A stretch of DNA of 64,000 bases from Trebouxia sp. TZW2008. Its lineage: Eukaryota; Chlorophyta; Trebouxiophyceae; Trebouxiales; Trebouxiaceae. Every line of letters starts with the position of its first letter. Position 1 is the first letter of the stretch. The position numbers and the translations under genes were made by a program. Under the pieces are notes generated by a model that worked only from the letters and a program-made list of their open reading frames with translations, did not search any database and was not told where the DNA came from. Positions 1-64,000 of the stretch are shown here, one piece after another. The stretch spans positions 23,662-87,661 of the forward strand of contig BDIU01000116.1 of assembly GCA_002118135.1 (NCBI GenBank). The letters are read 5' to 3'.

Positions 1-129
1 GTGTATGCCTTGTGAGAACAGCAATCAGCTTCCTTGGTTTATAGCATATATGATCCTGTGTCCTGCAAGAAGTACTGATATAGCATTTGCTGCTCTGCAA
101 TCTGTGCTTACATTGTCTCTGTTATGCAG

Positions 130-3100
130 GCAGACAAGCTGATCAGGGAGCTTCAGAGCAGCAACAGACTATTGAAGAGTGAGCTGCAGGCTACCACCAC
201 TTCCTTCAAGCAGGCTTTACACGCTGCACAAACCATGCTTGATACAGGTCAGGCCCTGAGTATGCTGTGTGCTGTGATGCATTCCCTGAGCTGCATGGCT
301 GCTGCACATGATGACACCTCGTCCTTGTAGCAGGCTCTGCAAGTTGCACAGATCGTGCTTCATACCAGTTAGGCCCTGAATGCTCATTGCTTTGCGATAT
401 AGGTCAGGCCTTGAATCAATGCTCTGTGTATTCCGATGCATTCCCGACAACGCGTAAATTGAGGGCCTGAGTTGTATCAAACATGGTCTGTCAAGCATGC
501 AGAGCCTGCTTGACATCATGATGCAGCATAGGGAGTGCACACATCATGATGTCAAACAGGCTCTGTATGCTTGACAGACCATGTTTGATACAACTCACGC
601 CATCAACCACACGTCGTGGTGTACAATCATCCCATGCTGCAGCAGTGCCACACATGAGGTGTACAATCACATTCCCATGCTGCAGCATTGCCACATCTGT
701 AACACGTGTGTCCCGTGGTGGCTGTACTGTTTTACAACTAAGTTTGCGATTATTTCTACACCCAAGATGAGTAGAACATTGAGATTGAGAAAATGTGTGG
801 ACTGCTTGTATGTGATCTATGCAGTTTCCTCCTGAACTGAGCAATGCTCATCCGTGCTTGCTCTCAGCTTGCGCACAGTATTGAGTTTGATAGCTGAAGG
901 CAATTTGTCAGGTCTGCCTTGAGGAGCATTCTAGCGGCACTTTTGTGATTCCTGGCTCAGTGGGACAAGGCACCTTGCCTTCCCAATTTGGAGCTTGCGC
1001 TTGCAGCGCTGTATCCTTGAAATTGCATAGCTTGCTAAAGAGTTGTGGCAACAGTTTGAGTCATCCTCGTGAGCTTGTTTTCTGCAGCTGAGGAGCGTGA
1101 CCTGGAGACTATAGACGATGAAGAGGCTCAGGAGGACGAAGAAGAGGGGGAGGAGGAAGAAGATGAAGAGGAGGAGGAGGATGAAGCAGAACAGGAGTCT
1201 GAGGCTGTGTCCAGTGCAAGCAAGCCTGACCAGCAAGCGGATAAAGGAAAGCCTTCTCCAACACCACCATCATTCCTGCAAGGGGCCAAACCATATCCTA
1301 TCACCTCTGGTCTTGCTGAGGCCAAATCAACAGCAGCAGAAAGCCAATCAGGGTCTGCACCTTCTGGCACCGTTGAAATTGCTAAAGTGGCAGACGGCAA
1401 ACTAGGGTCTGTACCTTCTGAGGTTGCTGAAACTGCTGAAGGGAAGCCCACAGCACCAGCAGAAGAGCAGGGCAACAAGATCGTTGGTCAGGGCAACTCT
1501 GTCTCAGCAGCTGCAAGTGATTCCAATAAATCCAAGGGTGTGCCTGCAAGTGGACCACAGCAAAATTCTGTTCAAGCAGCAGCAAGCGGCTCCAGTGACA
1601 CAAAGGGTGTAGCTGCAAGTGGGCAGCAGGCACAGGTCACTGGTCAAGGCAAACAGCCAAGCTCTATCTCAGCAGCTGCAGGTGGCTCTAGCAACACAAA
1701 GGCTGCTGCTGCAAATGGGCTACAGCCAAACCCTACTTCAGCAGCAGCAAGTGGTTCTAGCGATGCAAAGGGTGCTGTTGGAAGTGAGCTACAGCAGAAC
1801 CCTATTTCAGCAGCTGCAAGCGGCTCTAGCGATGCAAATGGTGCTGCTGCAAGTGGCTTACAACAGAAGCCTACTTCAGCAGCTGCGAGTGGCTCTAGTG
1901 ATACAAGGGGTACCGCTGCAAGTGGGCCACAGCAGAAACCTGTACAAGCAGCAGCAAGTGGCTCCAGTGATTCAAAGGGTATTCCAGCAGCAGCAAATAG
2001 CTCTACTGACACAAGGGGCATAGCTGCAAGTGAACTGCCAAAACAGGTCACTGGTCAAGGCAAACAGCAGCAGTCGCTTTCAGCGGCTGCAGCACCAGCA
2101 GAGAAGCAGAGCAAGCCGATCACTGGCCAAAGCAGACAGCAGAACCCTGTTCCAGCAGTTGCAAGTGGCTCTGGTGGTGCAAAAGGTGCTGCTGCTGCAA
2201 GTGGGCCTCAGCAGAGGCCTGTTCAAGCAGCAGCAAGTGGTTCCAGTGATACAAACAGTGTGCCTGTGATTGGGCAGCAGGCACAGGTCACTGGTCAAGG
2301 CAAACAGCCAAGCTCTATCTCAGCAGCTGCAAGCGACTCTAGTGTTGCAAAGGGTGCCGCTGCAAGTGGGCCTCAGCAGAAAGCTGTTCAAGCAGCAGCA
2401 AGTGGCTCTACTGACACAAAATGCGTAGCTGCAAATGGGCCACAGCAGAACCCTACTTCAGCAGCTGCAAGTCTCCCTAGCGATGCAAAGGGTGCAGCTG
2501 CAAGTGGGCTGCAGGGACAGGTCACTGGTCAAGGCAAACAGCAGCAATTGGTTTCAGCAGCTGCAGCACCAGCAAAGGAGCAGAGCAGCCTGATCAGTAG
2601 TCAAAACAAACAGCAGGGCTCTGCTTCAGCAGCTGCAAAAGGCTCCAGTGACACAAAGTTTGTGGCTGCAAACAGGCCACAGGGACAAACGCTTGAATCT
2701 GCAACCTCAAGCAATGCCCGCCAACAGAGCACCGTGACTGCAGCCTCACCCAGTAGTCCCCCAGCCAGCAGACCCTGGTCTTCAGGTGTGTTGACTGTGC
2801 CAGTCATTTCACAGGATTTGGGGTGTATCACAGCTGTTGCCCTTTCTGTGCCACAGCTTGGACTGCAGCTTGCAATGCTTCTTTGGGCGCAGTACTGTTG
2901 CTGCATCAGTCAATGAGCTGATCTGGGCTGCAGCTTGCAGAGCCTCATTGGGACTGCAGCAGCTATCTTTCCAACATCATCTAAGATCACTGTCTGGCGC
3001 ATTCCCACCATGTGCATCTGGTCAACAGGCCCGTCGCACAAAAGGGCAACAGTTTTAGGCCATTGCCTTGTCTTGTAGAACAACCAATGCCTGACCGTCG

Positions 3101-4740
3101 GTGATGTGCTGTAATGCAGGTCCATCTGAGCCAAAAAGTGCGTCAGGAAAGTCGCCTACAGGCCCATTGGGCCCTGCTAGGGCTGCAACAAAACGGTCTG
3201 TCATGAAGGGCAGGGCAGCAGAGCGCCCTTTTCTCAGAGGCAGGGCTGCAGCGAAAGGCCCTGCCCTGCAGAGCAAGGCCACTGCAGACAGCCTTGATGA
3301 GTCATCCAGTGCAGCTGAGTTTGAGAGCCAGCCTCAGTTGACAGATCTGCCCAAGCATGGCAAGCCTGAACACAATGCTGAGTCACATGGAGCTGCTTCA
3401 CCACCACAGGTACAGTATCAGAAGCTTTTTACATGCCTGCTTCACGCCCTGTGAACTGACACCAAAGTATTTTCTGACTCTGTTGTCCTCGTCAGAGTTG
3501 CATGTAAGCAAGTTCACTCTGTTATGCCATCTTGTGTTGCAGAGACATATCAGGTGCGGAGTGACAGTGTGATCATGTCTTGTCCATATCCTCTGCAACT
3601 GTCGGCTGGTGCTCAATGACATGCGCAAGAAACAAACTGTTGTCTTGTCATCAACAACTTGTCATCTCAAACTGGGATAGCATGTCAGCACCATTGCAGT
3701 GTCAACTTGCAGAGATACATAGTGCATGTCTGAACACGACAGAGACAGCTGTAGTTCTCTTGTGTGATGAGTTGCTTGCACTACCATGTTTGTGTCCCTG
3801 CGAGCAGCACATCATCCAGAAGCAAACAAGCTGTGTATGTGTTTCAAGGCCTTGAACTGTGTCTCAACGCAGGTTTCGCTAACATGTGAATGAAGGTTGA
3901 CTGAACCGGCTGAAAGCTGTTTGTTTCGCATGTAGATGTTGTGCAATTTGGCAGTCGCAGGAATGTTGACAGCATGTCATTGCATGGTCAGCCATTCTGA
4001 ACTCTTGTGAGGTGGCCTGAGTTCACTCAGCACACTTGAGCACCTGCAGTGTGACTCTCTTTGCCCTGCAGGCACCTGGTACCTTTCCAGATTCACAAGA
4101 ACCAGAGCAATACTTTGAGACCCTCAAAAAGGATCAGAGTTCTGGCACGCAGCTTGAGACAAGTCGCACAGCTGTGCCTGCTCCCACCGAAGAAACAAAT
4201 GAAGCTGCCTCTCAGGCCCCAGCTGTTGAGAAAAAGAGCAAGCCAGCAGACCAAGACTCTGGTGCGCGACAGCATTGCAATATCCTGCTTTCAAGATTTC
4301 GTGATATCACATCTCAATAACGGCTGTCAATCTATAGCTGCGCTGCAAAACGCCAATCGGCCAACAGGACACAGCATGTCATCAGGCATCATCATGTTTG
4401 ATTATGTACCCAGAGGCAGCCAAGAATCAGGTGCAACTTCTGATGCATATGTTGATGCTGCAGCTTGGACACTGAAGTAATATGCTGGAATGTGTATAGC
4501 CAGTCTTGACAGACTTTTGCTGTTGTAGGTTTTGGAATACCAGCTGGCAAGGAGCTTGAGACAGGCAAGCAGGCCATTCCTGAGAAACCTGACGCATCAA
4601 AGCCAGTAGCAGATGCCTCTCAACAGCCAAAGGCTAGGCCACCTAATGGGCAACTGAAGCGTAGTAAGAATGGTGTTTCAAACACGGTAGCGTCAGCTGT
4701 ACCTTCAACGAAAGGCCTGTCTGGCGCAACTAGTAGATAG
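130..4740 (+). CDS. Acidic, Ala/Ser/Gln-rich repeat protein, 3' part (function unknown)
   Basis: The gene is cut by the left edge. The exon chain I can read is 130-247, 1088-2785, 3120-3409, 4072-4261 and 4529-4740, ending in TAG. Each junction has GT..AG and the phases agree (1, 1, 0, 1). The first exon encodes a short coiled-coil stretch (LIRELQSSNRLLKSELQ). The second opens with EERDLETIDDEEAQED followed by about 25 nearly continuous Asp/Glu residues, then a long Ala/Ser/Gly/Gln repeat. Later exons are basic (about 3180-3270, rich in RAA and GRA) and then Pro/Glu/Lys-rich. No catalytic domain is visible, and the whole product looks intrinsically disordered. An acidic run followed by basic patches is common in nuclear or chromatin-associated proteins, but that is only a suggestion. 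The 5' exons lie outside the window. Confidence 0.7.
330..440 (+). repeat. Decayed copies of the end of exon 130-247
   Basis: Sequence resembling the last about 45 bases of the upstream exon (from CAGGCTTTACACGC through the donor ACAGGTCAGGCC) recurs at about 330-378, and its donor part again near 398-416. Both lie in the following intron, downstream of the working exon. Neither keeps an intact reading frame plus donor. Confidence 0.6.
469..596. repeat. Near-perfect 55-bp inverted repeat (foldback) in an intron
   Basis: Arms 469-523 and 542-596 are reverse complements over 55 positions with two mismatches, separated by an 18-base loop. Transcription from either strand would give a long hairpin. 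The right arm is itself similar to the 3' end of the exon at 130-247 (compare CAGGCTCTGTATGC with CAGGCTTTACACGC, then ACCATGTTTGATACA with ACCATGCTTGATACA), so the foldback appears to derive from an inverted duplication of the host gene's own exon. Confidence 0.85.
1500..2690 (+). repeat. Coding tandem repeat, about 18 residues per unit
   Basis: Inside the large exon of the first gene a unit of roughly 54 bp is repeated about 20 times. The core is SAAASGSSDAKGAAASG, with variants ending in LQQNPT, PQQKPVQ or QAQVTGQGKQ. Copies differ by many substitutions but keep the frame, so the repeat is maintained as protein. Several units share a longer VTGQGKQ block (about 1636, 2047, 2287, 2520), which suggests higher-order duplication. 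Confidence 0.85.
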
Positions 4741-5627
4741 ACAGTACACAAGTGGCCCACAAGCAACCTCAGACTTGTGACACAGTCACTGTGAAGCTGC
4801 CAGGCGTTAGTTGTGGTAGGCATGATTTTGAGCTTGCTCTGTATGTTTATAGTCTCTGAGCAAGCCTTGATTGCTTCGAGCCATATGTGTACTGACTGTA
4901 CTGAGTAGATTGGTAAGTAGCTCACATTCAGTCAGCAATCTGACTGATGCTTGCATGCTGGGGCATGTAGACATCTCAAGCATACTTATTCATGCATGCT
5001 ACACAATTGCACTGCTGCACCAGCGTTTTATCAAGCCGATAAGACCTCTTGACGTGTTCAGCGGAATATGCACAGACTCGGAGTGTGGGTTGGCAGATTG
5101 CTGCAGACAAGGAGATGCTGCAGGTGTGTGCCAGCGTGCCAGACATATGAAAAGGCCCGAGTGCACCACAGACACCTCATGTCAGACCTGCTACATGGCA
5201 AACCTGCTTGCTGGCTTCGTTGCGTGTGCTGTCTGACGCTGTTGCCAAGTCGAATCAGAAAAGCTAAACGCCACAGGCTACAATCGGCGCGCCTCGACAC
5301 ACAACATTTCTTGCAAGTGAAGCTGAGGCACCGAGCATCCTACCGGATGCTAGGGCGCAAGACTCAGTGTCCGCAGGCCCGCGCAAGAAATTTTGCTTCG
5401 AGCGGCAAAATCGAGTTTGAACGAGAGTCGCTCACACACACGCACCGACTAGCGGGAATAAAGTATTGGTATCAGAGGAAAGGAAGATGGCGCGAGGGAC
5501 TGTACACCGGAAGGTGTCCAGCAATCGTATTGGCGCAGCAAAACTGCTGCAAACTTTCCCGTCGCGTCAAAGCTCCTTGCATACCTCAGAACCGTCGGCT
5601 CTTCACCCCTCTGTTGGCTAAGTCACA
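4741..5627. other. Intergenic stretch and 5' leader of the next gene
   Basis: The 3' flank of the first gene is followed by sequence without a convincing exon. From about 5280 the composition becomes richer in CG dinucleotides and purines, as expected for a promoter and 5' UTR of the gene starting at 5628. A 196-codon open frame across 5068-5658 has an arbitrary Arg/Cys/His-rich composition and overlaps this leader, so I do not call it. Confidence 0.5.
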
Positions 5628-6152
5628 ATGGCAAACGGAAACCAGGACGACACCCTGAAGTGGGTAAGTAATCACGATATCGAGGGAACATTGTCCTGCG
5701 ATCTTGTCATTACGCGCGCGCAAGCAGGTCATAGCAGCCTAGCATGAGCTTCTAGTTTCCACATGTGAAGCATGCTCGTGCGCCACACTTTCAAAATGCA
5801 GGATTGTCGCAGATCTAGAAGTTCGTGCCTCGTCAGCTGATGCGCTGCTCTGCAGGTTCTGATCGCCGGAGCCGTCATTGCCGGTGGCTTCATCTTGTAC
5901 AACATCATCCAGAATGACCCCGAGGCCAAGAGGGCCTTGAAGGACGCCAAGGGTAAAGGCCAAATAAGCGCTTTCTCCTTGCATCTACTTTCTCCAACCA
6001 CTGTCTGCATAGTTGCTGCTATCATTTTCGCAGTACAACTATTCATCCTATTTGTCGATGCAGGTCAGGCCAAGGGTGCCTGGAGTGAGGCCAAGGGACA
6101 GGCCAAGGGTGCATACAATGAGGCCAAGGGCGATGTCCAGAGAAACACCTAG
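5628..6152 (+). CDS. Small single-pass membrane protein with AKG repeats (73 aa)
   Basis: Three exons, 5628-5663, 5856-5952 and 6064-6152, have consistent phases (0, then 1) and give 73 codons plus TAG. The product has a short hydrophilic N terminus (MANGNQDDTLKW), one hydrophobic helix (VLIAGAVIAGGFILYNII, residues about 13-30) and a charged tail. The tail repeats an 8- to 11-residue motif of the type GQAKGAWSEAKG / GQAKGAYNEAKG. It resembles LEA-like or CsbD-like stress proteins in style, but I cannot assign it to a family. The first Met sits at the end of a CG-rich leader with no upstream in-frame alternative in the exon. It is convergent with the ketoacyl synthase gene. Confidence 0.8.
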
Positions 6153-6194
6153 ACACAGTGTTGCATAGCTTTGTGTTGTGCTGAAGCTCTGTGA

Positions 6195-6199
6195 TGTAA
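6195..6199 (+). promoter_or_regulatory. Candidate TGTAA polyadenylation signal
   Basis: TGTAA is the usual poly(A) signal in chlorophyte algae, and it occurs 43 bases after the stop of the 73-residue gene. A pentamer is weak evidence by itself. Confidence 0.35.
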
Positions 6200-6800
6200 C
6201 TAGCAGAGCACTCTTGCTGTCCGATCACCCTGTGAGCTGGGGGTGCTTTGCATGCTTCATGTCTTCCGTGTTGCTAATAACAAGCAGTACCTCACCCAGT
6301 GCAATTTGCCTCGCAGGCCATCATGCCTTGCTGATGGCTGAGTCTAACACATGGCACGAAAATATCACATATTGCACTACTGATTCGAGATTGACAGAAG
6401 CTGCAGACACCATATGCATAAGCACACACACTTTCTGGTTGTCACAGTTGCATCGCGAAGCCAGGGCTGCAATTATGTGCAACAAATTGTTATGCACTGC
6501 AGCCATCTCATCATTGCATGAAACTGTGATTTCATGATGGACAAGCACAGATGACCGACACTCACTCTTCCAGTCTGATTGAACTACATCGACGTCTCAG
6601 GACTCGTAATTGGCACATATCAGAAACTTTGTCAGACAGCTCACTCTCACTGGTCTTGAACGCTCTACTCTCAAGCTGACATCACAAACGCTCAACAAGA
6701 TTCATTGGGCTATGCCTGCACAGGCTGTGGTCTTAAGTAGCATTGCTGCAGGCCTGCAGCACTTGGACTGATGGGAACTCAACGTGAGCCTCAGAAAATC
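6200..6800. other. Convergent intergenic stretch
   Basis: This lies between the 3' end of the small membrane protein gene (+) and the 3' end of the ketoacyl synthase gene (-). I see no exon with homology and no clear repeat. It should hold both 3' UTRs. Confidence 0.5.
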
Positions 6801-9800
6801 TCAGGAAGAATATTTCCGGAACAGAATGCATGAGTTATGACCTCCAAAACCAAATGAATTTGACAGAGCAACATTAATGTCATGCTGCTGCTTTTTGGGG
6901 CCAACCAAAATGTTCAGGTCCACATCTTCCTCAGGATCTTCCAAATTCAGGTTGGGGTGCAATTTACCTGCAAGACGGCAATGAAAGCTTTACACACACA
7001 TTGCAGCTTCAAGCAATAATTACATGTCCAGACTACATGACATTCTGCACAGAAGAAGGGTCACTTTTATGCATAATGTCTATCTTGTCATCCATTGCTG
7101 AAGCACCAACAAACCCGCTACATCTGGACATGTCACGCATTGGCATACAGCAAGCATGACGGATGAGCCTGACTTGTCTGCATAGCTTGTGTGACAGCGA
7201 CTGCTTCTACAGCACCAGCTGCGCCAAGCATGTCAGGTATCACACTGCTTCCAACACTGAGCAGAGTCATCAAACCTCACTAGCCAGCACGTGAATGATG
7301 ATGATACTGATGTCATGTGGGGCTGACCTGTTTGCATAGCTTGTATGACAGCAACTGCTTCTACAGCACCAGCAGCACCCAGCAGGTGTCCAATCATGCT
7401 CTTGGTGCTGTTGATGCGCACATGGTCTCCAGGCAAAGCATTCCTGATAGCTCTGTACTCTGCCATGTCACCTGCAAGACAAGTGCTTTCTGAAAGAGCT
7501 ACTGAAAGACAAAACTCCTCTGAAAAATGTGAATCAAGCAGGTGTCCAATCATGCTCTTGGTGCTGTTGATGCGCGCAAGCTCTCCAGGCAAGGCATTTC
7601 CGATAGCTCTGTACTCTGCCATGTCACCTGCAAAATGCACGTGTACTGGGAGGACTGATTTTGCGAGTAGAGAATGGTTCCGTGTAGCAGAATGGGCGAA
7701 GGGTGAGAAGCCTAGGACTGCATCTTAGATTGTGCTATTTGGTCATCCTCAGCTTGACAGTGCACATTGTGATGGCGTCGCAGCTTTTTCCTTGTATGGG
7801 AAAAGCAATGGGTGTAGGTGCCTATTTGCAAACAGCATGCATTACATGAGCGCTAGGATGACTCAATACAGACTGAATGACATCAAAGCGGGTCGGCCAG
7901 CAGGTCCATCCACCAAGCAGACGAACAGCTGCCATACTGGAAAACATAGACAGCTGTCCAGATGCTGAAAATGTCAGGAGTTGACAACAGATTTACACAC
8001 AGGCATATGCATTTGCAGCTGTGCATGCAGTCATGCAGTTGCCGTGCCACATTTATACAGCCATGCAGTAGCCATGCAGTGTGTATACAGCCATGCAGTA
8101 GCCATGCCAACACAGGCAGGCAGCACAGCAAGGGGACTGAGTGCATACCAACAGGTGTTGATGTTCCATGAGCATTGACGTAGCTTACATCCTGGGGCTG
8201 TACTCCAGAGTCCGCCAAGCCCCTGCACCACCACACTCTGTCAAATGTTTTGCATGATCGCATATGTATGCGTAACGTTTGTCTGAATGATGGCTGTTTT
8301 CCAAGTCACACCCTGAGATTGCACTGCAGACTCTGCAAAGCCCCTGCACCTCTTCATGACAAACATACAGGGAATCAACGATGAGTCGTACGGGTTTCGA
8401 GATGATAGCGATTGTGCAACAAAATTATCACAGGCACCTCTTTTTGTCATGCCCACTTTGAGGCAGACTTTTAGGGCTGGCAGTTGTCTACATTACCAGG
8501 ACGCAAAGAGAGAGAAACCATCGTGTACTCCTTGATTGTTGTACAATATGTAAAACACGCAGTTTATGCGGCACATATGATCAGCCTTGTCGGCTTGGTC
8601 AAGCACATGAGCTGTTTCTTTCTTTCTTCATCAAGTACCGCAAAATGATGTGATTCTCATTGGATTTTGCATCTCACCATGCTATGCACATGCCAACACC
8701 TCAGCCGTCTGGCAGGGACTCTGTCATGTTGTATGCGCCGCATGCGACTCTGCCTCCCCGGTACTTAAAATCTTTCTGTGACTTGTAAGAACACTCTCCA
8801 AACACAGCACGTCTCTTCTATTTGAAGTTCTGACCTGTCTATACACATGCTGACGCCTTGGCCATCTGGCAGGGGCTCTGTCATGTTGTATACATCACAG
8901 GTAATGCTGCCTCCTAGATACTAACTTCTCTTCATAACTGGAAAGAGTTTGCATCTATGATCTGTTCCTTGCCTTGTCAAGTCTCACCTTTCTATACACA
9001 TGCTGACGCCTCGGCCATCTGGCAGGGGCTCTGTCATGTTGTAAGCGTCGCATGTGAAGCTGCCTCCTAGGTACTCCGCCAGTATGTGGGCACCTCGCGC
9101 CTTTGCATGTTCCAATTCTTCAAGAACAAGAACACCTGCATTGCATGAAAAAGTAAGCATGATGCAGGCATGCCATTGTTGCATTGTTTTTCATTTGTGG
9201 CTAACAGGATACAATCTGCAAGACCTTAAACATCCAGACTGCCTGCACTCCCATCATTGCACGTCTTTGCCATTGTTGATTTATGGTTTGCAAGCTCTCG
9301 CGGAATCAGAATGCCTACAATCATGCAAATCATTTGTAAATTTGCCAGTATGTTAAACCACGACTTTGACACCTGCGCTCTGCTTGCATGCAAGCCCTTC
9401 ATCTCAACATTGCGCGTTTGCATTTGCACCATTGCATGTCTGCAAAGCTCGTCCTGCTCCAGAACAGGCACAGAACAGCTGCAATCAGAAAGGTCATCAA
9501 GAGTTCACCTTCTCCCTCGCCCATGAGAAAGCCATCCCGATTTTTGTCCCAGGGTCCAGAAGCTTTTGTGGGCTCAGCATTGCGGTGAAACAGGACGTGG
9601 CATGCAACCAACAACTGAAGTCAAGGTGCTTTTCTGTTTGACAGCAGCCCAGACCAAAAGGCGTTAGGATTTTGGCTGTCCTTCGCCCTTGACAAAGCCA
9701 TTGCTGCTTGTGTCTCAGGGTCTTGAATCTGTTGTAGGTTCAGCATTGCAGGTAGGCAGGGCTCGGCATGCACAAAAAAACGGAAGTGCGTGTGCTTTTC

Positions 9801-12800
9801 TTTCTGACAGCAGCCGAGACCAAAAGGGATTAGGATTTCACCTGCACCCTCGCCCATGACAAAGCCATCTCGGTTCTTGTCCCAAGGCCGAGAGGCTTTT
9901 GTGGGTTCAGCATTGCGATTAGACAACGCCCTACAAGCAATGAAGCCCCCTACTCCTGAAGGGATGATAGCTGCTTCTGAACCCCCTGCCAGCATCAGGT
10001 CAGCCTCCCCTCTCTGAATGTGCTCTGCCGCACTGCATCACCACCAAATTCCGTGAAACTCATTCATGCCAGATGTTGAGCACAAGCTTGTAAAGTGGCT
10101 CAAGCTTGTTAACTTGAGATTGTTGTTGCCAGTGGCGCAACCGTGTGTTTTGGGCCCATAGAGCATCAACATGAACACCATGAGAATTGTGTTTCACAGG
10201 GAGAAAGGCTTACTTGAGGATGCAGTAATTGCCAGCAGCACAAGCAGTGAAGGTGTGGTAGTTGAGCCCCATGAAACCCGAATCTTGTGAAACCCAAAAT
10301 CTCAGTACTGGGACAACATGTGATTCATCAGGAAGCGCTATATGACAGGGACAAAGGCTTGGGTGTACACAATACAGCAGAAGGCTCACTAGAGGATGCA
10401 GTAGTTGCCAGTAGCACAGGCAGTGGAAACGTTGTAGTTGGGTCCCATGAAGCCAACACAGTTGTTGTACACTGACACTCGTTTTTGCAGACGCAGATGG
10501 TCAAACATGCTTGAGTGAAAGCTTATGAGACAAGTTACAGCAGAACTTGTGTCTACAAAGCCACAACTGGTATGGCTTACTTGAGGATGCAGTAGTTGCC
10601 GGTAGCACAAGCAGTGGAGACATTGTAGTTGGGCCCCATGAATCCTAGGTCCATGGCCAGCAGCGCGCTGCTCATGTTGGTGATGGCAAACGGTATGCAG
10701 AAGGGGTTCATCTTCTTGAAGGACTGCAGTGCGCACAGATTTTCACATTGACCATTGCACTTTCCAATCAAATGAGTGCTAGACAGGCTCAGCAGACCCA
10801 GCTAGGTGTGTACTGGAGCAATCGCATGTCTCCAACCAGTTCGATCCTGTGCTAATTTTAAAACATCTGAGATGAGCATGGCGGCTGAAAGTAAATCCAG
10901 TCAGCTGAATTGGTGCTTGAGTCGCTGTAGTGATGCCACCACAGCACTTCAAGGCTGACTTGACAAGAATGGAAAAGACATTGTCAGGAAACAAACAATG
11001 TCTTACTTGCACCTTGTGTACATCGTCTATTTCACCCTGTGTTTAGCATAGGCAAGAGCATGAATGACGGGATGGCATATGAATAGATATGGACAAATGA
11101 CCTACCTTTAGTGACAAGTCCTCAACAGCTTGTGCAAAGGTTTGCATGCCGCCCATTGCTGTGCCTATCAGAATGCCTGCTCGCATCTTGTCTACATTGT
11201 CTATGTGGTCCTTCTCTATCGCTATGCCAGCCGCTTGCAACGCCTACAGCACACAGCAAGCACGTGATGTAACGATGACAAAGACTTATCACACATGCTA
11301 TGTGATCGTTTTCTATCACTAGGCCAGCAGCTCGTAATGCCTACAGCACATAGCCAGCACATAATGCTATCATGACAATGGTGTTGTGACACATGCTGGC
11401 GCAAGTGCTAGGTGTGTATGACCAATCACAACGCCTGCTCGCATCTTGTCTATATGGTCCTTTGCTATTGCTATGCCAGCAGCCTGTAGCGCCTACAGCA
11501 CACAGCAAACACGTGATGTAATGATGACAAAGACTTATCACACATGCTATGTGATCGTTCTCTATCACTAGGCCAGCAGCTTGAAATGCCTACAGCACAA
11601 GGCCAGCACATAATGTTATTATAACCATGGAGTTGTTCCACATGCTGGCGCAAGTGCTAGGTGTGTATGACCAATCACAACGCCTGCTCACATCTTATCT
11701 ACATTGTCTATATGGTCCTTCTCTATTGCTATGCCAGCAGCCTGTAACGCCTACAGCACACAGCAAACACATGAGGGAACGCATGCACAGCGGCTTGTTT
11801 GCTCTCTGAGCTTTGTGCCGTTTGATGCATGCAGCTTGTAATGCCTGCAGTACTCAGCAAGCATATGTCATGCGTGGTGTTGCACGTGCAACAGCAATTT
11901 CTGCGGTCTCTGAGCATCTTTCCATTTCATGCATGCAGCTTGAACATCTGCAGCACACAGCAAGCACATGGTCTGCGCACACTTGTGGTTGCATCTGCTC
12001 TTTTGCTTTCTCAGCATCTCAACGCGGGATATGGATGCTGAAGCCCATGCAGAGCAGCTTGTCTTAATCTGGCGCTTGTCACCTGCTTGCAACCTGTACC
12101 CTACTGTCGCCTATGCAAAACCTGCCTGTAACCTGCCTGTAACCTGCTTGTAACCTGCCTGTGACCTGCTTCTAACCTGCCTGTAACCTGCTTGTAACCT
12201 GCCATATACATACAATCTGCATGTAACCTATGAAACCAGTTGACCTGTTGCACAGGACAGAGTTTGACTGCCCAATTTAATCCAATTGCCGTGCAGGATG
12301 AGCACTATGCTGACTCTAAGGTATTGCAGACAAATGAAAGCCTGGGTGGCTTATGTGCTGCTATCCAGCATGGAGCCGCATTTGCAATGCAGCAAGGTTT
12401 GGGACTAACACATGCTAAGGAATCAGGGCAGCAGCTAACGACATGCCACAGTGCATCGTCAGCGTCATAAGCAGCGCATGCAGAACACTTTGCTCTCTTG
12501 AGTAAGAAATACAGCAAAGCTTCATTGTCATGCCGTGGTAACTCACAGGTGCTTGGTGTGTGTTGTCCTAACCCTGATTTGCTTTTAAGGGCATAGAATG
12601 CACTGATGCAGATGTGCAGGTACAATCAGACCAGGCTGCACAGTTCAGACTTGTGCAAGCTGAGGCAGAAGTGGCGCCTTCTGGCAGTGTCTTCTGGACA
12701 CCGCTACTTTATCAGCTATGACAATCCTGTAACTTGCAGCCTGGTGCTATTGCATGGCTGCATGGCGAGCTTTAGCAAAGGTGCTATGATTGTGGTCCAG

Positions 12801-14325
12801 GCCCTCTCTCGCTGTCAAGAGCATTAATGATATGTGTGCAGATGCACCATGACAAGGCACATGAGCAGCATAAAAGACAGTGGCTAAAGATGGTGACGAT
12901 GCTCCACCTTTTTGCCTGCGACTATTGTGTACTTGATGACATCGTCAAGCCGTCTCGCCATTTTCTTGTTGATGTACTGGCCAACATCTAGCTCCTTGAT
13001 CTCGCCGGCAAACTGTGTGCTGTAGGTTGATGCATCCCATTTGTCAATTTTGCTGATGCCACTGTTTCCCTGCACAATTGCAGCACAGATCATTTTGTCA
13101 GGTGTCAAACCAAGTGCTGTGGCTTTGTGCATCCCATTTGCCAATTTTGCTGATGCCACTGTCTCCCTGCACAATTACAGCACAGAGTATCTGATCAGGT
13201 GTCAAACTAGGTGCTGTAGCTTGGTGCATCCCACTTGTCAATTTGCTGCTCCCACTGTTTCCCTACGCCTATCATGACATCATGACAGGCTCCTATGGTA
13301 CAGCAAGCCGGCATGTTCAAGTTGAACAGTCAGTTGCCAATGCGTTAGTCAGGGAAGTCTTCTGCACAGCAATACTCTGACGGTCGGTCAAGTATACATG
13401 TCGAAAGCACAGATATGTCTTGAATTATTGCACTCATGTGTATTGCACTAAAGCAATGCAGCAGACATTGGCTTTGTGAGACTGCAACAATCAAAGCATG
13501 CCGGATCATGCACATGCTGCCTTGTACACAATCAGAAATACCAGCACCAAGGATGTGCTGATTTTGCGCTGATAAAAACACAAGACCATTCTTTCACAAA
13601 ACGTTGTCGAGTCTGCACTGATCTGTAACAAATTGTCGTTAAATTCTTTGGGATCCTAGGCTATTCATTACACCCATGCCTGTCACTCAAGCTTTTATGT
13701 GCTGCCATGCAGAACAAGGCCAGTGGACACTGGTGATCTGCATCTCTGCAGTTGTGAGGGCTGACCTGTAACAAGTTGTCATAGAACTCTTTGGGGTCAT
13801 GCCCTAGGCTCGTTACCACACCCATGCCTGTCACCACCACTCGGCGTTTGGGCTTAATGTGAGGGTGGGGCTTTGTATGCTGTGGAGCTTCTCCCGCCAA
13901 CACTTTCAAACGTCTCTGTAATGCCAAACAGGCACTGACAGCAAATGATTGAACAGGCAATGGCCCGTTTTGGTGCAAAATCTAATAGAGCCATTTGTTT
14001 CAAGCAGATATGCCCATTCATGACATGATGAAGAGCCAGCAACGCAAATGCCTTGTCAAGTAGCACACTGGTACCAATGCAACAGATGCCATGTTGACAA
14101 GGCCGTGTTTGCAGTTGGTCTTGACACCCCTGCTCACAATGCCTTGAATCGTTCAGACTAGCTTGTGCCAGAAGGTCGAAGACCTCACCGTTCGTGACGC
14201 TGGCACGCGCTGTGTGTGCCGCTGACAAGGCTGTGATAGCGGTAGGCTACCTGCAACCGACGCACAGCATTTGCAGAGCAGCTTGATGCAGCGCCCATGC
14301 ATAGGGCGCAGTGACTGCAACACAT
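6801..14325 (-). CDS. KAS: 3-oxoacyl-[acyl-carrier-protein] synthase (KAS I/II, FabF type), plastid-targeted
   Basis: This enzyme condenses acyl-ACP with malonyl-ACP in plastid fatty acid elongation. Ten exons read on the minus strand: 14325-14251, 13915-13766, 13069-12908, 11243-11106, 10723-10581, 10032-9842, 9135-8988, 8222-8149, 7471-7328 and 6967-6801. All phases agree, giving 463 residues. Residues about 1-45 are Cys/Ala/Ser/Arg-rich and look like a transit peptide. The thiolase fold starts at [15 protein letters not shown]. The nucleophile is Cys about 214 in STACATGN. The catalytic histidines are about 354 (NAHGTSTP) and 389 ([10 protein letters not shown]), and the conserved Lys is about 384 (INSTKS). 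The C terminus has [10 protein letters not shown]. The start at 14325 is the Met nearest the first donor; the frame stays open upstream to about 14685, so a longer leader is possible. Sequence alone does not separate KAS I from KAS II. Several introns carry decayed exon copies. Confidence 0.95.
7165..7240 (-). repeat. Decayed copy of the 3' part of KAS exon 9
   Basis: Minus-strand sequence reads [19 protein letters not shown], nearly the end of exon 9 (7471-7328). It lies downstream of that exon in the same intron. Confidence 0.75.
7545..7631 (-). repeat. Copy of the 5' part of KAS exon 9
   Basis: The minus strand reads [15 protein letters not shown] and then [12 protein letters not shown], with a CAG acceptor context like that of exon 9. 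It lies upstream of the working exon. The copy stops after HLLDS and lacks the Gly/Ala-rich remainder. It is well preserved and could act as a cryptic acceptor. Confidence 0.8.
8690..8925 (-). repeat. Two decayed copies of the 3' part of KAS exon 7
   Basis: Blocks at about 8690-8770 and 8840-8925 repeat the segment around [13 protein letters not shown] and its donor from exon 7 (9135-8988), with a period near 150 bp. Both lie downstream of the working exon and carry substitutions and frame breaks. Confidence 0.75.
9510..9755 (-). repeat. Two decayed copies of the 3' part of KAS exon 6
   Basis: The minus strand reads [20 protein letters not shown] in the working exon. Copies at about 9665-9755 (with a stop) and 9515-9610 ([20 protein letters not shown]) follow downstream. 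Confidence 0.8.
10202..10470 (-). repeat. Two copies of the active-site segment of KAS exon 5
   Basis: Minus-strand copies at about 10470-10389 ([20 protein letters not shown]) and 10285-10203 ([20 protein letters not shown]) repeat the 3' part of exon 5 (10723-10581), including the nucleophilic Cys motif and the donor region. The period is about 187 bp. Both lie downstream of the working exon. Confidence 0.85.
11250..11960 (-). repeat. Array of decayed copies of the 5' part of KAS exon 4
   Basis: The working exon begins [20 protein letters not shown] at 11243. Upstream on the minus strand, copies begin near 11340, 11492, 11588 and 11750, with weaker ones near 11840 and 11945. They alternate between two types, [15 protein letters not shown] and [15 protein letters not shown], so the array is a higher-order repeat of about 250 bp. 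Confidence 0.8.
12118..12206. repeat. 11-bp tandem repeat
   Basis: AACCTGCCTGT and its variant AACCTGCTTGT are repeated about eight times in head-to-tail order inside the intron between KAS exons 3 and 4. Confidence 0.9.
13128..13265 (-). repeat. Two decayed copies of the 5' part of KAS exon 3
   Basis: Blocks at about 13128-13190 and 13225-13265 repeat the start of exon 3 ([13 protein letters not shown] and its acceptor). They sit upstream of the working exon with a period near 95 bp. Confidence 0.7.
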
Positions 14326-15324
14326 CGCTTTGAGCCGACGAGAATTGCCGGTGCTGAACCGCAGCTGTAAATCAGTCAGTGTCGGCATTCCGAGGGGCAG
14401 CTTGCACCTGCAGCGGGTGCTTGGGTGTGCAGACACTGCCACATGGCTGCAGACTTCGATCTCCCCGGACCCCACGACTCTCAGGTCAAGACAAGACGAC
14501 GAGCAACTACGACTGCCTATGCACCAAGCGCGCTGACTTTGAAGCAGACACTTCGCGTTGAACGCGCGCCTGGTCAAGTTCGAGCTTATGCAGACCGCAG
14601 TGATTAGCAGTGCAGCTGAAAGAAGCCCTGCGTTGATGATGCCATCGAGCTGGCGAGCAGCAGCAAGCAGCAAGCTGATGCGCACGGAGTCGGTTTCAAA
14701 TTACGCGCTGCATCCACCGACTCCGCACACAATGGCAATGCTGCAATGTCTTTCAACCGTCTGCGTTTCGCGATACGGATGGCACGGGATTGTTTGCGCA
14801 GTCCGTGAATTCCAGCCGTGCGCCTCGCACGGACTCACTTGAGACATTGCGCATTGCCTCAGCTAACAGCATGTGCAGCGGAGATCTACGCGCCACGACC
14901 CTGTGTGGGAAAATACAGCGCATTCCCCCATCCCAGGTGACCAGTCTTCTTGTTTGGCCAAGGCCTGTAACTCTCCCCCTCAGCCTAACTGATGTCCATA
15001 ATCACTTGGCAATGAATGTGCTTGGCAACTGCCGCATCTGCAAAGAAAGTTGGCCTCAAACAAAATGCTTTTGGCTGCTATGATAGTGCAAGGTCAAGTG
15101 AATGAAGTCAACAATGCAATGCGACAACTCCGCATTTAGATTTCAGTCATCGTGTTTGAATGGTGCGAGAATCAGCTGCATCTCAACGTCTCTTCAGCTT
15201 GCTTTACTGCCGTCCCCTTGAGTCAGCAGGATTCGATCGCTTCGCAGACTGCAACGGTTGCATTCCGAGAGTGTTGAGCTTGTCAGCGGTGGTCTTTTCT
15301 GGCAGCCGCCGGTAACGTCTCAGC
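14326..15324. promoter_or_regulatory. Divergent intergenic region with presumed promoters
   Basis: About 1 kb separates the KAS start (-) from the next gene's start (+). It is richer in CG dinucleotides than its flanks and has an open minus-strand frame next to KAS that may extend the leader. I recognise no specific promoter motif. Confidence 0.4.
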
Positions 15325-16980
15325 ATGGTGCACCGTAGACAAAACCCCCGCCAACGGAAAAGGAATCGCGCTGTTGTCGATGGTGTCTCAGAGCACCATG
15401 TCAGCAACGTAGCAAGAGCTGCATTAGCCGCAGGAGCAGTGACTTTGACCGTCTGCGCTCTGCGGCTCACAGTCGGTGCTGTAGGCAGATTTTTTACAGC
15501 TCGTTCATCACCCCCACAACCGCCACCGTCATCGCACCCTACTGATCCCTCAACACCATCCGATCCAGGACCTTCATCTCACAAGTCAGCTTCACCTCTC
15601 AAGCCGAGCAGCAGAAAACGCCGTGCTGCCACACGGTCATCTGCTGTCAGCACATGTCCTCAGTTGTCCTTCCCCCAAGATGCTAACCCTCAGGCCCTGA
15701 CAAAGCCTCCACCTTGGCCGCCCAAGACTGCAGTGCCAGCATGCAGCACACCTTCATCGACAATGATGCCAAACCCTGCTCTATCCCCTACCCTGCCCTC
15801 AGCTTTGAGTGTTTCACCTGGCAGAAGCACAAGTCTTCTTCGCCCTGCCTTGCTCTCAGCTGCTCCTGCCCTGGGCCATGAAGCCCCTGCCTTGCTCCCA
15901 GCAGCCCCTGCCTCACTGTTGACAGCTCCTGTCCTGCCTCCTGTTGCCCCTGCCACAGCCCCTACTGCTCCTGCCCTGGCCCCTGCTGCTCCTGCACTCG
16001 ACACAGCTGTGTCTGCCTCGCCCTCAGCAGCCCCTGCCGCACTCCTGACAGCCCCTGCCCTCAGCCCTGGTGCCCGTATGTCAGCTCAGCTGGCCCTTAG
16101 CCGAGCTTCAGAAGCCTCTGCTGCAGGCCCCTGCCCCTTTACTCTCCATTCCTCGCCCACGGCAGCACCACTGCAGCAGTCTGGCATCAGAAATGTCACC
16201 AGTCATCCCCTGCCAGACATGTCTTCTACACTGCCCCAGAATTCTTCCACCAATCCCTGCAGACCAGCATTAGCTCCTCTAGAGAACAGCCCCAACCGTC
16301 CTCAGCATGCAGTGCAGCACAAAGTATGTTATACCACTGCTATAGTAGAGCAACCCCAGGCCCAAAAACAGTGTGTATGCGTCAGCTCCTATCAAGATGA
16401 GAATGTGCTGCCACACACACAGCCGCCATGCAGACGCACTGCAGCAGATGGCAAGAATAGCTGTATTTCAGATGCTACCACAGCTGTGGCAAGGCCAGCC
16501 CACATACAGTTGCATACCTGCGCTCTACCTGAGCCTAAGGTATACAACACAACCTTGTTCATATATCTGTCAGTGGCTGCCAAAAGCAACGACACATCAC
16601 ATGAGGTCATGTTTGCTACTGATTGCCTGGTATGATTGCATCGCCATGCTGCTGCTGCTGAGTGCACCTCTGCACCAAAAGGCTCCAGCCATAAACATGG
16701 AATCAGATGCACTGCAGCTTGTGAGTGCTGGCGGTGTGGTGTGGTGTTGTTGTTAACAGTCTGTTGTGATCCAATTCTGCTGATGGCAAAGGCATGTCTT
16801 GTGCTGCAGGCTGCATTGCAAGAGCGGAGCCAGTGTGAGGACTGGCAACCTTGCATGAAAAGCGCCAGCATGACTGTTTCACGAAGTAGTACTCAAGCAA
16901 TTCAAGAGATTGTACCAACGGGCATGGATGGGGTTTGTGAGCTGGACCAATTACAGCAAACACGTCTGATGCAGAGGTGA
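15325..16980 (+). CDS. Pro/Ala/Ser-rich one-helix membrane protein (unknown)
   Basis: The proposed exons are 15325-16539, 16682-16720 and 16810-16980, all phase 0, giving 474 residues. The N terminus is basic (MVHRRQNPRQRKRNRAVVDG). A hydrophobic segment follows (ARAALAAGAVTLTVCALRLT, residues about 31-50). After that comes a very long Pro/Ala/Ser-rich region with repeats like APALLPAAPASL. No catalytic motif is visible. The architecture suggests a membrane-anchored protein with an extended disordered or hydroxyproline-rich-type domain. The two small 3' exons rest on phase agreement and plausible splice sites; the middle one has a weak acceptor (AAAAG). Confidence 0.6.
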
Positions 16981-18571
16981 GATACTGCATACATCTCAGT
17001 CAGTGATGACATAAGAGCACGGCACTGCATCCATTGTATCATAAAGTGAATTGATCATCATCAATTGCATGCTTACTGATGGGGTTCTGTGAGCCAGCAA
17101 AGTGCACACAGAAGCGATGACCCGCATTTGAACAAATTTCTTTCTGCATGGCATGCTTCAGATCATCCATGGTCTTAGACTACTGGATTGCTGTGTGGCA
17201 ACTGCATTTGCCAGAATGTTTGCCTGAAACATTATGAATTTTGACAATTGTTTAGTCTATGCGCAATGAACATCTACCGGCAGCACTCGTACAGCGACTG
17301 CTGTTGCATCTGCCCATTGCTCAATATCTGATCATATGCTGTGGAATCATGACGCAACAGACATTGTTGCATTGTGCCATTGCTCAAAACTGGTTCAACT
17401 GCAGGCAGTATAGCGCCATCCCAAAGGGTCCAATTTGGTGGACATATCATGCGGCAGGGGCATGCTGTGGCATTGGCATGGGGCTGACACGTGTAGTGTG
17501 GGGCTAGGTGTGCATAGCTGCTAGCAGAGATAGTCCTGCTGCTACAGACATCATATAGTGTTGTCTCCTTTTACACACTGCATTGATAACACAGGAATCT
17601 TTTAGTCAAAGACACCACCTGTCAGAATGCAGTCATTGGTTCCCAGTTGCCTTGTGCTTACATCAAGAATGTCCTTGTCACAAAAAAATTGTACTTGCAG
17701 TTTGGGCTGCGGAGAAAGCCCTGCTACTGACACTTGAATTGGAATCAAGCATGTTGTGTCTGGCGTGCTTAGGGTAATTTGTATTAGCACTCAAAGGACT
17801 CAGGAAAGAGGCTTTCTGTGCCCTGATGTAGCAGTCTGCTGCTGTGCAACAAAGACTGAACAGACTTCTGAGTTCAGCAGCAGTGTCTGCCCCTTTAGAC
17901 AGCTTGGCTTGCGGCATTTGTTGGTGTCAGAGAATGTGAATGTCCTCCACATGTACAGCAAGGGTTTCCAATGATGCCTGCCATGATGCCAATAACTTGT
18001 CTGCCAGATGTGTTACATGCATACTTCTTTCTTAGCGATGCTGCAAGTGTATTGTAGCAGTGGCCTCTCACAGCTTGCAATCATCACATGAATCCTTGCA
18101 ATACTCAGCACATAGTCACATTAGTCAACGTGCACAGCAAATCATGCTCCCATCAGCACAAAGTTGATTGTGAGTCCATGCACCCAGTCTCGACGGCTAG
18201 TTGTGGTTTGCAAGATGGTGTGTGAACAGGTTCCACAATTTCGAAAGGATAGCATTCGTTTCTTAGAATTAGGTCTCCAGTGTCGAAGCTGAAATTACCC
18301 TCGACCTGTCAGCATATGCATATCAAGGTATGCACTGCTACATGCCTGCCAATGCGATAATGTTGGGCCCACAAAGCTCGAAAACACACCTCGATGCTGA
18401 GCAGTCATGAACAGGTACAAACATAGCAAAAGCAGCTTTCACAGCTGGTTTTGCAACTGTCGTGTGCTGTCCAGTACTGTTTCATGCAAAGGCTTTGCTG
18501 CAAACTCAAGGCAGCAGAATCAAAATTGTCACATTGCAGTGAAAGAGTATCAAGTCAATGATGCTGTCAGG
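16981..18571. other. Convergent intergenic stretch with a dispersed-repeat copy
   Basis: No exon with recognisable homology was found. A copy of the dispersed repeat family lies at about 17605-17690. The remainder should include the 3' UTRs of the flanking genes. Confidence 0.5.
17605..17690 (+). mobile_element. Dispersed short repeat, copy 1
   Basis: It contains GTCAGAATGCAG followed by a TTCCCAGTTGCCTTG block and TTACATCAAGAATGTCCTTG. The same ordered blocks occur at 37640-37725 and 38600-38715 on this strand, and at 26060-26175 and 55745-55880 on the other. Confidence 0.65.
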
Positions 18572-21500
18572 CTAATCAAACTTGTGCCATTTATGCCTCT
18601 TGTGACCTGACGGTGGGAAGTGCTGTGAGACATACTCAGCATCTAGCTTCTGCCATTCCTGCAAGCAACACAGTCATCAGCAAAAGCAGGTAACTTATCT
18701 GCTTCAGTGTCGCACCTGGCTGTGTATAGTCACAAGTAGCTACCATACACCGTGTGTCAGATTATGCATTCTCACGGGCATCATATGCATCAATGCATAC
18801 ATCAACATGCCAACAGGATAAGCGAGATTGACAAGATATAGAGATGTGCACACTTGATGTCTGGTCACTTCTCAGCAGCTTCAACTGCATTCAGACTGGC
18901 TTAACAGGTAATGACCAAAGTGTGACAATCTGCAAGCAACATGTACAGACTGACGCGTTACAGGGCGCACCTGTAGCCACTCAGCCAGATGCTCAGCTTC
19001 TCGGTAGGCGCTGAGTCTGTGAGTCATCTCAGCTGAGCTGAGGTACTGGTGCTTGACAGCTTGCTCAGCTGGAGAGCCCTGCACTACCAGACTCAAACTC
19101 AAATCTTGAAAATGTCTTGCATGACTATCAGTTCTGTCATTATCTGTGACATGCTTGCTGTCTTTGTGCTGACACGCGTCTCTTGATAACAGCATATCGA
19201 GATAAAAATCACAGAAATGATAGAGCATGCAGCACTGTTTGAAGGGTCAATGCTGCTACACAGAGCATTAAGGAAAAGCTTGAATGAAGAAGAAAGCCTG
19301 TCTCTGGCAGCTGGAAATACAATTTGACACTACAGCGGCGTGACGTACCCACTGGAACACTTCTTGTGAGCCTTGTTCATTACCTGCACAGGGAGCAGAT
19401 GTGCTTCTGTGTTGAAAACTTACTGGTCTAGTGGGAACCTGATGTGTGAACAGCATGATGTCCACACTGAGTGACTGTGTACGTCATGCTTTCTGCACTG
19501 AAATATTGTGTACATCACACTGTAAATACTGAGAAAAGCAAAGCCGTCCTGTCTATGTGGGTACCTGAACAGGGAGTGGATGCGCTTCTGTATTGAAGAC
19601 CCATTGGTCTAATGGAAACCTAGGACTTACGCTTGGGTCCAGCAGCAGGTACAGGTACTTCAGAGCTTCTCCTGTCCAGAAAGACTCCATCTTGTCCCTT
19701 ACTGGAGGCGGCACCTGCAGGAGTCACGGCATTGGTAGCTTGTGGCTCTGTAGCACCTATCACTTTGTGGCCTATCAACACCCACTGGTCTAGTGGGTGC
19801 CTGAGGGTGGGAGCGGGGTCCAGAAGGAGGTATTTCAGAGCTTGTCCTGTCCAGAAAGAGTCCATGTTGTCCCTTGCTGGTGGCGACACCCACCAAAATC
19901 AGCACCTAAGGGTTTGTAGAATGATGTCTTCTTGTTGGGCCACGTGACGTAACGATGCTCTTGTGGTAAAGACGATGCAACCATTTACCAGTCACTGTGT
20001 TCTGACTGCAGTGGTTTGGCTTCTGAGAAAAGCCAGGACTTAGGCCACACATAGCTATCTGCCATAATTGCTCATGCAAGCATTAGGGACGAGACATTGA
20101 GGAGGATTGCTGCCAACTCATGCAAGCATTAGAGGCAAAACAGAACTCAGGGAACGTACTGTCAAGACGCTATCCAGGTTGGTGTACCCGCCAGTGCTGA
20201 CTCTACTGAACTTCTCAAAAGCTCTGAAAATGTGCCAACCCCACTCCTGATACTGCGGATCTCCAGTGATTTGATGCAGCACAAACAGAGACTCGACAGT
20301 CTCAGGCCTCAGCAAATTGTGGGAGTCCTGCAGCAGCCATACTAGGCACTCACTTCTGGTGCGCAAAATGGTTCAGCATTTGCATAATCGAGTGAATTGT
20401 TTTTAAAGCCTCTTACAACGTGCCAGCCCAAATGTTGATATTGGGGTTGGCTGTGACTTGGTGCAGCACATCAAGAGGATGCACTGTCTCTGGCCGTAGC
20501 AACGCTGAATGCTGTGCTATCCATGCTTTGCAACAAATTGTACACGTCCAACTAGCTCCATAGATTTGCCTGTATGATGTGATGTTGCCTCCTACCTGTC
20601 GCGTAATTATGAAGTCTGCATCAAATGAGTCACATCCAAACAGTCTTCATGAATGTGCCAGTACGATGTGATGTAGACGGATACATGACCAAACAGTCCT
20701 GCAGCGACTGCCTGTGACTTGATAATGAGTCATACCTGCCGCTTGACCATGAAGTCACCTCCCCCTATGTCCATGTGATGCTGCTTGGGGTAGTCATCAC
20801 CCTTGTCATGCTGGGTGAAGAAGACGATTTCCGGAGCCAACCCTACTGGAATCCTCCGGTACATCTCATAACATGTCAACATCAACTCTTCAGCCAGCTC
20901 TAAGTCGTTGAGATCATCTTGAGCGCCTGTGTTGATTCCATGGAAATGACCCAGCGCCAACAATCCTGCAAAAACCTGTGATTTAGAGAACGAAGTTTAT
21001 AAAATCTGCTTTACAAAGTCGTCTTGTGGCATGTCAACAACAACTCTTCAGCAAGCTTTATGTCGTTGAGATCATCTTGAGCGCCGGTGTTGACTCCATG
21101 GAAGTGACCCAGAGCCAACAATCCTGCAAACTTAGCAGTAAATCATGTAGAAAATGGAGTTTAGCTGTAGTTTGCAAAAGGAAACTCATGTATTGAGCAA
21201 AGAATTCATTTGGAACATTGTAAAAGAATTGGTTGCTGCTAAGTCATTGAGATCATCTTGAGCGCCTGTCTTGACTCCATGCAAGTGGCGCAGAGCAAGC
21301 AGACCTAATCCAGAAAGAGCTTCAATGATTTAACAATTCTTGCCAGCGAGCAGTGTTTGCCATCACTGCTTTTGCTGCTGATGTGTCAAACACAGCAGAG
21401 AAGGAAACAGGCACAGTGATGAATTGGACTTTGCCCTATGTCTGCCTCTGAAATTTACATGTCTAAACTCTGCCCTTGGATGTTGCAGTAAGCAGACAGC

Positions 21501-24500
21501 AACGTACCATTAACATGTCTGCACAATGCCTCACATCGTACCTGGCAGGAAGCAGACCAAGTGGTCCATCTTAGGTTCAGGGTTGCCTTTGTGGCGTCGC
21601 CGCTCTGCAATGTAGGTCAGCCCCTCAGCAGCAGGGCTAGTGCGCATCACCAGCAACTGCCTTATCCCCTTCATGGACCTCTTATACTGCCTGCACGTCA
21701 ATAGTGCGCACGTGTCCGAGAACAGATAATGTATACATGGGTTGCATTTGAGAGTGCTCTCTTCTGTCTTGATGTCCAACAGCATCATTAACTTTGGATT
21801 TTGCAACAGCAGCTCACAATGTAGCTAAGAGCGTCACAATGACCTACAGCTGCAGGGCTGGTGCGCGTCACCAGCAACTGCCATACGCCCTTCATGGATC
21901 TCTTATACTGCCTCCACGTCAATAGTGCGCAATTTGATGAGTACAGAGTCATGGAATAGCTTGGCCGCGACTGGGAGTGTTAGATTCTGTCTTGATGTCT
22001 AACATCATGAACATTTCTTTGTGTATTGCAAAAACAGCTTACGATAGCCTCAGCAGTGGGGATGGTACGCATCACCAGCAACTGCCTCACACCCTTCTTT
22101 GACAACTTGTACTGCCTGCACATCGACAATATAGGTAGCACATCAATTGAATGCCATATGCTATGTAGTTCAGAGCTGTGGCAAAGGTGCAACAACTGCC
22201 TCACACCCTTCTTTGACCTCTAGTACTGTGTGCATGGCAACAGCACGTGTATGCTGCAGCAGAGAAGAGCCCATGCTAAGGACCTCACAAGAGCTGTCAC
22301 AATGGCCTCAGCAGCAGGGCTGGTGCGCATTGCCAGCAACCGCCTCACGCCCTTCATGGACCTCTTATATCGCCTGCACACCCAACATACAGTGAACACA
22401 CATCACAGCACCAAGGCATGGCTTGCTCCCTCAGGCAGGAATTGCAGGTGAGGCCAGATGCAACATCAACATTCAGGAGCACTGTCAAGAATCTGTACAA
22501 GCACCTTGCCCTAAAAATCAGCAAGGCAGCAATGTTGCCCAGGTGCAGTCAAGCCTGAGCTGTTGCACAGGTGATGTAGGCTTACTTGAGCAAGGCGACA
22601 TCTGAGTTGCCAGTCGAAATCCAGTGCTTCAGCAGGTACTCACAGTAGCTGTGTGAGACCTGAACATGTACTAGGCCTGTCCTACAAAGACAGCAGTGCT
22701 GCACAGGTTCCTTTGGATAGGCGATTGTGGCTTACTTCAGCAAGGCGCTATCTGTCTTGCCAGTCAGAATCCAGTGCTTCAGCAGGTACTCATAGTAGCT
22801 GTCCCCTCTCGAGCCTAGGCTGAGTTTGTCCCCATGCACATCCCCTGAGTGAGGGTTCACCCAGATGGGGCAGACCCCTTGCTCGCAGTTGCCGCTCTTG
22901 CCTACTTTGGCGACCACTTCACGTGCCAATTTTCCAAGATCGCTGTGCCCTGCAATTGCATGAAATGAATGTAACATAACCTTCATAGCTGTGCTGTGTG
23001 CCCTCCTGCACTGATGATGATTGACTCTGGACACCTAAATTGTTGTCTTCTGTGAAATGTGCATGGCAACACTCATCGCAGTCAGCAAAGGGTTTGTACA
23101 TACAAACTGTTCCGTTGAGCAACTCTAGCAGGACATGCTTGGACTCATTTGTCATTGCGGCTTGTGCAGTCTCAAAGTGATGATCTCAACTGACCCTGAA
23201 GGGTTCTTGACTTACCCATCGCTGCTCCAAGAGTGGCATATTCCAGGGTCAGGCTAGTTACTTCTGACAGGGAAGAAGAGGAGCTCCATTTCGGTGGTGA
23301 GCCCTTGAGCTGTTGTAGATTCACATCTGACCAAGGGATGCCTGCAGCACAGCAATGTCATTGAGGTAACACAACATGTTCTTCAGGTGACAACTGCAAC
23401 TGGTCAAAATCAACTCTTTATGTCCGGCAGTAATAGTGACAATAACAATAACATCCTTAGCAATGACAACAACCATGATTGGGCTGTCAACAGTACTCAA
23501 TGGTCATGGTAATGACAACACAACGACAGTGCCCTTGACATTGACGACTGTACCAGTTGTCAGTTGTGGCCATGATGACATTGGTAGTGACACTCACCTG
23601 ATGGGGACTGGAAGGCGGGGGTCATGCGCATGCCCAGCTCAACAGACTTATACAAGAAGGCTCGGTCACCTCCTGTCAAGTAAAAGGCTGACAGCAGCCC
23701 GCCCAGGATCCTGATAGTTGTCTCAAACAGGTTTACAGTTGTGTCCTGCACAGCAATTGCATTTTCATTGGATGGGTGTCTCAAACAGGTTCACTGCTGT
23801 CTTCTGCACAACACAGCGTCGTCACGGTGAGATACAAGGCTGACAGCAGCCCACGCAGGATCCTGATAGTCGTCTCGAACAGGTTCAATGTCATGTCCTG
23901 CGCGGTTATACAAGCTCTTGCTGAGTCTGCATGCTGCATTTGATTGCCTGCAGCCCAGTAAGCGCCGACATAGCATGCGCAAGAGCTGGCTGTTGCCTTC
24001 TGACCAGCATCTCAAAGCAACAACCACATGTGCTCATCATGCAAGCAATGGAAAGGGTGTCATCACATCTGTCAGTACTCTGTCGTCTGGGCACACCTGA
24101 TCAAGGACAAGGTTACGGGCCACCCAAACCCTAGCCTCCGCCAGCTCTTCTTCTAACCCCATCATGTGCAGGGTATCCAGGGAGTCCACAAGGGTGAGGC
24201 CCAGGCCAAACCAGCGGTGACTAGCATGGGACAGGGGCAGTAACTCATCCTCACCCCAGGCATAGGTTCTGTAGCCTTTCCAGGCCCACTGCATACCTTC
24301 CTTAACCTTCTGCTGCCTTTCTGCTGTGTCTGTGATGCAGCCCAGCTCATCACCTGCAGCAGTCGAAGTCAGTTGCCCTGACAGCACAAAATGGAAGACC
24401 TGGGCAGCTTAGCTCTTCACCTTCAACAAAGGCAGTCATTTGCTCCAACAGCCAAGCTACGCAAAGACTGATCATTGCAGGCACGGAAGCCTGCAGTCAG

Positions 24501-25674
24501 ACCAATGCCAGCAGCCTGCAGTCTGTACCCTGGCTGTGGAGTAGGATCAAATTGAAAACGCTGGGCACAACTATTGCTGACGCCAGCGAAAGCACCTCTT
24601 GGCGAACTTATGCCTCCTAGCAATGCCAATGTGACATGAGAGTGGGCACAACTATTGCTGACGCCAGCGCAAGCGCATCGTTGCAAACTTATGCCTCCTA
24701 GCAATGCCAACGTGACGTGGGAGTGAGCACAGCTATTGCTGACGCCAACGCAAGCAACACCTTGCAAACTTATGCCTCCTAGCAATGCCAATGTGACACA
24801 AGAATATACAGCAACTCTGCTATGGGCACCAGAACAGCATTGCACTTCTTTGCATGTGTCCAGGATTGCACAACTTTACACAGCAAAACCAGGTCATAGT
24901 ACAACACGCAAAACAAAAGGACTGTGCAAGCTCAGAAGTACCTCTATGGCAAGCGTCCAAGCCTTCACAGATGCCAGCCATGCGACAGCGCACACTGTCA
25001 TCCAGCAAGGGAGCATCTGTGTTGACTGCTGGGCTCAGCAACCTTGCCTCTTCTGCCTTGACCTCAGACGCACCAACAGCATGGCCAGCTGTAGCAGCAT
25101 CATCCACTGCTGCACTGCAAAACATGCACTGTTTTGCGAATGCAAGCTCGGCGTGAAGAGTGAGGATATGGTGTACAGCTGAAACCCAGTCAGCAACTAA
25201 AGATCTGCGCTACACAGACTGCACGAGAAGAACGTGGTTTTCTCCATCACCAACATTTATCACTGAGCGAAGTGTGGAAAGCCATGGCTGCAAACTATAA
25301 CCATGTTCAAAGGCGAGGCAGAAAGCTCTGGAACTGAAGCTGCAACGACAGGACATGGCCTACACCTGCTCAATATACTGGTTTATTTGAACTGCAACAA
25401 GCTTCGTCAGTGTTCATTCCTATTGATATACCAAACACTATTTAAGTCACTTCAACTCCTTTTGATGTTGTGCTGCTTACTTGCAGCCAATCCAGAATAA
25501 GATCGGCAGTGTTACAAGACACGCCACAATCAGACAGGCAAACACATGAGGCGATATACCTGCCTTGAGCTGACTTCTTGCTGCCTGACTGCTCATCCTG
25601 CAGGGACTCATCTTTGTCATGGGGCTGATCCTGCTTGTCATGGGGTTGATCCTTGTCAAGGGCCCTGACAGCAT
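18572..25674 (-). CDS. MNS: Mannosyl-oligosaccharide 1,2-alpha-mannosidase (GH47, ER class I)
   Basis: This enzyme trims alpha-1,2-mannose from N-glycans in the ER or early Golgi. The minus-strand exons are 25674-25481, 25114-24942, 24353-24097, 23745-23598, 23341-23216, 22949-22736, 21690-21542, 20965-20736, 20327-20160, 19714-19565, 19078-18971 and 18658-18572. All phases agree, giving 667 residues. A basic N terminus and one helix ([20 protein letters not shown], residues about 43-62) make it a type II membrane protein. The GH47 domain starts near residue 140 with [16 protein letters not shown] and [17 protein letters not shown]. It continues with [35 protein letters not shown] and [19 protein letters not shown], and ends with the calcium-binding Thr motif FNTEAHPLP. 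The DHLVCFLPG and [11 protein letters not shown] context resembles the ER type (MAN1B1/MNS3) more than Golgi types. The last two exons add a 64-residue tail I do not recognise. A segment at 24440-24556 reads like an exon but does not fit the phase and is left out. Confidence 0.95.
19360..19445 (-). repeat. Decayed copy of the 3' part of mannosidase exon 10
   Basis: The minus strand reads PLDQ, a stop codon, then [12 protein letters not shown] before a GTAATG donor. It lies downstream of the working [17 protein letters not shown]. Confidence 0.85.
19780..19900 (-). repeat. Copy of the 5' part of mannosidase exon 10
   Basis: The minus strand reads [20 protein letters not shown] and then [11 protein letters not shown], upstream of the working exon. 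The copy loses the NTEAHP motif. Confidence 0.85.
20415..20515 (-). repeat. Decayed copy of the 5' part of mannosidase exon 9
   Basis: It resembles [20 protein letters not shown] through the WGWH region, upstream of exon 9, with frame breaks. Confidence 0.65.
21020..21310 (-). repeat. Two copies of the 5' part of mannosidase exon 8
   Basis: Copies begin near 21125 ([20 protein letters not shown]) and 21310 ([20 protein letters not shown]), both upstream of the working exon at 20965. Confidence 0.85.
21845..22375 (-). repeat. Four copies of the 5' part of mannosidase exon 7
   Basis: The working exon reads [20 protein letters not shown] from 21690. Upstream, decayed copies lie at about 21845-21925, 22045-22120, 22190-22225 and 22305-22375, for example [20 protein letters not shown]. 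Confidence 0.85.
22583..22665 (-). repeat. Decayed copy of the 3' part of mannosidase exon 6
   Basis: It matches the stretch from [10 protein letters not shown] to the donor of exon 6 and lies just downstream of it. Confidence 0.8.
23770..23910 (-). repeat. Copies of the 5' part of mannosidase exon 4
   Basis: A good copy near 23905-23823 reads [20 protein letters not shown], and a partial one lies near 23800-23770. Both are upstream of the working exon at 23745. Confidence 0.8.
24565..24805. repeat. 81-bp tandem repeat, three units
   Basis: Units begin near 24565, 24646 and 24727 with GCACAACTATTGCTGACGCC and share the block TTATGCCTCCTAGCAATGCC. The period is a multiple of three. It lies in the intron between mannosidase exons 2 and 3. 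Confidence 0.9.
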
Positions 25675-26639
25675 CAAGCTCAGCACCTGTTGCCTTGATG
25701 CTGTGGCCCTTGACTTGATGCAACTGCACAGCCATGCTCAGCTTTGAGACAGTGAAACATCATGCTCTTCATTTTAGTGATCCATACCGTTAAGATACTT
25801 GCGTATTGGGTATTGCGTGTTTGCTCCAATGTGTTGTGTGTTTCACACTTTGCACTGCATCACAGTGATGCGTACTTTTAGATACAAATTGCGCATAACA
25901 TTTTGCTTGTCGAGTATTTCATATGGTGACTCACTGCTTTGAAATGTTTCATCCTGCGCTGAGGACTAACTGCAGCAGTGTGCCAGGCATTTGTTGGCAG
26001 TCAAGACTATTATGCTAGCAATATGATGAATACATGGTGTAGTAACTTTCACCTGTGAGGACACTCGATGTCAGGACATTCTTGATGTAAGGACAACGCA
26101 GTTCGGAACCAAGCGCTGCATTCTTATTGCAATTATTCCCCTGAGTAAAGACGATTTGATATAAGGATAAATGTCCTGGTGACGAAAGCAGTCGTCACCA
26201 AGAGAAGTCACTGTGATGCAGACGGTCATAGCTCAGTCAGTCCCGTGCAGCACTGGCAGGCGGCAGCAGAATGCACACCAAAACCAATTTGGGTGGCCAG
26301 GGAAAGCTTGGCTTCAGATGAGCCAAGGCGTTGCCCTGTCAACCCGTTACATACATCAACCTTCTTTGCGTTCTCCCAAAGCTAGACTTCCCTAAGCTAG
26401 CTTGAACCTGCGACCTAACCTTTTCTTACGTCCAGCACGGTTTGCCGAGCGGCAGGCACAGGCGTCCAGAAACACTGAACAAAAGGGGTTGTGCATCAAG
26501 TGTCAACGAGCGCCTTTCGTAGGCTATCAAGCGTTGAGATACCTCAACATGGGCAAATCATGGCATGAATTGATGCATGGCCAAAGCAGCAATGCCTGAG
26601 ACTGTTTATGGTGTAGACCCATATTACCTGACTGCTTAC
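25675..26639. other. Mannosidase 5' flank and unexplained stretch
   Basis: This should include the mannosidase promoter and probably the unfound 3' terminal exon of the coiled-coil gene. The dispersed repeat copy at 26060-26175 is the only element I recognise. Confidence 0.4.
26060..26175 (-). mobile_element. Dispersed short repeat, copy 2
   Basis: On the minus strand it has AAGAATGCAGCGCTTGGTTCC and then TTACATCAAGAATGTCCTG, the same block order as the other four copies. It is flanked by TATCAAATCGTCTTTACTC, also seen next to the 38.6 kb copy. Confidence 0.65.
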
Positions 26640-29600
26640 TCCCTCTTTGATGAGTGTCTTTGGCTCTGCAGACTCTGCTCTACGGCGTCGCAACTGCTTG
26701 ACAGCATCATCCTTTCTGGTGAAGCGCTCACGAAGGGCCTTGACTTCATCCACGGCAATCTTCAATTTTGCCGCTAGGTTCACAGCTTTGTCCTTGTGCT
26801 GCAGGTACAAGACTGTGTTGGGCTGTGCAGACGCTTCTATCATGACTGCTGACACATTATTGGACACTGAGCAGTGTTTTGCCTGATGCTGCATGCATAG
26901 AAGTCATTGCTGCCAGAAACACAGCTTGAATATGCTGCAGGTATCTCATTGCTCAGTCTGCTTATGCCCATTGTGTCTTCTGTTTCTTCTCTGTCTGTCA
27001 TGAGCAAGGGCTCAATTGGTATGCTTACAGCTAATCTTAGTCGAAGCTGCTTATTCTCAGACGATCGCAGTTGGAGTAAGCACAACCCTTGTTCTATGGC
27101 CATTCCTCATGCTCTACAGTTGACAAAGATACATTGCAATGAGTCGGGGCACATAGTGCATCATATTGGTTGCAGCCATGCTTGTGTTTCACTGGAATAC
27201 GCAAGCCGGCATGCTACAGATTGCGTTGATGCTAGCTAGCTTTTGAGCTGCAAGTGAAAGCATACCTGTTGGACTTGGGTTTTCAGGGATTCTATCTCCT
27301 GCTCAAGCAAGGCCATCTGCAGTCACACGCAGCAATCATGTGTCAGCTTAAAGCATGCAGCTATCACAAAGGTTCTGCAAGGTGAGGCCACAACAAGAAA
27401 TCCGCATGTCCTGCCAGCAACTTCATTGTGAACTCTGCAAGACACAAAGAAAGAGGAAAGGTGGATGAAGTTGTTGGCCTGTAGATCAACAGTCCTGACA
27501 GCAGCTGCAACGTCTGCTGTATCAGAAAGCAGGTTCAAGCATCTGACCTTGTCCAAACTAGTCTTGCCAACAGGCTGCGCTTTCTCTCCCACAAGGAAAA
27601 GGGAAAACAAGCAAGAAGGATGCAGCAACTGGACTGATCATCAACAGTTCCATCAACAGCTGAGTCATGTGGTCCACAAGGACTGGCAAAATCACAGCAG
27701 GTGAAGAAGCTGACCAATTCAACAGTCTTGTCAGCAGCTGCGCGATATAGTCCAAAGTGTAGGTCATGGCTGCTGTTATAACGCAAAGATACAGCGCAAA
27801 AAGATAAAAAAAAGGAAGGATGAAGGAATTACCCTTCACCAAGACAAAGGGAGAATGGAAAAGGGAATCAGCAGGGTGAAGCATCTCACCTGTTCATCAA
27901 CTGTCTTGTCAGCAGCTGCACCATCAAGTTCAAGGCGTAGGTCATGGCTGCTGTTGTACCGTGCTTGGACCAGCAGGTCTGTCATGTTTTGCAGCCTGCT
28001 GGTCAACAGGTCCACTTGCTGGCGAGTGTCTGCTACGTCGTCCTGTGCAGCACCCAACATACTCAGGATATCAAGCTTAAAGGGCAGGCCATGAGTGCTG
28101 TTATAGCGTGCTGTTACCAGCAGGTCTGTCATGTTTTGAAGCCTGCTGGTCAGTAGGTCCACTTGCTGGCGAGTGTCTGCTACATCATCCTGTGCAGCAC
28201 ACAACAGGCTCAGAATCTCAAGCTCAAAGATGAGGGCATGGCTGCTGTTGTAGCGTGCTTGTACCAGCACTTCTGTCATGTTTTGCAGTCCTGCTAGTCA
28301 GTAGGTCCACTTGCTGGCGAGTGTCTGCTACATCGTCTCGTGCAGTACACAGTAAGCTCAGAATCTCAAGCTCAAGGGTCAAGTCATGGCTACTGATACA
28401 ACGCACTTAGACCAGCAGGTCTGCCATGTTTTGCAGCCTGCTGGTCAGAAGGTCCACTTGCTGGCGAGTCTCTGATACATCATCCTCTGCAGCACACAGC
28501 ATGCTCAGAATCTCAAGCTCAAAGATTAGGACATGGCCGTTGTTGTAGCGTGCTTGGACCAGCAGTTCTGTCATGTCCTGCAGCCTGCTGGTCACTAGGT
28601 GCGTCTGCTGGCGAGTGTCTTTTACAACATCCTGTGCAGCACAAAGTCCTACTGATGTCATGATCTTGATGTTGAGATGTGCGTAGGCTTGCTATGCATC
28701 AGAGATGGACCACATTTTGGCCTTGACTAGTCTGGGGTCCATGCACCATAGAATGAGTGCGGACCTCGGGAACATTTGATGTACTAAGCTCAATTTGGTG
28801 CCTTTGTCATCAAAGCAGGTGCAGTGAGGTCCTGCACCAATCGACACTTGCAAACATCAGACGCAGCACATTGCTTCAAGACGGCCTCCTGCCAGCAGCT
28901 GTCTGCATGCTAGTTCATTCTGGAGACATCACAAGGAGCACGCAGCCAGAAAAAGGCATGAAGTCATAGAGGGAGCATTTGCTGCAGCTTGCAAATGCTG
29001 CATCACAAATGCAATACAGAAAGCTGGAAGGACACGGCAGTCTCTCCTCAGGAACTGTTAATTTTTGACAACAGACTGCGGCATGTGGTTGCACGTTGTG
29101 GTTACATCCTCGCTGGTTTCAAAACAACTGAGGCAAGAGAAAATAAGGTTGACAAAATGTACCTGCAGCTGCATTTGATGCCGCAATGCAGGCTCCAGTT
29201 CTCCAAGCGTCTGTGTCTTGTCATGCTCTATACGCTGTATCTGTACATCTGCCCCAGTCAGTGAGCCAATGTTGATGGTCTCCTGCCATGGGGATGCTGA
29301 TGCTGTTTCTGGTTCTACACTATGATTGGCTACCAGCAAAGCCACAACACTGCGCAAGACATGTGTCATGTTTGCTGAACTACTTTGAAATCAAGCCTAC
29401 TCACGGACACAGGTCAAGCAGTGGCGTTATGGAAATGCAGTGCAAAGCCTTTCGTCAGGCGCTGTAGCCATCTCAGTGCCAGACACGCAATCTCACAAGT
29501 GCAGGCCAAGCAGTGATAATATTGCAGGACACTGCAGAGTTCTCTGTCACAGACTGACATTGTCATCACAACAGCTTGTAGCTGTCATGATGCACACACT

Positions 29601-30233
29601 GCATGTAATTTAAAGAGTTGCACAGATGCAGACCATACAAGCAGCAGCAATATTAGCAAGTGCATACAGGTTGCGAGGCTGCACTTACGCTGAACACACA
29701 AGAAGCAGCAATGCTAGCAAGCATAGCTCCACTGCACTGATCTGCTGTATAGCAAGTCTTGCTCTGTGGAACAGGCCCTGCAATTTTGCACAGAGTGAAA
29801 CACACTTGATCAGCATGTTCTGCATGTGTTGCATAACCAGATCAACCCAAAGCACAAATGCTTGCAATAGCTCCAGGAACAGTTTGAAGTACCTGCTCTT
29901 GCTTAGCTTCTTTGCTGTAATCATTTAATCCTGAGTGCTGCCTGCTTGGAAGATCTAGTGTCGACCCTACGCTCAACACCAAGTCAAGACTAGCACTTTC
30001 CAAGTCAAGCAAGGGTCAGTATTTAACAAACGCCGATCTTGAGGTTTTGAAGCTCAATCACACCTGCTGAGCGAAGCATGGACTTTTCAGCTGCAGCCCT
30101 GCGGTTGGCAGCCCTGCGAACCTTATGCACCTTGACTGATGGCCGCTTGCAGTCTGCTCACTTCTGGCGATGTCTCATACGCTCGGGGGAAAATTTGCAC
30201 TGTGGAGCTTTTAGGACGGCAAATGCCAAACAT
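26640..30233 (-). CDS. Coiled-coil protein, partly resolved (unknown)
   Basis: I can support these minus-strand exons: about 29334-29163 (ends in GELEPALRHQMQLQ), 28042-27890 (51 codons, DDVADTRQQVDLLTSRLQNM onward), 27316-27266 (ALLEQEIESLKTQVQ) and 26798-26640 (KDKAVNLAAKLKIAVDEV through RRRRAESAEPK). The last three are all phase 0. Heptad-like spacing of Leu, Ile and Val predicts a long coiled coil. A candidate first exon at 30233 reads MFGICRPKSSTVQIFPRAYE, and the start and several 5' exons are uncertain. No terminal exon was found below 26640. I cannot name the family; cytoskeletal or ciliary coiled-coil proteins look like this, but nothing proves it. Confidence 0.5.
28043..28660 (-). 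repeat. 147-bp in-frame repeat array upstream of a coiled-coil exon
   Basis: Unit starts are near 28042 (working exon), 28189, 28337, 28484 and 28631, a period of 147 bp or 49 codons. Units read DDVADTRQQVDLLTSRLQNM, then TDLLV-ARYNSSH, and then an ILSLLCAAQ-type end. The 28484 unit has an in-frame stop after NMADLLV, and the 28337 unit has a one-base insertion and a mutated acceptor. The array is therefore not a clean coding repeat now; it looks like decaying tandem exon copies. Confidence 0.85.
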
Positions 30234-30667
30234 TTTCTGTGATCACAAGAGCTGGCGCGAGAAGTTGATGCATGCTCTGATCAGCATGTGCCGCCACCAG
30301 CGCGGAGACAAAGCTGCCGGTGCTTAGGCTCGTTCAATCACGACCGGTACTTCACTCGACGATTGCACTAAAGTGTTGCTCCCGTTGTTGGTTGCAGTTC
30401 TAGCGGTGTTTAACTTGCGAAAGTTGTCTTGCTGATTCATCTTCTAACACCTTGTCCAAGGTCACTCAGCCAATGTCGCCTGACTGCATTCCCGTACTGT
30501 ATAAGCCCAGCACCCTGACGCTGTCTTGATGCTCTAGCCCATGCACGAAGTGCGAAAAGCCCTCGCAGATTTGCCTCCAGCAGGCTTGACACAGCAAGCG
30601 TGCTTGTACTAAGGCTGTAAAGGCCGCTCTCGTCCCTCTCGCAGGCTTTCGGAACATCGTTCGCACC
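30234..30667. promoter_or_regulatory. Short divergent region between the coiled-coil gene and TAD3
   Basis: Only about 430 bases separate the two proposed start codons, so a shared bidirectional promoter is likely if the coiled-coil start is right. No motif is recognised. Confidence 0.35.
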
Positions 30668-33600
30668 ATGCCACGTAAGTTTGCCGACGTCAGAGTCATA
30701 CCAGGGGAAGAAGTACCCGGTGAGTGGCTTGCAGAGGCCCAGCAGCAAGCCGCATGTAGTCACCATGCCCAGCATGCACTCCATTTCATTTTGGTGTGCA
30801 GTCAAAGAGCTGGTGGAGGTGTACGTGGCAAACATCACAGGCTCACAAGCAAACCAGCTGGTCAGCAGCTTGTCTGATGTCATATTTCGTGTCACTAGGA
30901 GACGCCATCCAGTGACTCCATCTCTTGCCTACAGTGTAGGTCAAGTCCTTGGGACAGATAGCCCCTTTGGGCAGTCTTGATCACCTTAAGCGTGTCAGGT
31001 ACAAAGCATCCAAGAGTCCCATCTCCATTGGCAGAACTTGCACGTAGACATTGCACAAGAGACCAAAACATGTACAAAATCATTGCGCAAGCTTTCTCTA
31101 TTGTACAGCATGAACTGTACATTCAATACATTCTACAAGGATCTTATATACAGAACAGCAAGGGTGTTGGCGCTCCACTGTAGAACGATTGCTGTCTCAC
31201 AGAAAGGCCATCACTGGGTCCACAGCTCAGCTCCAAGTCATCCTATGTCCAGCGGCAGCAGCAGCACACACAGCTCTCGAGCTTGAGCCTGTAGGAGAGC
31301 ATGACGCTCCTGAGACTACGCAGAGCCAACCTATCGCTATGCCGCATCAACTTGCATGCTTGCCAGACGCAATCAAGCAGCTGGTGCAGGAGCATGGCTT
31401 GCAGGTGCACGCTGTGCAGGTACAGCATTCTTCCCTTTATCAATTGTTATTTACTGCACATCAGGCTGATCACCATCTGTAATGCGCCTAGCATTGTGAT
31501 GATGTTCTGTCCACATGGGTGGTACATCAACAAAGCATTTCAGACAGACATCTTGTCAGCAAGCGTGCATGGTGGAATTCAATCAAAGGCTCCTCTCTAG
31601 CTCTGGGTGTCTTGGCGGCTGTCAGCAGGTGCTTGCCTGGTGAACAAGGCATGTCTCATGCAAAAGCAAATGCTCGCATCCATCAAAGTTGTCGACAAGT
31701 GTTGGGGTCCTGCCCAAGAATGCCTCTGCATGATGTTTTCGAGATGCACTGCCCAGCATCGCCTTTCCTGAGCTTCTGTAGGGTGATGTCTTTGCAGCAT
31801 TTGGCTGGCACTTTCATTTTTGCTTAGGTGCATGGAGACCCCAAAACCCTGCATGATGCCATGGTGACCCACATCCAAGTTTGTTTTCAGCCACTTTTGC
31901 CATTGTGTGGTCTTCACAGCTGACAAATGATGCTTGACTTACTATTCAGGCGCCCAAGAATGCTCCAGCAAATTTGCTTGACAAGCCTAATGATTAAGAT
32001 GCGTGTCCAATTCGCTGACCCTGAGCTTTGCTGCTGCTGTCCTCAAGGTCCTGGCAGCTGTCACTTGATGGTTGGCATGTGTTTCAGGCGTCCAAGAATG
32101 CCCCAGCGCCAAGGGACCAATGCAGAGACTGAAATAACATCTATTCTTCTACAGGCGCAAGCCTGAGCCGACTGCAAGGTCTTGGCTGCTGTCAGCTGAT
32201 GCTTGGCTTACTGTTAGGTGCCAAAGAATGCTCCAGCGTCAAGGGACCAATGGAGAGACTGGAACCAGACCTGGCCCATTTCATGGCGGAAACCTGAGCT
32301 GACTGCAGTGACAGCTGCAACAGCAGCAGCACAAGCAGTGGCGTCTCAAGAGAAGGCTCAGATGCACATATGGATGAACAGAGCCTACAGCCTTGCTGAT
32401 GCAGATCACAGCTCCGGAGCTGTATGCAATGCTGCCCTCATTGTGGATCCTCAGAATGGTATGGACATTGCCTTTGGCCGACAAACCCACAGACATGCTG
32501 GCTGATGCATCAGGCTGCACTGACAATTGCACACAATTCTAGCGCTTTTATTTGCAGCCGCAAGGCTTTGGGGGCTGTCCATCTGGTCATGGTCTCTTTG
32601 GTGCAAACTGATGCACCAGCCAGCATGTCTGTATCCTCAAAGGTCAAAGTCATACACGTGCCGGCTCTTGCATAATCATGCACTGACATTTGCACGCTTG
32701 CATGGACCTAGCCTACAGCCTTGCTGTTGCAAGTCAAGTCAAACAGTGGGGCGGTGTGCAATGCTGTCGTCATTGTGGATCCTCAGTCTAGTGTATATTC
32801 TGCCCTCACCCCACAAAGCATAGACAGGCGTTTGATGCTTGAGGCCTAGGTAAGAATTGCACACGTTGCATGGACAGAGCCATACCCTTGCTGTCGCAAG
32901 TCAGCTCTGGAGCTCTGTGCAATGCTGCCCGCGTTGTGGATGCTAAGACTGAAATCAAGACTGCCCTCAGCCAGTGCAATTGTTTACTTTTCTGTCGGCA
33001 GATGGTACCACACTGAAAGCTGCACACAGACCCAGCTCTTTCATCCGCAATCGCAAGGCTATGGATTGTGTCCATGCTGATCTGTACTTGTTGCTGCTGC
33101 CTTGTGTTTCAAGCCGTCATGTCTGCAAAAGCTGAAGTTGAAGACATGCCGGTACATGTATCAGGACGCAACCATAATTGCATGCCTTCATGGACAGAAA
33201 CCACAGCCTTGTCACAGCAAATCAATTTGTTGTGATGGTGTGCAATACTGTTGACACTGTGGCTTTTGAACTAGTGCAAGCCTTTAACCGTGTTATACAC
33301 ATGCCAGTTCATGCATGGGTTCGCGCTGACCTGTTTGTAACTTGAAAGGTTGCAGACATGTTGACAACTCATGAGGCTGCTCTGAAATTTGCATGGCTGC
33401 ATGGACAGAACCTACAGCTTGTTGCTGCAACGCTACAGCGCTAGGAGTGCTGCACAATGCTGCTGCCATTGTGAATGACAGTTCCGGTGTGGAGCACTGT
33501 CAGCCACTGAATTCATACGCATGTCTGCTGATGCATCAGATCGCACTGACAACCGCACTCATGGACGGACAGAACCTGCAAACATGTTGTTGCAAGTCAA

Positions 33601-35420
33601 AGGTCTGGGGCTGTGTAGAATGCCCCGCCATTGTGGCTTCCACACTGGTGCAAGCACTGCCCATCGCCTATGAAGCTACACACATGTTACTGACTGGTGC
33701 CTCATGCCATGCTGACCATTGCTGTGTTGTGCTCTTGACTGCATGCTGCAGGCATTGCAAATTGTGCAGGCTGCAGTGCATTGCTTCTGAACCCCTGCAG
33801 CATGCACACTGCCAGTGATACGTATCCAGCCTATGACCCCTGAGCTGAATTCTCCATGTACTGACTGCAACATTGGCACAGCTGCCTGTGCCTCATTATG
33901 GCATGCACATATTGAAGCTGCCAATAATCATGTGTGTGCCTGGTTGGTTCTGCAGATTTGTGTATGTGGCACAAGCGCCTTTTCAGCTTTGTTAGCTGAC
34001 AAAAGAGTTGAGCAAGCATGCCAAGTGGACTTGCCTGCTTCTGCAGGTACTGTGATAGCTGAAGGGCAAGACAAGACGCATCAACATCCCCTGGGTCATG
34101 CAATCATGGTTGCAATTGAAGCGGCTGCAGCCAGAGACTGTCAGTTATGGCCTATCAAAAGCAAAGACATAGCATCTGACAGCAAAGTCTTGATTCCAGA
34201 CGTAACAACAGTAATTGAGAAAGCAGCCATGCAAGCAAACAAGGACGTCACCTTGGAGAAATGTACCATTGCAAATATGGCTGCCTGCCATGATTCAGAG
34301 GTCAAATCTAGTGACAGCATCCCAAACAGGGATGGCATTGTTAGCAATGAAGCACAGGCATCATCAGCAGTGACAAGGGGTATGTCACATGGGCAGCCTG
34401 ACGCACACAGTGATCTTGTACAAGCCGAAGACCGTGCAGGTGAGTCATCAGCATATGTGTTACAATCAAAAGCGTGCTTGGCTTCAAACCCATGCAAACA
34501 CATCTGGAGTATCATTTGTCCAGCCTGAACCAAAAGTTGTGATTGTCTTGAGAGGCGCATGCTCTGCGTCTATATACGACGAAACCAATGGACTTGATAT
34601 GCACTTGCTGCTTTGCAGAAAAGAGGCAGCGGATTGATAGTGCTGAGACGATGGCTGACTCATCGATTGGCGGCATCAGCCATGATGGGATCAAGGAAGC
34701 AGCATGCATGCAATCACCAGTACAACAACAGGACAGCAGTCATGGCAGTACAAACAAGTAAGAGTCTTTTAAGACCATCACTCGTCTGCTGTGGCATGTT
34801 GTCTGTCCATGATGTCAAAGAGACTCAAAGACGCAGTCCGCAGCATTAGTTAACAGATTCAGTCCCTAGCATGATGGTGCTCTGCTATCGCTGCATAGCA
34901 ATTTGCTGTAAGCATGATGACTATACACTCTTTATTTCAATCACCTATTTCTGTCGTGAGGGTTCTACTTGTATAGGCTTTGATAGCTACATTGTGCGAA
35001 CGCCATGGGCAATATGTGCGGCACCTCTTGCATGGTTGCAGGTCTTATCTGTGCACATATTTTAGTAGCTGTGTCATCCAACAGCCATGTCCCACGTGTT
35101 TGTTATCTGTCTCAACGATGCAGAAGGTACATGAGCACAGGAGTGGACATATGTGATGTAAGCATGATGTAGACGGCCTGGTTTATTGGCAACAAGTATT
35201 TCTGTTGTGCAGGTCTTACCTGTGCACAGGCTTTGACTGCTATGTTGTGGAGGAGCCATGTGCAATGTGCGCAATGGCTGCAACACATGCACGTCTGCGG
35301 AGGGTTTGCTACAGCATAGCAGATAGGCAGCAAGGTGCGCTTGGTGGGGCGTTCAAACTGCATGGTCAACTCAGCTTGAATCACCACTATCAGGTCTCTC
35401 ACCTGCCTGAACTTGGTTGA
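30668..35420 (+). CDS. TAD3: tRNA-specific adenosine deaminase subunit TAD3 (ADAT3)
   Basis: This is the non-catalytic partner of TAD2 in A-to-I editing at wobble position 34 of tRNAs. Eight exons, 30668-30719, 30802-30878, 30940-30998, 31203-31419, 32218-32458, 34047-34439, 34619-34757 and 35213-35420, are phase consistent and give 461 residues. The N-terminal domain has [20 protein letters not shown] and DHLKRVR, then [16 protein letters not shown]. The deaminase fold has [37 protein letters not shown] and [10 protein letters not shown] with NHHYQV. Zinc ligands are His about 233, Cys about 409 and Cys about 412. The catalytic Glu of the HAE motif is replaced by Ile (HAI), as expected for ADAT3. 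About 175 residues of low-complexity sequence separate the zinc His from PCxxC, more than usual for the family. The exon 2 donor (GATGTCATA) is weak, so that junction is the least certain. Confidence 0.94.
31690..32185 (+). repeat. Decayed copies of the 5' part of TAD3 exon 5
   Basis: Blocks near 31952-31990 and 32086-32180, with a trace near 31705-31760, repeat the acceptor and APKNAPA start of exon 5 (32218). All lie upstream of the working exon, and the first soon meets a stop. Confidence 0.8.
32520..33750 (+). repeat. About five decayed copies of the 3' part of TAD3 exon 5
   Basis: The segment coding MNRAYSLA through [13 protein letters not shown] recurs near 32695-32800, 32860-32990, 33175-33280, 33390-33500 and 33570-33680. 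The spacing is about 180-215 bp, and linker blocks similar to CATGCTGGCTGATGCATCAG lie between. All are downstream of the working exon and frame-broken. Confidence 0.8.
34955..35045 (+). repeat. Decayed copy of the 5' part of TAD3 exon 8
   Basis: It reads [18 protein letters not shown] against the working [18 protein letters not shown]. It lies upstream of exon 8 and has lost the first zinc Cys (Cys to Trp). Confidence 0.85.
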
Positions 35421-35913
35421 AAGCTTGAGCGCAGTCTCCACGGCTCTGTAGTGCTGTGTGTTTGCAACTTGGAAAGGTACATGTGTGTTTTCCAGAGTAT
35501 GTATCAGCTATTTAACGTTAGAATCAATCGCAGCATCTTGGCTGATTGTCAGCTTGTTTCAAATGAATGCTGACTTCAACGAAGACGCTTTTGAGGTTCA
35601 GTGTCAGAAATGTTCGATCTCAGCGCAAATTACTGTCCGGGCAGCATGGTTTGCATGGTCACATGGATTTACTGATTGTTAGCTAAGAGCAGATCAAGTT
35701 CATTAGGTAAAGAGCGTTGACTTTGCATGCATTGAACTATGCACATCCGACGTATCGGCGCTCCACTCGACAAAGCAGACTGCTGACACCTAGCGTGTAT
35801 GGTCAGACTGGCACTAAACTTTGGCCAAACATTCCAAGCGGGCCAAGCTTTAAAGGAAAAGTCCCGGTCCTCGCTTGCCAGACGCTGTTGCTCTTAGCAT
35901 CGCCAGCACCGGC

Positions 35914-38900
35914 ATGACCGAAAGCGCGCAGCCAAGGCCATTTCAAATCCGGATCAACGAAGCCGACCAGCAAGATTTACGATCTCGAACTCTGCAAGCA
36001 AGACTGCCAGACCAACAGCAGGGCGTAGCATGGGAGCAAGGCACTTCAGTACACTATCTTCAGGTGCATAATGAGCTTTTTCAGCTAAACGCCAAGACAT
36101 TTTTGCACTCATACATGTTTGCTCGAACTGGACACTGACTTTTGATTGCAGGGGCTGATTGACTACTGGGGCAGCAAATTCAACTGGCCAAAGCAGGAAG
36201 CTTGGATAAATTCCCATTTCCGGCAATTCAAGCTTCAAATTGGAGACATTGATTTGCATTTTGTGCATCATCCATCTGATGACCCAGACGCCATCCCTCT
36301 GTTGATGGTGCATGGCTGGCCAGGCAGCTTCCTGGATTACCACAAGTTGATACCTAAGCTACAGCAGAACAGTGAGTTGCTTGCGGCCTCAATCCCTCAA
36401 CAAGTCGCAGCAAAGCAACTAATGGCTCATGGCCTTGATCCCTGACTGAGCTACAGCAAATCACTGAGTTGCCCATGCCCTTTGTGCCTCATTGAGTCAC
36501 AGCAATATAGTGATTTGCATGTGACCTTGCTGCCTCAGGAAGCAACAGCAAGACATTGAGTTCCTCATGCCCTTGCTTCCTCACTGAGTTTTGGCACAAA
36601 AATGAGTTGCATGCAGGATTTTTCGTCCACAAAGTCCCTGCTTACAAGTCAACCATGCACATGTGTCTTGGTACTGCATGCAATACCCTATGCAAGGACT
36701 GCTGACCAGGTTTGCTTTCTGAACTTTGTTTCAGGCAGTTTCGGCAGACACCACCGTATTGTTGCCCGTCACTTCCAGACTACTGCTTCTCACACAACAT
36801 CAATTAAATCTGCTTTCAAGTCAAAATAAAATGCTGGCTGGCTGCTATGAAGCGGGTCTGGAATATTGATTGTTTTTTCATGTTTCTGTTGAGACAACAT
36901 CGGCAGACGCTACCACATTGCAACCCATCATTTCCAAGCTATGGTTTCTCATCAGCCCAAAATAGGCCTGAAAATAGATGCTTTGCAACAGTGAATGAAA
37001 ACAACCACCAATTGCCAGGCTGCTGTAGGCCAATCTGAGAAGCCAGTGGACTGAGGCTTGACTCCCTGTGTGTAGGCAGCTCGGGCAGAAGCTACCACAT
37101 TGATGTGCCCTCGCCTCCAGGCACTTGCAACAGAAGCTTTTCATACAACAATCACTGACATTGCTTTGAAGCCATCAAAAGCTCAACAATCACCCATCAT
37201 GTGCTGACTCACACCCTTCTATGTAGGCAATTGGGACAGAAGCTGTCGCATTGTGATATCCTCACTTCCAGACCATCGCTTCTCATCAGCTCCAACCAGG
37301 CCCAGATTTGCTTGCACGTTCTAAAAGCACAAGAAACCACCTATCACTAAGCTGCTGTAAAGTCAGTGTGACAATATGGGTTTTCTGCTGTGTAGGCAAT
37401 TTGGGCAGGAGCTATCACATTGTGATTCCGTCACTGCCAGGCTATGGCTTCTCATCAGCCCCCACCAGGCCTGGTTTTGGAGCTGCAGAAATTGCTTCTA
37501 CATTCAACAGTCTCATGCTTGCGCTGGGCTACAACAGATATGTGGCACAAGGTAAAGCAAAATCTCTTGGTGCCTTTTGACTGCTTCGGCAACTAAGAAA
37601 GTTGTCCATGTGCAGAATTGTCCTGGAATGGAGGTGCCATTGCAGTCAGAATGCAGTGAATGATGCCCAACTGTATTGTCTTTATATTGAGTGTTCTTGC
37701 ATCGAGACATTACTGTACAAGCATGTCATCATGTGTCAACAGTCTCAAGGTGTCAGATGTAGCTCGTGACCTTGCTTATGCCAATCTTCTCTGCAAAGCG
37801 AAAGCCTTATGGACTGATGCTGTAGGCGGAGATTGGGGTTCTTTGATGACCTTTCTGTTGGGCTCAAGGCTTTAAGACCACTGCAAAGCCATCCACACGC
37901 TTGCCAGAGCGTTTCCAAGGCCCTACAACCCCTCGCATATTGCTCAGCAAACATCAGCACAGATTCACAGCAAACACTGCAGAATCACTGTCTTGATGAT
38001 ACTGCAGGCGGGGATTGGGGGTCCTTGATCACTTTTCTGTTGGGCTCAAGGCATTCAGACCACTGCAAAGCCATCCACGCACTTGCCAGAGCCTTTCCAA
38101 GGCCCTATAACCCCTGGCACATTGCGCAGCAGCTCAATCACCGCTTGCCAATCCTCAACAAAGTAAGAACTTCTGTCTTGATTGGACTTGTTACAACTTT
38201 TGTATCAGTTCTATCAAATGGTAGAACTGATGCCAGATGTGTATGCTCACAGCGTGTTGCTCAGCAGCGCAAGCATTGCCTTTCAATTCTGAACAAAGTA
38301 GGAGACTCTGCTCACTGGCCTGGAAATTACACAGCATGCACTTGCAAGGGTGATGCAGCAGCTGCAAATGGGTCACCGGCACCTTTGGCATTGAATTCTA
38401 GCTACACTAGCCCAAGCTCATGTATGCCTCATACATGTTGGGACCATTTGATCTGCTCTGCTATACAAACAAAACCTTTAACAGTCTTGCAATGCAAACC
38501 TATCAGCATAATGATGATTGATGCAGTCGTCATACTGAGATTGCTGTATACACACCATACAGCAGTTCTGCATCAAATTGCTTGGGGACAATTCATCATC
38601 ATTACCTTACATCAAATTGTCCTTACTCAGAAGTACCACTGCAGTCAGAATGCAGTGCTTGATTCCCAGTTGCATTGTCCTTACATCAAAAGTGTCCTTG
38701 TATTCAGAGATGATTGTACTGGAGAAACAGTATTTGTGCTGTGCAGATCCCAATCACAATGCCAGCACATGAGCTACAAGGCCTTGATGACTATGACGAA
38801 CTGCAAAAATGGGAATTTGGTGAGTTGTCACACACTGGATAATCTGTAAAACTGGGCTTGTGACATGCAAAGTCTTTTGCCACTGCTCAGATATGTGTTA

Positions 38901-41639
38901 GTGGCATGGCCTGCCTATGCTGAGCATTGGTGAGAAATGTTGCCTGCAATGCATTTGCAACCATGGTGGATGAAGTGTTCATGCACTGTGAACATTTTGC
39001 TGCAGCCAATTGTCATGCAATCTTGATGCTCCTGGGCTGAGATTTCCAAATGTGATGCTTCAACTGCAGAGCGACCATGTAGTACTCCAGAAGAGGATTT
39101 GAAGGAGTGCGACTCCACAGCAAAGCAACAGAGACTCAAAAGCTTGTTGTATGCAGGATACCGGCTCATTCAGGGTACAAAGCCGCAAACATTGGGTGTT
39201 GGTTTGAATGACTCACCAGCTGGTGAGGCAACTGGAACGCACTGCAACCTGTTTTCAAGCATGACAACTCTACATCACACACACTTACCTTAGTCAAAAG
39301 TGAAAAGCAACACAAGCGCGATATGGAGAGCTAGTTGGCAATGTCTTACATGACTTATATGACCCGAGACTTATGCCGTTCACCAAATCAGCAAATACTG
39401 ATATCGCTATTTAAGCATGCTAAGTTCCAGAGTAGGCACCAAAAGCATCATGCAGCATGCTTGTTTGAATATGTAAATTCCTTGCAGTAAGTTGGCACAT
39501 TAGTTGCAAAGATACTGGTAGAGAGGCTGAGCGTTTGAGGCAGAAGTCTGAACCTGTGTGCAGGCCTGGCAGCGTGGATTGTGGAAAAGTTCAAGACATG
39601 GAGCGACTGCCAAGGCAATGTTGAGAACAAGTTACCAAGGATGAGCTACTAACCAACATCTGCATTTACTGGTCAGCTTCAACTCTGGTTGTGGTTCCAT
39701 TCTTGCTTCATGTTGTTCATGGCTGACGAATCCAGTAAATTTAAAGGGTGATATTCATTCTCTACAAGAGATACTAACCAACATCTGCATTTACTGGTCA
39801 GCTCCTACCATTTCCACGGCTTGTCATAGTTCCATTGCAGCTTTTTGTTGTTCACACATTATTGATGCAATACCATCAAGTGCAAATTCACCAAGGATGA
39901 GCTGCCGAGCAACATCTGTATGTACTGATTGGCCGTTGCTTGTTTTGCCCCTGAGTCATTTTGTAGTACAGACTTTGGCATTTACTCATCATGCGTCACT
40001 GATGCGATTTGTTTTGAGTTGTCATATGATCTATTGATGAAGAGAACAAAAGGACAGCAGTGTCTTTGCTTGAGGCATCACTACGTCAGCAATTCATTTC
40101 TTTGGGGCATCAGAGTGATGACAGTTTGTTATGGAAGCATCAAATGCTTGAGCTTGTATGCCAGCTCTGCGACTGAGTCGTGATTTGAGCCCATGTTTTG
40201 TTATCACAAACTGTTATCACATGCCTCAGATCAGTAAGCGGCCGAACGAATTCATGTGTGGCAGCTGGAGGCAGTGTTCGTGCAGGTATACTAAAAGCAT
40301 CACCAAGTAATCATCTTTCATAAACTGCAATCGCAAAGTGCTTTAGAGGAATTCACGCACCCTCACTATCTCCCTCATACCTGAAAAATGTAGATCACCT
40401 TTGTGCAGGTTCACCAGGAGCATCACTTCGAGCATGCGTCTGTACTATGAGTCTGGAAGGAAATGGCCAGAGTTCATGCAAGCGTACTGCAAGGTACTGT
40501 TGACTAATGGCAAAACAGCATCGACGTTTGCCTGGCTGCTGTCGTTCACCATTATGCCTCAAGCTATATTTGGCTTGTGTCACTGACAGCTACCTTCCAT
40601 GTCGTCCGCATTCCTGCTGCGCTTCTAGAGTGTGATGTTTGATTACACAAAGTCACTTCCTGTGACCGCTTGTGAACATATCATTTGCAAGTGCAATTAC
40701 ATTTGCCTTCACTCATTTGACAAAAATGTAAGTCTCTGCAGCTACAAGCTCAACTTGATTCCTGAAGCAAACAAGATTGTGCAATAGTTAAACCCACTCA
40801 AGATCCCTGAGTGCTGTGCCTTGATTTGCTTCATGCAACTGAGCAGCTACAAATGCTGTGCTGAAGCTAGTCCAAGCAACCCTGTAACTCCCAGCCTCCT
40901 TGCGTATGTATTCAGGTGCCAACTGCAATTGCTAAGTTTCCTGCCGATACATTCTCATCAGTCCCGAGGGCATGGGTGGAGTCAATTTGGAATGTGCAGC
41001 AATACACAGAAATGCCTAGAGGAGGACATTTCCCGGCCCTTGAAGAGCCAGGTATGTGTCATGCTCTGTCTTTGTCGCTGTCTACCTGTCTGTCTTCCTG
41101 CTTAATGATTTCTGTATGTCAAGGGCCATCTCCCAATTGCCAGAAATTACTTTTCAAGTCCTTGCGCCAGGGTTTTGTTAGTTTCTGTTTGCATATGTGC
41201 ATTTGTCTGACTGTCTGTATTTACTTGTGTGCATCTGCCTGCCTACCTGCACAATACATGCATGTCAAAGCTGGCTGATTATGATGCATTTCTTGTGGCT
41301 GGGACCTGATGACTGAAATACTGTGCAATGCATCATTGCGCAAGCACAAGTGGGGAACCAACTAAGCAACAAACCAACTAAGCAAGTCACCAATCAAGCA
41401 ACTAACCGACTAACCAATCAATATGTCTCTCATCACATGATGTCAGCAACAATCAACAATATAGTCTTGCAATGCTTACATAATCAGTGCAAGTGCCAAA
41501 CGTGCTTGTCACGTCAGTCTGAGCTCACAGATTCAGTCATGCTTGCTGCTTGTTGCCTGGTTCCAATGATGCCCCAGGTGCTTGTGCTGACTGCAAGGCT
41601 TCTGCAGCGTTGCTTTTGAGTTCTTGGTTGTGTGATTGA
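35914..41639 (+). CDS. Epoxide hydrolase (EHN domain plus alpha/beta-hydrolase fold), with an apparent frameshift
   Basis: The enzyme hydrates epoxides to diols. Exons are 35914-36063, 36152-36371, 37396-37551, 38008-38162, 38747-38819, 39157-39222, 39564-39671, 40409-40493 and 40916-41051, plus an unresolved last exon (candidate from 41578). The EHN domain covers residues about 1-85 (WEQGTSVHYLQ, LIDYWGSKFNWPKQEAW). The oxyanion-hole motif is LLMVHGWPGSFLDY. The nucleophilic Asp, about residue 178, is in GGDWGSLITF. Then come YRLIQGTKPQTLGVGLNDSP, LAAWIVEKFKTWSDC, DELLTNICIYW and RLYYESGRKWPEF. The catalytic His lies in MPRGGHFPALEEP. Phases agree everywhere except exon 7, which is one base short: near 39635 NVENK and TKDELL lie in different frames. 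This is either a real lesion or an assembly error. Length is near the family's usual 390-410 residues. The last exon gives a family-like end (LVLTARLLQRCF) only in a frame that does not match the phase. Confidence 0.92.
36733..37330 (+). repeat. Four decayed copies of the 5' part of epoxide hydrolase exon 3
   Basis: The working exon starts NLGRSYHIVIPSLPGYGFSS at 37396. Upstream copies begin near 36734, 36890, 37075 and 37226, each with a trace of acceptor plus SFGRHHRI or similar. Spacing is 150-185 bp. Confidence 0.85.
37640..37725 (+). mobile_element. Dispersed short repeat, copy 3
   Basis: It has GAGGTGCCATTGCAGTCAG, AATGCAGTGAATGATGCCC and then a diverged TTATATTGAGTGTTCTTGC, ending in ATTACTGTA. 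It sits in an epoxide hydrolase intron. Confidence 0.65.
37828..37965 (+). repeat. Decayed copy of epoxide hydrolase exon 4
   Basis: It reads GGDWGSLMTFLLGSRL and then a stop, where the working exon at 38008 reads GGDWGSLITFLLGSRH. It lies upstream, with its acceptor retained and the catalytic Asp present. Confidence 0.9.
38600..38715 (+). mobile_element. Dispersed short repeat, copy 4
   Basis: It contains CATCAAATTGTCCTTACTC, CAGTCAGAATGCAGTGCTTG, TTCCCAGTTGCATTGTCC and TTACATCAAAAGTGTCCTTG in the family order. It also sits in an epoxide hydrolase intron. Confidence 0.7.
39770..39935 (+). repeat. Two decayed copies of the 3' part of epoxide hydrolase exon 7
   Basis: Copies near 39770-39815 (ILTNICIYWSAPT) and 39888-39935 (DELPSNICMY then stop) lie downstream of the working DELLTNICIYW. 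The second copy keeps the base missing from the working exon (FTKDEL frame). Confidence 0.85.
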
Positions 41640-41819
41640 AGAAACGAAACAGCTTCTGTCAAGCGCGAGCGCCAATTAGAGACGTCTGCTGAAACGTCAA
41701 CAGCGTGGCCTCACAAACATGTGACGGCTTGCAACTGACCACATGTGATTGACTGGTCACATGTGCCTGCAGATCTGTTGCTACAAGACATGGACTGCTT
41801 CTTCCGCAAATTCAACCCT

Positions 41820-42275
41820 TTGACGCTATGATAGAAATGCCAGCAAGCTATCAGAGCTTGCGCTTCTGCGTTCTTCTGCCAGTCAACCCTTTTGTGCTGT
41901 GATAGAATTGCCAGCAAGCTGTCAGCATTTGCGCTTGTGCGATCTGCTGCCAGTCAACCCATTGACACTATGATGGAAGCGCAATCAAGCTGTCAGAGCT
42001 TGCGCTTGTGCGTCCTACTGCCAGTCAACCCATTGACACTACGATAGAAATGCCAGCAAGCCATCAGAGCTTGAGCTTGTGCGTCTCCTGCTGCAAATCA
42101 ATCCATTGACACTATCATAGAAGTGCCAGCAAGCTACCAGAGCATGCGCTTGTGCAGTTTTCTGCTAGTCAATCTGTTGACCCTATGCTAGAAATGCCAG
42201 CAAACTATTTGTGCTTGTGCTTGTGCGTTTGTCTGCCGCTCAATGCTTTGACACTATGCTAGAAATGCCAGCAAG
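41820..42275. repeat. About 71-bp minisatellite, seven units
   Basis: Units begin near 41826, 41897, 41968, 42039, 42112, 42183 and 42253 with CTATGATAGAAATGCCAGC, followed by AGCTTGCGCTTGTGCG and CTGCCAGTCAACCCATTGAC. Drift between units is modest. No frame is conserved across units. Confidence 0.9.
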
Positions 42276-42782
42276 CTACAGGAGCTGGCTCTTGGTCTGT
42301 TGGCAAGCTAGCCCCACCTGACTTGACATATTCAGCAAAGTGCAAATTGGTCATCTTGTACAAAGGTGTTGACACAATGTGGTCGATTGCAAGCTGTCAC
42401 ATGCAAACAAGGTCACGCTGTCAGCTTTGCAGCTGAGGGCTCTACTTGGCGCTTGCTATGGTCAGAAGTTGTTTGCTTTCTTCAATCACACGAGCAAGAG
42501 CTCGACAGCAGCGCTGCAAGCTGTCACATGTCACACGGTACAGCTCATGTATTCTGCTGCAAGCCGTCACAGTGCATGTGTTCACTACCATATCTTGCTC
42601 AGCACACATGTAGAAGATGCGCACGCTAGCTAGCATGGCGGCACCAACTTGCCATAACAACCGCTGCCAGCTGACAGACTGGCTCTGCCAGCTGGCCATA
42701 TATTCAATCAACTGCAGGACCAAATGCTTGGTCACTATGTCTGAGAAGCCAAAACGCCCTGACCTATGAGAGAGGTGGACAC

Positions 42783-42929
42783 ATGAGCGATCAGCATGTA
42801 CCTGAATATGTTGCACAAAATGCCTCCCTTGCTTTTAAAGGCCTCTCTCTTCCTGAGCACAGAGATGATTCTCAGCCAGCCAACATTGCCACAACAGAAG
42901 AACTCCTTGAGACTCTTGAGGAGGCCTAG
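42783..42929 (+). CDS. Possible small ORF or terminal exon (48 aa)
   Basis: An ATG-to-TAG frame reads MSDQHVPEYVAQNASLAFKG and continues with SLPEHRDDSQPANIATTEEL, ending in a short acidic helix. Its composition is more protein-like than surrounding sequence, but there is no homology that I recognise and no conserved partner exon. It could be chance. Confidence 0.25.
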   Translation: MSDQHVPEYVAQNASLAFKGLSLPEHRDDSQPANIATTEELLETLEEA

Positions 42930-43910
42930 GTTCTGTCATACGTGCTTGGGAAATCCATGAGATTGCTATAACAAATTCCTATTATGCTACAGCTGCTGCC
43001 GGCTTAGAAAAGATGATTCATCACAAGGTCAATAAAGACTGTGGCCAGCTTCATGATGTGCTTTCAGTCTCCTGATGTACAATACCGCAGAAAACAATAT
43101 ATCAGGTAGCGCCTTTTGATTGCAGCAATGTATCAAGGGTTTGTACTAGTGAAGATGTTATGGGCAGCCAGACTGTGTAAGTGGGGCGGGGCTGCGTGGA
43201 CAAATTTCAGGGGGATCAAGGATGCTATTTTGAGACTTGTCATAATGATTTCAGAATTAAATCTCTGTGTTGCACTATATCATATCATGATGTTTTTATT
43301 TCATCAGAGCTTCACGGTTGCAAATGGAGTGGTCAGCAGCAAGGAATTCCTGTGAAGCTTGCGCACTTGATGACACATTGCCACGTGTTAGTCCAGCAGT
43401 TTGAGTAGTAAACAGAACTTGCCATGTGTACATGCAGTGGTGCATGCAAAGTAATTGATGCGCCGACGAGGCAAATTACAAGTTCAGCAAGATTTGAACA
43501 GCCACATATAACATACACAGATCCATATAAATTCACGTTACCTGTGACGATCATCTGATGACCATGACAACTATTATACGTACAGGTATCATAACCGCCA
43601 TAACGTGTCTGCCTCCAGTGGTTCTTGTCATCTTGGCATGCTCTTTGGCAGCTGACATTGGAGCACTTAGCATTGAACGCGGTGGCAGCCACGTGTGAGC
43701 CATGGTGAGCGCGCTGTGGAAATCAGATAGCATGCCCAAGGTCGAAATCATCAGGTTGACTGTCAGCAGCCGTTACACTCTCCACGCGGCGTTACGAGTG
43801 CGCTGGTGCAACCTATCGGGCCTGATTGATGGTGCACTATCGGAAGCAGCGGAGGGCACGCACCTCCCTCTGACTGCTTGGGCGTAGGGAGGACGCGAAG
43901 CTGAGCAACT
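42930..43910. other. Unassigned stretch upstream of CFAP57
   Basis: No exon that I can support. The last about 250 bases are CG-richer and should contain the CFAP57 promoter and leader. Confidence 0.4.
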
Positions 43911-46900
43911 ATGTCGGTGTCCGCTCTTCTCCCCAGGTACGAGACTGACGCATGTGTTGGTATTGTTGTCTGTGATGAAGCAATAACCTGCTACATCTGC
44001 AGTTGCCCTCAGCAGTCCAAGCATGCGACAGGTCCCCGTTGTTGCTTGCGCACAGGCACATCTTTGGGATGCGAGGAGATGTCAAGGACAACATTCACTT
44101 CGTCGAAGAAAACACCATCATATACCCTGTCGGTCACACTGTCGTCTCCTACAATGTCGAGACCAAGGTTCAGCGCTTCACTCCCGGTTCGGCAGAAAGC
44201 GAGGGCATCACCGCCCTGGCCGTGTCGCCAAACAAGAAGTTTCTGGCAGTTGCTGAGCGTGCTGACAAGGGTACCATCTCAGTGTATGACCTGCAAACAC
44301 TGAAGAGGAGGAAGGTTCTGGTGTCGAGCGAGACTGGCTCAAGGGTATGCATTGGCTCTACAGACTCCTGCAGCACACACAATAGTCTTGAAGAGAATAT
44401 GACCAGCAAGTTTTGCCGTGTTTGGTATGTTATTGCTCTGTGTGCTGGCATTTGCAGAAGCATGCTCTTGCGTCTACACTGCAGCCTGTGTAAGCTGATA
44501 GCATGCATCTTGTGCCTCCAAAGTGGCTGCTAGCAATGGCAGAATGCTCAGCTGCAGCCTGCTTAGCTGTCTTTCAGCAAACTGATAGCCGTCATTTGGA
44601 CAAAGCATTGTGCCATCTAGAAGATGCATGTCAAACATACATGCATCACAATGCAGGCTTGTCAGGCTCAAAGGCCTTGCTAAGAAAGTGTGGTCACCAA
44701 GCAATTGTCTTTGAGCAATCTAGCCCGTGTACATGCTGAACCTTTCCAAATGCACTCATCAAGAGTGTCGCTATTCCCATTGTAGATTCAGCAATTGTCT
44801 GAGATTAGGCAGCATTGCAGCTAGTGGCAGAAGTGGTGCCAGGAGAAGTCCAGCATGGCGTTTAGCCTTTCATTACTGGCTGCTGTCAGCACCAGGATGC
44901 ACACTCAAGCTGGATTAGCAAGTTGCAGAAGCAGTATTTTGCTCCAGAGGTCGCCTCATTGTGGAAAGTTGGCATCATGCAGGAGATCGCTAGTATGGCT
45001 TTCAGCCCTGATGGGCGGCTGCTGGCAGCCCAAGGGGGGTCTCCTGAATGGAACCTGGTGCTGTGGGTGTGGGAGAAGTCAAAGGTGGTCACTAGCGTCA
45101 AGACCACCAACGCTGCTGGCAACCCTGTCTACCAGGTACTGCACGCTTGCAACTGCTGACGCAGCAGCTCTGGTCCGCTGACTTTGGCGTTTGTGGCACA
45201 CTTCATAGTTTATGCTGCTAGGATCTTTGACTTCTACACCTGCTGTCATGTTGGTCTTGCTGCATGCTTCTTTGAGAGAAGCATGCTCCATCTGAACACC
45301 TGGCAAGACCACTCATGCTGCTGGTGAACCTGTCTACCAACCGTGGATCATGCTGCTGCACCTTCTGCCACTTGGCCACGTCTTGATTGCAAGACATCAT
45401 GCAAAGTCGTTCAGATGCCCTGCATCAATGCATAGAGCAGCACTTCTGTCAAGCTCGACAGACAGCAATGAAGAGAGCATAAGCACCACATCAATGGCCA
45501 TGCTGCATGGTGTGGGTCCGACAGCAACTCAGACCAGGGCTCTTAGTCATCACCCCTGGGCAGCAGGCGCAGTTGAAATGAACCCAATGTACTCAGCAGC
45601 TGCCGTTTCAAATGCTTCGCGACAGCCGGAAGTACTTGTTGACTCACATAGCCACATACCAGCTGCTACTCTAGAGCACGCCTCACATTTCTTGCCAAGT
45701 ACCTGCAGTGCCTCTTCAACCCTGGAGCATGTGACGCCAACTGCAGTGCCACGATGACCCTTGAGCATGCTGCTTGTACCACCTTATGTTGTGATTGCAG
45801 AGCCTACGCCACCCTAGAGCAGCCTTGTATCGCCGCTGCTTCATTGCGTACTCTCAAACTCCTCATGATATGACTGCAGTCAGTACCTTTGCAACCCTGG
45901 AGCAACCAGCTCTGAATTTCTGTGACTGCTGTGCCTCATGTTGTCACTGCAATGCCTTCCTGGAGCAGTCTCATATGAGTTGCTGCCTGTTGAAACGTTT
46001 TGTACTTTGGCTGCAACTCCTGTTCAAGCCTGGAGCATGCAATATCAAGCATTGCATGCTGATGCAGTGCCTGTTCAACCCTGGAGCAGCCGGTGAGGGC
46101 AATGGCATTGTCAGCGTAGTGGGCAGTGGCATTTTCAAATGCTTCAAGACAGCTGAGAACAGCCTGAAGCTGCTGACCAGTGCCCTAGCCAAGAGGGAGC
46201 CTCAGAACTACATGGCCCATTGTTGGCTTCCTGAAGGGGAAAGGGAAAGGATTGTGATGGGCACAGACACAGGAGAGCTGCTGATTGTTGAGGGTACTGA
46301 GCTGAAGGCTACGCTCCAGCTGGATGCTGGATTCACTGTACACTCCATTGCGTCATATGCTAAGGTGAGCTCAGCATTCCAGCAATACTTTTTAAGGTCG
46401 ATGCATGGCTGCTTTAACTGTCAGGGGAGCTGTTGATTGTTGAGGACACTGAGCTGGGGGCCACTCTGCAGCTGGTTGCTGAGTTCACTGTGCATTCCAT
46501 TGCAGACTATACCAAAGTAAGCAGACCACTCCAGGGTTAGACAATGCAATGCATTTGATGGCTGCCTGAGGGGCAAAAGGGAGATGATTGTGATGGGCAT
46601 TAACACTGAGGGCTTGCTGACTGTTGATGGAACTGAGCTGAAGGCCACGCTCTAGCTGGATGCCAAATTTGCTGTGCACTCCATTGCATCTTGTGCCAGG
46701 GTGAGCGCTATATTTCACCTTTGCACACCTGGCTGTTTGCAGTGAATAATGCCATCCTCAACAGGGCTGTCCCCCATCTGCAAGTATTTGCCCTCACATC
46801 ACTGATACAGGCAATCAATTATGCCTGGTCTATGTCTTAGGATGCCATTGAACTGATTTTGCAGCTGAAGTTGTTGTTTGTGTACTGTTTGCACGGTTTC

Positions 46901-48483
46901 CTGCTAGCTTATTGTCTTCAAAGTCTATCGTTGTGAGGATCAGCAAGCAAACACGGCAAGAACATGTGCAGCTGAAGGTGTGCCTGATTGTCTGCAGGGC
47001 TTCTTGGTAGGGTCAGACGGCGGCTCCTTGTTCCTGTTTGAGAGGGATGGTGAGGGCGCTGCCAGGACCTACAGGAAGACCAAAACCCTAGCAATTGAGG
47101 CCCAGGCAGTCAAAATCAGGAATTTGGCTGTCAGCCCTAGCGAGGATACCCTACTGTGTACCCTGGAGAACAACCAGATGTACTCCTTGAATCTGACCAA
47201 CACTGAGGTCATGAAGGTATGCTTTGCATGCTGCATATGCTGTGCATGTTACAAATGCTGCGCATGCTGCACGTTCTGCATATGCTGCGCATGCTGGGTT
47301 CCACTCGAAAGTCTGTTGAAGATGAATGAATGCTTGGCTTAGTCACTGTCAGCCATGAATCCACAAGTTAGCTTCAATGCCTGGCTTGCATGTACCGAAA
47401 TCCATTATTTTGTTCCAGACTGACACTGTGGCCCCATGTTCCTCAAGCAGCATGCGTCTGCGTATCACAGTTTAAGCAGAGCTTTCATGAGCAAGTTGAC
47501 TTGACCAAACACTGCAGCTCATTCACACAAGTCACAGCAATCGTCCATGAGAGTGGCAGAAAATTCTTCAAGATCTGCTTGCTCTGTGATGCCTTATGCC
47601 TTCATGTATCTTTGTCTCACAGGCTTGCTGTGACTCACCCAGCATGCTTTTGCAAGCTATGCTTTGCTTCGTCTTCTGGCGCAATCAGGCTCAGAGAACT
47701 GTGATTCATATCTCAGGTGGAGTCACAGTAACATGTCAAGGCTGACACCTTACCTCAGATCATTGACAACCTCTGATTTGCCTTGCAGCAAGACGAGATG
47801 AACTTTGAGCTGGTAACACAAGCCTTCCACAGCTCAGAGATTGTGAGCATTGACTCTTGTATCAGAAAGCCCATTGTGGCGTCTGTGTCCAGCGACCACA
47901 CTGTGCGCCTTTGGAATTTCTTGGACAAGTAAGTTTTGCCTTGCTGCCTTGCTGCTTCATAATTCAAGCGCAATGTACATTCTGTTGGTAGCTTTTGCAT
48001 CCCTGTCTTTAGCACATTCTGCACATGGTTTGCTTGTGCCTTGATGCATCTTGACAAATTGCTGAAGGCTGCCACAAGTTACTCTACTTTGATGTGTACA
48101 GAGAGAAAGCTGCAATTTCAGTGTTCCCTGATCCTGCTTTTGTCTTGCTACTTGCTTTCCCCAATGAAACTTGTCACTTTGTGCGCATGACTCTTTAGCA
48201 CATCACAGTTTGATGTCAACAGGGGTCCAAATTGACTGAGGTTTCTTTTGTTGCAGGTCTTCTGAGCTGGTCAAGAATTTCACAGAGGACTGCTACAGCG
48301 TGTCGGTGCACCCAAGTGGCCTGACGGTGCTGTTGGGCTTTGCTGACAAGCTGCGCCTCATGACTGTCCTCATGGACGACTTCCGGTAGGGCACTTTTCA
48401 ATCCTACTGTTTCACGCTGCATTTTCTCATGCTATCATTTCATTGCTGCTTTCATGGTGATTTGCACAAATGTCATCGTCATC

Positions 48484-48514
<31 letters not shown>

Positions 48515-49996
48515 CCACCACCACCACCATCACCATCACCATGATAGTATCATCACCATCCGTACGATGCAATGTAAAAATGCTGCATCTCCTGACTGTA
48601 CTCATGGATGATTTCTGGTAAAAGTCTATTACCATTGATTTAGAACAAGCTCATTTTCTTCACTGATTTGCATCATTGAAAATTGTGGTCCAGCATTTGC
48701 TGACAAGCTGCGCCTGACGACCATTCCCAGGGATATCTTTCAGTGAACATTGTAGCAAGTCAGTGATCCGCAGTGCCCTTGATGAAGCTGACTATACAGT
48801 CCTTGAATATGTTGACATGCAATACACTGCTGGGCGTTCAGGTTGTGCGTTCCTATTGCTGCAGTTTGTGACAGCCGTGCTGGCAGAGCTGCACAGCTGT
48901 AACAGCACCTTGAGCCATATCATCTTACTATCGTGCATGCTCCTTTCATGACAACATATGGATGTGACTAATCAACATGCTTTGCTGGCCCTCCTTAAAT
49001 GGGCTGACAGTCGGGTTTGAAATGCAGGCTGGTAAAGGAGTTCAGCATGAAGGCATGCAAGGAGTGCCGTTTCAGTCATGGAGGGCAGTACTTTGCAGCG
49101 GCCAATGGCAACACCATCTCAATTTACAACACCTACACTTTTGAGAATGTTGGTAACCTGAGGTACGTGACCACCAAACTTGAGTGATCAGGAGTCTGAT
49201 AGCAGAAATGTAGCTACATGGCCTAGCGCATATCTAGTAATGCCAGCATCTAAACTTGCTGGACACACAAGCGTCGTGCTGCATGTTGGCTCAGCATTGT
49301 CAATTTCGTCTGAAGCATTGGGCACCAACAATGATTTACAGCTTCACAGTTGTTTTGGTGTCATCAGAGCTTAACAGCCATGCTCTTCAAGCAGACTAAA
49401 CAGTCAAGCTGCAACAGCAGCTGGCAAGCTGTGCTCGTGCTATCAATACAGGTGTATATACAGTCGTAGTACGTGGTATGCAGGGGACATAATGGCAAGG
49501 TGAAAAGCCTGGCATGGCTGCCTGACGACACCAAGCTGGTGTCAGCTGGAGTGGATGGAGCTGTGTATGAGTGGAGGCTCAAGGACTTCAAAAGGTCCAA
49601 GGAGAATGTGCTCAAGGTATAGCAGCTGTCCCTGCTGCTGCTGCTACCAGTCCATGCGTTCTGGCATTGCCCTGTGCAACTTTTTGGCAGACCTCACTCT
49701 GCCAGAGCCTTTGTTGGCGTGACAACAGCTGTGATGACGCCCATCAGACCTGATGTTGAGACACTGTGTCCACAAGATGCTGGGTCACTTGCATTGAGCT
49801 GGCAAGGGGCTTATCCAATGACCCAGTGACGCACACCTTGTGGTTGTGCAGGGGTGCTCGTACAGCTGTGTAGTGGCTACACCAGACAGCCGCGTATTGT
49901 ATGTTGTGGGTTGTGACAAGAAGCTGAAGGAGCTGCATGAAATTGTGTGTGACAGGAGAATTGTATGGTTGAAAGTTCACTTGCATGTTGTGATGA

Positions 49997-50031
<35 letters not shown>

Positions 50032-53000
50032 GTGATGCGTGCGCAGGGTTGCTCATACAACTGTGTAGTGGCTACACCAGACAGTCGTGCCCTATATGTG
50101 GTGGGAAGTGACAAGAAGCTGAAGGAGCTGGAGGAGGTTGGGGGCACCGGCACTCAGGTCACCAAAGAGGTGGACACCGCCACCAACGTCAACAGCATTG
50201 CCCTCCCAGCAGGTGAGTTTTGCAGACCCTAGCGCCAGCATTACAGGGTTAACATAAACATGAGCTGTGCTGAGCCACAGCAGCACAACCCTTTGTTCAG
50301 CACATAGGTGAAACCCCGAATGCAGCCTGCGTCTGTGCCGGCAACAGCACGCTGCCTCATGCACATACCAACAAGCTGTCAGCATTCATGATCAGTAGTA
50401 AAGTTGACCATTTATGAACCATGGCAAGCTACAAATGTCGCATGCTGTGAAGCCACAACACAAGTGCTGTCAAAACCGTTGGTGACAGCAAGTCAATGTC
50501 ACAAATACTTCAGAGGCCTCGATGCAGGAGCGGTAGTGGGACGCCGATCATAGATCCTGACAAGTTGTTGGCGTGCGCAGGAGGCAGGCTGTGGTTTGCC
50601 GGCACAGACACAGGCTGCATCAGGGCCTACAGGTACCCGCTAAACGGATAATTCTGCTGCTAGGGCTCAGACTGGTGCTGCTGTCCACGACATGTGGCAG
50701 TTGCCACTTGACACCAACTGACATCAGCTTTCTTGATTCATGTAGGAGGCAGGGTGCTGTTTGCTGGCACAGACACAGGGCTCACAAGTAACCGCTGAAT
50801 GGAGAGTTTTGAGAGTTCCGCTGGTGTGGATCATACTTGTGCTGCTGCTTCACAACAAATGTCTGCTGTTACTCAGTACTGATTGACATTACCATTGTTC
50901 CTTCCTGCAGGAGGCAGGGTTCTGTTTGCTGGCACAGACACAGGCTGCATCAGGGCCTACAAGTACCCGCTGAATGGCGAGTTCCAGGAGTTCCGCTGCT
51001 GTGGATCAGCCATCACACAGCTTATGCTCACCCATGATGACGCTGTGCTGTTTGCCTCTGGGCAAGATGGGTCCTTGTTTGTCTTTGATGTCAAGGACAA
51101 GGACCCTACTAGAGTCATCACCAAGAGGTAAACTCTGGTCCAATTTTGGCTAATTTACTGATATACTCCACAATTGTTATGAGTTTCGAGTCCATTGCTG
51201 CTTCAGGCTGGCATCCCTTCTCTCGGGTTTGTTCTTCATAGTGGGGTGAAGCCACATGAACAGTAAGAGTTGCATGTCTCAAACAAGCAGTTCAAGCAAA
51301 CCATCAAAGTCGTGTTGAATCTTACAGGCTTGCTGCGCTACACTGCTGCAGTACAGGCTTGCGTGATCATCACACTCAGATTTGCGTGTGTCAAGCTTGA
51401 GCTCTAACCCTCTCTGCTGCATGACACTTGACAAAGAGCTTGTGCTGCATTTGCCTGCTTCATGGATGCTCCAGCAAAGCTTTGGGCCCCTTATGCACGC
51501 ATTCCATGTGGCTTGTATATGCATTTGGAGTGATAAGCAACAAAGTGCAAGGCCTGGTGGCTTTGTACAGAGCTTGACTTGAACAGAACTTGTACATGGC
51601 TTGAGGAGCACAGAGCATGTCATGAGAAGTGTCTTGGTAAGCGCACCTTTGACACCCTGAGCATGGTCATGGTGCATTGCGTGAGATCATCGCTTCACCA
51701 GTCAACCTCCAAGGCCTGAGCGTTCACGTGTTATTGAGGCCTCGACAACCAGCATAAAGGCAACCTTAAGGCGTAAGCACTCAGCACAGAGGGAGTTGCA
51801 AGGCGTGAGCATGCAGTGTTGAATCGGCACAGTGGTGAGTTTGCACAACAAGAAGATGACTTTCAAACATGCTGTTTGGTGCAGGGAGCTGGATGGTATG
51901 AGCTATGCAGAGGAGGTGCTGGTGACCAAATCTGAGCTGGAGGAGAAGAAGCAGCGCATGTCTGAGCTGGAAACCCAGGCAAGCCATTACCGCCTTTGTG
52001 TTGTTGTATCTCAACAGATATGCTGCTCAAAACACTTGTGGTAGCCCTGCACTTGTATGAATCAAAATGCAAACTGCAGGTCAGCATCAACGTGTCAAAA
52101 TTTGCATCAGACCCTGGCAGACGGTGCTGGTCATCACAATGTTTTGTTGGTCACTTTGCTGCTTCCTACATTACTACCAGCAGCTGTAATTTGTTTCAGG
52201 GCATGTCACCATTGCGGGGCAAAACTCCAGTGAATAACGCAAAGGTGTGAGCATTGCATTTGGCCTGTCAAGCTGTTTTTGCATTTGCATGCACAGCTGT
52301 GTGAGCAGCAGATCAGGAGCGACCCCGGAACATGAACATCGATTTCATCTGTATGATCATGCACGACAGATCATGAGTGTCATGCATTCCCTGTGCACAT
52401 CAGTGCTAATGCACGTTGAAATTTGTCTGTGCAGGTGAACGAGCTCACTATGCAGCTTGAGTACCAGCTGTGTCTGAAGAATCCGGCAATGAAAGAAAAG
52501 GTCAAAGAGTTGGCCAAAAAGGTCACTGCTGTCTGTCTGTGCAGGTGAACGAGCTGACCATGCAGAATGAGTATCAGCTATGTTTGAAGGATCTGGCAAT
52601 GAACAAAAAGGTCAAAGTGTTGGCCAAAATGTTCACTGCTGTCTGTCTGTGCAGGTGAATGAGCTCACGATGCAGAATGAGTACCAGCTGCGTCTCAAGG
52701 ATCTGGCAATGAATGAAAAGGTCAAGGAGTTGACAGAAAAGTTCACAGCCGAGCTGGATGTAGACAAGACCAAGTTTGACACCCTGTTACAAGAGAAGAA
52801 TGAACAGGAGCTTGACTATGAGGAGAAGATGAAACAGTATGAGGAGAAGCACCAACAGCAGCTGGCTACCCTTGATGGACAGTACCAAGCCAAGATCATG
52901 GCTGAGGTTGAAAGGTACAGCCTTTGTCCAAAGTTTGACTTGTTTTGCATTGGAGTCGTGCAAAATTGAACCCATGACCTGTTGTCAAAATACAGAAACA

Positions 53001-54499
53001 GAATGGGGACCAGGTAACGATGCAAAGTGCTCTCTCTTGCAAGTTGCTTCTACCTTTGTGCTGCTGTTAGTCTCAAAGGCATCATGTCGCATAGTCACTC
53101 TGTTGCTGTGCTACAATTGCAGCTGAACTTGCTGCTGTTGCTGCCTATGCAGTGGCTGTGAGCATGTGATGATTCCTATTCTTGCGCTTAGACTGACCAC
53201 ATTACCTTGCACCTTCCATATAGCGTTGCTGTACATTTGCTGTATTAACTGGCTGATGTTTTATTGACAGGTCACATGGCGGATTCATGTTTCTTTGCCA
53301 GACCATTCTCACTCAAATACATAAGACTCTGCTGATTCTGTGCAGGTATCAGGCGCTGACCAGAGAGCGGGATCTGCTGAACAGCAAGTGGGATGAGCAG
53401 AACAACCTGCTGGTGCAATCGCATGAGCGAGTCATCCAGGACTTGACGGAAGAGTATGAGCAGAAGCTCCAGGAGGAACAGGTTGACCCTCTTCTTCATC
53501 TTCTTTATGTGCATGCTGTAGTCATACACAGTATAGTTGTCACAGCCTCTGACATAAGTATTTGGTGCAAGTGGCCTAACTGCTGCTTTGCTAGGCCAGG
53601 CTGTTTCAAATGTCATCTTAAGATGTGTGTTGTGGTAAGTCAGGATTGTCAGCAGCAACAGGTCATGAAGCAGCTGCAAAGCGAGAAATGACTTTCTGTA
53701 CATTAATCATCATAAAGCAATATGCCCTCTTCAGCTATGTTTGAATGCAATCTGGGTTTATTACAATACACATGAATCTGGAGCAGCTGCAGAGCAAAAG
53801 GATGTATGATTGAGCCTTCTGTGTTTTGAGCTTGGGTCTGTTTTTTGGATGCTGTGGAAATTGAACCTGGGGCGTCTGTTTTGCAGATGAATCTGGAGCA
53901 GCTGCAGAGCGAGAGGGACGACATGGAGAAGGAGTTTGAGGAAATCAAGCGCCAGCTGGAGGAAGATACTGACAAGGAGATTGAGGAAATGAAGGAGCGG
54001 TAAGCCATAAACAGCTTCAATTTGTAGCTTTTTTGAGTTTACTCTTGCTTTGGACTATAAATTGCCTTTTTGGCGTCAGGTGTGCATGGCGCTATCGCCC
54101 CAGATTCTGCACAGTTATTGCTGTGTGGCAGTGACTGTGACTAATGGTGTGATGAAGTGTGTGTTGTCATTGAGCACCCGGAAAAACAGGCTATGCAGTG
54201 CAAGCGCCAATCAGAAACAAGGTGTGCTGTTAGTGCAACACTGATGGATAATGCTGCTTGGTCTAGGCTGATGCTCATAGAAACAGCATTGGAGCAAAGG
54301 ACTTCTTTGGGAGAATGTGTATCTGGCATGTCTCGTCAGTAATCATACCATCATGCTCGTTTGCACTACATCTCTCTGTCATGTCAGCTCCTGCTAGAGG
54401 CGAAAAAACATACCTGGTTGCCCCAACATTGTAGTCCTGCATGCACGCTCATCAGCCTGTGCTAGAAGTCTACGAGTTGCACATGTTGTCATTTGCCAT

Positions 54500-54532
<33 letters not shown>

Positions 54533-57500
54533 CACAGCACCACTCATAAGCTCATCAAGAAGGTTGGCTGATTCTGATGGCTGAGTATGCATTGTGACAC
54601 CCTAGGGCTCAAACCCCGCTGCACATTGCAGGTGTGGAAGCAAGCTGAACTTTGAGCAGGAGCAGGGCCTCAGGCTGGAGGGCAAGACTAGCATTGCAAA
54701 GAAGAAGTTTAGCCCTCCTATACGCAACATAGGTTTCAGGGCAAAACCCCTGCTGTACATTGCAGGTATGGGAGCAAGCTGAACGTTGAGAAGGAGCCGG
54801 GTTTGAGGCTAAAGGGCGAGAATGGTGACATCAAGAAAAAGTGTAGCACACCTACACAAAACGTATATTTTAGGGCAAAAACCCTGCTGTGCATTGCAGG
54901 TATGGGAGCAAGCTGAACTTTGAGAAGGAGCTGGGCTTGAGGCTAAAGGGCGAGAATGGCATCATGAAGAAGAAGTTCAGCGCCCTGCAGAAGGACATTG
55001 AGGATCAGAGGGAGGAGATCAGGACTATGTTTGCTCACAAGAAGGAGCTCTACCAGGTGCGCTTGTTTTTCCAAAAGACTAGAGAGAAATTCTATGTGTC
55101 CAATCAAATCCTGTCTAGCTTTAGGCTTTGAACAGGTACCAGAAAATGCATGATCTTGTGCTCCTCACAATGCAAACATTCTGCATATATGTTTGAGTCT
55201 GCTTCAAACAGAGGCAGGAGATCAGGACCATGTTTGCTCACAGGAAGGAGCTGTACCAGGCGCACTCTTCTGCTTCAATCTTCTCTTTGGAAGGCTTGTC
55301 ACTGCACAGACATTGATGTGTTTCTCTCACAAGAAGGAGCTCTGTCAATTTTGCTCTTGCGTTCAGTGATCTTGTTGGGTCTATGATCTTCAGAAGGCTC
55401 AAGGGGTTATTCAATGAGCTGCAATGGTGGTGCATTGTTTACACTTGTTTGCTCACAAAAGGGATCTCTACCAGGTATTTTTGTCCAGGGATTTATTGCG
55501 GTGAATAGACTTTGTAAACACAGACTATCATCAGCATCTTTAAAGTATTTTTGGTCTGCTGTCACAGACTATCAGCAGCCTGGAAAAGGACATTGCTGGG
55601 CTGAAGAAGGAGATTGGGGAGCGCGATGAGACCATAGGGGACAAGGAGAAGCGCATCTATGACCTGAAGAAGAAGAATCAGGTGAGCACAAATACACTCC
55701 AAAACTTGCAGATTGTCCATGCAGCGCTTGGGCCTTACATGTCTAAGTGCTGTTTTTGGGGATACAGTAACTCCTCTCTTCAAGGACACTCAAGTTAAGG
55801 GCACTCTTGATGTAAAGACATTGCAGGTGGGAACACATCACTGCATTCTGACTGCAATGGCACCTCTCAGTAAGGCAATTTGACTGTAAGATCAAGGAGC
55901 TGAATCATCAATCATTTATCACCAACATTGTCACCGTTTGGCAGAGGTTGAAACAAATGTAAATTTGTGCTTGACTATAAGATCAAGGACTCAATAGGCT
56001 ATCATCACATCTACTATTATCATGCAAAAATTGGAAGAGTTCAACTTTGTGCTGGACTACAACATCAAGGAGGTGAAATGTCAACAGTCTATCATCACAA
56101 TCATCATCATTTTGGGTGTTTAAATAAGCCTGCTGTATGACCTACAGGAACAGGGTGAGGCATACCTGTTGCCTGGCTCGCGTCCACGCGAGCACAGGTG
56201 TCAGATCAATCAAATTAATCGATTATCGTGATCATGCAGGAATTGGAGAAGTTCAAGTTTGTGCTGGATTACAAGATCAAGGAGCTGAAGAAGCAGATTG
56301 AGCCCAAGGAGGAGCAGATTGCTGACATGAAGGACCAGGTCAAGGTGCTGCCCTGCCCTGCCTTGTTGTAATGCCCTGCCCTTTTGTCCTGCCGGACCTG
56401 ATCCTGCCCTGTCACTCTGTCGCATATTATCCTACCCTGTCTTGTTCTGCCCTGCCCTGCCCCAATACCACTTGGCACCGTCGCAACAATGTGTGCTATG
56501 CATTGGGTGCCATTGCCCCACGTTCAGAAGACGACGCTGTGCACTGCTGCGTCGAGGTATTGGTACTTGCACAATCCACTGTCTTGGATATGGACATAGC
56601 TGAGCACCCCTGCAACCACTGGAGCTTTGGGTCCAACTCCGCTGTCCTTGTCAGCTGGCACACATGTGTCACACTCTGAAATGCCGCCTCATGATGGTCC
56701 TCACAGGAGATGGACTTTAAGCTGGAGGAGTATCACAAGAGCTGTGCAGCCTTGAATCTGATTATTGGTGAGGGCTGTTTGAAGCAGGCAGGGCTGCACA
56801 AGGAGTCAGCCCATCGGCATTCACGGCCTCTGTCAATGTTGTTCACTTGCGCGCGTATGTTGTGTCAAGTTCTGAAGTGACACTACAGGAGATGGACTCC
56901 GAGCTGGAGAGGTATCACAAGAGCTGCGCAGCCTTGGAATTGAGTGTTGGCGAGGGCCGCTTGAAGCAGGGAGGGCTGCACAAGGAACTGTCGCGCCAGC
57001 GCTCACAGACTCAGGATGCCCAGCAAGCCATCAGGCATGCGCTTTCTTCTAAACTGCACTGATTTTGCCAATTCTGCACAGTAGTTGAGAGGAAATCATC
57101 TTTCCTATGATGCCTCAGCATAGCTGCTCTAGTCTGTCCCAACTTTTGCCTCTGTTCATTAGCTTGCTATGCTTGTTTTGCCTGGTGACAGGAGCTTGTA
57201 CGAAACCAGATCGCAGTTGTGAGTAAGTTCAGCAAGATCTGTACAATGCACGCCAGTTCATTCAGGCACAATGGTTGCAGAAGGAAGCTGTGGAGAAGCT
57301 GTACTGCATGAAGTGTGGCAAAGCGCTGGACACTGTCAGCCAGCTTGCCATTGCCGCTGACTTTGCTATTTTGCACTGACTACAGACGTTTGCAGAGAGA
57401 TCTGCAGAATGCAATTCAGATCATTCAGGCTCCAGGGCCAATGAAGGAAGCTGTCAAGAACCTGTACCGCGCCCACTGCAGCAATGCCCTGAACACTGCC

Positions 57501-60483
57501 AGCGCAGGAATTCATTGCTGCCGAGTTGACCATTGTGCAAATGCTTGCAGGCGGTTTCAGAGGGATCTGCAGAACGCAATACATTGCATTCAGGGTCCAG
57601 GGCCACTGAAGGGAGCTGCAAAGAAGCTGTCCCGCGCCCACTGCGGCAAGGCCCTAGACACTGCCAGCAGAAGTTTTCATTGCTGCTGAGCCTACCATTG
57701 TGCACTTGCTTGCAGGCGGTTCCAGAGGGATCTTCAGAACGCAATCCAGTTCATTCAGGCTCCAGGGCCACTGAAGGAAGCTGTGAAGAAGCTGTACCGT
57801 GCTCACTGCGGCAAGGCCCTAGACACTGCCAGCATTGAGCAGGAAGTGCTGTCAGAGTATGACAGGCAGCGAGAGTTCCTGGAGAAGAGCGTGGACTCTT
57901 TGAAGCACAAGTTGCAGCAGGAGACTAGCCAGCATAAGGCTGAGAACAGCAAGGCCATGCTGGTATGCATATTCTCATAGATGACAATCGTGTTCATGCC
58001 AAGCTAGCAGCAGTCAATGGTCAAAGAAAGCAAGGCAAAACCTGTCTGAAAACTGTCAGTGGGACTCTTCCAAGAATAGAATGCAGCAGGAGACTAGCCA
58101 GCATAAGGTTGAGAACAGCAAGGCCATGCTGGTATGCACACCCTCACAGACCACTCACGATGTATACACAGGATGGCTCAGGCATAAGTGCATGCTGATC
58201 AGTTCCTGAGTGTGATTGCGCATGCTGGCCTGCTGCCATCTTGTAAATTGATAGAGTACAAGCTGCAGCAGGAAACTAGCTAGCGTAAGGTTGAGAATAG
58301 CAAGGCCATGCTGGTACACATATTCTCACAGACAACTGAGGCTCTTCAGCTATGATAACACTTGCTGACTGTAATAAGGTTGGTGATGATGATGATCATG
58401 ATCATCTTGTGGATTCTGGTTTGCTAAGTGCCATTGACATGGCATCAGGCAAATGTGTCTTTGCACTGCAAAATCAATGAGTTGCAGCATGAGATCAAAG
58501 ACTTGAGTCATGCAGCAGCGTCCCCAAAGCCTGGACCATGCGAAAGTGCTATCTAGGCCAGAATCAGATGGTCCATGGCACCTAGCTTGAAAAGAGCATT
58601 CAATGGTTTGCAGGCTAATGTGGCACTGATCAGTGAAGTTAATGAGCTGTGGCGGGAGATCAAGAATTTGAGGCATTCTGCACTGTCCTCAAAGCTGTCC
58701 TCAATGCATTTTCAGACCAGAATCAGATGCTCCATGGCACTCAGCTTGAAATGACTGACCAATGGTTTGCAGGCTAATGTGGCTTTGATCAGCGAAATCA
58801 ATGAGCTGCGGCGGGAGATGAAGAATTTGAGGCATGCTGCAACATCTTCAAAGCCTGGGGCTGGCATTGGGGCAAGTTGGGGTGAGGGCAAGGGTCACAG
58901 ACGGGTCTCAAAGGAAGCCAAAGAGCCTCTCCCACCCCCTCCTGGGTATGTTGGTGATATTGATTGTAGTTCTATCATTCTTGTTAAGATTGTTCTTGAT
59001 GTTAGTTACATTAGCATTTTGATCGTGACTCATGGTACTAATGATGCACAGGCACATGGAAAGTTAGCTCGTCACGGTAAGTTGCATATTGCCAGTCTTG
59101 TACACGCATGGGCATAAGACGACACTTGTGATGGCATGTGATTGGACCAGGATGCAGATGAGTCACTGGCCACTGCCCAGCCAACCTTGCATCTGCCTTG
59201 CTGGCCCGTTGTATTTTGTCTTTGACGGTAATGTCCTGGCTTCGCTGACCAGCTCAAAGGTCTTCACTAGGCACATTTCTGACGTGTTGCCTTTGCACAG
59301 CGCGCAAATCAGTGGCAGCATGTTACACGCAGATTATGGCACCTCACATGGCCTTTGATGTTCCTGATCTTGTTGATGTCCAATGGATTTGTGGGTGCAA
59401 TGCAGGGCTCAAGGGCTTGGTGACAGCAGTGACGAGCTGCGTTCAGAGATTGACTCCTTGCGAGCAGATGTTGCACTTCTGCAGAGCGAGCTGGCGCTCA
59501 GGTATTCTGTTGTGCCTTCCCTTGCTGTTGTCTTTTATGCATGTGTTCTCATGCACCGCCACATTGGCTTCTGCAGACCGCCTTAGCGCTCAAGTGTTCT
59601 GCTGTGCCTTCCTTTGCTGTTGTCATTGATGCACCAATGTGTCTTCATGCACAGTCACATCGCCTCTGCTCTACACCAATTTAAAGCAGAAGAGCCAAGT
59701 GCGGAGTCTAGAGCACTGGGTCTGAGGTCATGTTCAAGACTCAAAGATCACTGGGTAATGAGCATCACAACTCACAGCTCCGATTCAAGACTCAAAGATC
59801 ACTGGCGCATGAGCATCACAACTCACAGCTCCGATGAATATGCTACTTGATTTTGTGCACAATACATAGTTATTGCAGTCGCTGCTGTTAGCGTTGCTGC
59901 ATTTCTGCTGGCCAAAGATGTGATCCCATGTCTGCAAAATGCATGTGCACTGTTGCTAGATTGACATGAGGCAATCAGGTGCCGGGCTCACCACCAACAA
60001 GCTGTCACTGCCTCTAATTCATGGACTTTGTGGCCTTGCTTGCATGCAAACATGACCCTCTACTGTGTGGTGCATACGCTCTGCAAGTTGTTTGCGTATT
60101 GCAAAGCAAGGTCTAGCCTTGCTGCAGTGCTTTATGCTGATGTGATACGTTGCGCAAAAGCATGTTCTGATATAAGCAAGTTTCACCTAGGCAAGCTGTG
60201 CAAGCGCTATGCTTCCATCCATTGGCTTCTCGCTGCATGCGTCTTGAGGGGGCTTGACGCATGTATATGTCAGAAGCAACTTGATGATGCATATGCCTTG
60301 GCTTGTGACTTGAAACAGTGCTGATTCTGGTGCTGTTTGTGCCGCAGGAATTCACGCATTGCAGAGATGGAAGGCCAAATTGCTCCTAGGCCCATGTCAA
60401 GGGAAAGATTGCCAGCCATGGAGGGGTTCAAAGAAGTGTTGTTGCCAGAGTCAAGCGCACAGTCAGAAGTTTTGTCTATGTAA
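43911..60483 (+). CDS. CFAP57: Cilia- and flagella-associated protein 57 (WDR65 family)
   Basis: This is an axonemal WD40/coiled-coil protein linked to inner-arm dynein assembly in motile cilia. There are 23 exons: 43911-43936, 44056-44344, 44983-45135, 46068-46364, 46998-47216, 47789-47928, 48257-48385, 49028-49162, 49484-49616, 50047-50212, 50911-51127, 51885-51978, 52655-52914, 53346-53481, 53887-53999, 54900-55056, 55568-55681, 56240-56338, 56889-57034, 57716-57962, 58773-58945, 59406-59501 and 60348-60483. All phases agree, giving 1224 residues, close to the animal protein. WD40 blades span residues about 10-640 ([73 protein letters not shown]). The coiled coil spans about 650-1170 ([73 protein letters not shown]). 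Introns after exons 12 and 19 appear to be GC-AG. Exon 1 is tentative. Many introns hold exon copies. Confidence 0.97.
44848..44960 (+). repeat. Decayed copy of the 5' part of CFAP57 exon 3
   Basis: A block with AGCATGGCGTTTAGCC and CTGGCTGCTGTCAGC resembles the start of exon 3 ([13 protein letters not shown]) and lies upstream of it. A matching fragment of that exon's 3' end occurs downstream near 45318-45345. Confidence 0.5.
45700..46040 (+). repeat. Array of decayed copies of the start of CFAP57 exon 4
   Basis: The acceptor and start of exon 4 (TGCCTGTTCAACCCTGGAGC at 46068) recur near 45707, 45799, 45882, 45951 and 46020 with spacing of 50-90 bp. All are upstream of the working exon. Confidence 0.75.
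46421..46710 (+). repeat. Two decayed copies of the 3' part of CFAP57 exon 4
   Basis: Copies at about 46421-46516 ([20 protein letters not shown]) and 46555-46700 (with a CTCTAG stop in place of CTCCAG) follow exon 4 and retain donor-like ends (AAAGTAAGC, CAGGGTGAGC). Confidence 0.9.
48487..48545 (+). repeat. CAC/CAT microsatellite in a CFAP57 intron
   Basis: About 16 CAC or CAT triplets in a row. It is in the intron after exon 7, so the apparent polyhistidine frame is not coding. Confidence 0.95.
49852..49962 (+). repeat. Intact-looking extra copy of the start of CFAP57 exon 10
   Basis: It follows a CAG acceptor and reads [20 protein letters not shown] and then [12 protein letters not shown], with no stop. 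A GTATGG donor lies after 111 bases, keeping phase 0 at both ends. It could be a cassette exon inserting or replacing part of a WD blade. The working exon at 50047 reads [20 protein letters not shown]. Confidence 0.75.
49997..50033 (+). repeat. CTG/ATG triplet microsatellite
   Basis: A run of GATGATG, CTGCTGCTG and GATGATGGTG triplets immediately before the exon 10 acceptor region. Confidence 0.85.
50579..50820 (+). repeat. Two decayed copies of the 5' part of CFAP57 exon 11
   Basis: Copies begin near 50579 ([20 protein letters not shown]) and 50744 ([12 protein letters not shown], then broken). Both are upstream of the working exon at 50911. Confidence 0.9.
52435..52654 (+). repeat. Two 110-bp tandem copies of the start of CFAP57 exon 13
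   Basis: Acceptor-plus-exon units start at 52435 and 52545, and the working exon starts at 52655, so the period is exactly 110 bp. Each copy ends in CTGTCTGTCTGTGCAG. Because 110 is not a multiple of three, reading through a copy would shift the frame, so the last acceptor has to be used. Confidence 0.95.
54501..54532 (+). repeat. CAG microsatellite
   Basis: About ten AGC/CAG triplets inside a CFAP57 intron. Confidence 0.9.
54633..54855 (+). repeat. Two copies of the 5' part of CFAP57 exon 16
   Basis: Units begin at 54633 and 54766 and the working exon at 54900, periods of 133 and 134 bp. Copies read [18 protein letters not shown] and [18 protein letters not shown]. Confidence 0.92.
55210..55480 (+). 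repeat. Three decayed copies of the 3' end of CFAP57 exon 16
   Basis: The stretch coding [14 protein letters not shown] plus donor recurs near 55213-55260, 55318-55345 and 55440-55475, all downstream of the working exon. Confidence 0.8.
55745..55880 (-). mobile_element. Dispersed short repeat, copy 5 (most complete end)
   Basis: Read on the plus strand it begins TACAGTAACTCCTCTCTTC, then AAGGACACTCAAGTTAAGG, GATGTAAAGACATTGC and TGCATTCTGACTGCAATGGC. The TACAGTA start and the AAGGACA block resemble ends of Tc1/mariner-pogo-type transposons; that link is inference. Confidence 0.65.
55885..56075 (+). repeat. Decayed copies of the 5' part of CFAP57 exon 18
   Basis: A copy near 56027-56075 reads [16 protein letters not shown], and traces of DYKIKE lie near 55890 and 55972. 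All are upstream of the exon at 56240. Confidence 0.75.
56345..56465 (+). repeat. CCCTG-rich low-complexity stretch
   Basis: Irregular runs of CTGCC/CCCTG follow the exon 18 donor of CFAP57. I see no coding sense. Confidence 0.8.
56707..56835 (+). repeat. Decayed copy of CFAP57 exon 19, 5' part
   Basis: It reads [20 protein letters not shown], then [12 protein letters not shown], after a CAG acceptor, upstream of the working exon at 56889. Confidence 0.9.
57220..57715 (+). repeat. Three copies of the 5' part of CFAP57 exon 20
   Basis: Copies begin near 57224, 57387 and 57552, with the working exon at 57716; the spacing is about 164 bp. The last two keep RDLQNAIQ and [24 protein letters not shown] sequence and a CAG acceptor. 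Confidence 0.92.
58080..58320 (+). repeat. Two copies of the 3' end of CFAP57 exon 20
   Basis: The stretch [17 protein letters not shown] plus GTATGC donor recurs at about 58083-58136 and 58262-58318, the latter with a stop. Both are downstream of the working exon. Confidence 0.9.
58449..58700 (+). repeat. Two copies of the 5' part of CFAP57 exon 21
   Basis: Copies begin near 58450 and 58613, with the working exon at 58773; the period is about 162 bp. They read [20 protein letters not shown] and a more diverged version, each after a CAG acceptor. Confidence 0.92.
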
Positions 60484-60727
60484 ATTCAGTCCAGGGAGTG
60501 CTCTGTCAGTCCATGTTGCGCTTTCTGTCCCGATCCAACCAACAGCAACTGAGAACTGATTGAGTGCCTGTCAGCTGTACAGCTGAATGACATGTATACA
60601 CCAGCTGTGACTGCTTGTTGCTTTTCAAATCCATGCGATGACCACAAAACATTAGCATGCAGTGTGCAACACATACATACCTTGATACGTACCTGAGTTT
60701 ATAGCTTCATTTCGCTCGGTCAAGTGT

Positions 60728-60905
60728 TGCATGCAACGAACAGAATCTACGAACAGGTTGTTGAGAAACAAACCCCCAATGAAACTGGACGACGCAAAAT
60801 CTTGTTGGCAATCATTATGATGGCCCAATCTTGCATGCAACGAACAGAATTCACCAACAGGATGTTGAAAAACACCCCCCGAATGAAACTGGACGCCGCA
60901 CAATC
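60728..60905. repeat. Pair of about 105-bp tandem repeats, locus A
   Basis: Two units near 60728 and 60833 share GCATGCAACGAACAGAAT, a GTTGTTGAGAAACAAACC or GTTGAAAAACACCCC block, and GAAACTGGACG followed by CGCA. Confidence 0.85.
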
Positions 60906-61919
60906 TCTGCCAGCTCTTGCTTCACTTGATTGTGAAAATCGACATAAATGCGCTTTGCAAAGCGCACTAGCATCTAAACGCCATATGTATACCGTGCAAC
61001 TGTTCGTGATACAGTCGAACAATGCAGGCTACAGACGACCAGAAACATGCTTCTGCTGCTGGTGATGGTGACCTCAAATAAGCAACTGGGTGACTGTGCT
61101 GCTAAATGCTTTCATGCTGTACTGATCTGTACATGTTATTAGCGATCTGACTTTTGCTTTTAATGAAGTCTATGCATATGAAAATAAGCAAGTTTATAGT
61201 GCTTGGCACTCACTTGCCGTGTTGCTTGCAAGCTACTTGCTTCTTGTAAGCATAGTGGTAGTGGCGCTTGCAACATTCCAAAATACTCACCACCATCAAC
61301 TTGTCAACCATGCTGCACGCCCTCTGCAGCAGCTGCCGTGATTGCATGCAGCCGTGACGGGGTGCAGTCCTCAATTGTGTTGCAAATCATTGTCTAATTC
61401 CATTGCAACACACCATGCTCTCATGAGATGAGCATTTATATGCTTTATGTTCAACCTTTGATGGTATGCTGTTCAACGCTTGTTCTGTCAGCAGGACATC
61501 CTTGTAGGCACATAGATTGAGCACTTGTTCCCTCTTCTGGCCACCATGACATCCACGTTGGTTCCACGTTGGTGAGAATATTCAAGACCCCAAAGCATGC
61601 ATGTTTTCACAAATATGGACGCTGCATTGCATGGCCTAGCTGATTGCAAAAAACGACGTGGTTTGTTCATGAGCAGTCAAACAGCCCAGTGTGAGTGCTG
61701 TTACAGTGCACGCAACACAAAGATGGAGAGCTTCAAGGCCTGTGAGGAACAATACTACTAACTTACAATACTAACCATGGAGGGGTCCAAGGAATTGGTG
61801 TTAAATTTGAGTTTTAATTGTCTTCACTTGTACCTTAACATCAACCTGTCAGATGACGTTTGACATGTGCATACGGTACCCTGATCTGTGTATGTGCCTT
61901 TATTTTGCCGAGTTCAATT

Positions 61920-62097
61920 TGCTTGCAGCGAACAGCCCCCCGAACAGGTTGTTGAAAAACAACCCCCGAACGAGCTGAACGCTGCAAACTTTTGTAGCTT
62001 CATTTTGCTGGATGGCCTTGCATGCAACGAACAGCCCCCCGAACAGGTTGTTGAAAAACAACCCCCGAACGAACTGAACGCCGCAAAATCTCTTTGA
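61920..62097. repeat. Pair of about 103-bp tandem repeats, locus B
   Basis: Two units near 61926 and 62029 contain CAACGAACAGCCCCCCGAAC and then the self-complementary GGTTGTTGAAAAACAACC (7-bp stem, GAAA loop). They are clearly related to locus A, 1.1 kb away. Confidence 0.88.
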
Positions 62098-62121
62098 GTC
62101 TAGAATTGCCCTGCAGTCGAG

Positions 62122-62277
62122 ATGGCAATGGATGCAACATTTCCTCCTATTAATACAGATGAGCAAGCAACAGGAACAGTGCGCCTATGGGTTTGCAACC
62201 CTTCTCAAAACCCCAGAGAGAGCCTGAGCAAGACCCTGACAGAAATTATTTTGAACAGAAAGGTTCGCAGACAATAA
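62122..62277 (+). CDS. Possible short ORF or first exon (51 aa)
   Basis: ATG to TAA, starting MAMDATFPPINTDEQATGTV and then RLWVCNPSQNPRESLS. A good donor (AAAGGTTCGC) near the end and an exon-like stretch at 62308-62375 before GTAAGTC suggest it may be spliced onward. No family recognised. Confidence 0.35.
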   Translation: MAMDATFPPINTDEQATGTVRLWVCNPSQNPRESLSKTLTEIILNRKVRRQ

Positions 62278-62498
62278 GCGCCAGACTTTCGAGGCAGACT
62301 TGATCACAGCCTGTGCAATTACTTGCTGAACTAGTGGCACATCAACCTGGACCTGATGCGGCGCTCTCCAACAGGTAAGTCATAAGCACATGCCTACCCT
62401 AGATCAGGTTGTTCTGTAGTTGAGACAAGCACGCTTGACCTCACGACCTATTTGACCGATCTAATTTTGTATGAAGGCTGAGATAGCGAACAGCGACA

Positions 62499-62918
62499 AT
62501 GGACGCTGGACAAACTTCAGGCTATGCCTCTGCTACTGCTGGTGCAGACGACGATCAGGAACCGGTATGGCCGTCTGCCTCCTCGTGAAGCAATGCCGAT
62601 GTTGTCGAAGCAAATGTCAGATCGGATTTCTCAAAGTCCACTCAAAATGTTGGACACAGCACAGGCGTGGCAACGATGCGAGGCGTTGCAGGAGCTGCAC
62701 GCCGTCAGGACACGCTCCCGGTGGCAGTTGGTAGTGAGAGATCAGTACCCTCGGCATCCGTGATCACTCGGCCTGCCGCAGGATCTCGCGAGGTTGTGCC
62801 GCAGACAACCTGTCGTTATACCAGGCTCTTCCCCCTGAGGAAGAGAGTCGGTCAGAGAGAGTGGAGAGAGTGCCGGCTGCAGAACGGGGGAGCGCGGCCA
62901 CCCTCCTCGGTGTGCTAA
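62499..62918 (+). CDS. Disordered-type ORF with one in-frame TGA (unresolved)
   Basis: From ATG at 62499 one frame runs 139 codons to TAA at 62916-62918, with a single TGA at 62586-62588. Before it: MDAGQTSGYASATAGADDDQ. After it: NADVVEANVRSDFS and an Arg/Ala/Val-rich stretch. Composition is similar on both sides. A second frame from about 62805 (LYQALPPEEESRSERVERV) looks equally protein-like, so splicing may switch frame. I cannot decide between a spliced gene, a pseudogene and chance. Confidence 0.3.
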
Positions 62919-63132
62919 ACGTAGTTACCGTATAGCCTCGCAGATTTGGTGTTACGCCAGAACGCAAAGTATGGGCTTGTAAAAGTCTGTTCTGGCTTTG
63001 CTCTGTAACTTCTGGACATTACGTAATCAGCAAACCGAAATCACGATTACCTGCGAGCATCTTGTGGACGTACGGTACGCTGCATTGCACCCGCATTAGC
63101 TTTCAGGAAACAATAAACACAGATAACATCGC

Positions 63133-63178
63133 AGATCTAGGCTGTCTCCAAGCCCAGATCTAGGCTCTCTCCAAGCCC
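63133..63178. repeat. 23-bp tandem duplication
   Basis: AGATCTAGGCTGTCTCCAAG and AGATCTAGGCTCTCTCCAAG lie directly head to tail. Confidence 0.85.
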
Positions 63179-63338
63179 TGCTTCATCTTGGGAGAAGTTC
63201 TAGACACCAACACATGGAATTGCAGCAGCTGCAGCTTCTACAAATCCAAAAGTCTGCTGTTCATATGCTGTGTCAAACTCAAGGACTCAACGCACCACAC
63301 ACCTTCTCGCAAACACCTTGCACCAGTTCCACTGTGAC

Positions 63339-63898
63339 CTGAGTGTTGTATATCCTAGATTCAATGCCCTTTTTGTTGCAGGGCGGATAGAACAAATTGT
63401 GCAAGCCAAAGATCAATGGCTTCAGATGGCTCTCGATACGAGGCAGCTCAGAGAGAACTGGTGTAGTCAGATGACCACGCCGCAAAAAAGCACACCATCG
63501 CAATTGCTCAGGGTTCATGTCATGCCGCAAAGCAAGCTTGCCATTGCAACTTATGCTCAACGCACTGATGAACAGCCCCTCCAGCATGCTGCTGACTGAG
63601 TGTTTTTCACCTTCAAGCACAGATAATGGCGCCCACAAAACGGTGCCTGTAATCCCATTGAGGTTGTCGGCAGATCGGGGCCTATCCCAATTTCCAGGCA
63701 TGTCCTGCACAAAAAGCGCATTGGTCTCACACGGTGCATATCCACAGGCTTGGCAGGCATGCAAGCACTTGAAGCTCAATATGCCCAGCATCTTTAATTC
63801 TGCATTGGCCATCAGTGTCATCAGCAATTATATTGGCAGATGTGCTCCACACCTTGGCAGCAGAGAAGTCAAAGAGAAATCCCCGGCCCTGCCAGTGT
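63339..63898 (-). CDS. Kinase-like protein, C-lobe fragment (5' part outside the window)
   Basis: Two minus-strand exons, 63898-63769 and 63704-63339, join in phase 0. The first carries WQGRGFLFDFSAAKVW, which resembles the metal-binding DFx region of kinase-like folds. The second reads GITGTVLWAPLSVLEGEKHS and then VSSMLEGLFISALSISCNGK, the pattern of an activation-segment end followed by the conserved Asp/Glu helix in FunK1-like or Haspin-like kinases (typically GTxxYMxxEVLxGxxHxxxxDLES). Several canonical positions are altered (WAP for YMA, ML for DL), so this may be a diverged or inactive kinase. The frame runs to a stop at 63279 if the GTCACA donor at 63338 is not used. The family call is tentative. 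Confidence 0.45.
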
Positions 63899-64000
63899 CT
63901 GTAACGAATTAGCGCAAGAGCGATACTCCAAAGTGGTTGGTGTTCAGATAACACCTTCAGTTCGATGTCGGCTACAAGACAACCTCAACGCAGTGATTGG

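What the first reader, a model, noticed from the sequence alone, without database searches (positions are those of the whole stretch)
6801..60483. Boundary-polarised exon echoes: a rule that holds in every long gene
In KAS, the GH47 mannosidase, TAD3, the epoxide hydrolase, CFAP57 and the first gene I find about 30 exons with decayed tandem copies in neighbouring introns. Copies of an exon's 5' part, with acceptor, always lie upstream; copies of the 3' part, with donor, always lie downstream. Exons with both kinds show both sides (CFAP57 exons 4, 16 and 20; KAS exon 9; mannosidase exon 10; TAD3 exon 5). I found no exception. The simplest explanation is that tandem duplication of a segment spanning one splice boundary is neutral at birth, because the outermost boundary still gives the normal exon and the extra copy becomes intron. 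Repeated events would lengthen introns and leave a fossil record. I know of no named system for this.
Basis: partly seen in the sequence, partly recalled or inferred. Interest (0 to 1): 0.88.

Follow-up and report, generated by a model that had tools for sequence, protein, structure and literature searches.

The report
Boundary-polarised partial exon copies in introns
In this green alga, introns hold many decayed copies of the edges of neighbouring exons, in all clear cases on the outer side of the exon they match; they were likely left by repeated small duplications across splice boundaries, which would lengthen introns without changing the protein.

Summary
In the window plus 20 stretches of the same 68.5-Mb Trebouxia-like genome, 54 exon families hold 86 one-edge copies (after dropping two families where a copy was taken for the exon): 54 of 54 copies of a 5' edge lie upstream, 32 of 32 of a 3' edge downstream. 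For 48 of the 86 the forbidden mirror position would also be intronic. Exon-edge pairs are 2.6 times commoner than random placement gives.

The copies decay about neutrally (stops at the expected rate) and lack a second splice site, so they are not spare exons.

A plain tandem duplication copies the intron flank too. Flanks of this age should be detected in at least 92% of pairs, but only 11 of 61 two-copy arrays show one. The founding event seems to leave exon edge, unrelated spacer, exon edge, about 160 bp apart; later exchanges copy edge plus spacer together.

Boundary-crossing tandem duplication is known from single cases. The scale and the unrelated spacer are the new parts. No RNA data were available.

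The parts
7328..7471 (-). KAS exon with copies on both sides
   Evidence: gene model (boundary); Trebouxia C0005 protein match; copies
7537..7633 (-). copy of its 5' edge with acceptor, upstream, 94% identical; flank beyond about 6 nt not detectably related
7169..7233 (-). copy of its 3' edge with donor, downstream, 88%
8672..8922 (-). two 3'-edge copies (about 8835-8922 and 8672-8765) of KAS exon 8988-9135
9501..9749 (-). two 3'-edge copies of KAS exon 9842-10032
10207..10454 (-). two 3'-edge copies (10383-10454 and 10207-10278) of KAS exon 10581-10723
11298..11781 (-). four 5'-edge copies of KAS exon 11106-11243
13106..13264 (-). two 5'-edge copies of KAS exon 12933-13069
13618..13686 (-). 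3'-edge copy of KAS exon 13766-13915
19381..19440 (-). 3'-edge copy (downstream) of GH47 exon 19565-19714, which also has a 5'-edge copy upstream at 19828-19890
21030..21296 (-). two copies upstream of GH47 exon 20736-20965: a 5'-edge copy (92%) and one that begins at exon base 9 (86%)
21847..22379 (-). four 5'-edge copies of GH47 exon 21542-21690
22563..22652 (-). 3'-edge copy of GH47 exon 22736-22949
23833..23901 (-). 5'-edge copy of GH47 exon 23598-23745
37815..37949 (+). 5'-edge copy of the epoxide hydrolase exon that resumes at 37997 (88%)
   Evidence: not in the polarity count
46422..46706 (+). two 3'-edge copies of CFAP57 exon 46068-46364
49845..49935 (+). 5'-edge copy of CFAP57 exon 50047-50212
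50577..50833 (+). two 5'-edge copies of CFAP57 exon 50911-51127; edge-spacer-edge-spacer-edge array
52424..52639 (+). two 5'-edge copies, 110-bp period, of CFAP57 exon 52655-52914
54603..54842 (+). two 5'-edge copies of CFAP57 exon 54900-55056; its 3'-edge copy is at 55209-55266
56019..56077 (+). 5'-edge copy of CFAP57 exon 56240-56338
57236..57669 (+). three copies (about 163-bp steps) upstream of CFAP57 exon 57716-57962; the outermost begins at exon base 14
58062..58332 (+). two 3'-edge copies of CFAP57 exon 57716-57962
58446..58695 (+). two 5'-edge copies of CFAP57 exon 58773-59062

Best explanation
The introns of this Trebouxia-like alga carry decayed same-strand copies of the edges of neighbouring exons, each likely left by a tandem-type duplication across one splice boundary after which only the copy joined to the rest of the exon would be spliced. 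The founding event leaves the order outer intron, abandoned exon edge, spacer, intact exon (or its mirror image at a donor). Shown: order, side, nearly neutral decay, no enrichment of a second splice site. Inferred: that the abandoned edge is the one still joined to the old intron end, that the spacer was added at the junction rather than copied with the edge, and that splicing ignores the abandoned site. Afterwards the two like edges likely recombine unequally and copy edge plus spacer together, giving arrays with a half-integer copy number and introns that grow in steps of about 160 bp. The polarity rule would be survivorship: only duplications that keep one intact exon and put the other copy in an intron remain.
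For: Polarity 86 of 86 one-edge copies in 54 families, 48 with an open forbidden side (these are alignments, and of all 96 copies 90 remain when overlapping ones are merged). Exon-edge pairs 61 of 101, random placement 23.8 +/- 4.3. Nearly neutral copies: in window families with two or more copies, copy-specific changes are 148 nonsynonymous to 87 synonymous (neutral 168 to 67) with 11 stops against 8.6 expected, while exon-specific changes are 13 to 30. Copied acceptors keep AG in 42 of 52 and donors GT in 24 of 33; by my arithmetic decay alone would keep about 80%. Interior ends show no significant donor excess (54 copies, p 0.06) or acceptor excess (34 copies, p 0.53). Outer flanks of 45 of the 52 5'-edge copies (those not inside another copy) look like true acceptors: T fraction 0.378 against 0.390 in their exons and 0.268 at internal GCAG, AG-free stretch median 25, 25.5 and 8; in 21 copies this holds beyond the aligned part. 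The same residues of the Trebouxia C0005 CFAP57 and KAS proteins align to exon and to copies. Secondary arrays: inner spacers homologous in 16 of 17, outermost flanks in 2 of 17. Offsets of 61 gapped pairs 162 +/- 29, with my cut at 230.
Against: No RNA evidence that the copies are skipped. The spacer step is unexplained: three spacers searched are unique in the genome, so no donor of filler is known. Nearest copies are not clearly the youngest (most similar in 15 and least similar in 10 of 28 multi-copy sides). Copy-specific changes show a synonymous excess (chi-square about 8.6 by my arithmetic). Third-position mismatch is 0.23-0.25 whatever the divergence at positions 1 and 2; a model with divergence already present at birth fits better by 2.7 log units (about p 0.02), and by 26.5 if the third-position rate is fixed at 1.7. 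So copies that arise between diverged alleles are not excluded. Among the 101 pairs with 40 or more aligned bases none is above about 95% identity, so births are not seen going on now; two shorter pairs reach 97%. If the true age were 0.20 per lineage with many indels, flank detection would fall to 22 of 60. The 17 arrays of the inner-spacer test were chosen because they align. The gene finder was my own, and exons outside the window were not checked by homology.
Confidence: 0.62

Rival explanations
1. Plain tandem duplication of one segment spanning the boundary (intron end plus exon edge), followed by neutral decay.
For: Polarity; 11 of 40 contiguous pairs have aligned length between 0.89 and 1.12 of their offset, such as L016 8440-8764 (0.99) and window 32044-32307 (1.03); some flanks are detectably related, such as the nearest copies of GH47 exons 21542-21690 and 20736-20965 (p below 0.001 and 0.016).
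Against: Flank homology in 11 of 61 gapped pairs where simulation at the copies' mean age predicts 55 to 60 of 60 for indel rates up to 0.05 per site.
Confidence: 0.2
2. Old tandem duplications whose exon part was kept similar by gene conversion from the constrained exon while the intron part drifted beyond recognition.
For: Explains why alignment often ends near the splice consensus (21 of 52 overhangs are 10 nt or less) and why exon-edge pairs are over-represented.
Against: Mismatches are spread evenly along the copies (edge 0.168, middle 0.177; mild clustering, combined p 0.005); edge-edge and spacer-spacer divergence differ little in 18 arrays (84-85% against 77% identity); no very young, freshly converted copies among 101 pairs.
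Confidence: 0.13
3. Free local re-insertion of exon pieces into nearby introns (templated insertion).
For: Gives edge-spacer-edge with an unrelated outer flank.
Against: Predicts both sides equally; 48 of 48 with an open forbidden side use the same side. Predicts mostly intron-only pairs; 33 of 101 pairs lack an exon, 52.8 expected, and several of the 33 are copy-copy pairs of exon families. Outer flanks are acceptor-like.
Confidence: 0.05

Closest known systems
Boundary-crossing tandem duplication in the potato RdRp gene (PMC4974935, passages read)
   Same: The duplicated piece holds the 3' end of an intron and the 5' part of the next exon.
   Different: There a new intron is made with a cryptic donor inside the duplicated exon piece; here the abandoned copy is predicted to stay in the existing intron. 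One gene there, dozens of exons here.
[quoted passage not shown] Hellsten 2011; Gao and Lynch 2009, only as cited in PMC4974935; Drosophila cases in PMC2891723, passages read)
   Same: A duplicated exon piece ends up in non-coding sequence and the peptide is unchanged.
   Different: That model duplicates an exon-internal AGGT and makes a new intron; here existing introns get longer and the copies carry an existing boundary.
Tandem exon duplication with mutually exclusive exons (PMC9013439, listing with start of abstract only)
   Same: Copies of exons lie next to the original.
   Different: Here mostly one edge of the exon is copied and the inner end has no enriched splice site.
Introners (PMC9860276, listing with start of abstract only)
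   Same: Large-scale change of intron content; nucleosome-scale insertion pattern is recalled, not read.
   Different: Introners are dispersed repeats; the three spacers tested are single-copy.

Membership tests
Simple tandem duplication across a splice boundary | same orientation, copy outward of the intact exon | tested here: met
   86 of 86 one-edge copies after dropping two misread families; 1 minus-strand match in the 39-exon scan
Simple tandem duplication across a splice boundary | outer intron flank homologous to the spacer | tested here: not met
   11 of 61 against 55 to 60 of 60 expected at the copies' mean age
Rogers-type intron gain by tandem duplication | new intron bounded by two duplicated AGGT sites inside an exon | tested here: not met
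   one-edge copies carry an existing acceptor or donor and lie outside the exon in existing introns
Tandem (mutually exclusive) exon duplication | copies are complete exons with both splice sites | tested here: not met
   no significant donor or acceptor excess at interior ends; both edges in 2 of 96 copies, both outside the window
Introners | many similar copies across the genome | tested here: not met
   three spacers and two exons match only their own locus; three spacers are a small sample
Neutral intronic relic | no coding constraint | tested here: inconclusive
   stops 11 against 8.6 expected, but a synonymous excess remains
Neutral intronic relic | not joined into mature mRNA | not testable with these tools
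   no RNA data; proteins of a relative show the residues once

The most novel reading that the evidence does not exclude
Exon edges in this genome are a hot spot for a duplication process of its own: it re-makes a splice boundary one nucleosome step (about 160 bp) inward behind a newly added, unrelated spacer and abandons the old boundary as a decoy. Repeated in step, this is a dedicated route of intron growth that leaves every protein unchanged and keeps a datable stack of earlier splice sites.
Probability: 0.22. Interest if true: 0.78.

Novelty: new variant of a known kind. Interest (0 to 1): 0.52.

Why it matters
How introns grow is usually told through transposons and random insertions. 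Here part of the sequence near exons in several genes can be traced to the exons themselves, with a strict side rule that may tell which boundary was abandoned. If confirmed genome-wide with RNA and strain comparison, Trebouxia would let one date, boundary by boundary, how splice sites are replaced without loss of the protein, and would ask why exon edges are copied more often than introns. Gene finders are also misled: mine called many copies as exons.

Tried and rejected
Codon-position test: the third-position excess first suggested that copies arise between diverged alleles or keep coding function. Polarised changes, CpG third positions and a fit with a narrow age and no starting divergence, worse by 2.7 log units, make that less needed, but it is not excluded; with the third-position rate fixed at 1.7 the no-divergence fit is worse by 26.5. 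Complete spare exons: not supported. Frame preservation: offsets modulo 3 are 29, 30, 37. Copy length and spacer length correlate at -0.52, but my cut at 230 bp and alignment-end error contribute, so I do not rest on it. Accretion order (nearest is most similar): 15 of 28, least similar 10 of 28, not convincing. One of the 61 gapped pairs (L005 1790) has a further copy inside its spacer and is really an array. Recursive AG|GT sites called by an early version of the gene finder: the pattern TTGCAGGTRAGT with one mismatch is not enriched (3 against 1.5 expected). Rfam: no match. Pfam on three raw frames of 51-61 kb: none; Pfam on a joined TAD3 fragment: none, though the PDB search finds tRNA-specific adenosine deaminase-like protein 3 and TAD3. 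First two gene-finder versions merged or shredded genes and were replaced.

Full report
What the window is. The window is positions 23662-87661 of contig C112 of a 68.5-Mb, 527-contig genome. The best relatives of two of its proteins are from Trebouxia sp. C0005: KAS 86% and CFAP57 88% identical, so it is likely a Trebouxia or a close relative. I wrote a small gene finder and trained it on the window and on 20 other stretches of up to 10 kb (L002-L021); two early versions failed and were replaced. Its genes were checked against solved structures: CFAP57 (8glv, 1315 bits), KAS (1j3n, 380 bits), GH47 (1fo2, 442 bits), epoxide hydrolase (5f4z, 99 bits) and TAD3 (7nz7, E 1e-7). GH47 and the epoxide hydrolase N-terminus are also found by Pfam; the TAD3 fragment is not. 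The C0005 proteins support the exon set of KAS and CFAP57, and the same residues align to exon and copies, so the copies are extra.

The repeats. Self-comparison gives 103 direct but 5 inverted pairs closer than 1 kb in the window. The first 2.7 kb hold a coding repeat and a palindrome; everything before 6.5 kb was left out of later counts. Other stretches have 0 to 17 pairs per 10 kb, the window 16, so the window is rich but not alone. Over all DNA there are 101 non-redundant near pairs (offset up to 230, 40 or more aligned bases): 61 with a gap between the copies and 40 contiguous.

The side rule. A scan of 39 curated window exons found copies at 25 of them: 29 of 29 for the 5' edge upstream, 18 of 18 for the 3' edge downstream, 5 internal pieces and 1 minus-strand match. 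A second run took 21 of these exons, chosen because they had copies, plus predicted exons of at least 90 nt in the other stretches, which were not checked by homology. It gave 56 families with 101 copies: 54 copies of a 5' edge upstream and 1 downstream, 34 of a 3' edge downstream and 1 upstream, 9 internal and 2 with both edges. The two exceptions come from L007 1027-1116 and L021 1259-1368. In L007 the supposed exon is the copy of the longer exon 717-959; in L021 copies lie on both sides and the exon cannot be told. I dropped both families. The remaining 54 families have 54 of 54 and 32 of 32 one-edge copies on the stated side, with 8 internal and 2 both-edge copies. These are alignments; 90 of the 96 remain when overlapping ones are merged. 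For 48 of the 86 the mirror-image position would have lain wholly in the next intron, so a mechanism that inserts freely would have used it. The rule thus points to events that keep each copy joined to its own outer neighbour, which is what a tandem-type duplication does. In that sense it is geometry plus survival, not a new force.

More than random placement. Moving the 101 pairs at random gives 23.8 +/- 4.3 exon-edge pairs; 61 are seen. Random placement gives 24.4 pairs inside exons, where 7 are seen, as selection would have it. It also gives 52.8 pairs without an exon, where 33 are seen, several of them between two copies of an exon family. So exon edges are over-represented even after disruption is allowed for.

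The copies decay about neutrally. In window families with two or more copies, changes private to a copy are 148 nonsynonymous and 87 synonymous, against 168 and 67 for neutral change with the same base spectrum, and include 11 stops against 8.6 expected. Changes private to the exon are 13 and 30. The synonymous excess may reflect changes of the exon between successive duplications; it could also be weak constraint. Copied acceptors keep AG in 42 of 52 and copied donors GT in 24 of 33; at about 0.106 changes per site decay alone would keep about 80%. Interior ends show no significant excess of donors (p 0.06) or acceptors (p 0.53), so the copies do not look like whole exons.

Where the simple model fails. 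If intron end and exon edge were doubled together, the outer flank of the copy should match the spacer. Among 61 gapped pairs 11 show this at p<0.01 on either side, 5 of them among the 32 pairs of at least 85% identity. A simulation with the copies' mean age and indel rates up to 0.05 per site predicts 55 to 60 of 60; at 0.15 per lineage 48 to 59; at 0.20 and the highest indel rate 22. In arrays of three edges the two spacers match each other in 16 of 17, but the outermost flank matches in 2 of 17; these arrays were chosen because they align. In 18 such arrays spacers are 77% identical and edges 84-85%, so both tell a similar time. I conclude that the founding event leaves edge-spacer-edge and that later unequal exchange doubles edge plus spacer; both steps are inferred. 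The outer flanks of 5'-edge copies are rich in T and free of AG like true acceptors, which fits an abandoned original boundary and speaks against insertion at a random place. Part of that likeness may come from a short copied piece of intron, since overhangs range from 0 to 60 nt, the largest that could be seen.

What the spacer is. Three spacers (65, 126, 113 bases) occur once in the genome, and two exons match only themselves and their own copies. So in these samples no transposon, no second gene copy and no second haplotype was seen. The start-to-start distance of gapped pairs is 162 +/- 29, near a nucleosome repeat; that link is inference only.

Age. Third-position mismatch is 0.23 to 0.25 in every class of first- and second-position mismatch. 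A model with one narrow age and more mutable third positions is 2.7 log units worse than one with divergence at birth (about p 0.02), and 26.5 worse if the third-position rate is held at 1.7. CpG third positions differ in 63 of 109 cases, which speaks for high mutability, but birth between diverged alleles stays open. Among the 101 pairs none is above about 95% identical; two shorter pairs reach 97%. Either the process has slowed or very young repeats are missing from the assembly.

Prior work. Duplication of a piece with an intron end and the next exon's start is described in potato, where it made a new intron (PMC4974935, passages read). Duplication of coding pieces with a proto-splice site is proposed for a few Drosophila introns (PMC2891723, passages read). 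The Trebouxia A48 genome paper (69.1 Mb, GC 49.68%, haploid by its authors' preliminary evidence; PMC12712428, passages read) has 'intron' once, in its reference list; the comparison of Trebouxia genomes (PMC11523091) has none of the six words searched. In the titles listed by searches (up to 20 of as many as 67 papers each) I saw no report of a side rule for intronic exon pieces; most subscription papers are not in that library.

Verdict. I rate it a new variant of a known kind.

Noticed in passing
window 17621-17678, 26058-26166, 37631-37718, 38605-38719, 55783-55890: A dispersed repeat of about 60-100 bp in both orientations, MITE-like in size.
   Followed up: no
window 459-606: An imperfect palindrome, 149 columns at 86% identity with its own reverse complement, plus related short arms at 206-257 and 329-381.
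   Followed up: no
window 1451-2687: Long predicted exon made largely of 69-bp (23-residue) coding repeats.
   Followed up: no
window 41603-42518: A 71-bp minisatellite of about 7 copies (41812-42294) lies between inverted arms 41603-41744 and 42377-42518.
   Followed up: no
window 27890-28646: A 147-bp repeat of about 5 copies next to the GH47 model; a predicted exon runs open through about two and a half units, so it may be coding.
   Followed up: no
window 50270-50393 with 50546-50670; 50320-50363 with 50906-50950: An inverted copy of the 5' edge of CFAP57 exon 50911-51127, the only minus-strand match in the 39-exon scan.
   Followed up: partly
L021 3654-3806 and 2507-2610: Further, more decayed edge copies visible by eye just outside listed pairs; at least one was picked up later (80% copy of L021 2197-2331), so counts at fixed thresholds are lower bounds.
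   Followed up: partly
third codon positions of exon-copy pairs: CpG third positions differ in 63 of 109 cases against 469 of 2140 elsewhere, which suggests a CpG mutation hot spot in this genome.
   Followed up: no
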